Shown here: positions 1-64,000 of the stretch, piece by piece
How positions within the stretch are numbered: position 1 is the stretch's first letter
Layout of the letters: each line of letters opens with the position of its first letter
Source: Terebella lapidaria
Lineage: Eukaryota > Annelida > Polychaeta > Terebellida > Terebellidae
Assembly: GCA_949152475.1 (NCBI GenBank)
Contig: OX424568.1
Coordinates: 15,413,667 to 15,477,666 of the forward strand
DNA length: 64,000 nt
Direction of reading: 5' to 3'
The notes under the pieces: generated by a model
What the model saw: the letters and a program-made list of their open reading frames with translations, nothing else
Told to the model about the DNA's origin: nothing
Databases searched by the model: none
Translations under genes and position numbers: made by a program

Positions 1-1680
1 ATAATGGTGGAAGTATTTTTGTCTGCCAGCAAGATACACAGTAAGATATAAATGTGTTTTAATTATGCTAAAATAACGGTTTTTTGTAATGTAAATGTTA
101 TCTTAAACCTGATTCTGCTGGAAGAAACTTAAGGTAACATCAATTTTAACAATTCCAACTTGCTTTCCTGTGGGTTTTCCCATCTTGTCAAGAATTGTTT
201 CAGTTTTTCAACTGTGTGTCAATCTTGCATCATCCAATATGACATTGGAATATAAATTTGATGACGAGTTTTCATCATACTTGGATTAATCCATATCATC
301 TGATTCAATCAACGTATGATGAAATGACAATGTACATATCTGAATGGACTTTTACTGTGTCTCATTGAAGGATGGCACGATATGTCTTAACATATTGGGT
401 GAAAAAAACAATAATAATATAAAGCCTACATTATGATCTATTACCGGAGGTATTTGTTTTACTACAAAAAATGTGATCATATTCTAATGACTCATACTTG
501 TACATGTATTATGCGTGTATTATACTCATCTCGTTGTACGTATGTATTCAACTCAAGTATCATTGTAGGTAAATATCCCTAGTGGCTAGTTTTATTTGTG
601 AAGACAGCTTGTATTCACAAATTTAAAGGCCAATTAGACCATGTTCTTTATGTTATACGGCTCAAGTGGCAAGTACATTATATATTACAAAACAATCAAT
701 TAGATTGGAACAGCAATTCAAAAGCATGAAAAACATAGTGTTATTTATTATCTTATGAGGTTTTATCTCATCTTACCATTGAATCGCCTAAATAACGGTT
801 CTTTTTCTTGAAATATTTACTGTTAGCAGTGGTATGGCTGAGACTAGTATTCAATTCACTAGCTTATAAGCAATAATACTAGTATTGAAAATATATCCTT
901 TATTTTTTTCGAAATAAATATGTCTATTTTATACATGCAAAGGCAAGTATTGCTGCACGTAAACAGATATAGTCAAGGGAATAAAACTGTTTCACATCAA
1001 CTAGTATGAAAACAATTCATCCCGGGTGTTTATCGCCTTACAATTGCATAACGCGAGTCAAGCGAGAAGGTTATAACCGCACTAAGGCAAGATAATATGG
1101 TATTATATGACGCTTACTCAACAGTGTGTAAACATACTTTCAGTGGTAGATATCTGACACCAGAAGCGAATGTGTTGGCTAGATTCGATAGAAACGTGTG
1201 CAAAAATAGGATTACTTTCTGTAAATTAATGAAATATTCACTATTCCGTGAAAGGAGTTGCATGGGTTCGATTAAAGATCATTTGCACACATGTATTCGG
1301 ACATAATTCTTTATTGGTTCATTGCAATATAAATAGTTTTAAATTTATTGGTCATAACAACTTATGCATTAAGCCATCTTAACAGACCATACGTGTGCAC
1401 ACAGAGAATTAGTATCGCAGAGATGGATGGATACATCACCAAATTTACTTGCAAAGTTATTCACAACGAAATGTCAAAAATCCACATACATGTAGGAATG
1501 TTAACGAACTATTCCATTTGTGCAGCGATATTTTTGTTCATAAAATGATTTTTGCACGTTATAAAAATGTTTTCTATAGGACCTAAACGTAATAATTTGG
1601 TTCTACATACTAAGCCTAAACGTAGTCAACATAATCAGTATATACTCCCACCCCCCCACCCCCCCCCCCCCTCAGTTTTA
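1..1680. other. Intergenic AT-rich DNA, no gene recognised
   Basis: Only short open frames (under 70 codons) without recognisable domains are present. Base composition is AT-rich and no splice-linked coding signal was found on either strand. The stretch ends in a C-rich tract just before the repeat array. Confidence 0.6.
1648..1672. repeat. Poly-C tract
   Basis: A run of C bases broken only by two A bases. It lies just upstream of the putative left end of the 1.7-4.2 kb element. Confidence 0.9.
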
Positions 1681-1744
1681 ACTAGACGTCAAGGCCTAAA
1701 GATGCCTTGGAGGCATTTCGGTGTGATGATTAATTTATAATATA

Positions 1745-3480
1745 TACTAGATATCGACGTAAATGAAAAATGTCGACTCCGCAAAAAAATTTACCGTTAA
1801 AATAATACCCCTTAGACATGTTTGTCTAGGGCGACGAGTCCGAAAAAAAAGTCTGTTTCGCTCTACGACTCGGTGTTTCCGAGATATCGACGAAAACGAA
1901 AAATGCCAACTCGGCAAAAAATTTTTTAGTCAAGGTCAAAGTTCATCCATAATACATATAAGATAAAAATTGTCTAGAGCGACAAGTCCGAAAATAACGT
2001 CCGTTTCGCTCTACGACACACCGTTCCCGAGATATCGACGAAAACGAGAAATGCCGATTCGGCAAAAAAATTTCGGGTCAAGGTCAAAGTTCATCCATAA
2101 TACCCTTAACACATGTTTGTCTAGGGCGACGAGTCCGAAAATAACGTCCGTTTCGCTCTACGACGCACCGTTTCCGAGATATCGACGAAAACGAAAAATG
2201 CCGACTCGGCAAAAAAATTTCGTGTCAAGGTGAAAGTTCATCCATGATATCCTTAACACATGTTTGTCTAGGGCGACGAGTCCGAATATAACGTCCGTTT
2301 CGCTCTACGACGCACCGTTTCCGAGATATCGACGAAAACGAAAAATGCTGACTCGGCAAAAAAATTTCGGGTCAAGGTCAAAGTTCATCCGTAATACCCC
2401 TAAGACATGTTTGTCTAGGGCGACGAGTCCGAAAATAACGTCCGTTTCGCTCTACGAAGCACCGTTTCCGAGATATCGACGAAAACGAAAAATGCCGACT
2501 CGGCAAAAAAATTTCGTGTCAAGGTGAAAGTTCATCCATAATACCCTTAAGACATGTTTGTCTAGGGCGACGAGTCCGAGTGTCAAGGTGAAAGTTCATC
2601 CATAATACCCTTAAGACATGTTTGTCTAGGGTGACGAGTCCGAAAATAACGTCCGTTTCGCTCTACGACACACCGTTCCCGAGATATCGACGAAAAATGC
2701 CGACTCGGCAAAAAAATTTGGGGTCAAGGTCAAAGTTCATCCATAATACCCTTAAGACATCTTTGTCTAGGGCGACGAGTCCGAAAATAACGTCCGTTTC
2801 GCTCTACGAAGCACCGTTTCCGAGATATCGACGAAAACGAAAAATGCCGACTCGGCAAAAAAATTTCGTGTCAAGGTGAAAGTTCATCCATAATACCCTT
2901 AAGACATGTTTGTCTAGGGCGACGAGTCCGAGTGTCAAGGTGAAAGTTCATCCATAATACCCTTAAGACATGTTTGTCTAGGACGACGAGTCCGAAAATA
3001 ACGTCCGTTTCGCTCTACGACGCACCGTTTCCGAGATATCGACGAAAACGAAAAATGCCGACTCGGCAAAAAAAATTTAGTTCAAGGTCAAAGTTCATCA
3101 ATAATACCCCTTAGACATATTTGTCTAGGGCGACGAGTCTGAAAATAACGTCCGTTTCGCTCTACGACACACCGTTCCCGAGATATCGACGAAAACGAAA
3201 AATGCCGACTCGGCAAAAAAAATTCGGGTCAAGGTCAAAGTTCATCAATAATACCCCTTAGACATGTTTGTCTAGGGCGACGAGTCCGAAAATAACGTCC
3301 GTTTCGCTCTACGACACACCGTTCCCGAGATATCGACGAAAACGAAAAATGCCGACTCGGCAAAAAAATTTGGGGTCAAGGTCAAAGTTCATCCATAATA
3401 CCCCTTAGACATGTTTGTCTAGGGCGACGAGTCCGAAAATAACGTCCGTTTCGCTCTACGACACACCGTTTCCGAGATAT
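1745..3480 (+). repeat. 147-bp tandem array, about 12 units
   Basis: The unit includes TGTCTAGGGCGACGAGTCCG, a CGTCCGTTTCGCTCTACGA block, a CCGAGATAT block and GACTCGGCAAAAAAATTT. The TGTCTAGGG anchor recurs near 1822, 1972, 2118, 2265, 2411, 2559, 2619, 2765, 2913, 2973, 3121, 3269 and 3415. Most spacings are 146-150 bp; two are about 60 bp and mark shortened units. Copies differ by a few percent. Short open frames in the array are by-products of the repeat. The block from GTCC to CTACGA is shared with the ~257-bp repeats at 30-57 kb. Confidence 0.93.
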
Positions 3481-4130
3481 GCAGGATGCCTCAAGGATGA
3501 CTCAGCAAAAAATTATTTCGACCTCTAGGTCAAAGGTCGTTTGACGTATCGATCCCAAAATCAATAGGGTTCTTCCCTGTTGATATATAAACCTCCGTGC
3601 AAAATTCTGCAACTATTGCCTGAATATTTTTCGAGTTATCGTCCGGAAACCAAGTTTCAAGATCAGCCTCGATTTCATCCTCAAGGACCTCACGGACCTC
3701 GGAGCCGGATCAAAAAAAATAATACACCCTAGAGATGTTTGTCTAGGGCGACGAGTCCGAAAATAACGTCCGTTTCGCTCTACGATGCACGGTTTCTGAG
3801 ATATGCAGGAAGCCTCAAGGATGAATCAGCAAAAAATTATTTCGACCTCTAGGTCAAAGGTCTTTTGACGGATCGATCCCAAAATCAATAGGGTTCTTCC
3901 CTGGTGGCATATGAACCTCCATGCAGAGTTCTGCAACAATTGCGTAAATATTTTTCCAGTTATCGTCCGGAAACCAAGTCTCAAAATTAGCCTTGATTTC
4001 ATCCTCACGGACCTCACGGACTTCGGATCCGGCTCAAAAAGAATAGGGTTCTTCCACATATCATTTCTGACTTGTGGTGAAAATTTGACGAGGATCCGTC
4101 AAGGCAATCTAAAGTTATCGTCCGGAAACC
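3481..4130 (+). repeat. 324-bp direct repeat, two diverged copies
   Basis: The block beginning GCAGGATGCCTCAAGGATGA at 3481 recurs at 3805 as GCAGGAAGCCTCAAGGATGA. It includes CCTCTAGGTCAAAGGTC, AATAGGGTTCTTCCCTG and ATCGTCCGGAAACCAAGT. A complete 147-type core (TCTAGGGCGACGAGTCC) is embedded near 3738, so the longer unit contains the shorter one. Confidence 0.85.
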
Positions 4131-4173
4131 AAAAGTGGCGGAAGAAGAAAAAAAAAAATTCTGCTAAAACCAT

Positions 4174-4197
4174 AAAGGCATTTCTGCCGAAATGCCT
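4174..4197 (+). repeat. Perfect 10-bp hairpin at the element's right end
   Basis: AAGGCATTTC and GAAATGCCTT are exact reverse complements around a 4-nt loop. The position after the repeat array, with unlike sequence beyond, fits a Helitron-type 3' hairpin. Confidence 0.7.
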
Positions 4198-4200
4198 TAA

Positions 4201-6285
4201 TTATCAAATACTAAATATTTAGGTGTTTAGTATGTACCTCTTTCCTTTTTTTGTATTGTTGTCCTTTATCATTCTATTTTTTTTTTGTCTTGATTGAACA
4301 TTGTCTGTGTTGTCATAATGTTGATGTTGGAAAAAATGGAAATATAAACTGTTTCCCACTTCAAAGCTCATTACGCATGCTCCATACTTTCTTGAAGTAT
4401 TTTCGGCATGTGGATGCGTGTTGTCTGTTTTATAACTGGATATTTTCGTGCAACAGATATTTATATGACCGTGCTATTGCGTAGAATTGCAACACTGATT
4501 CATAAATCTGGAATGTGAATCGGTTTAACGGAAAGGACTGGGGAGTATTTACGATAACTTTCATGCAATGTACGGAGAAAAGGGCCTGGGATTAAATTAA
4601 CACCCTAATATGAAGAGTAATAGATACATGCTTAGAAACACATTAAGATTAGATCTGCCGATACAAGAAAAAGTTTTACTCCGTTTGATGAATATTTTAT
4701 GTTTCTAAGATGCCAATATCGGTTTCATATTCGCACTGAGCGTACTCAAAGTAAAGTACACCACTTTGCCTCCAGATACACAACATTCGAGGGGACATCT
4801 GCTTCATTTCAGAATATTGTTTGGAACTATCAAAAGATATATGGGTTGGAACCGGTCCTTCAGTTGTGATGGTAAAGTTATGACGTTGCTGCTTTTATTT
4901 CACGTCATTCCATCTCATAAATCAAAACATACAGATACTGCCTACGGGTATGATTATGTTCATTTATTTTCTTTGGAGCGAAAAGCAAACGCAAAACAAC
5001 TTATTGTCATATTAATAAAACCAGACCCACATTATTTTTCATATATTTCATGTTTACATACATATACACGACTACTTCTCGGATCTATTTACGTAGATTC
5101 ATTCGGGCTGTGTTTCTTGATATCAATCTAGCATATTTGTAACAAGAGTATTTTTTTAAATAAGGTGGAAAAAATCTCTAAGCATATGAACATGGTCAAT
5201 CATGTTCGGATGCGTCATGATTGACCAGCGTGATCAAAGAGTTTCCCGACCGGAAGAAGAAAGTGAAAACAGATGGGGAAACCCTAAAAAAAACCCTAAA
5301 AAAACCCTAAAACGATTTTCCATTAACACTCCCTCTTCTCTGGATCATAATTACGATTCGCCAATTAACGGAGCGGTAATATGCAACGCGTGATAGATAG
5401 AAAGGCAAGCTTGTTCTATTTGAACGCAACGATGTGCCTGAACATACATTGTGGAGGGTCTTTGATGTGTGTTTACAAAAGCCCAGACATTACCGGAGGT
5501 AACATCTGCAAGCCATTCAAAAATGGGTCAAGAATTAAGGTCATTCTTTAAGGTCGATGCGTCCTTAGTGAAATAGCGTGGTGGTAGTCCGTACATCGCC
5601 AATATTAGTGGTGTCGACGTTTGACTCGTACCCGTGGCGCTATCTATCGAAAGATTTCGAACCGCAATCATTTTCATCATTACGAACATGTTCTATTCTT
5701 GCGCGTCATGATCCATTCAAATCAATCATAACGGTCATCATAACTATCCATTCTCATTCTCCGATAGGATCTATTCTTCAATATAGAGGCATTAATTTGT
5801 TGACGATCATGTGACTAAACTATTACAAAATAAATCAATATTCATTATCACACTTAATGATAATGATACGCATTTCAGTTAACTTATCATCACAGTGTTT
5901 AAATGATTTTCATTGCTTTTTCAACATGTATTCTAGTCACTGTGTATTTACTATAAACTTTTAATCCTTTTCTTTTAAAAAAAATTACTTCATATTGTGT
6001 ATTGTATATCACATTGTACGCGCATAGAAACCTTGTGTACATTTGAGCATCAAAGACAATAAATAATAATAATTATTATTTGAGTGAATTCCTGCTAGAT
6101 AATATCATGGCTCGTTCTCTCCATGAAATAATTGATACGGCTAAAGGTATAAAAGTCGGATCACCATAACGTCTTTGACGTTGAAGACTTTGATTGAATT
6201 AGATTCCAAAATGAAAAATTAAGATAAATGAATATGCAAAAATAGTCACCATATTATTATGCCTACGTATTTTCAGCTGATAGTG
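4201..6285. other. Intergenic DNA downstream of the CRT-like gene
   Basis: No gene recognised. Open frames are short (121 codons at most) and lack recognisable motifs or usable splice context. It includes a small cluster of AAACCCT heptamers at about 5279-5312 and AT-rich microsatellite-like DNA near 6060-6082. The 3' UTR of the minus-strand CRT-like gene must lie in the right part of this stretch. Confidence 0.55.
5279..5312 (+). repeat. Short AAACCCT-like repeat
   Basis: Three AAACCCT motifs are separated by variable A runs. It resembles the plant-type telomere heptamer but is only about 34 bp, is interrupted and lies between genes, so it is probably a simple repeat. Confidence 0.6.
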
Positions 6286-8825
6286 TTATATGGATCCATA
6301 TGAAGGCGTGTTCGATCTTCGAGCGATCAGCGTTCGATCTCCCGCCACTTCGGATTCCTGGGCGGGATATTGAATATTTGCTTCATTATCATCCACGGGG
6401 AGGTATTCGTTGTCATGGTTACCAATGTCCTCATCCAATAGGCGACGAGTTTCATCATCACATGATTCGTCATGTCGTTTGATGTTTTCATCTGGTTTCT
6501 CTGGGCTGAAAAAAATAATCAAGAGATTATGGGTGATATGACTTGGATTTATATGAATAAAAATCCATAGGTCTAGGCCAATCATATTGTATGTGTTTAT
6601 CATATGTTATCAATTTTTATTTGATTAAAAAAATGTACCTGTAGCCCAAGAACCGCGAACAATTTGACACTAGCCAATTTTTATTAACATTTGTTGATAT
6701 CCGCAAAACGACTTAGCACTTTTATTACCTTCTGTTGTATATTATGACCGCTGGGAACATGACAGATAGGCCGGCTATACACAACCATGTGCTCAAGGAC
6801 GCGTGGGGGTCCCAGCGGAAAGGAATCTCATCAAACACCGAGAAAAACAGGAACCGTAATGGCTGGATCAGTGCCTGGAATTTAATAATAAATATGTAGT
6901 GAAATGAATATTACCTGATCTATCGCTAATTGAAGGTCAATGCTAAGTATCCCCCACAATTTTTGTCATATTTATGACAAATAATCGAAGTTTATTTATT
7001 TTCAAATTATTTCCCAGTCTGACCTTTGATCCACCCCTATATATAATAATTCAACGTTCATTCACTAGAATATGTGATATACCATGATGCAAACTCACTA
7101 TCAGGATAGCGTAGAAAGCGGCCCCCTCTCCGTAACGTACTAAAAACCCTGACGTCACAAATGAGCTGGTCTTGCAGAACATTCGGGCCCAGCCAGTGAA
7201 AATCTGATGAAAGCCACAATGATCAGTCGCTCCAAAAAGGCATCGCAGGTTGAATATCAGCCTAGAAAATAAAGTCTTCATTTTCATCTCTCTAAAGCCT
7301 CTTACCTAAATTTAAACTTAGACATGTAAATTCACTATAAGAAAAAAAAGCAACAACAAAGAATAGATGTTGCACATTTCAATATGCAATCATGAAAAGC
7401 GATAAAATTTCCCACCTACATGTTATATTCAACTCACTGATTTCCGAGCGATTCCATACTAGACGCCAAACCGAAACCGGGAATCACATCCACCCAGAAG
7501 AGTGCCATCGCCAGTAGCAATGTCCCAAGGAAATTCCAGAACATGACGTACGCCATATTGAGTCTCCGTGACGTACCGTCAGCTCGTTTCTTGACCGTGT
7601 GTTCCAGTAAAACGTTCCAAATTGCGTGGGGAATCTGTGGAGTTTGTAGTGCAGGCGGTTTTATTGGTAGGCGAACAAGGATCGTCCAGCTGTTCAAAAC
7701 AGTATTTTGGGTTTTTCTTGAAACGGAAGTTCGAACTGAGAACATATAGGCTCTGCTTCGGAAAAAAAGTTACAATTTTTTATTTCGAAATCACATGAAA
7801 AGAATTGAGAATAACATTTTTGAATAAACAAAAATTGAAACAGTGAAAAAAATGTATCTGAACAGAAAGCATTTTAAAAGCAACCTGACCCCGGAGGCAA
7901 CCAGGCAGAGGGGCCACAGCACGCCCGCGATACCGGACGCCCCGCCGTTATGTGCCCTGGCCGCCCCGCTCTCCAGGCTGGGGAAGATGGTCGGAATCAG
8001 GCTCACGAACGAGGCGAGGACTATCACAGAGGCACAGACTAGTTTCAGGCGGGTCGGCCGCTTCCGCAGGATAAGGAACCTTTTTGCGGGTGAAATGACG
8101 TGTTTGTAAGTGGCGACAATAACTGAATGTTTGATATAGGCTATAGTACTATATTTGTAGTTTAGTTATCAGTAATAGAATCTCAACGAACTAATACATT
8201 TTGAAGTACTTATAATAATCATATCATTTTTGTGCATATCGAGAGCCATAATTATTAAAACTTCAAGCATTATACCACATTGAAATTAAATTTAAATACA
8301 AATCTCCGATGAGTTTGGCTCAGAAATTAAGTAAGTTTACTACAAATCAGTTTCAACTTCAACTTACCTAACTGTGAAAGCAATTGGAACGTAGAGATAT
8401 CCAAGAGCACCTTGCAGGTAGGGAGCAGTCCGGTTCCCTCCCATCGACATCTGGAAAGTTATCGCTGATAGAGCCTGGACACTCCCAGCCAATAACAGCC
8501 TCATCTTAGGGTATGATAACTCCTGTTCAGTGATTGTCCCGGGTGAGAATAGCCGCAAAAACAGCACGATACATCCAAGGAGGACCGTGTCAAACCCCAT
8601 GCTAATCCAGACGGATATGAACGGGTCGATTTGTAACCATGTCGGCGTCGTGTCGTTCAATACGTCGACGGTTATTACTGAGTTAGTGTTGGATATGTTC
8701 ACGGGAACTGTTGATATCGGCGCGAGAGAGTCCAAATATAACGTTGTCAAAGTCGGAGTGGCGAATTTGAAGATGCAAAGCGCAATGGATGACAGTCGAG
8801 CCAATATCGTCTCACTGAGCGCCAT
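6286..8825 (-). CDS. CRT-like (chloroquine resistance transporter family) membrane transporter, six exons
   Basis: Predicted exons in transcript order: 8825-8368, 8079-7890, 7634-7438, 7261-7099, 6874-6729, 6505-6286. All introns are GT-AG, phases agree, and the joined length is 1374 nt (457 residues plus stop). The start ATG lies in a strong context (CCAAGATGG). The family is the CRT/CRT-like group in the drug/metabolite transporter superfamily: about ten membrane helices in lysosome-like or plastid membranes, exporting small solutes. Family marks are a FLILR block after the third hydrophobic segment (residues 154-158, as in Plasmodium CRT), ASGIP at the exon 2-3 join, a Cys-containing loop in exon 4, and an ALIQP/FPAVIIY final helix pair in exon 5. 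Sequons N43 and N57 lie in the first loop. The C-terminal tail has an acidic dileucine motif, ETRRLL (403-408), which fits lysosomal sorting. The substrate cannot be told from sequence. Confidence 0.86.
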
Positions 8826-9929
8826 CTTGGATTTTATTGGTTTCACACACGTGCCAGAATTGTGCTAAATTTCTCACAAATTATATATAAAATACTTTCA
8901 GTACTATTCCCCCAGTCATACGACATATGATTTTGAGTGCATTAAAAAATCTGAACATCAGAATAAATGAAATAAGTCCACTGATTGAGGAGCAAAATTG
9001 TTTCCGTTTTCATCATTTACCGCGCCAGTTTGCACCCCGTGCTCTTCGTGCTTCAGAACGGTAGAATATGGTTAAAATCAATAAAAATTATATTGATTGA
9101 CATCCTTTGTTGTATCCCTTCTGCATCCAAACTAACAGGCGAATTCTAGCTGGTCGGTCACAGCAGTCAAATAAAATGCATTCGTGCAAATTTGATCCAT
9201 AACTGTCGAAAGCAAGTGACATCTTTAGATGTGAACTCGACACTTCGAAGATCCGAAATGATAAAACCTGGATGTCACTGGATGTATCTATCCGTGAGAG
9301 ATAGCTACTTCTAAACAACATGAGAACATACTTGACCAATATACCCTTTGGTTAAGCCAAATTGCTCGCAATGTGTAACCGGATTATTGCATCGAGCCAA
9401 CACGGACCAGGTAAACTAGCTTACATTACCTGAACGCTCCACAATATAAAGGTGGAAATGTTCGCGAAATTTTCGATGCTGGTCTGAATAATTTTTGTGC
9501 TAGAGATAATGAGTTTCACGATGTTTATGTGAGTGAAATATAGAAATAATAGCAACCGAGGATAGTATTTATTAAATAGCTGATACACGATCAAACAAAA
9601 TGGAATACAATAAATATTATATCATTAATACACCTTGTATAACGCAGTAGATAACAACATTAAAAGTTTAAGAAATATTATTATTATCAACATTTGTATT
9701 ATTAACTCTGTGAAATTTACGACATATTACACAATTTGTAATAATACATTTCACCAGTAAATCAACATGACTTCAAACATAATGCACTGTACATGATTAT
9801 ACGGATCAAAACAATACCTCACAATAAATATACATTCAAACGTATAGCAGAGATGTAGCCAGTATCACATTTAAATAATATTACAAAATACAATACTCAA
9901 AAAGTCCCAAATCACGAGTAAGCCCCCGT
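8826..9929. other. Intergenic gap between cryptochrome 3' end and CRT-like 5' end
   Basis: Contains the presumed promoter and 5' UTR of the CRT-like gene (right of 8825) and the 3' UTR of the cryptochrome (left of 9930). AATAAA on the minus strand is visible near 9567. An open frame of 83 codons at 9088-9339 (-) has no recognisable motif. No other gene recognised. Confidence 0.55.
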
Positions 9930-12516
9930 TTACATCACTAGGGCAGGAGACGCCATCTTGGAACACTCAAAGCTCGCAGAACAAGACTCATTGGTAATGA
10001 TGTCAATGTAGGAAAAACTCCATACCTCCTCTTTGCTCGACGGGTTACACATCATAGTCACTGCAATTAAACAAATTAAATGACGTTTCCCAAAAAAAAA
10101 AATCGGAATAAATTTTCCTTTAAGATATACATTTATGTGTAAGTATTGATTGGACTTCTGAAAGTTGTCTCTCAAAGCATGTAGGTAAAACAGCTTTTGA
10201 TAAAACACGAATCCCTACAATCTTATCTTTATATTCCTTATATTCCATACATAGGCCTAATATTCAACACAGCCTGCACTTTCAACAACAACAACAACAA
10301 CAACAACAACAAAAGACACATACGATTGATATCCCGGTAGAATGACTTGGTGGCTTCCATCTTCTTCTTGCACTCCGTGGACGCCTGCTGATGGTCTACC
10401 ATGGGAGCGGGATAGTCCTTCCCGATGACACAACCCGCCTCCTTCTGGACCTTCGCGGGCGCCTTCCACGGTGTAAAAACGTAACGCAACGGCAGGTTCC
10501 TAACCTCAGGGACGTATCGTCTAAATGAACGTCAGTAAAGAATATTCTCAATTGGGTCCATATTGCTTATGAGCAAAAGTACGCCTAGTATGAGCGTCCA
10601 CTCAGTGTCCAAAATGTGTTAGCAGTGAAATATGCTAGGCCGTAAAAAGTCTTTGGATGCTCAGAGCTCTAGGTGGCCTTCAAACGGCGATATATTCTGC
10701 TGAATATTAGAACGCTCCACGCTCCCACGAATTAGTTCATTTTTATTTAAATGCATTGAGTCTTTTATTAGACCATATTTCCTCGTAGTGGGAGATCAGA
10801 AGGCCAAACATACTTGACATATTCCCCGCTCGGGTCCATGAGAGCCCCATACAGGAACGGCGAGTAGCACTGTGGACACTGGAGACAGTTCTCAAAAGCA
10901 GACGATGACACCCACATCCAGTTTCCCGCGCAAACTGACCAATCAGCGTCCAGCAAGTATCGCTCAAACACCTCCAACATAATATAGCATGAGTATTAGT
11001 CGTTGCTAATTCAGTTGCATAGCTAAATATCGTGTTGGTAGTGATAAAGTTGTGAACTCGTTTCGTGAACTATCATATCTCAACATGTCACTGTGTGTTT
11101 TGTCGCTTTGCTCGTCATCCATAAAATAGACCCAATTGACCTGACCTTGAAACCTTCCTCCCAGTGTATCCAGAGGTCCCCACGTGTTAGGAAGCACGTG
11201 ACCGCGTGACGACACACGTGGTGTATCCAGCCCTCCTGACGGAGCTGTCTCATACACGCGTCTATCCAGGGAAAGCCGGTCTGCCCCTGGGTGCATGATA
11301 GTAGTAGCAAGGTATACACTTTGTGTCTGCTTTGTGATTGGATAATCCGGAGCATGTGATTGGTGACGTCAGCGCATCATGCAAGGTTTATTATATTTGA
11401 TTCAGTAAGTAGTATAGAACATTGGACAGAATATAATTTACCAGAATCTATAGTGTTTTATAGTGAAATTATAGTTATAGTGTTTTCATAGTAAATTTAT
11501 TTTTCACACAAAAAAAGTAAAAAAAAAAACCTATAAAACATTACTTGGTATATTTATAGGTATTTGACTTGAATGTCTTCTGTTTTTGGCACGAGGAAAA
11601 CCCGGAGTTTAGAAGAACATTTATCAATAAATTATCGTATTATTATATACCCCTAGAGAAAGGATGGATGATGTAGGAAAAGGTTCAGAATACCTGATTA
11701 TAGAAGAAATTTTTGCAGTTTTATACATTTCTGTTCAATGTCGCCACAAAACGAACAAAGAATAACTGATATGTTGTCTTTCAGACCTAATAGCGACCGA
11801 CGATCATTTGCATAAACGTAAAACAGAAAAAGTGCCTCGATGTATATAATAACGTGTTCTATGATGTATTGTTCCTATTACATGTTCTGCTGAAAATGTT
11901 TTTGCATGTATGCAAATGCGCATGAGGCCTCTCATGCAATAAATAAAGTCAAAGTTAAGAGTCATCTTTGTAAGTCTACAAGTGAGTCCAACTCACGTCT
12001 TGCCACTTGTCGATCTTGTCCTGGTCTCTGTACCAATCGATCTGTAGACAGAGAGGGTTGCCCTCCATCTTGTCATAGTTCGGGATGTTCACAGACATGA
12101 TGTAGAAGAAATCCCTCCAGATCAGATGTTCAGTTAGAAGGAATGGGGCTTCAGTTTTGCGAACCTAGCATGTAGAAAGCTTTTTTTTTAATTCACTCCT
12201 ACTCTTTATCTACATCCTCTTATCTTTCTCTTCTCTGTTTTTCTTCCAAAAAATAGGGGAATCATTCCATACAGACTCCTTCTTCAATCCATCACTGCTA
12301 AAGAAAATTACAATATCCAATCATAAGAGACCGTGTTGACCATACACGAAGTTGTCGCTAACTGACCATCTCGTAGTTGTCCCTAAGACTCCAGTAGAAC
12401 CTTCTGATGGAGAGGCAGCCCATCCTCAGGTAAGGGCTCAGAGAGAGAGGGGACGATAGCAGCATCGGGTTGTCTTGTGTCATCGACACCTTGAGCGGGG
12501 CCGCACGCTCCACATA
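9930..12516 (-). CDS. cry1: Drosophila-type cryptochrome, C-terminal half (seven visible exons, 5' partial)
   Basis: Exons in transcript order: 12516-12367, 12164-11997, 11286-11146, 10971-10814, 10520-10324, 10060 onward, with phases consistent throughout; a seventh exon is implied only if the last visible one is spliced at 10026. If it is not spliced, translation runs on to a stop at 9930. The product would be a flavoprotein blue-light receptor. The FAD-binding helical domain is clear: [44 protein letters not shown] and [17 protein letters not shown]. The last is the Drosophila-type version, with Cys where vertebrate-type CRYs have Asn. Tryptophans equivalent to fly W342 (QIDW), W394/W397 (LWIHW) and W420 (AGNW) and His378 (WIHH) are all present. 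The tail has PSSKEEV, like the fly tail's SNEEEV. The N-terminal photolyase-like domain was not found upstream within this window. Confidence 0.88.
10283..10313 (+). repeat. (CAA)n microsatellite in a cryptochrome intron
   Basis: About ten CAA units just 3' (on the minus strand) of the donor that ends the 10520-10324 exon. Read on the minus strand it is (TTG)n. Confidence 0.9.
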
Positions 12517-12915
12517 CTGCGTATGAAGATTATTATAAAGAGATTTATTTTATGAATTATATAAACCTGTTGATACCAAAGCAATAGTTTGTGTTTATTC
12601 AGTATCATAACGGGAATGGTTTGGGAATTGTACGTGTGCATGGATAAATCAGTGATATCTGAAATGAAGACATGTTTGCTGAAATGTTTGAGTATGATTT
12701 GTTTTTGCCAATTTGGCACTTCTATTTCAATTTGCAACACAATCAAATTTCAAACCATCATGAAAGAGTTTGCTTTATTTCCATAAACATAGAACCAATA
12801 CCAAAGTACAAAGTATTCCGAAAGAACAAAACCGAGTCCATTATCCGATCTCAAAGTCCAGAGTCACGATAATAGATGAAAAAAAAGTATGGAACTTCAT
12901 GAACCTTCATTATAT
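12517..12915. other. Intronic or upstream DNA of the cryptochrome, no exon seen
   Basis: AT-rich DNA upstream of the first visible cryptochrome exon. Short open frames on both strands show none of the conserved N-terminal cryptochrome motifs. It is interrupted by the LTR element at 12916. Confidence 0.55.
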
Positions 12916-15269
12916 TGTGACGTTTAGGTCTCTGGGTGTAGGCACTTTGCCTGAGATTTGTCCAATTTTCGTCGGAGGGCAGTTATATCCACACTTAATA
13001 AGTTGTTGATAGCAATCAACACAAGCTTATTACGATGGCTCATTAAATTGTACAGTTTTTCCCGTAATCTGTTTTGTTTATGTTTTGTCAGCTGCCAGCC
13101 GTATCCCATGTGGTTTTATTGCATTCGCTAAAGGGCGTAACGGTCGATTTGTTTACATTTTGGTCGGCCACTTCGAGAGTGATTTTATTGCCTGGGAAGC
13201 ATAATTATCTCTACACATACATTTATTCACGGGGCAGGGTGTGGGAATTCATGGGAGGAAACATAATTTTGGAGATGTTGGGGCATATTTCTTTATTTAT
13301 TTGGATTTTGCTGTGAGCAATACCAGCGTGGCTAAACCGGAAGTGGAGAAGCTATTAACGCCTGGCACTCTGGGAAATCTGGCCTCAATATAATCCAGAA
13401 TATTGCATATTTGACCCCTGAAGCCGATATGGGTAACCGTGACCTGGTTATGGAGCTGGTCTGTTTAAGCAGAGCTCCCAGGGGAAATTTTAAGTCTGCA
13501 GCCCAGCGGGGCAAGGAGCAACATCCGGCTGAAGGATAGTCTGCAGCCCAGCGGGGCAAGGAGCAACACCTGGCTGAAGGATAGTCTGCAGCCCAGCGGG
13601 GCAAGGAGCAACACCTGGCTGAAGGATAGTCTGCAGCCCAGCGGGGCAAGGAGCAACATCCGGCTGAAGGATAGTCTGCAGCCCAGCGGGGCAAGGAGCA
13701 ACACCTGGCTGAAGGATAGTCTGCAGCCCAGCGGGGCAAGGAGCAACATCCGGCTGAAGGATAGTCTGCAGCCCAGCGGGGCAAGGAGCAACACCTGGCT
13801 GAAAGATAGTCTGCACCCCAGCGGGGCAAGGAGCAACACCTGGCTGAAGGATAGTCTGCAGCCCAGCGGGGCAAGGAGCAACACCTGGCTGAAGGATAGT
13901 CTGCAGCCCAGCGGGGCAAGGAGCAACACCTGGCTGAAGGATAGTCTGCAGCCCAGCGGGGCAAGGAGCAACACCTGGCTGAAGGATAGTCTGCAGCCCA
14001 GCGGGGCAAGTAGCAACATCCGGTTGAAGGATAGTCTGCAGCCCAGCAGGGCAAGGAGCAACATCCAGCTGAAGGATAGTCTGCAGCCCAGCAGGGCAAG
14101 GAGCAACATCCGGTTGAAGGATAGTCTGCAGCCCAGCAGGGCAAGGAGCAACATCCGGCTGAAGGATAGTCTGCAGCCCAGCAGGGCAAGGAGCAACATC
14201 CGGCTGAAGGATAGTCTGCAGCCCAGCAGGGCAAGGAGCAACATCCGGTTGAAGGATAGTCTGCAGCCCAGCAGGGCAAGGAGCAACATCCGGCTGAAGG
14301 ATAGTCTGCAGCCCAGCAGGGCAAGGAGCAACATCCGGTTGAAGGATAGTCTGCAGCCCAGCGGGGCAAGTAGCAACATCCGGTTGAAGGATAGTCTGCA
14401 GCCCAGCAGGGCAAGGAGCAACATCCGGCTGAAGGATAGTCTGCAGCCCAGCAGGGCAAGGAGCAACATCCGGTTGAAGGATAGTCTGCAGCCCAGCAGG
14501 GCAAGGAGCAACATCCGGCTGAAGGATAGTCTGCAGCCCAGCAGGGCAAGGAGCAACATCCGGTTGAAGGATAGTCTGCAGCCCAGCAGGGCAAGGAGCA
14601 ACATCCGGCTGAAGGATAGTCTGCAGCCCAGCAGGGCAAGGAGCAACATCCGGTTGAAGGATAGTCTGCAGCCCAGCAGGGCAAGGAGCAACATCCGGTT
14701 GAAGGATAGTCTGCAGCCCAGCAGGGCAAGGAGCAACATCCGGCTGAAGGATAGTCTGCAGCCCAGCAGGGCAAGTAGCAACACCTGAAGACAGGAACCC
14801 ATCAGGGTTAGGAGCAACGTCTAACTAGGAGCTACATATAAGATCTGGAGCTACACTTTGATATGGAGCAACGCTTCACCTTAGCGCTACACCTAGATAT
14901 ATGGGGAGCCACAAACATTTTGGGCCAAGCTAGGCAGATGTTATTTTGGACATAATATTTTAGGCCAAGTTAGGCGGAACACAAATTTTGGACACAAATT
15001 TTCTGGGTCACGTTTAGGGCAATTAGGCCAGGCATATGTTTGGACAGTTATTGAGGCCATTTTAGGCAGAATATTTTTGGGTGCTGTATTTTTGTGCCTC
15101 TTGATGAATGGTTCAATTGGATTATATTATATTGATATCTCCTGCCATTTGGAAACCTTATATATTTTATGTCTGGTGTAAATAAAGCATGTAAAACGGT
15201 ACATGGTGTTGTGTGTATGAGTCATCATCTCGCTGCTGCTCTGGTGCAAAATTTGGTGTTACTATTACA
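12916..15269 (+). repeat. 5' LTR carrying an expanded 45-bp satellite
   Basis: It begins TGTGACG and ends TTACA, and an AATAAA signal lies at about 15180 in its right part. Without the satellite it would be about 1.1 kb. It holds a single copy of the 135-bp motif (about 13063-13205) that is amplified in the 3' LTR. Confidence 0.8.
13487..14786 (+). repeat. 45-bp satellite, about 29 units, within the 5' LTR
   Basis: The unit contains AGTCTGCAGCCCAGC, GGGCAAGGAGCAACA and GGCTGAAGGAT. The left part (to about 14020) has CAGCGGGGC with ATCCGG/ACCTGG variants; the right part has CAGCAGGGC with GGTTGAAGG/GGCTGAAGG variants that often alternate, giving a partial 90-bp dimer structure. Because 45 is divisible by three, any stop-free frame stays open across the array. 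The resulting frames of 250-480 codons on both strands are by-products, not genes. Confidence 0.97.
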
Positions 15270-15386
15270 AGTGGGTTGCATTTGAATCGTTGGTAATAGC
15301 ATCCTGTGATGCGATTCCACGTTATGGGCTTTCTGTCTTGCATCAGACGTAGGTGATGGCTCGCCAAGGTACATGGGAGCCACGAT

Positions 15387-16450
15387 ATGTGTTGGAAAAC
15401 TGGTCTGTCGCCAGTGAGACATACACCAGCTCCAAGTGATCGGCCTGGTATGAGCCACAGTGAGAGAGATCCTCAGCAGCTCAGGACTAGTGGGTCCGTC
15501 GCCGGCCATCAATATTCCACATGGAGACCTAGTTTCACCACTTTCACTGGGAAGGAACGGTGGACCATCTGGTTCAATAGGTTCCAAGACGTGACTGATG
15601 AGCTGGGTTGGAACGAGGAGGAGCGACATGTGGAGCTGTTGTCGAAATTGAAAGGTGTGGCAGGGGAATTAGTTTTTGGGCAGCTGTCCAGGAAAACACG
15701 TATGGACTATAAGTCCCTCGTGAGTGAACTGTCCCTCAGGTTCGGGGTGGTTGGACTATAAGTCCCTCGTGAGTGAACTGTCCCTCAGGTTCGGGGTGGT
15801 TGGACTATAAGTCCCTCGTGAGTGAACTGTCCCTCAGGTTTGGGGTGGTTGGACTATAAGTCCCTCGTGAGTGAACTGTCCCTCAGGCTCAGGGTGGTTC
15901 AAACAGCAAAGTCGTTTGCTGCTAGTTTCAGTAACCGCTGCCAAAAGCCATCTGGGCTGTAGATGAGTATGCTGCCAAACTCAAATATTTGTACGACAAG
16001 GCCCACCCCTCCAGAGATCCCCAGACACACCAGGAAGATCTATTGAGTGATTCTTGGATGGGCTCCAGGATGGAAGAGCGAGCTGGCAGGTCGAATATGT
16101 AAAAAACCCCAAGTACATAGATCAGGCTGTCTATGAGGTTGTCAGCTACATGGAGACCTGGTGTCGGGATGGCTTTCAGTCAAGGAGGAATGCTCGCACA
16201 GTGCAGTAGACCTGTAAGGAGCAATATGGCGAACGTGCTCGGAAGCTGTCGAGGGGTGAACAGAGGAGCCAAATACATGTAGAGGAGGTTAGGGCTCATG
16301 GAGAACAGGGTGTGATGGATGTCCTACATGATATCCTGAAAACCCTGCGAGAGCGTGAATCTGAGATAGGGTCCATGGCGACAGAAAAGACTCCCAGAGG
16401 AGAGCATGTTATAGCTGTGGGCTGGAGGGCCACTTCAGGCATGAATGTCC
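15387..16450 (+). pseudogene. Fossil gag-like region of the LTR element
   Basis: The left part encodes a capsid-like segment with a tryptophan-rich WTIWFNRFQDV motif, as in retrotransposon gag. The right part, near 16404-16446, encodes a CX2CX4HX4C zinc knuckle (CYSCGLEGHFRHEC) of nucleocapsid type. The region is broken in several places and is not expected to make a working protein. The family call rests on these two motifs and on the LTR context. Confidence 0.72.
15704..15899 (+). repeat. 49-bp tandem repeat, four copies
   Basis: Four nearly identical copies of a unit starting GGACTATAAGTCCCTCGTGA. They lie inside the fossil gag-like region. Confidence 0.95.
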
Positions 16451-16624
16451 GACTCGCCACAATGGTGGCAGGAACCAGGAGGCGAGAGTTGCTGCACAGA
16501 GTCACCCATATGGGCAAGGGCTTGCTCCAGTGGCCATGGGGCAGCCCAACCAGCAGTAACAGGCCAAAGCAAAGAGAGGTCAATAGGGATAGGGGAGCCA
16601 ATCCAGCTTCCCAGGAGCAACAAT

Positions 16625-18060
16625 GAACACGCAGGTTAAACAGTTGAGTCCAGAACGACTGATGCCGACATGGGCACTTCGGCAGATGCCAGCAGGGATA
16701 CCAACCTAGGGCTGTTGGAGACGGCACTGGACGAGGGGCTGGGTCTGGAAGTTGCATTTCAGGGCATTGCAGTCAGTATGGACTCCAGCATGGGTGCTGG
16801 GATGGAGCTGTTTGGGACAGCAGTAGCTTCCATGTGTGGTGCTTGGGGCTCTGGGGAGGCTGATGGTGGAACCAGCGGAGATCTGGAGTGCACTTGGAGG
16901 GGCACGGACGGAGCGACAATGGTGACTCTGGTGACTGATGCCGACATGGGAGCCTCGGCAGATGCCTACCAGCAAGGGTTCCGAAGGGCCGTTGGAGACA
17001 GCGCTGGTCGATGAGCTGGATCTGGAGGCTTTGTGTCAGGGCATGGCAGTCGGCAAAGATCGCAGCACTGGATGTGCTGGAGGGGAGTCTCATGTAGTTC
17101 CAGAGTGTGACGTCGCTGGCCCTGGGATTGACAGGAGCAACACTGGGAATCAACAGCCAGCGGGAGCGACACTGTTAGTTGAGGTTACCTGTGCAGGGGA
17201 TGGCGAATCCACTGGAACAGGCGATGGGCTTGTCATGACTGCGCGGAGACTGCTCCAGCACGGAAGCAGAAGCATTTCGGAGAGTGCTGATGGACAGGCG
17301 AAGTCGTCACAACACTGCCTTGGAGAAGGCATGGATGATGCCGATGGCCGAACAGTGCCTCCTGGTGATCATGCAGTGACTCAGGAATGCAGGCAAGGTG
17401 AAGGAGACGGACATGACGACACTGAGAGCCAACTGGCGACTCCAGAACAAGTGCCTGGGAACAGGTCCGACCAGGAGGATGCAGCTGGACGAGCAGAGAC
17501 TCAACATCACTGGTCTGGTGGAGGGGCCAGCACAGACATAAACGGCAGCCGAGAGGTGACTCGGGCACCTAATGGAGCTCAAGAGTCCCAGCCTTCAATG
17601 GAACAGGATGTCGGGCTGTTCATCTTGTGGCGGCTATGGGTCGTGTGTCAGGTGAGGAGTTGGTCGGGGAGTCGACCACAATGGTTTCCAGACCAGACTT
17701 GCAGACCAACCTTGTTGATGGACAAAGGGCTACTGTTGAGGCGCCAGCAGGACAATGCTGCAGACGGACCTAATGAATGGAAAACCGATCCTTCAGGACG
17801 CAACAAGTGGCGGTGCATCGCGAGGACAGACGGCTGGGAACCTGGAGGGCCTTATCTTCGTGGAAACATGTGTCAAACTCTGTGTTGTCGAGGATTCCGT
17901 GGCGTCGTGAACATTTGTTGTTGTATGGACATTCTGGACGGTTTTGTGTGAATATTTTGTGTGTATGTTATGATGTGCATGTACTTTCTGTGTATTTCCA
18001 TGTTGTACTTATATGTTATATGTCATTTTGCTTGTAATTATGTGGGGACACTTTTAATTA
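16625..18060 (+). other. LTR-element interior of unknown content
   Basis: GC-richer than its surroundings, with a diverged direct repeat of 276-bp spacing (ACTGATGCCGACATGGG at 16658 and 16934). Open frames exist on both strands but none matches a retroelement enzyme I recognise. It occupies the place where pol would be expected. It may be captured or replacement sequence in a non-autonomous derivative. Confidence 0.5.
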
Positions 18061-18074
18061 CAAGCGGGGAGTAG
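18061..18074 (+). other. Polypurine tract before the 3' LTR
   Basis: CAAGCGGGGAGTAG directly abuts the TGTGACG start of the right LTR. This is the usual place and composition of the plus-strand primer of an LTR retrotransposon. Confidence 0.7.
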
Positions 18075-20779
18075 TGTGACGTTTAGGTCTCTGGGTTAGG
18101 CACTTTGCCTGAGTTTTGGCCAATTTTTGGCAAAGGGAAGTTATATCCAGACCTAGTAGGTTGTTGCCAGAAATCAACACAAGCTTATTACGATGGTTCT
18201 TTAAATTGATCATAGTTGACGTAGTTTGGACAGTTTTTCCCGTAATCTGTTTTGTTTATGTTTTGTCGGCTGCCAGCCGTATCCCATGTGGTTTTATTGC
18301 ATTCGCTGGGGGCGCGATTTTAATGCCTGGGAGGCATAAATTGAGCATAGTTGACGCAGTTTGGACAGTTTTTCCCGTAATCTGTTTTGTTTATGTTTTG
18401 TCGGCTGCCAGCCGTATCCCATGTGGTTTTATTGCATTCGCTGGGGGCGCGATTTTAATGCCTGGGAGGCATAAATTGAGCATATTTGACGCAGTTTGGA
18501 CAGTTTTTCCCGTAATCTGTTTTGTTTATGTTTTGTCGGCTGCCAGCCGTATCCCATGTGGTTTTATTGCATTCGCTGGGGGCGCGATTTTAATGCCTGG
18601 GAGGCATAAATTGAGCATAGTTGACGCAGTTTGGACAGTTTTTCCCGTAATCTGTTTTGTTTATGTTTTGTCGGCTGCCAGCCGTATCCCATGTGGTTTT
18701 ATTGCATTCGCTGGGGGCGCGATTTTAATGCCTGGGAGGCATAAATTGAGCATAGTTGACGCAGTTTGGACAGTTTTTCCCGTAATCTGTTTTGTTTATG
18801 TTTTGTCGGCTGCCAGCCGTATCCCATGTGGTTTTATTGCATTCGCTGGGGGCGCGATTTTAATGCCTGGGAGGCATAAATTGAGCATAGTTGACGCAGT
18901 TTGGACAGTTTTTCCCGTAATCTGTTTTGTTTATGTTTTGTCGGCTGCCAGCCGTATCCCATGTGGTTTTATTGCATTCGCTGGGGGCGCGATTTTAATG
19001 CCTGGGAGGCATAAATTGAGCATAGTTGACGCAGTTTGGACAGTTTTTCCCGTAATCTGTTTTGTTTATGTTTTGTCGGCTGCCAGCCGTATCCCATGTG
19101 GTTTTATTGCATTCGCTGGGGGCGCGATTTTAATGCCTGGGAGGCATAAATTGAGCATAGTTGACGCAGTTTGGACAGTTTTTCCCGTAATCTGTTTTGT
19201 TTATGTTTTGTCGGCTGCCAGCCGTATCCCATGTGGTTTTATTGCATTCGCTGGGGGCGCGATTTTAATGCCTGGGAGGCATAAATTGAGCATAGTTGAC
19301 GCAGTTTGGACAGTTTTTCCCGTAATCTGTTTTGTTTATGTTTTGTCGGCTGCCAGCCGTATCCCATGTGGTTTTATTGCATTCGCTGGGGGCGCGATTT
19401 TAATGCCTGGGAGGCATAAATTGAGCATAGTTGACGCAGTTTGGACAGTTTTTCCCGTAATCTGTTTTGTTTATGTTTTGTCGGCTGCCAGCCGTATCCC
19501 ATGTGGTTTTATTGCATTCGCTGGGGGCGCGATTTTAATGCCTGGGAGGCATAAATTGAGCATAGTTGACGCAGTTTGGACAGTTTTTCCCGTAATCTGT
19601 TTTGTTTATGTTTTGTCGGCTGCCAGCCGTATCCCATGTGGTTTTATTGCATTCGCTGGGGGCGCGATTTTAATGCCTGGGAGGCATAAATTGAGCATAG
19701 TTGACGCAGTTTGGACAGTTTTTCCCGTAATCTGTTTTGTTTATGTTTTGTCGGCTGCCAGCCGTATCCCATGTGGTTTTATTGCATTCGCTGGGGGCGC
19801 GATTTTAATGCCTGGGAGGCATAAATTGAGCATAGTTGACGCAGTTTGGACAGTTTTTCCCGTAATCTGTTTTGTTTATGTTTTGTCGGCTGCCAGCCGT
19901 ATCCCATGTGGTTTTATTGCATTCGCTGGGGGCGCGATTTTAATGCCTGGGAGGCATAAATTGAGCATAGTTGACGCAGTTTGGACAGTTTTTCCCGGTA
20001 ATCTGTTTTGTTTATGTTTTGTCGGCTGCCAGCCGTATCCCATGTGATTTCATTGCATTCACTAGGGGGTGCAATTTTAATGCCTGGGAAGCATAATTAT
20101 CTCAACACATACATTTAGTTACGGGGCAGGGTGTGAGAATTCATTGGGGAAACATAATTTTGGGGATGTTAGTGCATATTTCTTTAGTTTTTTAAATTTT
20201 GCTGTGAGCAATACCAGCGTGGCCAAACCGGAAGTGGAGAAGCTATTAACGCCTGGCACTCTGGGAATTCTGGCCTCAATATAAGCCAGAATATTGCATA
20301 TTTGACCCTTGAACCCGATATGGGTCACCGTGACCTGGTTATGGAGCTGGTCTGTTTAAGCAGAGCTCCCAGGGGAAATTTTAAGTCTGCAGCCCAGCAG
20401 GGCAAGTAGCAACACCTGAAGACAGGAACCCATCATGGTTAGGAGCAACGTCTAACTAGGAGCTACATATAAGATCTGGAGCTACACTTTGATATGGAGC
20501 AACGCTTCACCTTAGCGCTACACCTAGATATATGGGGAGCCACAAACATTTTGGGCCAAGTTAGGCAGATGTTGTTTTGGACATAATGTTTTAGGCCAAG
20601 TTGGGCGGACCACAAATTTTGGACACAAAATTTTTTTCTGGGTCACGTTTAGGGCAATTAGGCCAGGCATAAAGCATGTAAAACTGTACATGGTGTTGTG
20701 TGTATGAGTCATCATCTCGCTGCTGCTCTAGTGCAAGATTTGAAGGAAAAGACAGACGCTCGCTCTGTTAACCGTTACA
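18075..20779 (+). repeat. 3' LTR carrying an expanded 135-bp satellite
   Basis: It aligns with the 5' LTR at its start (TGTGACGTTTAGGTCTCTGG), middle (AATACCAGCGTGGC...) and right part (GCAACGTCTAACTAGGAGCT...). It contains only one copy of the 45-bp motif (near 20387) that is amplified in the other LTR. Confidence 0.8.
18208..20095 (+). repeat. 135-bp satellite, 14 units, within the 3' LTR
   Basis: The unit includes GACAGTTTTTCCCGTAATCT, GGCTGCCAGCCGTATCCC and TTTTAATGCCTGGGAGGCAT. Copies are practically identical except the last, which is diverged. The period is a multiple of three, so a 643-codon frame stays open, encoding a hydrophobic 45-residue repeat. Given its place in an LTR, this frame is best read as a satellite by-product. 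Confidence 0.97.
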
Positions 20780-20783
20780 ATAT

Positions 20784-20880
20784 GGCCACAAGTATAACGC
20801 CATGTTTTTAGAAAAACATGGCAGAAAACCCGGCCCTTTTATGTGTGCATGTTTTCCATGGACTCACAATGCTGATTGTC
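20784..20880 (-). repeat. Inverted copy of an element end with GCCATGTTTTT hairpin
   Basis: The stretch from ACAAGTATAACGCCATG to about 20870 is the inverted counterpart of 23263-23345. Both contain a strong hairpin (GCCATGTTTTT-ag-AAAAACATGGC here; GCCATGTTTT-ct-AAAACATGGC there). It starts immediately next to the LTR element's right flank. Confidence 0.75.
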
Positions 20881-20980
20881 GAGTTCACATTGTAAGAAGT
20901 CCCATAAAACCTGGTTGAACAGCTTATTTCCATATGAATAGTTCATGATTCTTTTGTCATGGCCAAGTCCCTATTTTCAA

Positions 20981-21020
20981 TAGGAACCTCTCAGGGAGGT
21001 TCCTATCTAGATAGGAACCT
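20981..21020. repeat. Palindrome cluster of alternating TAGGAACCT motifs
   Basis: TAGGAACCT (20981-20989), AGGTTCCTA (20997-21005) and TAGGAACCT (21012-21020) alternate in orientation. Positions 20997-21020 form a perfect 24-bp palindrome. Confidence 0.9.
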
Positions 21021-21915
21021 ACAAACAGTGTATGCCAAAAACTACACATGTTTGTTCACTTCAATCGTTTCATCATTGCCGAAATTTAATCCAGATGACG
21101 TTAAAGACTGCACGCTGTGCCGGACTATGTAGATACCAGGTCATGCAATGTTGATGGTGTTCATATTGTACAACACCAACATTTGGCGACAGGTGGCAGC
21201 ACACGAAAATGAAATGTAGTGGCGATTCATTTTGAACTGGATGATCGTATTGACAACAAGATTGTCCCATTAGAATGGCTTGCCTCATCTACGATCCGAG
21301 AATGTACTGTCCTCCAGTCAGTGAGGAATATATGCAAAACACGTCAAATCTTTCATGTACAGGGACAGTTCACAGCCAGGGCTTTAACCAAAAGTGTTAC
21401 AGTACTAGTACTCACTATAAATTCGTCTCTCATAGCCAGGATACCAAATATGTAAATGGTGTCGATACTGTGATACATGACATGACATATTGATATTGGT
21501 TTGTTTATACCCGTTCACATGTTAGCCACTGAGTTCATTCAAGTGTGACCAGGTTTAGTTGTATGACTCGCATATAGACAGGATTGACATTTAGTGCTTG
21601 GAGTAATATTGTTGACACTGCTACGCTGGAGAACTCAGCGATTGCATGCAAATGCAATACACGTGCATTCGTTCCCGGTTTTTGTGTATAGCAAAATAAC
21701 AACTGAATTTGTATGGGGCCAAGAGGGTGGGGGGGGGGGGGAGGTGGTGGAGTGTCACTGGTTGTCGTGAACCATGTGAACAAAAGCAACTAGTATATGC
21801 ATGGCTTTTGGTTATAGGAGGAATTGTATATCATGAATATACAAAATTAATTTTATTAAAAATATTCCAAACTCTGTTTGTGAAATGTATCATTGGGGGA
21901 ATCCTGAACTATGTC
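21021..21915. other. No gene recognised
   Basis: AT-rich DNA with only short frames. A G-rich run at about 21727-21742 is the only conspicuous sequence. Confidence 0.5.
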
Positions 21916-22013
21916 GGATAGGGCCCACGGCTTCGGATCTATTGCAGATAGGACCCTCCGGCTTCGCCGTCGGGTTCCTATCTGCAATAGATCCTCAGCC
22001 TGGGGCCCTATCC
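21916..22013. repeat. 98-bp compound inverted repeat (cruciform-capable)
   Basis: Outer arms GGATAGGGCCC (21916-21926) and GGGCCCTATCC (22003-22013) are perfect. Inner arms at 21935-21956 and 21972-21994 are reverse complements apart from one extra base. The centre is CG-rich. Confidence 0.92.
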
Positions 22014-22048
22014 TATACATAAGTCGCACCAATATTTATGCCCTTCAT

Positions 22049-23382
22049 GGCCCAAGTATTGAAGTATCATACACTGCGCCTTAATACTACTCGTCCACTA
22101 AATGAATGCCATTTAATCCGTCTGTCACCTTTTTAATCCTTATTCCCGGCCCCTCAGGGCCGGGTATATGTGATTGTCGTTGACCTCACCCTATGTATCT
22201 CCTGTCTTCCGACTCTCTCGGACGACTCTCTTAGATTCAGCATACATTGGTGTTGGTTTCGCGAATTTGCAATAAAAGCCGATAAATTCCGCTAAACTGA
22301 TTTAAAAACACTGCTAATATCACTGTACTAACAATAAGAATTTGAATGACTATGAGAAGTGCTGTTTCAAATTAGTTTTCGGCTGGTATTCGCAAGTGCA
22401 ATTACCGATTCTCCTGCCGGTTATTTTGGAACTTCTCATATTTGAACCGCCCCAGATATAATCACTGCGTTATATAACTACGCCAACAAGTAATCACTAA
22501 GAATTGTATTGCAGCGACAGACAGTGATACATTAGGTGTAAGCATTTCAGAGAATAGTTTAAAATTATCTTTTCGAATTATTACAGTTGAATTAGGCCTG
22601 TTAGGCCATTTCTCGTGGGGCGATCAAGCGTGTAGCATAACAAAACTGAAGCATGAGAAATTTTGTTGCTTCACAAGCGCGATCGCCTTTAATAGCCAAG
22701 ACTGACATAACGAAGCCGTGACGAATCCGTGCTTTCGACCACGGGTACTTAAAAACCCGGCAATAGGTATAACCTTTATTCCAGTTTTATATGAGCCCTG
22801 CTATGGAATTTTGTACATATGCCTAGGGCCTGTGCAGGAACGGTTAGACATCTATCCATTGTAATACGGTTGTACACATACACTTTAGGCCTATATTCAT
22901 CAAAGCCTGCCACCTCTATGTGAATATTTAAACCTATGGTGATGTTTTGGGGCATATTGGGAATGTGAGATTTTAAACTAGAAGATAGTTTCCAGATTCT
23001 TGGGCGATATATGGAGCAGGAATTTAGTAGGATGTTTTTAACAGAGCTGCCGACGGCTAGGTCCAAAGACTGGCACTGGCGATCTGGCAAGGATACCGTA
23101 CATCTAAGTGGACTTGGGGGAGATAAGTTGGCTGAGGGTGTACACGATTTCCTGTTTCATTTACTTTGATGTGAGTGATTGTGTGACTTTTTATATGAAC
23201 TGTACAACTATTGTTGTGAGTTATTCATATATATGTGTTGATTGTGTATTGAATTCAGTTTTGTGAGTCCATGGGAAACACGTACACATAAAAGGGCCGG
23301 TTTTTTTTTCTGCCATGTTTTCTAAAACATGGCGTTATACTTGTTGAATTTAGAGGAAGGCGCAGTGTATGATACTTGGGCC
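22049..23382 (-). mobile_element. MITE copy split by a ~1.2-kb insertion
   Basis: 22049-22144 and 23346-23382 together match the compact 124-bp MITE at 61735-61858 in reverse orientation. They share GGCCCAAG ends, ATCATACACTGCGCC, and the TTTAATCCGTCTGTCACC interior. The two parts are separated by unrelated sequence. Confidence 0.7.
22145..23345 (+). mobile_element. Insertion inside the MITE, possible Helitron-like element
   Basis: It starts with a perfect hairpin CCCGGCCC-ctca-GGGCCGGG and ends with a perfect hairpin GCCATGTTTT-ct-AAAACATGGC followed by GTTATACTTG. Its right end is repeated in inverted orientation at 20784-20880. No coding domain is visible. The class is uncertain because no matching left-end motif was found. 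Confidence 0.45.
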
Positions 23383-23845
23383 CAGTTGATATAGAAAGTC
23401 AGACAATCAGTCACATCAAAGTAACTGATGCGGGAAATTGTGTACGTCCTCAGCCAAGTTATCTCCCCAAGTCTGTTTAGATGTACCGTATCCTTGTCAG
23501 ATCGCCAGTGCCGTCGGCTGCTCTGTTAAAATCATCCTACTGAATTCCAGTTCCATAAGTCGCCCCAGAATCTACCTTCTAGTTTAACATGCAGCATTAC
23601 CAATATCATGTAAACATCACTATAGGTACACACAAAGCGCCTTTATTTAACACTTTCCACAATCAGGTCTAACCCCTTCCCGAAGATATGCAAGAAAATA
23701 TCGATAGGACATAACAGCCTATCATGAATGATATTTTCACTCCCTTTAAATATTCATAAACAGGTGGCAGGATTTGATATACGTGCAGGCCTATTACAAT
23801 GAATAAATATGTAGTTCCTGCACACTAGGCCCCTAGCTGGGCATA
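22790..23845. repeat. Long diverged inverted repeat (arms about 22790-23190 and 23392-23845)
   Basis: Several blocks pair: AACAGAGCTGCCGACGGC in the left arm with GCCGTCGGCTGCTCTGTT in the right, GGATACCGTACATCTAA with its inverted counterpart near 23484, and GGTGATG/TGCAGG blocks further out. By eye, identity is roughly 75-85 percent with indels. The right end of the GCCATG-hairpin element and the right MITE half lie in the loop. Confidence 0.72.
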
Positions 23846-23985
23846 TATACAAAATTGAGACTGAAATTCAACATTGGGGTAGATTGGCAGCTTTTTCAAT
23901 TCTCGAGTAGAGATCTGAAATTCTGCAAGAATTTGCCGTTTGACACCCAGATGAAGTATGCCAGGTTACCATTTAACATCGCAAC

Positions 23986-26285
23986 GAGGGGCCATAGGCC
24001 CGGCAGTTGACGAATTAGGAAGGTTACCGGACAATATATGTTTTAGATATATGTTTTAGTGAGATATTAGCCATTTTGTGCTCTGACCTGAATTTTCAAA
24101 TCATGAGAAGATTTAACATATACCATTTCCTATACATGTATGTCCAAAGCTGTAAAGTCGATAAAAAGCGATATATTAGCCACATTGTGCTCTGACCTTG
24201 AAAATGAGGTCAAAGGTCAAATGTCAAGGTCAAGGTCACAGAAGATAGAACTCGAGTTAATCTACAATATGAACTTGGTTTGAAGTCTCTAGGGCGATTA
24301 GAACCGAAGTTATGGGCATTTATGTGTTTTTGACATTTTATTTGACCTTGACCTTGACCTTTGACCTAGTGTCCCCAAATTTCACCCATTTCCAAGTATA
24401 CACAAAAGCATTTCATACGTACAATTTGGTCATGATACGTCCAAAACTGTGGCTTGTAGAGCGGTAATATACGAAGAACAAACTAGATTTTAATGATAAC
24501 AATAGAATGCAAAGCAGTTTTCCGTTGCCATGGCAACATTTTACAGGCGAATCTGACTAAAATCAATGGGTGCCTGGCTTTGAGCCTAAAGAATGTTCCC
24601 ATAAAGTTTGGTGATGATCCGACCTAAACTGTGATATGTTTCAGTTAGTTTGAAAATTTGACCTTAAAGTTTTGAATGTGTCCTCATTTTTGCGACCAAG
24701 TTCAAAGTCAATTATGAAATTGACATGTACGTATGATTACCATGCCTCTTCTGAATGATATGGTACGAATTTTATGAGACTACAAGGATTCAAGCAGATG
24801 TTATAAGCGAAAAGGTGATTTTCTGGGATTTCGATGACCTTGACCTTGACCTTTGACCTTTGTATTTCAATTCGTAGAGGTCAATGCTATTAATACGCAT
24901 GTCAAGTTTCAAGATATTCCATACAGTATTGACGCTGTTATGGCCTTTTGAAATTTCGGTAACTTGACGTTTATGACGTCATTGTGACGTGAGTGTACGT
25001 CGCAGCGCCGAAAATAAGGTATCACTGCAATCAGGGGGACAAGACCTTTCAAACGATATACTACTCGATATGATTCGCTGACCTTCGTACTTGACCTTGA
25101 CATTCACCTCATGGCGAACTTCTCAAGGTCAAAGTCAAATGCCAAGGTCAAGGTCACAGAAGATAGAACTCGAGTTTATCTACAATATGAACTTGGTTTG
25201 AAGTCGCTAGCACAAATAGAACCGGAGTTATGGCCACTTATGTGTTTTTAACATTTTGCGTGACCTTGACCTCGACTTTGGGACTTGAGTCACAAAAATT
25301 GTACATTTCCTGTGCATGAATATATATATTATATCTGTAAAATTTCATCAGAATCAAACAAAATTTGTGGACACTATGACCGTTTGAAATTTTAAAAAAT
25401 TAACGTTTATGACGTCACTGTGACGTAAATAAACGTCACATCTCAAAACTGATGAAAAAGTATGTACCAGGGAATCAAGACCTTTCATTTGATATACTAC
25501 TTGATAGGTTTCAGTTAGTTTTAAAATTTGACCTTGAAGTTCTCCTAATATGACCTTGTTTTCCTGACCAAGTTCAAGGTCAATCATGAAATTGACATAT
25601 AAGTCCGATTGCTATACCTCTTCTAAATGATATGGTTCAAATTTGATGAACCTACGACAATTCAAACGGATGCTATTACCGGAAACGTGTTTTTTTGGGA
25701 TTTTGATGACCTTGACCTTGACCTTTGACCTTTGCACTTAAATTCGTAGAGGTCATTGCTGTCAGTATGCATATCAAGTTTCAAGAGATTCCATACAGTA
25801 TTGACGATGTTATGGCCTTTTGAAATTTCGGGAATTTGACGTTTATGACGTCATTGTGACGTCAGTGTACGTCGCAGCGCCGAAAATAGGGTATCACTGC
25901 GATCAGGGGGTCAAGACCTTTCCACTGATATACTACTCAATATGCTGCGCTGACCTTCGTACTTGACCTTGACTTCGACCTGGGGCGAACTTTTCAAGGT
26001 CAAGGTCAAATGTCAAGGTCAAGGTCACAGACGATAGAACTCGGGTGTATCTACAATATGCACTTGGTTAGAAGTCTCTAGAATGATTAGAACCGGAGTT
26101 ATGACCACTTATGTGTTTTCAACGTTTTGTGTGACCTTGACCTTGACCTTTGACCTAGGGTCACCAAAATTCAACGGTTTCCAGGTATGTAACTAGCCAT
26201 TGTATCCATACGATTTGGTGATGATCCGGCCAAAACTGTGGCCTGTAACGTGCAAACAGACAGACAGACAGACAGACACACAAAC
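23986..26285 (+). mobile_element. Helitron-like element unit E1 (head, GACCTT-rich core, GACA microsatellite)
   Basis: The head after AAC is GAG, palindrome GGGCC-ata-GGCCC, then AGTTGACGAATT. The core repeats blocks about 430 bp apart (ATGACGTCA... followed by AAGACCTTTC and TATACTAC) and is rich in TGACCTTGACC and TGACCTTTGACC. The 3' part is GTGGCCTGTAACGTGCAAAC followed by (GACA)n. No hairpin tail follows; the next head (E2) begins instead. No protein is encoded; short frames are by-products. Confidence 0.65.
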
Positions 26286-28090
26286 GAGGGGCCATAGGCC
26301 CGGCAGTTGACGAATTAGGAAGGTTTTTCAAAGCAGTTTTTCCGTTGCCATGGCAACATTTTACAGGCGAATCTGACTAAAATCAATGGGTGCCTGGCTT
26401 TGAGCCTAAAGAATGTTCCCATAAAGTTTGGTGATGATCCGACCTAAACTGTGATATGTTTCAGTTAGTTTGAAAATTTGACCTTGAAGTTTTGAATGTG
26501 TCCTCATTTTTGCGACCAAGTTCAAAGTCAATTATGAAATTGACATGTACGTATGATTACCATGCCTCTTCTGAATGATATGGTTCGAATTTTATGAGAC
26601 TACAAGGATTCAAGCAGATGTTATAAGCGAAAAGGTGATTTTCTGGGATTTCGATGACCTTGACCTTTGACCTTTGTATTTCAATTCGTAGAGGTCAATG
26701 CTATTAATACGCATGTCAAGTTTCAAGATATTCCATACAGTATTGACGCTGTTATGGCCTTTTGAAATTTCGGTAACTTGACGTTTATGACGTCATTGTG
26801 ACGTGAGTGTACGTCGCAGCGCCGAAAATGAGGTATCACTGCAATCAGGGGGACAAGACCTTTCAAACGATATACTACTCGATATGATTCGCTGACCTTC
26901 GTACTTGACCTTGACATTCACCTCATGGCGAACTTCTCAAGGTCAAAATCAAATGCCAAGGTCAAGGTCACAGAAGATAGAACTCGAGTTTATCTACAAT
27001 ATGAACTTGGTTTGAAGTCGCTAGCACAAATAGAACCGGAGTTATGGCCACTTATGTGTTTTTAACATTTTGCGTGACCTTGACCTCGACTTTGGACCTT
27101 GAGTCACAAAAATTGTGCATTTCCTGTGCATGAATATATATATTATATCTGTAAAATTTCATCAGAATCAAACAAAATTTGTGGACACTATGACCGTTTG
27201 AAATTTTGAAAAATTAACGTTTATGACGTCACTGTGACGTCAATAAACGTCACATCTCAAAACTGATGAAAAAGTATGTACCAGGGAATCAAGACCTTTC
27301 ATTTGATATACTACTTGATAGGTTTCAGTTAGTTTTAAAATTTGACCTTGAAGTTCTCCTAATATGACCTTGTTTTCCTGACCAAGTTCAAGGTCAATCA
27401 TGAAATTGACATAAAGTCCGATTGCTATACCTTTTCTAAATGATATGGTTCAAATTTGATGAACCTACGGCAATTCAAACGGATGTTATTACCGGAAACG
27501 TGTTTTTCTGGGATTTTGATGACCTTGACCTTGACCTTTGACCTTTGCACTTAAATTCGTAGAGGTCATTGCTGTCAGTATGCATATCAAGTTTCAAGAG
27601 ATTCCATACAGTATTGACGATGTTATGGCCTTTTGAAATTTCGGGAATTTGACGTTTATGACGTCATTGTGACGTCAGTGTACGTCGCAGCGCCGAGAAT
27701 AGGGTATCACTGCGATCAGGGGGTCAAGACCTTTCCAATGATATACTACTCAATATGCTGCGCTGACCTTCGTACTTGACCTTGACTTCGACCTGGGGCG
27801 AACTTTTCAAGGTCAAGATCAAATGTCAAGGTCAAGGTCACAGACGATAGAACTCGAGTGTATCTACAATATGCACTTGGTTAGAAGTCTCTAGAATGAT
27901 TACAACCGGAGTTATGACCACTTATGTGTTTTCAACGTTTTGTGTGACCTTGACCTTGACCTTTGACCTAGGGTCACCAAAATTCAACGGTTTCCAGGTA
28001 TATAACTAGGCATTGTATCCATACGATTTGGTGATGATCCGGCCAAAACTGTGGCCTGTAACGTGCAAACAGACAGACAGACAAACAAAC
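26286..28090 (+). mobile_element. Helitron-like element unit E2, shorter tandem copy of E1
   Basis: The same head is followed within about 40 bp by sequence matching E1 from about 24511 on, so E2 lacks the first ~480 bp of the E1 core. From there E1 and E2 agree closely at 1815-bp spacing (CCGTTGCCATGGCAAC at about 24527 and 26342). It ends in GTGGCCTGTAACGTGCAAAC and a short GACA/CAAA microsatellite. Confidence 0.75.
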
Positions 28091-28129
28091 AAGGGGCCAT
28101 AGGCCCGGCAGTTGACGAATTGCCATAGA

Positions 28130-29190
28130 AATTGCACTTAGGTCAAAAAGAGAAGCTGACGTTTGACGTCATGACGTCATTGTCGTTGCACTTAACGTCT
28201 TTTAACTCAGTACATGACTGGGTATTAATATTCCAAATAAGTCCTCATGATTCAAATTTGAGTGCACTGTGGATGTTTGAAAGTTTGCTGAAAAGTAAAA
28301 AAAAATTGGTATGACAGGCATTACGTTTATGACGTCATAGTGGAAAGTCTATCACGGCGGAAAAGGATCAGACAGTACTCTCCTAAACCAGAATTCAACG
28401 AGCTTTCCAATGGTGCAATCCGCTTCCCTGTACGACAAATACCTCTCGACATATAGCTCCATATTTAAAATTAACGTTTTACGTCATGACGTCATTGACG
28501 TTGTACGTAGCCTTTTGAAACTCGGTACGTGGCTGAATAATGACGCTCCACATACGTTCTCATAACTACAACCTATTACCTTCAAAATTGAGTGCACTGT
28601 GCTTGTTTGAAAGTTTGCTGAAAAGAAGTAAATCTTGTATGACAGGCCTTACGTTTATGACGTCATAGCGGAAAATCTAGCATGACGGGAAAGTTTCGAA
28701 CAGCACCCTTCTAAACTAGAATTCAACGAGCTTTCCAATGGTTCAAATCGCTTCTTTGTACGACAAATACTTTTCGATATATAGCCCCATTTTAAAAACT
28801 GACGTTTTACGTGATGACGTCATCGACGTTGCACGTAGCGTGTTGAAACTTGATAGATGGCTGGGTATTATTTTTTCACATATGCACTGTTGATTACAAT
28901 CCAATACCTTCAAATTTGAGTGCACTGTGGTTGTTTGAAAGTTTCCTGAAAATTCGAAAAATTGGTATGACAGGTCATACGTTTATGACGTCATAGCGGA
29001 AAATCTATCATGGCGGAAAAGTATCGGACAGTACCCTTCTAAACCAGAATTCAACGAGCTTTCCAATGGTGCAATTCGCTTCTCTGTACGACAAATACTT
29101 TCCGATATATAGCCCCATTTCGAAAAATGACGTTTCACGTCGTGACGTCATTTACGTTCGAACAATCCGCATAAAACTTCGCAGTTTGAT
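28130..29190 (+). repeat. 328-bp tandem repeat, about 3.3 copies
   Basis: ACGTTTATGACGTCATAG recurs at about 28324, 28649 and 28979. Each unit also has AACGAGCTTTCCAATGGT and CGACAAATAC and two or more TGACGTCA-like palindromes. Confidence 0.9.
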
Positions 29191-29206
29191 GGAGGATACC
29201 ATTATC

Positions 29207-29985
29207 CAGAAATGTTGCTTTAGATCAGTATTCAGATGCATACAAGGTATATTGTATTACTACGCGACCGAGTGTTGACATTAGAGACGGTACATGTGCA
29301 CAGGGGGTAATCGTTTCCACATCTTATTGAGTTGTAAACGGGCTGACGAACAGATTTACCCCAGGTCTCTTTAAGTCTTGATATCTCAGCGAGTTTTCAA
29401 GTTATTTTGAACATGAAAAATGCACCTTAAACTAGAAATAACACCGCATTTTTCCACAAAACAGCTTCAAAATTCAATGTTCAATGATTTTTTGAAAATT
29501 GGATCCAGAGGAAAAATAAATGTATCCATAAAACCCGGAATCCGGATCCGATCCGGATGAAATTTTGTCAGTTTATGGACCATGATAGTCCGCCACTTTG
29601 TAGGAAAAATCAAGCTGAAATATGCACAATAGACCGAAATATAATATAAAATATAAGTTAAATGGAGTTTTCAATGTTAAATTCAAATAGCTGTCAAATC
29701 CGTAATCCGGGTCCGATCCGGGTCAAAATTATAATGTGTGTATAGGATGTCATTCTACACATGTGACTAAAATTTCAAGAGAATTCATTGAAAATTGAAC
29801 GAGTTATGAATTTTTGAAAAATCGCCCCATGTTAAAGATAGGGATTTTTCGAGTTTTCAAGAATTTTTGATGACGTCATCAATAAACCGATTTTCTTCAA
29901 AAACTTTCGGTGTCCTTCCTGGGTGAATACCTACCTATCAGAAAAATTTGGTGATGCTCGCACTAAAACTGTGGCCTGTAACGTG

Positions 29986-30023
<38 letters not shown>

Positions 30024-30026
30024 AAC
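29207..30026 (+). repeat. First A core (inside element F)
   Basis: It matches the later A units from CAGAAATGTTGCTTTAGATC through the GACA microsatellite, but the sequence left of 29207 is F core, not the TATA-bearing flank found in later units. It marks the left breakpoint of the tandem duplication. Confidence 0.9.
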
Positions 30027-32753
30027 GAGAAAACATTGGCCAGTAGGCCAAAACTTGGCGAAATACTTGTATAATATCCATACCATATCTATGCTAACAC
30101 ATATGTACCATTATCATGATTATATCAGTAAGTTGTGATCCCGGTCAAAATATGATATCTGTTTTTCTCTATGAGCAATATTTACTGAAATGTAGTAATC
30201 TTTATGTCCAATGGACAATAATAGCCGACATGGTCACTTTTTGGCCTTTAAACACATAATAATGGCACCGTAACTGAAGTGTGGTCATGCTGAATACATT
30301 TGCTTGAAAAATAATTCTACTTTTGGTTTGCTGTAATTTGACACCACAAGTATAATCTAACGTGTTTTGTTCTACGATCAATATTTACTGAGATATACTG
30401 ATTTCAATGTTAAGAATGTAACTTTTTGGCCTTAAAACACACCAGAATAACATCATAACTGAACCATGGGCATTCTGAACTCATTCGCTTGAAAAAAAAT
30501 TTTACTTCCAGTTTTGTGTAATTTGACACCACAGGTGCAATCTGATACCAAACCATCCATACCATAGTGGAATATAACCCTCTGGGTCTGAAAATAACGT
30601 TCTTTTTGCTCTATGATCAATATTTACTGAGATATACTGATTTCAATGTTGAATGGGCGATAATAGGGGGGGAATGTCACTTTCTGGCCTTAAAACAAAC
30701 CAGAATAGCACGATAGCTGAACTGTGAGCATTCTGAACTCACTTGCTTCAAAAAAAAATCTACTTCCGGTTTTGTGTAATTTGACACCACAGGTGTAATC
30801 TGATACCAAACCATTCCTAGTGTAATGGAGTATAGCCCTTCGGGTCCGAAAATAACGTCCTTTTTGCTCTACGATCAATATTTACTGAGATATACTGATT
30901 TCAATGTAAAATGGGCGATAATAGGGGGAAATGGGCGATAATAGGGGAAAATGTCAATTTTTGGCCTTATACCACACCAGAATGGCATTATAACTGAAAT
31001 GTGGACATTCTGAATTCATTTGCTTCTAAAATAATTCTACTTCCGGTTTTGTGTAATTTGACACCACAGGTGTAATCTGATACCAAACCATCCCTAGTAT
31101 ACTAGTATAAAGCCCTTTGGGTCCGAAAATAGCGTCCTTTTTGCTCTACGATCAATATTTACTGAGATATACTGATTTCAGTGTTAAATGGGCGATAATA
31201 GGGGAAAATGTCACCTCTTGGCCTTATAACACACCAGAATGGCCTTATAGCTGAAATGTGGACATTCTTAACTCATTTTCTTCTAAAATAATTCTACTTC
31301 CGGTTTTGTGTAACTTGACACCACAGGTGTAATCTGATACAAAACCATTCCTATTATACTGTATTATAGCCCTCTGGGTCCGAAAATAACGTCCATTTTG
31401 CTCTACGATCAATATTTACTGAGATATACTGATTTCAGTGTTAAATGGGCGATAATAGGGGAAAATGTCACTTTTTGGCCTTAAAACACACCAGAATGGC
31501 AGGATAACTGAACTGTGGGCATTCTGAACTCATTTGCATCAAAAATAATTATAATTCCGGTTTTGTGTAATTTGACACCACAGGTGTAATCTGATACCAA
31601 ACCATTCCTAGTATACTGAATTCTAGCCCTCTGGGTCCGAAAATAACGTCCTTTTTGCTCTACGATCAATATTTACTGAGATATACTGATTTCAATGTTA
31701 AATGGGCGATAATAGGGGAAAATGTCACTTTTTGGCCTTAAAACACACCAGAATGGCACGATAACTGAACTGTGGGCATTCTGAACTCATTTGCATCAAA
31801 AATAATTCTACTTCCGGTTTTGTGTAATTTGACACCACAGGTGTAATCTGATACCAAACCATCCCTAGTATACTCGAATATAGCCCTTTCGGTCCGAAAA
31901 TAACGTCCTTTTTGCTCTACGATCGATATTTACTGAGATATACTAATTTCAATGTAAAATGGACGATAATAGGGGGAAATGGGCGATAATAGGGGAAAAT
32001 GTCAATTTTTGGGCTTATAGCACACCAGAATGGCATTATAACTGAAATATGGACATTCTGAACTCATTTGCTTGAAAAATAATTCTACTTCCGGTTTTGT
32101 GTAATTTGACACCACAGGTGTAATCTGATACCAAACCATTCCTAGTATACTGGTTTATAGCCCTTTGGGTCCGAAAATAACGTCCTTTTCGCTCTACGAT
32201 CAATATTTACTGAGCTATACTGATTTCAATGTAAAATGGGCGATAATAGGGGGAAATGGGCGATAATAGGGGAAAATGTCAATTTTTGGCCTTATAACAC
32301 ACCAGAATGGCATTATAACTGAAATGTGGACATTCTGAACTCATTTGCTTCTAAAATAATTCTACTTCCGGTTTTGTGTAATTTGACACCACAGGTGTAA
32401 TCTGATACCAAACTATACCTAGTATACTGGTATAAAGCCCTTTGGGTCCGAAAATAACGTCCTTTTTGCTCTACGATCAATATTTACTGAGATATACAGT
32501 TTTGAATTTAACATTGGCTTAAATGGCAGAAAAGATTCTAACTATTCCTGTGACCTTGACCTTTGACCTTTGACCTTGAAAAGTTGGGCTGATCTAAGTT
32601 AGCCTATGGCTGTTATGTGTGGCAAGTTTGGTTTAGATCACACGAGAACTGTGGCCTGTACGATGCGAACAAACAAACAAACAGACAGACAGACGGACAG
32701 ACAAACTCTAGTGACCAACATACTTGGCAAAATCGAAGATTTCGCCAAGTAAC
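30027..32753 (+). mobile_element. Helitron-like element X1 in the F microsatellite
   Basis: Head: GAGAAAAC, palindrome GGCC-agta-GGCC, then ACTTGGCGAAAT (30053-30064). The body is about nine ~257-bp units (CTACTTCCGGTTTTGTGTAA, CACCACAGGTGTAATCTG, GCTCTACGATCAATATTTAC). The tail has TGACCTTGACCTTTGACC, GTGGCCTGTACGATGCGAAC, a GACA/CAAA microsatellite and a hairpin with arms ACTTGGCAAAATC/GATTTCGCCAAGT. The left flank GACAAACAAAC and right flank AAACGGAACTG together equal an uninterrupted A-A junction. Confidence 0.75.
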
Positions 32754-32800
32754 AAACGGAACTGACCAACATAGTTGTCGAATTTTCAATTCGTCAACTA

Positions 32801-33005
32801 ATAAAGCTTCGCAAGTAGAAGAGACCCTGCGTATATCCGTTTCATGTACAGGATCTTTGGTTTTTAGATGAATGGTGCTCCCTACGCATTTTCGTAAATG
32901 TCGATAGTGCTGATATAAAAGAGCCCCTGGCTCGCCAGAGATTGTATTTAAACAAGAGTTTTAGGCTTTGTTATATCACTTGTGCATTACTGAGTTAGAA
33001 AACCA
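32801..33005 (+). repeat. ~205-bp flank trapped in each A unit (representative)
   Basis: The stretch from after the F hairpin to GTTAGAAAACCA is absent from the first A core at 29207 but present in every later unit. It therefore probably began as DNA immediately downstream of element F and was carried along by tandem duplication. Confidence 0.7.
32914..32921 (+). promoter_or_regulatory. TATA-box-like motif in the A unit (representative)
   Basis: TATAAAAG precedes a small CTGG-ctcg-CCAG hairpin by a few bases. The same motif recurs in all 18 complete A flanks and in the last partial unit. No transcript start can be shown from sequence. Confidence 0.25.
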
Positions 33006-33784
33006 CAGAAATGTTGCTTTAGATCAGTATTCAGATGCATACAAGGTATATTGTATTACTACGCGACCGAGTGTTGACATTAGAGACGGTACATGTGCAC
33101 AGGGGGTAATCGTTTCCACATCTTATTGAGTTGTAAACGGGCTGACGAACAGATTTACCCCAGGTCTCTTTAAGTCTTGATATCTCAGCGAGTTTTCAAG
33201 TTATTTTGAACATGAAAAATGCACCTTAAACTAGAAATAACACCGCATTTTTCCACAAAACAGCTTCAAAATTCAATGTTCAATGATTTTTTGAAAATTG
33301 GATCCAGAGGAAAAATAAATGTATCCATAAAACCCGGAATCCGGATCCGATCCGGATGAAATTTTGTCAGTTTATGGACCATGATAGTCCGCCACTTTGT
33401 AGGAAAAATCAAGCTGAAATATGCACAATAGACCGAAATATAATATAAAATATAAGTTAAATGGAGTTTTCAATGTTAAATTCAAATAGCTGTCAAATCC
33501 GTAATCCGGGTCCGATCCGGGTCAAAATTATAATGTGTGTATAGGATGTCATTCTACACATGTGACTAAAATTTCAAGAGAATTCATTGAAAATTGAACG
33601 AGTTATGAATTTTTGAAAAATCGCCCCATGTTAAAGATAGGGATTTTTCGAGTTTTCAAGAATTTTTGATGACGTCATCAATAAACCGATTTTCTTCAAA
33701 AACTTTCGGTGTCCTTCCTGGGTGAATACCTACCTATCAGAAAAATTTGGTGATGCTCGCACTAAAACTGTGGCCTGTAACGTG

Positions 33785-33822
<38 letters not shown>

Positions 33823-34856
33823 AACAAACGGAACTGACCAACATAGTTGTCGAATTTTCAATTCGTCAACTAATAAAGCTTCGCAAGTAGAAGAGACCCT
33901 GCGTATATCCGTTTCATGTACAGGATCTTTGGTTTTTAGATGAATGGTGCTCCCTACGCATTTTCGTAAATGTCGATAGTGCTGATATAAAAGAGCCCCT
34001 GGCTCGCCAGAGATTGTATTTAAACAAGAGTTTTAGGCTTTGTTATATCACTTGTGCATTACTGAGTTAGAAAACCACAGAAATGTTGCTTTAGATCAGT
34101 ATTCAGATGCATACAAGGTATATTGTATTACTACGCGACCGAGTGTTGACATTAGAGACGGTACATGTGCACAGGGGGTAATCGTTTCCACATCTTATTG
34201 AGTTGTAAACGGGCTGACGAACAGATTTACCCCAGGTCTCTTTAAGTCTTGATATCTCAGCGAGTTTTCAAGTTATTTTGAACATGAAAAATGCACCTTA
34301 AACTAGAAATAACACCGCATTTTTCCACAAAACAGCTTCAAAATTCAATGTTCAATGATTTTTTGAAAATTGGATCCAGAGGAAAAATAAATGTATCCAT
34401 AAAACCCGGAATCCGGATCCGATCCGGATGAAATTTTGTCAGTTTATGGACCATGATAGTCCGCCACTTTGTAGGAAAAATCAAGCTGAAATATGCACAA
34501 TAGACCGAAATATAATATAAAATATAAGTTAAATGGAGTTTTCAATGTTAAATTCAAATAGCTGTCAAATCCGTAATCCGGGTCCGATCCGGGTCAAAAT
34601 TATAATGTGTGTATAGGATGTCATTCTACACATGTGACTAAAATTTCAAGAGAATTCATTGAAAATTGAACGAGTTATGAATTTTTGAAAAATCGCCCCA
34701 TGTTAAAGATAGGGATTTTTCGAGTTTTCAAGAATTTTTGATGACGTCATCAATAAACCGATTTTCTTCAAAAACTTTCGGTGTCCTTCCTGGGTGAATA
34801 CCTACCTATCAGAAAAATTTGGTGATGCTCGCACTAAAACTGTGGCCTGTAACGTG

Positions 34857-34902
<46 letters not shown>

Positions 34903-35936
34903 AACAAACGGAACTGACCAACATAGTTGTCGAATTTTCAATTCGTCAACTAATAAAGCTTCGCAAGTAGAAGAGACCCTGCGTATATCCGTTTCATGTA
35001 CAGGATCTTTGGTTTTTAGATGAATGGTGCTCCCTACGCATTTTCGTAAATGTCGATAGTGCTGATATAAAAGAGCCCCTGGCTCGCCAGAGATTGTATT
35101 TAAACAAGAGTTTTAGGCTTTGTTATATCACTTGTGCATTACTGAGTTAGAAAACCACAGAAATGTTGCTTTAGATCAGTATTCAGATGCATACAAGGTA
35201 TATTGTATTACTACGCGACCGAGTGTTGACATTAGAGACGGTACATGTGCACAGGGGGTAATCGTTTCCACATCTTATTGAGTTGTAAACGGGCTGACGA
35301 ACAGATTTACCCCAGGTCTCTTTAAGTCTTGATATCTCAGCGAGTTTTCAAGTTATTTTGAACATGAAAAATGCACCTTAAACTAGAAATAACACCGCAT
35401 TTTTCCACAAAACAGCTTCAAAATTCAATGTTCAATGATTTTTTGAAAATTGGATCCAGAGGAAAAATAAATGTATCCATAAAACCCGGAATCCGGATCC
35501 GATCCGGATGAAATTTTGTCAGTTTATGGACCATGATAGTCCGCCACTTTGTAGGAAAAATCAAGCTGAAATATGCACAATAGACCGAAATATAATATAA
35601 AATATAAGTTAAATGGAGTTTTCAATGTTAAATTCAAATAGCTGTCAAATCCGTAATCCGGGTCCGATCCGGGTCAAAATTATAATGTGTGTATAGGATG
35701 TCATTCTACACATGTGACTAAAATTTCAAGAGAATTCATTGAAAATTGAACGAGTTATGAATTTTTGAAAAATCGCCCCATGTTAAAGATAGGGATTTTT
35801 CGAGTTTTCAAGAATTTTTGATGACGTCATCAATAAACCGATTTTCTTCAAAAACTTTCGGTGTCCTTCCTGGGTGAATACCTACCTATCAGAAAAATTT
35901 GGTGATGCTCGCACTAAAACTGTGGCCTGTAACGTG

Positions 35937-35978
<42 letters not shown>

Positions 35979-37012
35979 AACAAACGGAACTGACCAACAT
36001 AGTTGTCGAATTTTCAATTCGTCAACTAATAAAGCTTCGCAAGTAGAAGAGACCCTGCGTATATCCGTTTCATGTACAGGATCTTTGGTTTTTAGATGAA
36101 TGGTGCTCCCTACGCATTTTCGTAAATGTCGATAGTGCTGATATAAAAGAGCCCCTGGCTCGCCAGAGATTGTATTTAAACAAGAGTTTTAGGCTTTGTT
36201 ATATCACTTGTGCATTACTGAGTTAGAAAACCACAGAAATGTTGCTTTAGATCAGTATTCAGATGCATACAAGGTATATTGTATTACTACGCGACCGAGT
36301 GTTGACATTAGAGACGGTACATGTGCACAGGGGGTAATCGTTTCCACATCTTATTGAGTTGTAAACGGGCTGACGAACAGATTTACCCCAGGTCTCTTTA
36401 AGTCTTGATATCTCAGCGAGTTTTCAAGTTATTTTGAACATGAAAAATGCACCTTAAACTAGAAATAACACCGCATTTTTCCACAAAACAGCTTCAAAAT
36501 TCAATGTTCAATGATTTTTTGAAAATTGGATCCAGAGGAAAAATAAATGTATCCATAAAACCCGGAATCCGGATCCGATCCGGATGAAATTTTGTCAGTT
36601 TATGGACCATGATAGTCCGCCACTTTGTAGGAAAAATCAAGCTGAAATATGCACAATAGACCGAAATATAATATAAAATATAAGTTAAATGGAGTTTTCA
36701 ATGTTAAATTCAAATAGCTGTCAAATCCGTAATCCGGGTCCGATCCGGGTCAAAATTATAATGTGTGTATAGGATGTCATTCTACACATGTGACTAAAAT
36801 TTCAAGAGAATTCATTGAAAATTGAACGAGTTATGAATTTTTGAAAAATCGCCCCATGTTAAAGATAGGGATTTTTCGAGTTTTCAAGAATTTTTGATGA
36901 CGTCATCAATAAACCGATTTTCTTCAAAAACTTTCGGTGTCCTTCCTGGGTGAATACCTACCTATCAGAAAAATTTGGTGATGCTCGCACTAAAACTGTG
37001 GCCTGTAACGTG

Positions 37013-37050
<38 letters not shown>

Positions 37051-37053
37051 AAC

Positions 37054-39071
37054 GAGAAAACATTGGCCAGTAGGCCAAAACTTGGCGAAATACATGTATA
37101 ATATCCATACCATATCTATGCTAACACATATGTACTATTATATCGCTAAGTTGCGATCCCGGTCAAAAAATGATATCTATTTTTCTCTACGAGCAATATT
37201 TACTGATATGTAGTCCTTTTTGCTCTTCATTCAATATTTACTTAGATATACTGATTTCAATGTTAAATGGGCGATAATAGAGAAAAATGTCATTTTTTTG
37301 CCTTAAAACACACCAGAATGGCACGATAACGGAAATGTGGGCATTCTGAACTCATTTGCATCAAAAATAATTCTACTTCCGGTTTTGTGTAATTTGACAC
37401 CACAGGTGTAATCTGACACCAAACCATTCTAAGTATACTGGATTATAGCCCTCTGGGTCCGAAAATAACGTCCTTTTTGCTCTACGATCAATATTTACTG
37501 AGATATACTGATTTCAATGTTAAATGGGCGATAATAGGGGAAAATGTCACCTTTTTTGCCTTAAAACACACCAGAATGGCATTATAACTGAACTTTGGGC
37601 ATTCTGAACTCATTTGCTTCAAAAATAATTCTACTTCCGGTTTTGTGTAATTTGACACCACAGGTGTAATCTGATACTAAACCATCCTTAGTATACTGGA
37701 ATATAGCCCTTTGGGTCTGAAAATAACGTCCTTTTTGCTCTACGATCAATATTTACTGAGATATACTGATTTCAATGTTAAATGGGCGATAATAGGGGAA
37801 AATGTCACTTTTTTTGCCTTAAAACACACCAGAATGGCATTATAACTGAACTTTGGGCATTCTGAACTCATTTGCTTCAAAAATAATTCTACTTCCGGTT
37901 TTGTGTAATTTGACACCACAGGTGTAATCTGATACCAAACCATCCTTAATATACTGGAATATAGCCCTTTGGGTCTGAAAATAACGTCCTTTTTGCTCTA
38001 CGATCAATATTTACTGAGATATATTGATTTCAATGTTAATTGGGCGATAATAGGGGAAAATGTCACTTTTTTGCCTTAAAACACACCAGAATGGCATTAT
38101 AACTGAACTTTGGGCATTCTGAACTCATTTGCTTCAAAAATAATTCTACTTCCGGTTTTGTGTAATTTGACACCACAGGTGTAATCTGATACCAAACCAT
38201 CCTTAGTATACTGGAATATAGCCCTTCGGGTCCGAAAATAACGTCCTTTTTGCTCTACGATCAATATTTACTGAGATATACTGATTTCAATGTTAAATGG
38301 GCGATAATAGGGGAAAATGTCACTTTTTTGCCTTAAAACACATCAGAATGGCACGATAACTGAGCTGTGGGCATTCTGAACTCATTTGCATCAAAAATAA
38401 TTCTACTTCCGGTTTTGTGTAATTTGACACCACAGGTGTAATCTGACACCAAACCATTCTAAGTATACTGGATTATAGCCCTCTGGGTCCGAAAATAACG
38501 TCCTTTTTGCTCTACGATCAATATTTACTGAGATATACTGATTTCAATGTAAAATGGGCGATAATAGGGGGGAAATGGGCGATAATAGGGGAAAATGTCA
38601 CTTTTTGGCCTTATTACACACCAGAATGGCATTATAACTGACATGTGGGCATTCTGAACTCATTTGCTTCAAAAATAATTCTACTTCCGGTTTTGTGTAA
38701 TTTGACACCACAGGTGTAATCTGATACCAAACCATCCCTAGTATACTGGTATATAGCCCTTTGGGTCCGAAAATAACGTCCTTTTTGCTCTACGATCAAT
38801 ATTTACTGAGATATACAGTTTTGAATTTAACATTGGCTTAAATGGCAGACGAGTTTCTAACTATTCCTGTGACCTTGACCTTTGACCTTCGACCTTGAAA
38901 AGTTGGGCTGATCTAAGTTAGCATATGGCTGTTATGTGTGGCAAGTTTGGTTTAGATCACACGAGAACTGTGGCCTGTACGATGCGAACAAACAAACAAA
39001 CAGACGGACGGACGGACGGACAAACTCTAGTGACCAACATACTTGGCGAAATTTCTATTTCGCCAAGTAAC
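37054..39071 (+). mobile_element. Helitron-like element X2
   Basis: Same head as X1 with subtype differences (TACATGTATAATATCC, ATCGCTAAGTTGCGATCC). About seven ~257-bp units. The tail hairpin at 39041-39068 is perfect: ACTTGGCGAAAT-ttct-ATTTCGCCAAGT. Flanks again restore an intact A-A junction. Confidence 0.78.
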
Positions 39072-40102
39072 AAACGGAACTGACCAACATAGTTGTCGAA
39101 TTTTCAATTCGTCAACTAATAAAGCTTCGCAAGTAGAAGAGACCCTGCGTATATCCGTTTCATGTACAGGATCTTTGGTTTTTAGATGAATGGTGCTCCC
39201 TACGCATTTTCGTAAATGTCGATAGTGCTGATATAAAAGAGCCCCTGGCTCGCCAGAGATTGTATTTAAACAAGAGTTTTAGGCTTTGTTATATCACTTG
39301 TGCATTACTGAGTTAGAAAACCACAGAAATGTTGCTTTAGATCAGTATTCAGATGCATACAAGGTATATTGTATTACTACGCGACCGAGTGTTGACATTA
39401 GAGACGGTACATGTGCACAGGGGGTAATCGTTTCCACATCTTATTGAGTTGTAAACGGGCTGACGAACAGATTTACCCCAGGTCTCTTTAAGTCTTGATA
39501 TCTCAGCGAGTTTTCAAGTTATTTTGAACATGAAAAATGCACCTTAAACTAGAAATAACACCGCATTTTTCCACAAAACAGCTTCAAAATTCAATGTTCA
39601 ATGATTTTTTGAAAATTGGATCCAGAGGAAAAATAAATGTATCCATAAAACCCGGAATCCGGATCCGATCCGGATGAAATTTTGTCAGTTTATGGACCAT
39701 GATAGTCCGCCACTTTGTAGGAAAAATCAAGCTGAAATATGCACAATAGACCGAAATATAATATAAAATATAAGTTAAATGGAGTTTTCAATGTTAAATT
39801 CAAATAGCTGTCAAATCCGTAATCCGGGTCCGATCCGGGTCAAAATTATAATGTGTGTATAGGATGTCATTCTACACATGTGACTAAAATTTCAAGAGAA
39901 TTCATTGAAAATTGAACGAGTTATGAATTTTTGAAAAATCGCCCCATGTTAAAGATAGGGATTTTTCGAGTTTTCAAGAATTTTTGATGACGTCATCAAT
40001 AAACCGATTTTCTTCAAAAACTTTCGGTGTCCTTCCTGGGTGAATACCTACCTATCAGAAAAATTTGGTGATGCTCGCACTAAAACTGTGGCCTGTAACG
40101 TG

Positions 40103-40148
<46 letters not shown>

Positions 40149-41182
40149 AACAAACGGAACTGACCAACATAGTTGTCGAATTTTCAATTCGTCAACTAAT
40201 AAAGCTTCGCAAGTAGAAGAGACCCTGCGTATATCCGTTTCATGTACAGGATCTTTGGTTTTTAGATGAATGGTGCTCCCTACGCATTTTCGTAAATGTC
40301 GATAGTGCTGATATAAAAGAGCCCCTGGCTCGCCAGAGATTGTATTTAAACAAGAGTTTTAGGCTTTGTTATATCACTTGTGCATTACTGAGTTAGAAAA
40401 CCACAGAAATGTTGCTTTAGATCAGTATTCAGATGCATACAAGGTATATTGTATTACTACGCGACCGAGTGTTGACATTAGAGACGGTACATGTGCACAG
40501 GGGGTAATCGTTTCCACATCTTATTGAGTTGTAAACGGGCTGACGAACAGATTTACCCCAGGTCTCTTTAAGTCTTGATATCTCAGCGAGTTTTCAAGTT
40601 ATTTTGAACATGAAAAATGCACCTTAAACTAGAAATAACACCGCATTTTTCCACAAAACAGCTTCAAAATTCAATGTTCAATGATTTTTTGAAAATTGGA
40701 TCCAGAGGAAAAATAAATGTATCCATAAAACCCGGAATCCGGATCCGATCCGGATGAAATTTTGTCAGTTTATGGACCATGATAGTCCGCCACTTTGTAG
40801 GAAAAATCAAGCTGAAATATGCACAATAGACCGAAATATAATATAAAATATAAGTTAAATGGAGTTTTCAATGTTAAATTCAAATAGCTGTCAAATCCGT
40901 AATCCGGGTCCGATCCGGGTCAAAATTATAATGTGTGTATAGGATGTCATTCTACACATGTGACTAAAATTTCAAGAGAATTCATTGAAAATTGAACGAG
41001 TTATGAATTTTTGAAAAATCGCCCCATGTTAAAGATAGGGATTTTTCGAGTTTTCAAGAATTTTTGATGACGTCATCAATAAACCGATTTTCTTCAAAAA
41101 CTTTCGGTGTCCTTCCTGGGTGAATACCTACCTATCAGAAAAATTTGGTGATGCTCGCACTAAAACTGTGGCCTGTAACGTG

Positions 41183-41228
<46 letters not shown>

Positions 41229-41231
41229 AAC
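39072..41231 (+). repeat. A satellite block, two cores
   Basis: Two ~1080-bp units identical by eye to those at 32.8-37 kb apart from GACA count. Confidence 0.95.
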
Positions 41232-43267
41232 GAGAAAACATTGGCCAGTAGGCCAAAACTTGGCGAAATACATGTATAATATCCATACCATATCTATGCT
41301 AACACATATGTACTATTATATCGGTAAGTTGCGATCCCGGTCAAAAAATTATATCTATTTTTCTCTACGAGCAATATTTACTGATATGTAGTCCTTTTTG
41401 CTCTTCATTCAATATTTACTTAGATATACTGATTTCAATGTTAAATGGGCGATAATAGAGAAAAATGTCATTTTTTTGCCTTGAAACACACCAGAATGGC
41501 ACGATAACGGAAATGTGGGCATTCTGAACTCATTTGCATCAAAAATAATTCTACTTCCGGTTTTGTGTAATTTGAAACCACAGGTGTAATCTGATACCAA
41601 ACCATTCCTAGTATACTGGATTATAGCCCTTTGGGTTCGAAAATAACGTCCTTTTTGCTCTACGATCAATATTTACTGAGATATACTGATTTCAATGTTA
41701 AATGGGCGACAATAGGGGAAATTGTCCCTTTTTGGCCTTAAAACACACCAGAATGGCACGATAACTGAACTGTGGGCATTCTGAACTCATTTGCATCAAA
41801 AATAATTCTACTTCCGGTTTTGTGTAATTTGACACCACAGGTGTAATCTGACACCAAACCATTCTTAGTATAATGGATTATAGCCCTCTGGGTCCGAAAA
41901 TAACGTCCTTTTTGCTCTACGATCAATATTTACTGAGATATATTGATTTCAATGTTAATTGGGCGATAATAGGGGAAAATGTCACTTTTTTGCCTTAAAA
42001 CACACCAGAATGGCATTATAACTGAACTTTGGGCATTCTGAACTCATTTGCTTCAAAAATAATTCTACTTCCGGTTTTGTGTAATTTGACACCACAGGTG
42101 TAATCTGATACCAAACCATCCTTAGTATACTGGAATATAGCCCTTCGGGTCCGAAAATAACGTCCTTTTTGCTCTACGATCAATATTTACTGAGATATAC
42201 TGATTTCAATGTTAAATGGGCGATAATAGGGGAAAATGTCACTTTTTTGCCTTAAAACACATCAGAATGGCACGATAACTGAGCTGTGGGCATTCTGAAC
42301 TCATTTGCATCAAAAATAATTCTACTTCCGGTTTTGTGTAATTTGACACCACAGGTGTAATCTGACACCAAACCATTCTAAGTATACTGGATTATAGCCC
42401 TCTGGGTCCGAAAATAACGTCCTTTTTGCTCTACGATCAATATTTACTGAGATATACTGATTTCAATGTAAAATGGGCGATAATAGGGGGAAATGGGCGA
42501 TAATAGGGGAAAATGTCACTTTTTGGCCTTATTACACACCAGAATGGCATTATAACTGACATGTGGGCATTCTGAACTCATTTGCTTCAAAAATAATTCT
42601 ACTTCCGGTTTTGTGTAATTTGACACCACAGGTGTAATCTGATACCAAACCATCCCTAGTATACTGGTATATAGCCCTTTGGGTCCGAAAATAACGTCCT
42701 TTTTGCTCTACGATCAATATTTACTGAGATATACTGATTTCAATGTAAAATGGGCGATAATAGGGGGGAAATGGGCGATAATAGGGGAAAATGTCACTTT
42801 TTGGCCTTATTACACACCAGAATGGCATTATAACTGACATGTGGGCATTCTGAACTCATTTGCTTCAAAAATAATTCTACTTCCGGTTTTGTGTAATTTG
42901 ACACCACAGGTGTAATCTGATACCAAACCATCCCTAGTATACTGGTATATAGCCCTTTGGGTCCGAAAATAACGTCCTTTTTGCTCTACGATCAATATTT
43001 ACTGAGATATACAGTTTTGAATTTAACATTGGCTTAAATGGCAGACGAGTTTCTAACTATTCCTGTGACCTTGACCTTTGACCTTCGACCTTGAAAAGTT
43101 GGGCTGATCTAAGTTAGCATATGGCTGTTATGTGTGGCAAGTTTGGTTTAGATCACACGAGAACTGTGGCCTGTACGATGCGAACAAACAAACAAACAGA
43201 CGGACGGACGGACGGACAAACTCTAGTGACCAACATACTTGGCGAAATTTCTATTTCGCCAAGTAAC
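41232..43267 (+). mobile_element. Helitron-like element X3
   Basis: Same subtype as X2 (perfect 12-bp hairpin, GGACGGACGGAC microsatellite). About seven ~257-bp units, two of which carry the extra AAATGGGCGATAATAGGGGG duplication. Flanks restore the A-A junction. Confidence 0.78.
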
Positions 43268-44298
43268 AAACGGAACTGACCAACATAGTTGTCGAATTTT
43301 CAATTCGTCAACTAATAAAGCTTCGCAAGTAGAAGAGACCCTGCGTATATCCGTTTCATGTACAGGATCTTTGGTTTTTAGATGAATGGTGCTCCCTACG
43401 CATTTTCGTAAATGTCGATAGTGCTGATATAAAAGAGCCCCTGGCTCGCCAGAGATTGTATTTAAACAAGAGTTTTAGGCTTTGTTATATCACTTGTGCA
43501 TTACTGAGTTAGAAAACCACAGAAATGTTGCTTTAGATCAGTATTCAGATGCATACAAGGTATATTGTATTACTACGCGACCGAGTGTTGACATTAGAGA
43601 CGGTACATGTGCACAGGGGGTAATCGTTTCCACATCTTATTGAGTTGTAAACGGGCTGACGAACAGATTTACCCCAGGTCTCTTTAAGTCTTGATATCTC
43701 AGCGAGTTTTCAAGTTATTTTGAACATGAAAAATGCACCTTAAACTAGAAATAACACCGCATTTTTCCACAAAACAGCTTCAAAATTCAATGTTCAATGA
43801 TTTTTTGAAAATTGGATCCAGAGGAAAAATAAATGTATCCATAAAACCCGGAATCCGGATCCGATCCGGATGAAATTTTGTCAGTTTATGGACCATGATA
43901 GTCCGCCACTTTGTAGGAAAAATCAAGCTGAAATATGCACAATAGACCGAAATATAATATAAAATATAAGTTAAATGGAGTTTTCAATGTTAAATTCAAA
44001 TAGCTGTCAAATCCGTAATCCGGGTCCGATCCGGGTCAAAATTATAATGTGTGTATAGGATGTCATTCTACACATGTGACTAAAATTTCAAGAGAATTCA
44101 TTGAAAATTGAACGAGTTATGAATTTTTGAAAAATCGCCCCATGTTAAAGATAGGGATTTTTCGAGTTTTCAAGAATTTTTGATGACGTCATCAATAAAC
44201 CGATTTTCTTCAAAAACTTTCGGTGTCCTTCCTGGGTGAATACCTACCTATCAGAAAAATTTGGTGATGCTCGCACTAAAACTGTGGCCTGTAACGTG

Positions 44299-44344
<46 letters not shown>

Positions 44345-45378
44345 AACAAACGGAACTGACCAACATAGTTGTCGAATTTTCAATTCGTCAACTAATAAAG
44401 CTTCGCAAGTAGAAGAGACCCTGCGTATATCCGTTTCATGTACAGGATCTTTGGTTTTTAGATGAATGGTGCTCCCTACGCATTTTCGTAAATGTCGATA
44501 GTGCTGATATAAAAGAGCCCCTGGCTCGCCAGAGATTGTATTTAAACAAGAGTTTTAGGCTTTGTTATATCACTTGTGCATTACTGAGTTAGAAAACCAC
44601 AGAAATGTTGCTTTAGATCAGTATTCAGATGCATACAAGGTATATTGTATTACTACGCGACCGAGTGTTGACATTAGAGACGGTACATGTGCACAGGGGG
44701 TAATCGTTTCCACATCTTATTGAGTTGTAAACGGGCTGACGAACAGATTTACCCCAGGTCTCTTTAAGTCTTGATATCTCAGCGAGTTTTCAAGTTATTT
44801 TGAACATGAAAAATGCACCTTAAACTAGAAATAACACCGCATTTTTCCACAAAACAGCTTCAAAATTCAATGTTCAATGATTTTTTGAAAATTGGATCCA
44901 GAGGAAAAATAAATGTATCCATAAAACTCGGAATCCGGATCCGATCCGGATGAAATTTTGTCAGTTTATGGACCATGATAGTCCGCCACTTTGTAGGAAA
45001 AATCAAGCTGAAATATGCACAATAGACCGAAATATAATATAAAATATAAGTTAAATGGAGTTTTCAATGTTAAATTCAAATAGCTGTCAAATCCGTAATC
45101 CGGGTCCGATCCGGGTCAAAATTATAATGTGTGTATAGGATGTCATTCTACACATGTGACTAAAATTTCAAGAGAATTCATTGAAAATTGAACGAGTTAT
45201 GAATTTTTGAAAAATCGCCCCATGTTAAAGATAGGGATTTTTCGAGTTTTCAAGAATTTTTGATGACGTCATCAATAAACCGATTTTCTTCAAAAACTTT
45301 CGGTGTCCTTCCTGGGTGAATACCTACCTATCAGAAAAATTTGGTGATGCTCGCACTAAAACTGTGGCCTGTAACGTG

Positions 45379-45428
<50 letters not shown>

Positions 45429-46462
45429 AACAAACGGAACTGACCAACATAGTTGTCGAATTTTCAATTCGTCAACTAATAAAGCTTCGCAAGTAGAAGA
45501 GACCCTGCGTATATCCGTTTCATGTACAGGATCTTTGGTTTTTAGATGAATGGTGCTCCCTACGCATTTTCGTAAATGTCGATAGTGCTGATATAAAAGA
45601 GCCCCTGGCTCGCCAGAGATTGTATTTAAACAAGAGTTTTAGGCTTTGTTATATCACTTGTGCATTACTGAGTTAGAAAACCACAGAAATGTTGCTTTAG
45701 ATCAGTATTCAGATGCATACAAGGTATATTGTATTACTACGCGACCGAGTGTTGACATTAGAGACGGTACATGTGCACAGGGGGTAATCGTTTCCACATC
45801 TTATTGAGTTGTAAACGGGCTGACGAACAGATTTACCCCAGGTCTCTTTAAGTCTTGATATCTCAGCGAGTTTTCAAGTTATTTTGAACATGAAAAATGC
45901 ACCTTAAACTAGAAATAACACCGCATTTTTCCACAAAACAGCTTCAAAATTCAATGTTCAATGATTTTTTGAAAATTGGATCCAGAGGAAAAATAAATGT
46001 ATCCATAAAACCCGGAATCCGGATCCGATCCGGATGAAATTTTGTCAGTTTATGGACCATGATAGTCCGCCACTTTGTAGGAAAAATCAAGCTGAAATAT
46101 GCACAATAGACCGAAATATAATATAAAATATAAGTTAAATGGAGTTTTCAATGTTAAATTCAAATAGCTGTCAAATCCGTAATCCGGGTCCGATCCGGGT
46201 CAAAATTATAATGTGTGTATAGGATGTCATTCTACACATGTGACTAAAATTTCAAGAGAATTCATTGAAAATTGAACGAGTTATGAATTTTTGAAAAATC
46301 GCCCCATGTTAAAGATAGGGATTTTTCGAGTTTTCAAGAATTTTTGATGACGTCATCAATAAACCGATTTTCTTCAAAAACTTTCGGTGTCCTTCCTGGG
46401 TGAATACCTACCTATCAGAAAAATTTGGTGATGCTCGCACTAAAACTGTGGCCTGTAACGTG

Positions 46463-46508
<46 letters not shown>

Positions 46509-47542
46509 AACAAACGGAACTGACCAACATAGTTGTCGAATTTTCAATTCGTCAACTAATAAAGCTTCGCAAGTAGAAGAGACCCTGCGTATATCCGTTT
46601 CATGTACAGGATCTTTGGTTTTTAGATGAATGGTGCTCCCTACGCATTTTCGTAAATGTCGATAGTGCTGATATAAAAGAGCCCCTGGCTCGCCAGAGAT
46701 TGTATTTAAACAAGAGTTTTAGGCTTTGTTATATCACTTGTGCATTACTGAGTTAGAAAACCACAGAAATGTTGCTTTAGATCAGTATTCAGATGCATAC
46801 AAGGTATATTGTATTACTACGCGACCGAGTGTTGACATTAGAGACGGTACATGTGCACAGGGGGTAATCGTTTCCACATCTTATTGAGTTGTAAACGGGC
46901 TGACGAACAGATTTACCCCAGGTCTCTTTAAGTCTTGATATCTCAGCGAGTTTTCAAGTTATTTTGAACATGAAAAATGCACCTTAAACTAGAAATAACA
47001 CCGCATTTTTCCACAAAACAGCTTCAAAATTCAATGTTCAATGATTTTTTGAAAATTGGATCCAGAGGAAAAATAAATGTATCCATAAAACCCGGAATCC
47101 GGATCCGATCCGGATGAAATTTTGTCAGTTTATGGACCATGATAGTCCGCCACTTTGTAGGAAAAATCAAGCTGAAATATGCACAATAGACCGAAATATA
47201 ATATAAAATATAAGTTAAATGGAGTTTTCAATGTTAAATTCAAATAGCTGTCAAATCCGTAATCCGGGTCCGATCCGGGTCAAAATTATAATGTGTGTAT
47301 AGGATGTCATTCTACACATGTGACTAAAATTTCAAGAGAATTCATTGAAAATTGAACGAGTTATGAATTTTTGAAAAATCGCCCCATGTTAAAGATAGGG
47401 ATTTTTCGAGTTTTCAAGAATTTTTGATGACGTCATCAATAAACCGATTTTCTTCAAAAACTTTCGGTGTCCTTCCTGGGTGAATACCTACCTATCAGAA
47501 AAATTTGGTGATGCTCGCACTAAAACTGTGGCCTGTAACGTG

Positions 47543-47584
<42 letters not shown>

Positions 47585-47587
47585 AAC
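43268..47587 (+). repeat. A satellite block, four cores
   Basis: Four ~1080-bp units. A single base difference (AAAACTCGGAATCC near 44926 where other copies have AAAACCCGG) is the only substitution I noticed among the A copies; GACA counts vary. Confidence 0.95.
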
Positions 47588-50571
47588 GAGAAAACATTGG
47601 CCAGTAGGCCAAAACTTGGCGAAATACTTGTATAATATCCATACCATATCTATGCTAACACATATGTACCATTATCATGATTATATCAGTAAGTTGTGAT
47701 CCCGGTCAAAATATGATATCTGTTTTTCTCTATGAGCAATATTTACTGAAATGTAGTAATCTTTATGTCCAATGGACAATAATAGCCGACATGGTCACTT
47801 TTTGGCCTTTAAACACATAATAATGGCACCGTAACTGAAGTGTGGTCATGCTGAATACATTTGCTTGAAAAATAATTCTACTTTTGGTTTGGTGTAATTT
47901 GACACCACAAGTATAATCTAGCGTGTTTTGTTCTACGATCAATATTTACTGAGATATACTGATTTCAATGTTAAGAATGTAACTTTTTGGCCTTAAAACA
48001 CACCAGAATAACATGATAACTGAACCATGGGCATTCTGAACTCATTCGCTTGAAAAAAAATTTTACTTCCGGTTTTGTGTAATTTGACACCACAGGTGCA
48101 ATCTGATACCAAACCATCCATACCATAGTGGAATATAACCCTCTGGGTCTGAAAATAACGCTCTTTTTGCTCTACGATCAATATTTACTGAGATATACTG
48201 ATTTCAATGTTGAATGGGCGATAATAGGGGGGAATGTCACTTTCTGGCCTTAAAACAAACCAGAATAGCACGATAACTGAACTGTGAGCATTCTGAACTC
48301 ACTTGCTTAAAAAAAAATTCTACTTCCGGTTTTGTGTAATTTGACACCACAGGTGTAATCTGATACCAAACCATCCCTAGTGTAATGGAGTATAGCCCTT
48401 TGGGTCCGAAAATAACGTCCTTTTTGCTCTACGATCAATATTTACTGAGATATACTGATTTCAATGTAAAATGGGCGATAATAGGGGGAAATGGGCGATA
48501 ATAGGGGAAAATGTCAATTTTTGGCCTTATAACACACCAGAATGGCATTATAACTGAAATGTGGACATTCTGAATTCATTTGCTTCTAAAATAATTCTAC
48601 TTCCGGTTTTGTGTAATTTGACACCACAGGTGTAATCTGATACCAAACCATCCCTAGTATACTGGTATAAAGCCCTTTGGGTCCGAAAATAGCGTTCTTT
48701 TTGCTCTACGATCAATATTTACTGAGATATACTGATTTCAGTGTTAAATGGGCGATAATAGGGGAAAATGTCACTTCTTGGCCTTATAACACACCAGAAT
48801 GGCCTTATAGCTGAAATGTGTACATTCTTAACTCATTTTCTTCTAAAATAATTCTACTTCCGGTTTTGTGTAACTTGACACCACAGGTGTAATCTGATAC
48901 AAAACCATTCCTATTATACTGGATTATAGCCCTCTGGGTCCGAAAATAACGTCCATTTTGCTCTACGATCAATATTTACTGAGATATACTGATTTCAGTG
49001 TTGAATGGGCGATAATAGGGGAAAATGTCACTTTTTGGCCTTAAAACACACCAGAATGACAGGATAAATGAACTGTGGGCATTCTGAACTCATTTGCATC
49101 AAAAATAATTATAATTCCGGTTTTGTGTAATTTTGACACCACAGGTGTAATCTGATACCAAACCATCCCTAGTAAAATAGAGTATAGCCCTTTGGGTCCG
49201 AAAATAACGTCCTTTTTGCTCTACAATCAATATTTACTGAGATATACTGATTTCAATGTAAACTGGGCGATAATAGGGGGAAATGGGCGATAATAGGGGA
49301 AAATGTCAACTTTTGGCCTAATAACACAACAGAATGGCATTATAACTGAAATGTGGACATTCTGAATTCATTTGCTTCTAAAATAATTCTACTTCCGGTT
49401 TTGTGTAATTTGATACCACAGGTGTAATCTGATACCAAACCATCCCTAGTATACTGGTATAAAGCCCTTTGGGTCCGAAAATAGCGTCCTTTTTGCTCTA
49501 CGATCAATATTTACTGAGATATACTGATTTCAATGTAAAATGGGCGATAATAGGGGAAAATGTCAATGTTTGGCCTTATAACACACCAGAATGTCATTAT
49601 AGCTGAAATATGGACATTCTTAACTCATTTTCTTCTAAAAGAATTCTACTTCCGGTTTTGTGTAACTTGACACCACAGGTGTAATCTGATACAAAACCAT
49701 TCCTATTATACTGGATTATAGCCCTCTGGGTCCGAAAATAACGTCCTTTTTGCTATACGATCAATATTTACTGAGATATACTGATTTCAGTGTTGAATGG
49801 GTGATAATAGGGGAAAATGTCACTTTTTGGCCTTAAAACACACCAGAATGACAGGATAACTGAACTGTGGGCATTCTGAACTCATTTGCATCAAAAATAA
49901 TTCTACTTCCGGTTTTGTGTAATTTGACACCACAGGTGTAATCTGATACCAAACCATCCCTAGTATAATGGAGTATAGCCCTTTGGGTCCGAAAATAACG
50001 TCCTTTTTGCTCTACGATCAATATTTACTGAGATATACTGATTTCAATGTAAAATGGGCGATAATAGGGGGAAATGGGCGATAATAGGGGAAAATGTCAA
50101 TTTTTGGCCTCATAACACACCAGAATGGCATTATAACTGAAATGTGGACATTCTGAACTCATTTGCTTCTAAAATAATTCTATTTCCGGTTTTGTGTAAT
50201 TTGACACCACAGGTGTAATCTGATACCAAACCATCCCTAGTATACTGGTATAAAGCCCTCTGGGTCTGAAAATAACGTCCTTTTTGCTCTACGATCAATA
50301 TTTACTGAGATATACAGTTTTGAATTTAACATTGGCTTAAATGGCAGAAAAGATTCTAACTATTCCTGTGACCTTGACCTTTGACCTTTGACCTTGAAAA
50401 GTTGGGCTGATCTAAGTTAGCCTATGGCTGTTATGTGTGGCAAGTTTGGTTTAGATCACACGAGAACTGTGGCCTGTACGATGCGAACAAACAAACAAAC
50501 AGACAGACAGACGGACAGACAAACTCTAGTGACCAACATACTTGGCAAAATCGAAGATTTCGCCAAGTAAC
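47588..50571 (+). mobile_element. Helitron-like element X4 (subtype of X1)
   Basis: It shares with X1 the diagnostic head (TACTTGTATAATATCC, TATCAGTAAGTTGTGATCC) and the imperfect hairpin (ACTTGGCAAAATC-gaa-GATTTCGCCAAGT). It has about ten ~257-bp units, one more than X1. Flanks restore the A-A junction. Confidence 0.78.
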
Positions 50572-51602
50572 AAACGGAACTGACCAACATAGTTGTCGAA
50601 TTTTCAATTCGTCAACTAATAAAGCTTCGCAAGTAGAAGAGACCCTGCGTATATCCGTTTCATGTACAGGATCTTTGGTTTTTAGATGAATGGTGCTCCC
50701 TACGCATTTTCGTAAATGTCGATAGTGCTGATATAAAAGAGCCCCTGGCTCGCCAGAGATTGTATTTAAACAAGAGTTTTAGGCTTTGTTATATCACTTG
50801 TGCATTACTGAGTTAGAAAACCACAGAAATGTTGCTTTAGATCAGTATTCAGATGCATACAAGGTATATTGTATTACTACGCGACCGAGTGTTGACATTA
50901 GAGACGGTACATGTGCACAGGGGGTAATCGTTTCCACATCTTATTGAGTTGTAAACGGGCTGACGAACAGATTTACCCCAGGTCTCTTTAAGTCTTGATA
51001 TCTCAGCGAGTTTTCAAGTTATTTTGAACATGAAAAATGCACCTTAAACTAGAAATAACACCGCATTTTTCCACAAAACAGCTTCAAAATTCAATGTTCA
51101 ATGATTTTTTGAAAATTGGATCCAGAGGAAAAATAAATGTATCCATAAAACCCGGAATCCGGATCCGATCCGGATGAAATTTTGTCAGTTTATGGACCAT
51201 GATAGTCCGCCACTTTGTAGGAAAAATCAAGCTGAAATATGCACAATAGACCGAAATATAATATAAAATATAAGTTAAATGGAGTTTTCAATGTTAAATT
51301 CAAATAGCTGTCAAATCCGTAATCCGGGTCCGATCCGGGTCAAAATTATAATGTGTGTATAGGATGTCATTCTACACATGTGACTAAAATTTCAAGAGAA
51401 TTCATTGAAAATTGAACGAGTTATGAATTTTTGAAAAATCGCCCCATGTTAAAGATAGGGATTTTTCGAGTTTTCAAGAATTTTTGATGACGTCATCAAT
51501 AAACCGATTTTCTTCAAAAACTTTCGGTGTCCTTCCTGGGTGAATACCTACCTATCAGAAAAATTTGGTGATGCTCGCACTAAAACTGTGGCCTGTAACG
51601 TG

Positions 51603-51652
<50 letters not shown>

Positions 51653-52686
51653 AACAAACGGAACTGACCAACATAGTTGTCGAATTTTCAATTCGTCAAC
51701 TAATAAAGCTTCGCAAGTAGAAGAGACCCTGCGTATATCCGTTTCATGTACAGGATCTTTGGTTTTTAGATGAATGGTGCTCCCTACGCATTTTCGTAAA
51801 TGTCGATAGTGCTGATATAAAAGAGCCCCTGGCTCGCCAGAGATTGTATTTAAACAAGAGTTTTAGGCTTTGTTATATCACTTGTGCATTACTGAGTTAG
51901 AAAACCACAGAAATGTTGCTTTAGATCAGTATTCAGATGCATACAAGGTATATTGTATTACTACGCGACCGAGTGTTGACATTAGAGACGGTACATGTGC
52001 ACAGGGGGTAATCGTTTCCACATCTTATTGAGTTGTAAACGGGCTGACGAACAGATTTACCCCAGGTCTCTTTAAGTCTTGATATCTCAGCGAGTTTTCA
52101 AGTTATTTTGAACATGAAAAATGCACCTTAAACTAGAAATAACACCGCATTTTTCCACAAAACAGCTTCAAAATTCAATGTTCAATGATTTTTTGAAAAT
52201 TGGATCCAGAGGAAAAATAAATGTATCCATAAAACCCGGAATCCGGATCCGATCCGGATGAAATTTTGTCAGTTTATGGACCATGATAGTCCGCCACTTT
52301 GTAGGAAAAATCAAGCTGAAATATGCACAATAGACCGAAATATAATATAAAATATAAGTTAAATGGAGTTTTCAATGTTAAATTCAAATAGCTGTCAAAT
52401 CCGTAATCCGGGTCCGATCCGGGTCAAAATTATAATGTGTGTATAGGATGTCATTCTACACATGTGACTAAAATTTCAAGAGAATTCATTGAAAATTGAA
52501 CGAGTTATGAATTTTTGAAAAATCGCCCCATGTTAAAGATAGGGATTTTTCGAGTTTTCAAGAATTTTTGATGACGTCATCAATAAACCGATTTTCTTCA
52601 AAAACTTTCGGTGTCCTTCCTGGGTGAATACCTACCTATCAGAAAAATTTGGTGATGCTCGCACTAAAACTGTGGCCTGTAACGTG

Positions 52687-52732
<46 letters not shown>

Positions 52733-53766
52733 AACAAACGGAACTGACCAACATAGTTGTCGAATTTTCAATTCGTCAACTAATAAAGCTTCGCAAGTAG
52801 AAGAGACCCTGCGTATATCCGTTTCATGTACAGGATCTTTGGTTTTTAGATGAATGGTGCTCCCTACGCATTTTCGTAAATGTCGATAGTGCTGATATAA
52901 AAGAGCCCCTGGCTCGCCAGAGATTGTATTTAAACAAGAGTTTTAGGCTTTGTTATATCACTTGTGCATTACTGAGTTAGAAAACCACAGAAATGTTGCT
53001 TTAGATCAGTATTCAGATGCATACAAGGTATATTGTATTACTACGCGACCGAGTGTTGACATTAGAGACGGTACATGTGCACAGGGGGTAATCGTTTCCA
53101 CATCTTATTGAGTTGTAAACGGGCTGACGAACAGATTTACCCCAGGTCTCTTTAAGTCTTGATATCTCAGCGAGTTTTCAAGTTATTTTGAACATGAAAA
53201 ATGCACCTTAAACTAGAAATAACACCGCATTTTTCCACAAAACAGCTTCAAAATTCAATGTTCAATGATTTTTTGAAAATTGGATCCAGAGGAAAAATAA
53301 ATGTATCCATAAAACCCGGAATCCGGATCCGATCCGGATGAAATTTTGTCAGTTTATGGACCATGATAGTCCGCCACTTTGTAGGAAAAATCAAGCTGAA
53401 ATATGCACAATAGACCGAAATATAATATAAAATATAAGTTAAATGGAGTTTTCAATGTTAAATTCAAATAGCTGTCAAATCCGTAATCCGGGTCCGATCC
53501 GGGTCAAAATTATAATGTGTGTATAGGATGTCATTCTACACATGTGACTAAAATTTCAAGAGAATTCATTGAAAATTGAACGAGTTATGAATTTTTGAAA
53601 AATCGCCCCATGTTAAAGATAGGGATTTTTCGAGTTTTCAAGAATTTTTGATGACGTCATCAATAAACCGATTTTCTTCAAAAACTTTCGGTGTCCTTCC
53701 TGGGTGAATACCTACCTATCAGAAAAATTTGGTGATGCTCGCACTAAAACTGTGGCCTGTAACGTG

Positions 53767-53812
<46 letters not shown>

Positions 53813-53815
53813 AAC
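50572..53815 (+). repeat. A satellite block, three cores
   Basis: Three ~1080-bp units, identical by eye to other A units except for GACA count. Confidence 0.95.
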
Positions 53816-56800
53816 GAGAAAACATTGGCCAGTAGGCCAAAACTTGGCGAAATACATGTATAATATCCATACCATATCTATGCTAACACATATGTACTAT
53901 TATATCGGTAAGTTGCGATCCCGGTCAAAAAATGATATCTATTTTTCTCTACGAGCAATATTTACTGATATGTAGTCCTTTTTGCTCTTCATTCAATATT
54001 TACTTAGATATACTGATTTCAATGTTAAATGGGCGATAATAGAGAAAAATGTCATTTTTTTGCCTTAAAACACACCAGAATGGCACGATAACGGAAATGT
54101 GGGCATTCTGAACTCATTTGCATCAAAAATAATTCTACTTCCGGTTTTGTGTAATTTGAAACCACAGGTGTAATCTGATACCAAACCATTCCTAGTATAC
54201 TGGATTATAGCCCTTTGGGTTCGAAAATAACGTCCTTTTTGCTCTACGATCAATATTTACTGAGATATACTGATTTCAATGTTAAATGGGCGACAATAGG
54301 GGAAATTGTCCCTTTTGGCCTTAAAACACACCAGAATGGCAAGATAACTGAACTGTGGGCATTCTGAACTCATTTGCATCAAAAATAATTCTACTTCCGG
54401 TTTTGTGTAATTTGACACCACAGGTGTAATCTGACACCAAACCATTCTTAGTATACTGGATTATAGCCCTCTGGGTCCGAAAATAACGTCCTTTTTGCTC
54501 TACGATCAATATTTACTGAGATATACTGATTTCAATGTTAAATGGGCGATAATAGGGGAAAATGTCACTTTTTTTGCCTTAAAACACACCAGAATGGCAT
54601 TATAACTGAACTTTGGGCATTCTGAACTCATTTGCTTCAAAAATAATTCTACTTCCGGTTTTGTGTAATTTGACACCACAGGTGTAATCTGATACTAAAC
54701 CATCCTTAGTATACTGGAATATAGCCCTTTGGGTCTGAAAATAACGTCCTTTTTGCTCTACGATCAATATTTACTGAGATATACTGATTTCAATGTTAAA
54801 TGGGCGATAATAGGGGAAAATGTCACTTTTTTGCCTTAAAACACACCAGAATGGCATTATAACTGAACTTTGGGCATTCTGAACTCATTTGCTTCAAAAA
54901 TAATTCTACTTCCGGTTTTGTGTAATTTGACACCACAGGTGTAATCTGATACCAAACCATCCTTAGTATACCGGAATATAGCCCTTTGGGTCCGAAAATA
55001 ACGTCCTTTTTGCTCTACGATCAATATTTACTGAGATATACTGATTTCAATGTTGAATGGGCGATAATAGGGGAAAATGTCACCTTTTGGCCTTAAAACA
55101 CATCAGAATGGCACGATAACTGAGCTGTGGGCATTCTGAACTCATTTGCATCAAAAATAATTCTACTTCCGGTTTTGTGTAATTTGACACCACAGGTGTA
55201 ATCTGACACCAAACCATTCTTAATATACTGGATTATAGCCCTCTGGGTCCGAAAATAACGTCCTTTTTGCTCTACGATCAATATTTACTGAGATATACTG
55301 ATTTCAATGTAAAATGGGCGATAATAGGGGGAAATGGGCGATAATAGGGGAAAATGTCACTTTTTGGCCTTATTACACACCAGAATGGCATTATAACTGA
55401 CATGTGGGCATTCTGAACTCATTTGCTTCAAAAATAATTCTACTTCCGGTTTGGTGTAATTTGACACCACAGGTGTAATCTGATACCCAAACCATCCTTA
55501 GTATACTGGAATATAGCCCTTCGGGTCCGAAAATAACGTCCTTTTTGCTCTACGATCAATATTTACTGAGATATACTGATTTCAATGTTAAATGGGCGAT
55601 ATTAGGGGAAAATGTCACTTTTTTTGCCTTAAAAACACACCAGAATGGCATTATAACTGAACTTTGGGCATTCTGAACTCATTTGCTTCAAAAATAATTC
55701 TACTTCCGGTTTTGTGTAATTTGACACCACAGGTGTAATCTGATACCAAACCATCCTTAGTATACTGGAATATAGCCCTTTTGGTCTGAAAATAACGTCC
55801 TTTTTGCTCTACGATCAATATTTACTGAGATATACTGATTTCAATGTTAAATGGGCGATAATAGGGGAAAATGTCACTTTTTTGCCTTAAAACACACCAG
55901 AATGGCATTATAACTGAACTTTGGGCATTCTGAACTCATTTGCTTCAAAAATAATTCTACTTCCGGTTTTGTGTAATTTGACACCACAGGTGTAATCTGA
56001 TACCAAACCATCCTTAGTATACTGGAATATAGCCCTTTGGGTCCGAAAATAACATCCTTTTTGCTCTACGATCAATATTTACTGAGATATACTGATTTCA
56101 ATGTTAAATGGGCGATAATAGGGGAAAATGTCACTTTTTTGCCTTAAAACACATCAGAATGGCACGATAACTGAGCTGTGGGCATTCTGAACTAATTTGC
56201 ATCAAAAATAATTCTACTTCCGGTTTTGTGTAATTTGACACCACAGGTGTAATCTGACACCAAACCATTCTAAGTATATTGGATTATAGCCCTCTGGGTC
56301 CGAAAATAACGTCCTTTTTGCTCTACGATCAATATTTACTGAGATATACTGATTTCAATGTAAAATGGGCGATAATAGGGGGAAATGGGCGATAATAGGG
56401 GAAAATGTCACTTTTTGGCCTTATTACACACCAGAATGGCATTATAACTGACATGTGGGCATTCTGAACTCATTTGCTTCAAAAATAATTCTACTTCCGG
56501 TTTTGTGTAATTTGACACCACAGGTGTAATCTGATACCAAACCATCCCTAGTATACTGGTATATAGCCCTTTGGGTCCGAAAATAACGTACTTTTTGCTC
56601 TACGATCAATATTTACTGAGATATACTGATTTCAATGTAAAATGGGCGATAATAGGGGGGAAATGGGCGATAATAGGGGAAAATGTCACTTTTTGGCCTT
56701 ATTACACACCAGAATGGCATTATAACTGACATGTGGGCATTCTGAACTCATTTGCTTCAAAAATGATTCTACTTCCGGTTTTGTGTAATTTGACACCACA

Positions 56801-57159
56801 GGTGTAATCTGATACCAAACCATCCCTAGTATACTGGTATATAGCCCTTCGGGTCCGAAAATAACGTCCTTTTTGCTCTACGATCAATATTTACTGAGAT
56901 ATACAGTTTTGAATTTAACATTGGCTTAAATGGCAGACGAGTTTCTAACTATTCCTGTGACCTTGACCTTTGACCTTCGACCTTGAAAAGTTGGGCTGAT
57001 CTAAGTTAGCATATGGCTGTTATGTGTGGCAAGTTTGGTTTAGATCACACGAGAACTGTGGCCTGTACGATGCGAACAAACAAACAAACAGACGGACGGA
57101 CGGACGGACAAACTCTAGTGACCAACATACTTGGCGAAATTTCTATTTCGCCAAGTAAC
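53816..57159 (+). mobile_element. Helitron-like element X5 (longest)
   Basis: Same subtype as X2 and X3, with about twelve ~257-bp units and the perfect 12-bp tail hairpin. Flanks restore the A-A junction. Confidence 0.78.
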
Positions 57160-58190
57160 AAACGGAACTGACCAACATAGTTGTCGAATTTTCAATTCGT
57201 CAACTAATAAAGCTTCGCAAGTAGAAGAGACCCTGCGTATATCCGTTTCATGTACAGGATCTTTGGTTTTTAGATGAATGGTGCTCCCTACGCATTTTCG
57301 TAAATGTCGATAGTGCTGATATAAAAGAGCCCCTGGCTCGCCAGAGATTGTATTTAAACAAGAGTTTTAGGCTTTGTTATATCACTTGTGCATTACTGAG
57401 TTAGAAAACCACAGAAATGTTGCTTTAGATCAGTATTCAGATGCATACAAGGTATATTGTATTACTACGCGACCGAGTGTTGACATTAGAGACGGTACAT
57501 GTGCACAGGGGGTAATCGTTTCCACATCTTATTGAGTTGTAAACGGGCTGACGAACAGATTTACCCCAGGTCTCTTTAAGTCTTGATATCTCAGCGAGTT
57601 TTCAAGTTATTTTGAACATGAAAAATGCACCTTAAACTAGAAATAACACCGCATTTTTCCACAAAACAGCTTCAAAATTCAATGTTCAATGATTTTTTGA
57701 AAATTGGATCCAGAGGAAAAATAAATGTATCCATAAAACCCGGAATCCGGATCCGATCCGGATGAAATTTTGTCAGTTTATGGACCATGATAGTCCGCCA
57801 CTTTGTAGGAAAAATCAAGCTGAAATATGCACAATAGACCGAAATATAATATAAAATATAAGTTAAATGGAGTTTTCAATGTTAAATTCAAATAGCTGTC
57901 AAATCCGTAATCCGGGTCCGATCCGGGTCAAAATTATAATGTGTGTATAGGATGTCATTCTACACATGTGACTAAAATTTCAAGAGAATTCATTGAAAAT
58001 TGAACGAGTTATGAATTTTTGAAAAATCGCCCCATGTTAAAGATAGGGATTTTTCGAGTTTTCAAGAATTTTTGATGACGTCATCAATAAACCGATTTTC
58101 TTCAAAAACTTTCGGTGTCCTTCCTGGGTGAATACCTACCTATCAGAAAAATTTGGTGATGCTCGCACTAAAACTGTGGCCTGTAACGTG

Positions 58191-58236
<46 letters not shown>

Positions 58237-59270
58237 AACAAACGGAACTGACCAACATAGTTGTCGAATTTTCAATTCGTCAACTAATAAAGCTTCGCAA
58301 GTAGAAGAGACCCTGCGTATATCCGTTTCATGTACAGGATCTTTGGTTTTTAGATGAATGGTGCTCCCTACGCATTTTCGTAAATGTCGATAGTGCTGAT
58401 ATAAAAGAGCCCCTGGCTCGCCAGAGATTGTATTTAAACAAGAGTTTTAGGCTTTGTTATATCACTTGTGCATTACTGAGTTAGAAAACCACAGAAATGT
58501 TGCTTTAGATCAGTATTCAGATGCATACAAGGTATATTGTATTACTACGCGACCGAGTGTTGACATTAGAGACGGTACATGTGCACAGGGGGTAATCGTT
58601 TCCACATCTTATTGAGTTGTAAACGGGCTGACGAACAGATTTACCCCAGGTCTCTTTAAGTCTTGATATCTCAGCGAGTTTTCAAGTTATTTTGAACATG
58701 AAAAATGCACCTTAAACTAGAAATAACACCGCATTTTTCCACAAAACAGCTTCAAAATTCAATGTTCAATGATTTTTTGAAAATTGGATCCAGAGGAAAA
58801 ATAAATGTATCCATAAAACCCGGAATCCGGATCCGATCCGGATGAAATTTTGTCAGTTTATGGACCATGATAGTCCGCCACTTTGTAGGAAAAATCAAGC
58901 TGAAATATGCACAATAGACCGAAATATAATATAAAATATAAGTTAAATGGAGTTTTCAATGTTAAATTCAAATAGCTGTCAAATCCGTAATCCGGGTCCG
59001 ATCCGGGTCAAAATTATAATGTGTGTATAGGATGTCATTCTACACATGTGACTAAAATTTCAAGAGAATTCATTGAAAATTGAACGAGTTATGAATTTTT
59101 GAAAAATCGCCCCATGTTAAAGATAGGGATTTTTCGAGTTTTCAAGAATTTTTGATGACGTCATCAATAAACCGATTTTCTTCAAAAACTTTCGGTGTCC
59201 TTCCTGGGTGAATACCTACCTATCAGAAAAATTTGGTGATGCTCGCACTAAAACTGTGGCCTGTAACGTG

Positions 59271-59316
<46 letters not shown>

Positions 59317-60350
59317 AACAAACGGAACTGACCAACATAGTTGTCGAATTTTCAATTCGTCAACTAATAAAGCTTCGCAAGTAGAAGAGACCCTGCGTAT
59401 ATCCGTTTCATGTACAGGATCTTTGGTTTTTAGATGAATGGTGCTCCCTACGCATTTTCGTAAATGTCGATAGTGCTGATATAAAAGAGCCCCTGGCTCG
59501 CCAGAGATTGTATTTAAACAAGAGTTTTAGGCTTTGTTATATCACTTGTGCATTACTGAGTTAGAAAACCACAGAAATGTTGCTTTAGATCAGTATTCAG
59601 ATGCATACAAGGTATATTGTATTACTACGCGACCGAGTGTTGACATTAGAGACGGTACATGTGCACAGGGGGTAATCGTTTCCACATCTTATTGAGTTGT
59701 AAACGGGCTGACGAACAGATTTACCCCAGGTCTCTTTAAGTCTTGATATCTCAGCGAGTTTTCAAGTTATTTTGAACATGAAAAATGCACCTTAAACTAG
59801 AAATAACACCGCATTTTTCCACAAAACAGCTTCAAAATTCAATGTTCAATGATTTTTTGAAAATTGGATCCAGAGGAAAAATAAATGTATCCATAAAACC
59901 CGGAATCCGGATCCGATCCGGATGAAATTTTGTCAGTTTATGGACCATGATAGTCCGCCACTTTGTAGGAAAAATCAAGCTGAAATATGCACAATAGACC
60001 GAAATATAATATAAAATATAAGTTAAATGGAGTTTTCAATGTTAAATTCAAATAGCTGTCAAATCCGTAATCCGGGTCCGATCCGGGTCAAAATTATAAT
60101 GTGTGTATAGGATGTCATTCTACACATGTGACTAAAATTTCAAGAGAATTCATTGAAAATTGAACGAGTTATGAATTTTTGAAAAATCGCCCCATGTTAA
60201 AGATAGGGATTTTTCGAGTTTTCAAGAATTTTTGATGACGTCATCAATAAACCGATTTTCTTCAAAAACTTTCGGTGTCCTTCCTGGGTGAATACCTACC
60301 TATCAGAAAAATTTGGTGATGCTCGCACTAAAACTGTGGCCTGTAACGTG

Positions 60351-60408
<58 letters not shown>

Positions 60409-61442
60409 AACAAACGGAACTGACCAACATAGTTGTCGAATTTTCAATTCGTCAACTAATAAAGCTTCGCAAGTAGAAGAGACCCTGCGTATATCCGTTT
60501 CATGTACAGGATCTTTGGTTTTTAGATGAATGGTGCTCCCTACGCATTTTCGTAAATGTCGATAGTGCTGATATAAAAGAGCCCCTGGCTCGCCAGAGAT
60601 TGTATTTAAACAAGAGTTTTAGGCTTTGTTATATCACTTGTGCATTACTGAGTTAGAAAACCACAGAAATGTTGCTTTAGATCAGTATTCAGATGCATAC
60701 AAGGTATATTGTATTACTACGCGACCGAGTGTTGACATTAGAGACGGTACATGTGCACAGGGGGTAATCGTTTCCACATCTTATTGAGTTGTAAACGGGC
60801 TGACGAACAGATTTACCCCAGGTCTCTTTAAGTCTTGATATCTCAGCGAGTTTTCAAGTTATTTTGAACATGAAAAATGCACCTTAAACTAGAAATAACA
60901 CCGCATTTTTCCACAAAACAGCTTCAAAATTCAATGTTCAATGATTTTTTGAAAATTGGATCCAGAGGAAAAATAAATGTATCCATAAAACCCGGAATCC
61001 GGATCCGATCCGGATGAAATTTTGTCAGTTTATGGACCATGATAGTCCGCCACTTTGTAGGAAAAATCAAGCTGAAATATGCACAATAGACCGAAATATA
61101 ATATAAAATATAAGTTAAATGGAGTTTTCAATGTTAAATTCAAATAGCTGTCAAATCCGTAATCCGGGTCCGATCCGGGTCAAAATTATAATGTGTGTAT
61201 AGGATGTCATTCTACACATGTGACTAAAATTTCAAGAGAATTCATTGAAAATTGAACGAGTTATGAATTTTTGAAAAATCGCCCCATGTTAAAGATAGGG
61301 ATTTTTCGAGTTTTCAAGAATTTTTGATGACGTCATCAATAAACCGATTTTCTTCAAAAACTTTCGGTGTCCTTCCTGGGTGAATACCTACCTATCAGAA
61401 AAATTTGGTGATGCTCGCACTAAAACTGTGGCCTGTAACGTG

Positions 61443-61488
<46 letters not shown>

Positions 61489-61491
61489 AAC
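57160..61491 (+). repeat. A satellite block, four cores
   Basis: Four ~1080-bp units. The fourth ends in a microsatellite that is interrupted by element D instead of X. Confidence 0.95.
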
Positions 61492-61590
61492 GAGAGCCCA
61501 TAGGGCACACACTTGCCGGAACCAAAATGTATGTCATATGCCAATGACATCACATATGGATTTAAGCAAATTGACGAAACTTTCTTCCCT

Positions 61591-61647
61591 ACTTACTACG
61601 TTTACTTACTTACTTACTTTACTTCATTTTACTTCACTTCACTTCAC
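61591..61647 (+). repeat. TTAC/TTCAC simple repeat
   Basis: ACTTACTTACTTACTTT followed by ACTTCATTTTACTTCACTTC; a low-complexity stretch inside element D. Confidence 0.85.
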
Positions 61648-61734
61648 AAACTACTCATACTATCATTGTTACCTCATTGAACGTCACAGCACCAAAAATA
61701 AGACATCACTGGACTCAGGAGACCAAGAACTTTC

Positions 61735-61858
61735 GGCCCAAGTATCATACACTGCGCCTTCTTCTATTTCAATAAGGATTAAAAAGGTGACAGACGGATT
61801 AAATGGCATGCATTTAGTGGACGAGTAGTATTTAGGAGCAGTGTATGATACTTGGGCC
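61735..61858 (+). mobile_element. 124-bp MITE with 8-bp target duplication (hAT-like size)
   Basis: Terminal inverted repeats of about 24 bp start GGCCCAAGTATCATACACTG and differ at one position. Both sides are flanked by GAACTTTC (61727-61734 and 61859-61866). An 8-bp duplication is typical of the hAT superfamily, but the TIR does not look like a known hAT end to me. It has no coding capacity. Confidence 0.85.
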
Positions 61859-63735
61859 GAACTTTCTAACGGTATACTACTCGATACGGTGGGAACATCG
61901 TACTTGACCTCGACATTGAGCTCATCGAAGTCTCAATAACAATGTCAAATGTCATATTCAAAGTAAATAAGAAAGGCTTCTTAAAATGCTGCAATATGGT
62001 CATATTTTGAACTCTCTACGGCGATTAGTTTCGAAGTTACGGCCATTCATGTGAGTTTGACGTAATTATGACATCAGTTGTAGTCATTTCTATACTGCAA
62101 ACTTACTGTGAATGGGTTTTTCTTCAATATGCATGTTAAAATCGTGTTTATATATGTTATATTATCACCTGACAAGATCATAATATCTTCAGATAATAAG
62201 TTTCCTTCGATTTGTTGCCACAAAAACGTCAATTACGTCAAAATGGATATATCAATTGAGCTAAAAATTGACAGAGCATCACAGGCCGAATCCACATCGT
62301 CTGCAGGTGTTAGGTCTACAGTAAATGTTATAAATTTGCACACCTGACACTCGAAAGACCTGAATGTCAGTCTGAAATCACGTTTGACGTCATTATGACG
62401 TCAATAGACGTCCGATTCCAAAAATGACAACAGATTTGGAAAGTACTTTTGAAGACCTTCCAAATGAGCTACTACTCAATATATTCACAAAAGGTCGAGG
62501 TCAAGGTCATTTTTGAGGTCAACTTTGACCTCAGGCGTCAGAGTCAATGATCACATTCAAGGTCACCTAAGAAAGGCCTTTCGATATGCTACAATATGCT
62601 CCTAGTCTGAACTCTCTACGATGATTAGTTCCAAAGTTATGGTCATTTATGTGATTTTGACCTCTTCTTTGACCTTGACCTTGACCTTTGACCTTGGGTC
62701 ACGAAAATTGTGCCTTGTCTGAGCATGAAAATATAGATTATACTCGAATATTTTAGTCACAATCGAACAAGAATTGTGGACACTATGGCCCTTTGAAATT
62801 TCAAAAAATTTACGTTGATGACGTCACTGTGACGTCAATAAACGTCAAATTTGAATATTAATGGGAAAGTGTGTGTCAGGGGAAAAAGACCTTTCATTTG
62901 ATATACTACTTGATATGTTTCAGTTAGTTTTAAAATTTGACCTTGAAGTTTTCCTCATGTGACCTCATTTTTCGGACCAAGTTCAAGGTCAATCATAAAA
63001 TTGACATATACGTCTAATTGTGATACCTCTTCTGAATGATATGGTTCAAATTTCATGAACCTAGGACGATTCCAACGGATGTTATTACCGAAACGTGTTT
63101 TTCTGGGATTTCGATGACCTTGACCTTGATCTTTGACCTTTGTACTTCAAGTCGTAGAGGTCAATGCTGTCAATATGCATACCAAGTTTCAAGGGATTCC
63201 ATACACTATTGACGATGTTACGGTCTTTTTAAATTTCGGAAATTTGACGTTTATGACGTCATTGTGACGTCAGTTTACGTCGCAGCACCAAAAATAAGAT
63301 ATCACTGGATTCAGGGGCTCAAGACCTTTCCAACAATATACTACTCGATATGCTGCGCCGAACTTCGTACTTGACCTTGACTTCGTCCTCAGGCGAACTT
63401 CTCAAGGTCAAGGTCAAAGGTCAAGGTCAAGGTCACGGAAGATAGAACTCGAGCATATCTATGATATGCACTTGATTTGAAGTCTCTACGATGATTAGAA
63501 CCAGAGTTGTAGCCACTTATGTGTTTTCAACGTTTTGCATGACCTTGACCTTGACCTTTAACCTAGAATCACCAAAATCGAACTTGACCTGCCCATTTTC
63601 CTACAGAATATGCACACCGACTTTGGAAAGATTCGATTAAGAAATGTGGACGCTAGAGTGCAAACAAACAAACAAACCAACAAACCCACAAACAGACCAA
63701 CATACTTGCCGAAATCGTAGATTCCGGCAAGTAAC

Positions 63736-64000
63736 AAACGGAACTGACCAACATAGTTGTCGAATTTTCAATTCGTCAACTAATAAAGCTTCGCAAGTAG
63801 AAGAGACCCTGCGTATATCCGTTTCATGTACAGGATCTTTGGTTTTTAGATGAATGGTGCTCCCTACGCATTTTCGTAAATGTCGATAGTGCTGATATAA
63901 AAGAGCCCCTGGCTCGCCAGAGATTGTATTTAAACAAGAGTTTTAGGCTTTGTTATATCACTTGTGCATTACTGAGTTAGAAAACCACAGAAATGTTGCT
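63736..64000 (+). repeat. A satellite unit, partial at the window edge
   Basis: Hairpin tail, TATA-bearing flank and the first bases of the next A core (CAGAAATGTTGCT). The array therefore continues beyond the window. Confidence 0.93.

Follow-up and report, generated by a model that had tools for sequence, protein, structure and literature searches.

How do the two ends of a mobile element find each other when many similar ends lie nearby? This question is raised by a 64,000-nucleotide stretch of Terebella lapidaria DNA (GCA_949152475.1, contig OX424568.1, positions 15,413,667 to 15,477,666, here referred to as the window). Each element family carries its own version of an asymmetric terminal inverted repeat of 9-13 nt, here called the key. 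At one end of the element (the tail) the key is the terminal, or right, arm of a hairpin, and at the other end (the head) it lies just inside a second hairpin as the head motif. The preliminary description of the window had stated that the heads of three named families, and probably that of the 1.7-4.2 kb element, equal the reverse complement of their own right arms, and all four motif pairs are indeed present. The features are listed below, with their basis in brackets.

1691..1721, + strand: AGGC-family head, palindrome AAGGC-CTAAAGAT-GCCTT, key AGGCATTTC (then GG) at 1711-1721 (sequence)
4175..4198, + strand: AGGC-family tail, AAGGCATTTC-TGCC-GAAATGCCTT (sequence)
23983..24016, + strand: F head 1 (3' end in Helitron2 terms), AACGAG, palindrome GGGCC-ATA-GGCCC, key AGTTGACGAATT at 24005-24016 (sequence, head detection)
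26283..26316, + strand: F head 2, key AGTTGACGAATT at 26305-26316 (sequence, head detection)
28088..28121, + strand: F head 3, AAG replacing GAG, key AGTTGACGAATT at 28110-28121 (sequence; missed by the pair-matching detector)
30024..30064, + strand: X1 head, AACGAGAAAACA, TTGGCC-AGTA-GGCCAA, key ACTTGGCGAAAT at 30053-30064 (sequence, pair matching)
32713..32750, + strand: X1 tail (5' end in Helitron2 terms), GACCAACAT, drifted left arm ACTTGGCAAAAT, right arm ATTTCGCCAAGT at 32739-32750 (sequence, pair matching)
32764..32799, + strand: F tail, drifted left arm AGTTGTCGAATT, right arm AATTCGTCAACT at 32788-32799, recurring in ~1080-bp units to 63781 (sequence)
32800..63781, + strand: tandem array of ~1080-bp units, each ending in an F tail (unit comparison)
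37051..37091, + strand: X2 head, key at 37080-37091 (sequence, pair matching)
39032..39068, + strand: X2 tail, perfect hairpin ACTTGGCGAAAT-TTCT-ATTTCGCCAAGT (sequence, pair matching)
41229..41269, + strand: X3 head, key at 41258-41269 (sequence, pair matching)
43228..43264, + strand: X3 tail, perfect hairpin (sequence, pair matching)
47585..47625, + strand: X4 head, key at 47614-47625 (sequence, pair matching)
50531..50568, + strand: X4 tail, left-arm drift like that of X1 (sequence, pair matching)
53813..53853, + strand: X5 head, key at 53842-53853 (sequence, pair matching)
57120..57156, + strand: X5 tail, perfect hairpin (sequence, pair matching)
61489..61521, + strand: D head, AACGAGA, GCCC-ATA-GGGC, key ACTTGCCGGAA at 61511-61521 (sequence, pair matching)
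63695..63732, + strand: D tail, drifted left arm ACTTGCCGAAAT, right arm ATTCCGGCAAGT at 63721-63732 (sequence, pair matching)

Between head and reverse-complemented right arm, 12/12 bases match in all five X copies, 12/12 in E/F, 11/11 in D and 9/9 in the 1.7-4.2 kb (AGGC) element. Moreover, the left arm has drifted in X1, X4, D and F, and pair matching shows that the head there still agrees with the right arm, as had been described. Pair matching in the window and at sampled genome loci gave 23 head-tail pairs. We kept 22 of them and dropped as spurious a chance "head" at 12350, with 7 matches to the right arm and 8 to the left. The head was nearer to the right arm in 12 of the 22 pairs, tied in 10 and nearer to the left arm in none. 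Among these 12 are the two outer F heads (23983 and 26283), whose tail assignment is uncertain because the near-identical tandem array from ~29.2 kb on holds many F tails. In this array 15 of 16 units are identical to the reference unit over 950 bases and the remaining one agrees at 949, so that copies in the window do not count as independent. The array contains insertions of four X copies and of D, and X1 lies just upstream, all six at the same site (ACAAAC|AAACGG).

The window's own genome (761.6 Mb) was then searched, and co-variation was tested on samples of it, that is, on the matches listed. Tails were found at 5338 places, against 16 for the control pattern read backwards; the corresponding numbers were 5213 and 0 for complete tail hairpins and 880 and 17 for heads. 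On contig C1, heads and tails were listed independently and matched into brackets. Head and right arm agree at position 6 of the key in 48 of 62 bracket pairs (shuffle mean 19.9, maximum 33), or in 57 of 62 once the T/G of family Y is allowed, and none of 20,000 shuffles reached the observed level, including those made within 1-Mb clusters. The same zero of 20,000 was obtained without 8 hand-added heads (41 of 55 exact, 8 Y, 6 disagreeing) and when a duplicated block of 33.4 Mb was reduced to one copy (26 of 34 exact, 5 Y, 3 disagreeing). Among the five pairs that disagree in the full set, one is explained by a later-found head (C1:33491017), one lies in a tandem unit where a search found no head, and three are without explanation. 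Over the seven key families 83 of 84 bases match, a value reached by only 2 of 5040 pairings; base 12 of the key is unmatched in the GCCC-ATA and GCCC-CTA families. Thus, on these samples, the genome-wide test proposed in the preliminary description shows an association of head and right arm far above chance, with the head following the right arm where the arms differ. Neither random association nor agreement with the left arm as frequent as with the right was seen in the genome samples.

Individual families show the same behaviour. Among the matches listed, 100 of 100 F heads have A at position 6, and 100 F tails share a constant right arm, their left arm having A in 32, T in 64 and G in 4 (counted by eye, many being array copies). 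The AGGC family, which is unrelated to the others, has its head motif GCCTTGGAGGCATTTC at 4275 places and its tail at ~3037 places genome-wide. Its head matches the right arm in 37 of 38 pairs and the left arm in 0 of 38, one pair disagreeing, and the base beside the left arm does not follow the head. In the GTCGCGC family the two arms of the tail predict different heads; these predictions were made before the head stretch was looked at and were written down afterwards. The first stretch examined held tails and no head, and the head found in the second stretch carried what the right arm predicted, as do 45 of the 45 genome-wide heads fitting the pattern; for the tail at C1:36486650, no head was found within the 3 kb read. 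A search for tails carrying A or T at the second position of the key gave 0 matches. As to relations among the families, they are not independent: the CC-key families have a common history, and X and Z have the same tail type.

Family Y has a fixed mismatch at position 6, with T in the head and a right arm reading G, in 9 of 9 paired copies. Either a single mismatch can be tolerated or the Y ends rely on some other mode of recognition; the match of head and right arm thus need not be perfect.

The short palindrome beside the GAG start had also been described as family-specific. It does differ by family, but not in step with the key: GGCC-ATA-GGCC is combined with three keys, and five palindromes go with key ACTTGCCGGAA. 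We therefore rejected it as a component of the lock and key, since it varies independently. Likewise, GAG is not an obligatory start, as other families begin with ...AAATC or GAAGCAATC. One head finder demanded the palindrome; a separate genome search without that demand still gave the common heads with a palindrome, some copies having imperfect arms.

These elements are very probably non-autonomous Helentrons (HINEs), represented by many related families in one genome with family-specific matched keys at both ends. The heads and tails described earlier correspond to the two HINE ends in reverse orientation. What was called the right arm is the terminal inverted repeat (ATIR/subTIR), with the left arm as its hairpin partner; the head motif is the other ATIR, and the palindrome is the second hairpin. 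First, the features of Helentrons/HINEs include subterminal inverted repeats of ~11-15 bp at asymmetric positions, as found here, a palindrome adjoining the 3' subTIR (GCCC/GGGC, GGCC/GGCC, CGCC/GGCG, CGAC/GTCG, TTGGCC/GGCCAA, GCTC/GAGC and GTCGCGC/GCGCGAC were seen), and microsatellite or central tandem repeats, here ACAG arrays and 257-bp and 147-bp repeats. Second, when the same sequences are read on the other strand, hairpins stand at both ends as in Helitron2 (Bao & Jurka), with the 5' ATIR in the 5' hairpin and the 3' ATIR directly upstream of the 3' hairpin. Third, the termini read AAC|GAG...CAAGT|AA, or TT|ACTTG...CTC|GTT on the other strand, and the key stands in a constant frame of GACCAACATA on one side and AA at the terminus. 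Helentrons/HINEs insert between T and T (A and A on the other strand) without duplicating the target; here, the 6 filled junctions are alike and so are the 12 empty ones, but because AAC is shared, the boundary can be drawn with either no duplication or one of AAC. A canonical Helitron1 (5' TC, 3' CTRR, A/T insertion, no 5' hairpin) does not fit the terminal sequences and the two hairpins.

A candidate autonomous partner is a frame of 2,187 aa, with Helitron_like_N (4.8e-30), PIF1 (2.9e-21), OTU (1.2e-05) and Exo_endo_phos (1.2e-08). This fusion of Rep/helicase to an AP-type endonuclease is a further feature of Helentrons/HINEs, which would transpose by rolling-circle replication. The frame sits between a D head and a D tail in a 21.3-kb bracket at C1:41.18-41.20 Mb (read except 41192600-41199200). 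It is likely part of D and not of another element nested in D, and the bracketed Rep/helicase/OTU/endonuclease frame likely represents the autonomous kind. RepHel is abundant, with 150 matches scored of 234 candidates. RepHel elements also lie at C1:73.76 Mb and 38.30 Mb. The adjoining stretches examined showed neither a head nor a tail belonging to them, and the D bracket was therefore taken as the case for autonomy.

The copies of the key match within families (with one mismatch in one family), differ between families and stay matched where the left arm drifts. So many different matched pairs in one genome strongly support a need for recognition, either between the two ends or by both of a common partner. 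In a single-stranded intermediate, the two keys may pair, or the same recognition element may grip both, in competition with the terminal hairpin. A matched key would allow the Rep/helicase, having nicked one end, to single out the distant end that goes with it from the thousands of similar ends that nested insertion has piled up; the constant sequences (GACCAACATA and the terminal AA) would provide a common docking frame, with the key as the family-specific part. The earlier suggestion that a head pairs with, or is recognised with, its own tail is thus upheld in its association and right-arm tracking. Its two alternatives are left side by side, for co-variation by itself does not tell whether the ends pair or one protein recognises both, and a perfect match is not required, as Y shows.

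Recognition by protein only is a plausible account. The Rep of a family, or another protein, would bind a single motif present at each end, like any ordinary terminal inverted repeat, and the strands would never pair. Co-variation of the keys would follow, since a change in protein specificity needs a matching change at either end. The same co-variation is expected, the Y mismatch fits, and the abundance of RepHel means that several specificities could coexist. Against it, though not decisively, one genome holds seven clearly distinct matched keys, or eight when the two AGGC forms are included, and two of these keys differ by one base only; the left arm, potentially a third copy for the protein, is not kept in the drifted families; and in 13 of 14 entries, that is in all but Y, the computed head:right-arm duplex exceeds the hairpin in strength, as a pairing switch would need.

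These observations also suit a more specific proposal, which we advance tentatively. The key may be a nucleic-acid specificity code, with the ends pairing through a freely changeable 9-13-nt key in a constant frame. One transposase type would then serve many mutually exclusive families, and a key change matched at both ends would found a new family; the drifting inner hairpin arm would indicate that end-to-end pairing, and not the hairpin, is constrained.

It is unlikely that descent only explains the match, the ends having been inherited together and now matching without constraint. Copies that come from few masters would be associated by family, and Y would retain its mismatch. However, the left arm, a few bases away, is inherited too, but it has drifted in X, F, the CC families and the GTCGCGC family, while the head still equals the right arm; the AGGC base beside the left arm departs from a head and right arm that stay equal; and body segments 80-92% identical are shared between different matched end pairs. 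An artefact of recent local tandem amplification or assembly, by which repeated ends inflate the agreement, could appeal to the nearly perfect array but is wholly improbable, being already refuted by places outside the window, where the pattern recurs, also in families absent from the window.

Recognition between matched ends, by pairing or through a common partner, can be set beside known systems as far as the passages of the papers drawn on here describe them. In Helitron2 (Bao & Jurka 2013, PMC3627910), the 5' ATIR lies 0-2 bp from the end and pairs with downstream bases as the 5' hairpin, and the 3' ATIR lies 20-30 bp from the end, adjoining the 3' hairpin. Compensatory changes seen in two related elements underlie the model suggested there, in which the two ATIRs pair with each other, so opening the 5' hairpin and fixing where replication ends. 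The layout of ATIRs with both hairpins is common to both systems. Here, the single RepHel frame examined runs opposite to the ends (such cases are mentioned there), the domains include an endonuclease, and co-variation has been measured across many families within a single genome. HINE/DINE-1/Helentron elements (Thomas et al. 2014, PMC4067079) share the subTIRs, 3' palindrome, central repeats, microsatellite, T-rich target and endonuclease-bearing Rep/helicase partner, whereas targets here are often (ACAAAC)-type repeats in sibling elements, which gives nested tail stacks. Cg_HINE of Crassostrea gigas (PMC7492417), likened here by description and not by sequence, has an 11-12-bp subTIR with a complementary IR 1-12 bp away, a GTCY-type microsatellite, a satellite-like core, a 3' subTIR with palindrome, and element-specific changes in subTIR and IR; in those passages, subTIR co-variation is not set against IR drift in any test. 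FoHeli of Fusarium oxysporum (PMC5148889) likewise has ATIRs with hairpins, and self-insertion, composite elements and evidence for joined ends are discussed; it is fungal, with five subgroups, and those passages mention no ACAG microsatellite.

A genome with so many clearly different matched keys, thousands of copies and nested stacks makes the pairing model directly testable, as to which key copy is constrained, how many mismatches are tolerated and how the number of keys compares with that of transposases. Moreover, a tail predicts its head, as in two families here, which offers a practical route to the partner end of a Helentron. The ATIR/subTIR-plus-two-hairpins anatomy of Helitron2/Helentron/HINE, the family-specific subTIRs and the pairing model are already known from the passages cited (PMC3627910, PMC7492417); what stands out here is the unusually strong co-variation across many families of one genome.

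The whole window was read for the motifs at the two ends (head and tail) of its non-autonomous Helentrons, or HINEs. The motif positions given in the preliminary description for four families were confirmed:

End motifs of four families in the window
X: head motif ACTTGGCGAAAT; tail end ATTTCGCCAAGT
F: head motif AGTTGACGAATT; tail motif AATTCGTCAACT
D (GCCC-ATA): head motif ACTTGCCGGAA; tail motif ATTCCGGCAAGT
AGGC (1.7-4.2 kb element): head motif AGGCATTTC; tail motif GAAATGCCTT

The head motif, or key, is the reverse complement of the right arm of the tail hairpin. As had also been described, it matches the right arm where the left arm has drifted, with one base altered in X1, X4, D and the window F tails. 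The AGGC element at 1691-4198 has 147-bp repeats.

Both ends are abundant in the genome, which comprises 761,603,190 bases in 438 contigs and holds the window at C15:15413667-15477666. Tails of the form GACCAACATANTTG number 5338 against 16 for a control pattern, and complete tail hairpins 5213 against 0. There are 880 heads of the ACAAACGAG type (control 17) and 1080 with a GGCC palindrome plus ACTTG[AGT]C (control 12). The F family accounts for 316 heads and 1265 tails (control 0 for each), and AGGC for 4275 heads (control 0) and about 3037 tails (a palindromic pattern that hit 6075 times over both strands; control 0). Head-tail pairings were drawn from the first 100 places listed per search and are thus samples, mostly of contig C1.

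A newcomer enters the microsatellite of an older element directly ahead of the hairpin, or the repeat directly behind a tail. Because insertions nest, the ends form bracket-like stacks in which tail order is the reverse of head order; at C1:8.62 Mb, four heads in the order GCCC-CTA, Y, D, GCCC-CTA precede four tails that mirror them. On C1 up to 41.24 Mb we bracket-matched 66 heads (from the ACAAACGAG-type and GGCC-palindrome lists, with eight more taken from loci read) with the first 100 complete tail hairpins listed. Key position 6, the base scored, was free in the list-making patterns, except that C was barred there for GGCC-palindrome heads. As a result, head and right arm agreed in 48 of 62 pairs, 9 were Y pairs (head T, tail G) and 5 disagreed. 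Over 20,000 tail shuffles the mean agreement was 19.9 and the maximum 33, so that the genome-wide association proposed in the preliminary description holds in the C1 sample. Subsets and restricted shuffles gave the following:

Bracket pairs under restriction (20,000 shuffles each)
Eight added heads removed: 41/55 exact, 8 Y, 6 disagree; matched by 0 shuffles
Shuffling confined to 1-Mb clusters: observed agreement reached by 0 shuffles
Duplicated block near 33.4-33.55 Mb counted once: 26/34 exact, 5 Y, 3 disagree; 0 shuffles
Pairs below 5 kb: 32/43 exact, 8 Y, 3 disagree; 0 shuffles; within-cluster shuffle maximum 30

Among the five misses, one is accounted for by a head at C1:33491017, one lies within a tandem unit of stretch L064 in which no head was found, and three are unexplained. 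Two regions, C1:33.43-33.46 Mb and 33.48-33.53 Mb, contain series of heads and tails that repeat at constant offsets (55,723 bases in the first part, 71,837 in a later one), a recent segmental duplication of nested Helentrons.

Twelve head families could be linked to a tail: X, F, GCCC-ATA (D), GGCC-ATA, GCCC-CTA, CGCC-ATA, Y and AGGC, together with A (head motif ACTTGACGAAAT), GCTC (ACTTGGCAAAAT), GTCGCGC (ACTTGGCCAAAT) and Z (CTTGGCGAAAT), the last paired by eye across neighbouring stretches. Keys were compared over 11 bases in GCCC-ATA, GCCC-CTA and Z and over 9 in AGGC. Head and right arm were identical in 11 of the 12 families, and Y was off by one base. The seven distinct keys reach a summed identity of 83/84, equalled by 2 of 5040 pairings; there are two because X and Y have one common right-arm key and are exchangeable. 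The twelve families are not twelve independent events, as several are related. In Y the T/G mismatch was present in 9/9 paired copies (e.g. C1:8622231 with tail C1:8628186), which shows that one mismatch is tolerated and makes the family a naturally occurring test of the stringency required in matching. A head-like CACTGC-TCC-GCAGTG-AC-ACTTGGCGAAATC was seen in L067 (~2555) and L074 (~583, minus strand); in L067 it is the second such structure, ~250 bases past the Z head, and it is possibly a duplicated inner end.

The two hairpin arms can be told apart in several families. The GTCGCGC tail (left arm ACTTGACCAAAT, right arm ATTTGGCCAAGT) gave conflicting predictions for a head then unseen; the head found was that predicted by the right arm, and with the discriminating position free, 45/45 genome-wide matches carry the right-arm base. 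The GCTC head predicted from its tail was found too, with an unrelated palindrome; both of its arms predict that head and so do not discriminate. F heads have A at position 6 in 100/100 of the matches listed, and F right arms read AATTCGTCAACT in 100/100 of the tails listed, only the last five bases being fixed by the pattern; a by-eye count of the left arms of these 100, many from one array, gave A 32, T 64 and G 4. AGGC has no key in common with other families, and the base after AGGCATTTC in its heads is G or A. On C1 up to 4.78 Mb, 55 heads were compared with 50 tails; a tail lay within 6 kb of 41 heads, and dropping heads that shared one tail left 38 pairs. The head base equals the right-arm extension base in 37 of these (33 G/G, 4 A/A; the miss A/G; Fisher P = 7e-5; 6/100,000 shuffles) and the left-arm extension base in 0/38. 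Since both extension bases sit in the hairpin loop, the match exceeds the hairpin-paired part. AGGC has two subfamilies by key extension, G or A, co-varying with the tail. The full sequences of 23 bracket pairs were read and one spurious pair was dropped; in the remaining 22 the head was nearer the right arm in 12, tied in 10 and nearer the left in none. Agreement with the left arm as often as with the right, named beforehand as the contrary outcome, was therefore not observed in these pairs or in AGGC.

The keys are matched and co-vary, the inner hairpin arm drifts, the palindromes are self-complementary and the elements nest at one target. By calculation, 13/14 entries have a head:right-arm duplex stronger than their hairpin, Y being the exception, although comparing an intermolecular duplex with a hairpin is a rough guide. 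The two asymmetric terminal inverted repeats (ATIRs) probably pair in the single-stranded intermediate, which would open the terminal hairpin and flag the partner end; ATIR pairing of this sort was already proposed by Bao & Jurka (PMC3627910). Recognition of both key copies by a protein would account for the co-variation equally well.

Long body segments, ~80-92% identical, are common to F, GCCC-ATA, GGCC-ATA, GCCC-CTA and CGCC-ATA, which bear two keys (AGTTGACGAATT and ACTTGCCGGAA) and five palindromes; X, GCTC and GTCGCGC have merely short segments in common with this group. Palindrome and key vary independently of each other, the two arms of the palindrome being mutually complementary. Because families with different keys have long body segments in common, bodies appear to pass from one end pair to another, with the end pairs themselves remaining matched. 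Of 234 candidates genome-wide, 150 Helitron_like_N matches were scored, many in long open frames. A 2,187-aa frame in L081 carries the Helentron domain set (Rep, PIF1 helicase, OTU and endonuclease) and lies in a D bracket:

C1:41201687, minus strand, D head
C1:41180368, next listed tail, D-type; the bracket encloses the 2,187-aa frame

The frame could belong to an element nested in D. Yet D is a likely autonomous family, because the frame sits between a D head and a D-type tail with D-type body sequence on both sides (all but ~6.6 kb of the bracket read). Long Helentron frames were also seen in L066 and L068, where similar GDGNC-type stretches were spotted by eye; the OTU domain is in that of L081.

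All six X/D insertions in the window lie at the identical site ACAAAC|AAACGG, of which twelve empty copies are present; a shared AAC is either duplicated or part of the element. A satellite array at 32800-63781 has ~1080-bp units, each combining an F-type element's tail half with further sequence. Since its units are near-identical (15/16 identical to a reference unit over 950 bases) while the X insertions vary in repeat number, insertion of X and D may postdate the amplification. The post-tail stretches of L064 (C1:33431230-33433800) and of the window unit from 32800 are homologous (77% over 286 bases), so this is not random flanking DNA, and units that lack a head appear to spread in the manner of satellites. 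Other tandem repeats surround an apparent broken retroelement gag region, recognized by eye:

13493-14783, 45-bp units
15703-15899, 49-bp units
18202-20096, 135-bp units

Earlier publications describe ATIRs and the changes in them from family to family, and put forward the pairing idea. A limited title and abstract search of the open-access literature found no genome-wide test of co-variation and no comparison with hairpin-arm drift; the present evidence for the ATIR-pairing model is unusually good. Read on the other strand, elements of the ACTTG/AGTTG kind start with TT, the right arm in reverse complement, a 2-6-nt loop and the imperfect complement of that arm; next come ATGTTGGTC, a microsatellite of (CTGT) type and the body. 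They finish with the head motif in reverse complement and the palindrome, to which GAG families add CTCGTT. The 2,187-aa frame runs from head to tail, opposite to the majority orientation in the available sections of Bao & Jurka (PMC3627910). The order of parts is their Helitron2 arrangement, and also fits HINE/DINE-1 (PMC4067079) and the oyster Cg_HINEs (PMC7492417), as far as the portions available describe them; by this match the terminal ATIR corresponds to the right arm, with the left arm as the partner it pairs with in the hairpin, and the other ATIR to the head motif.
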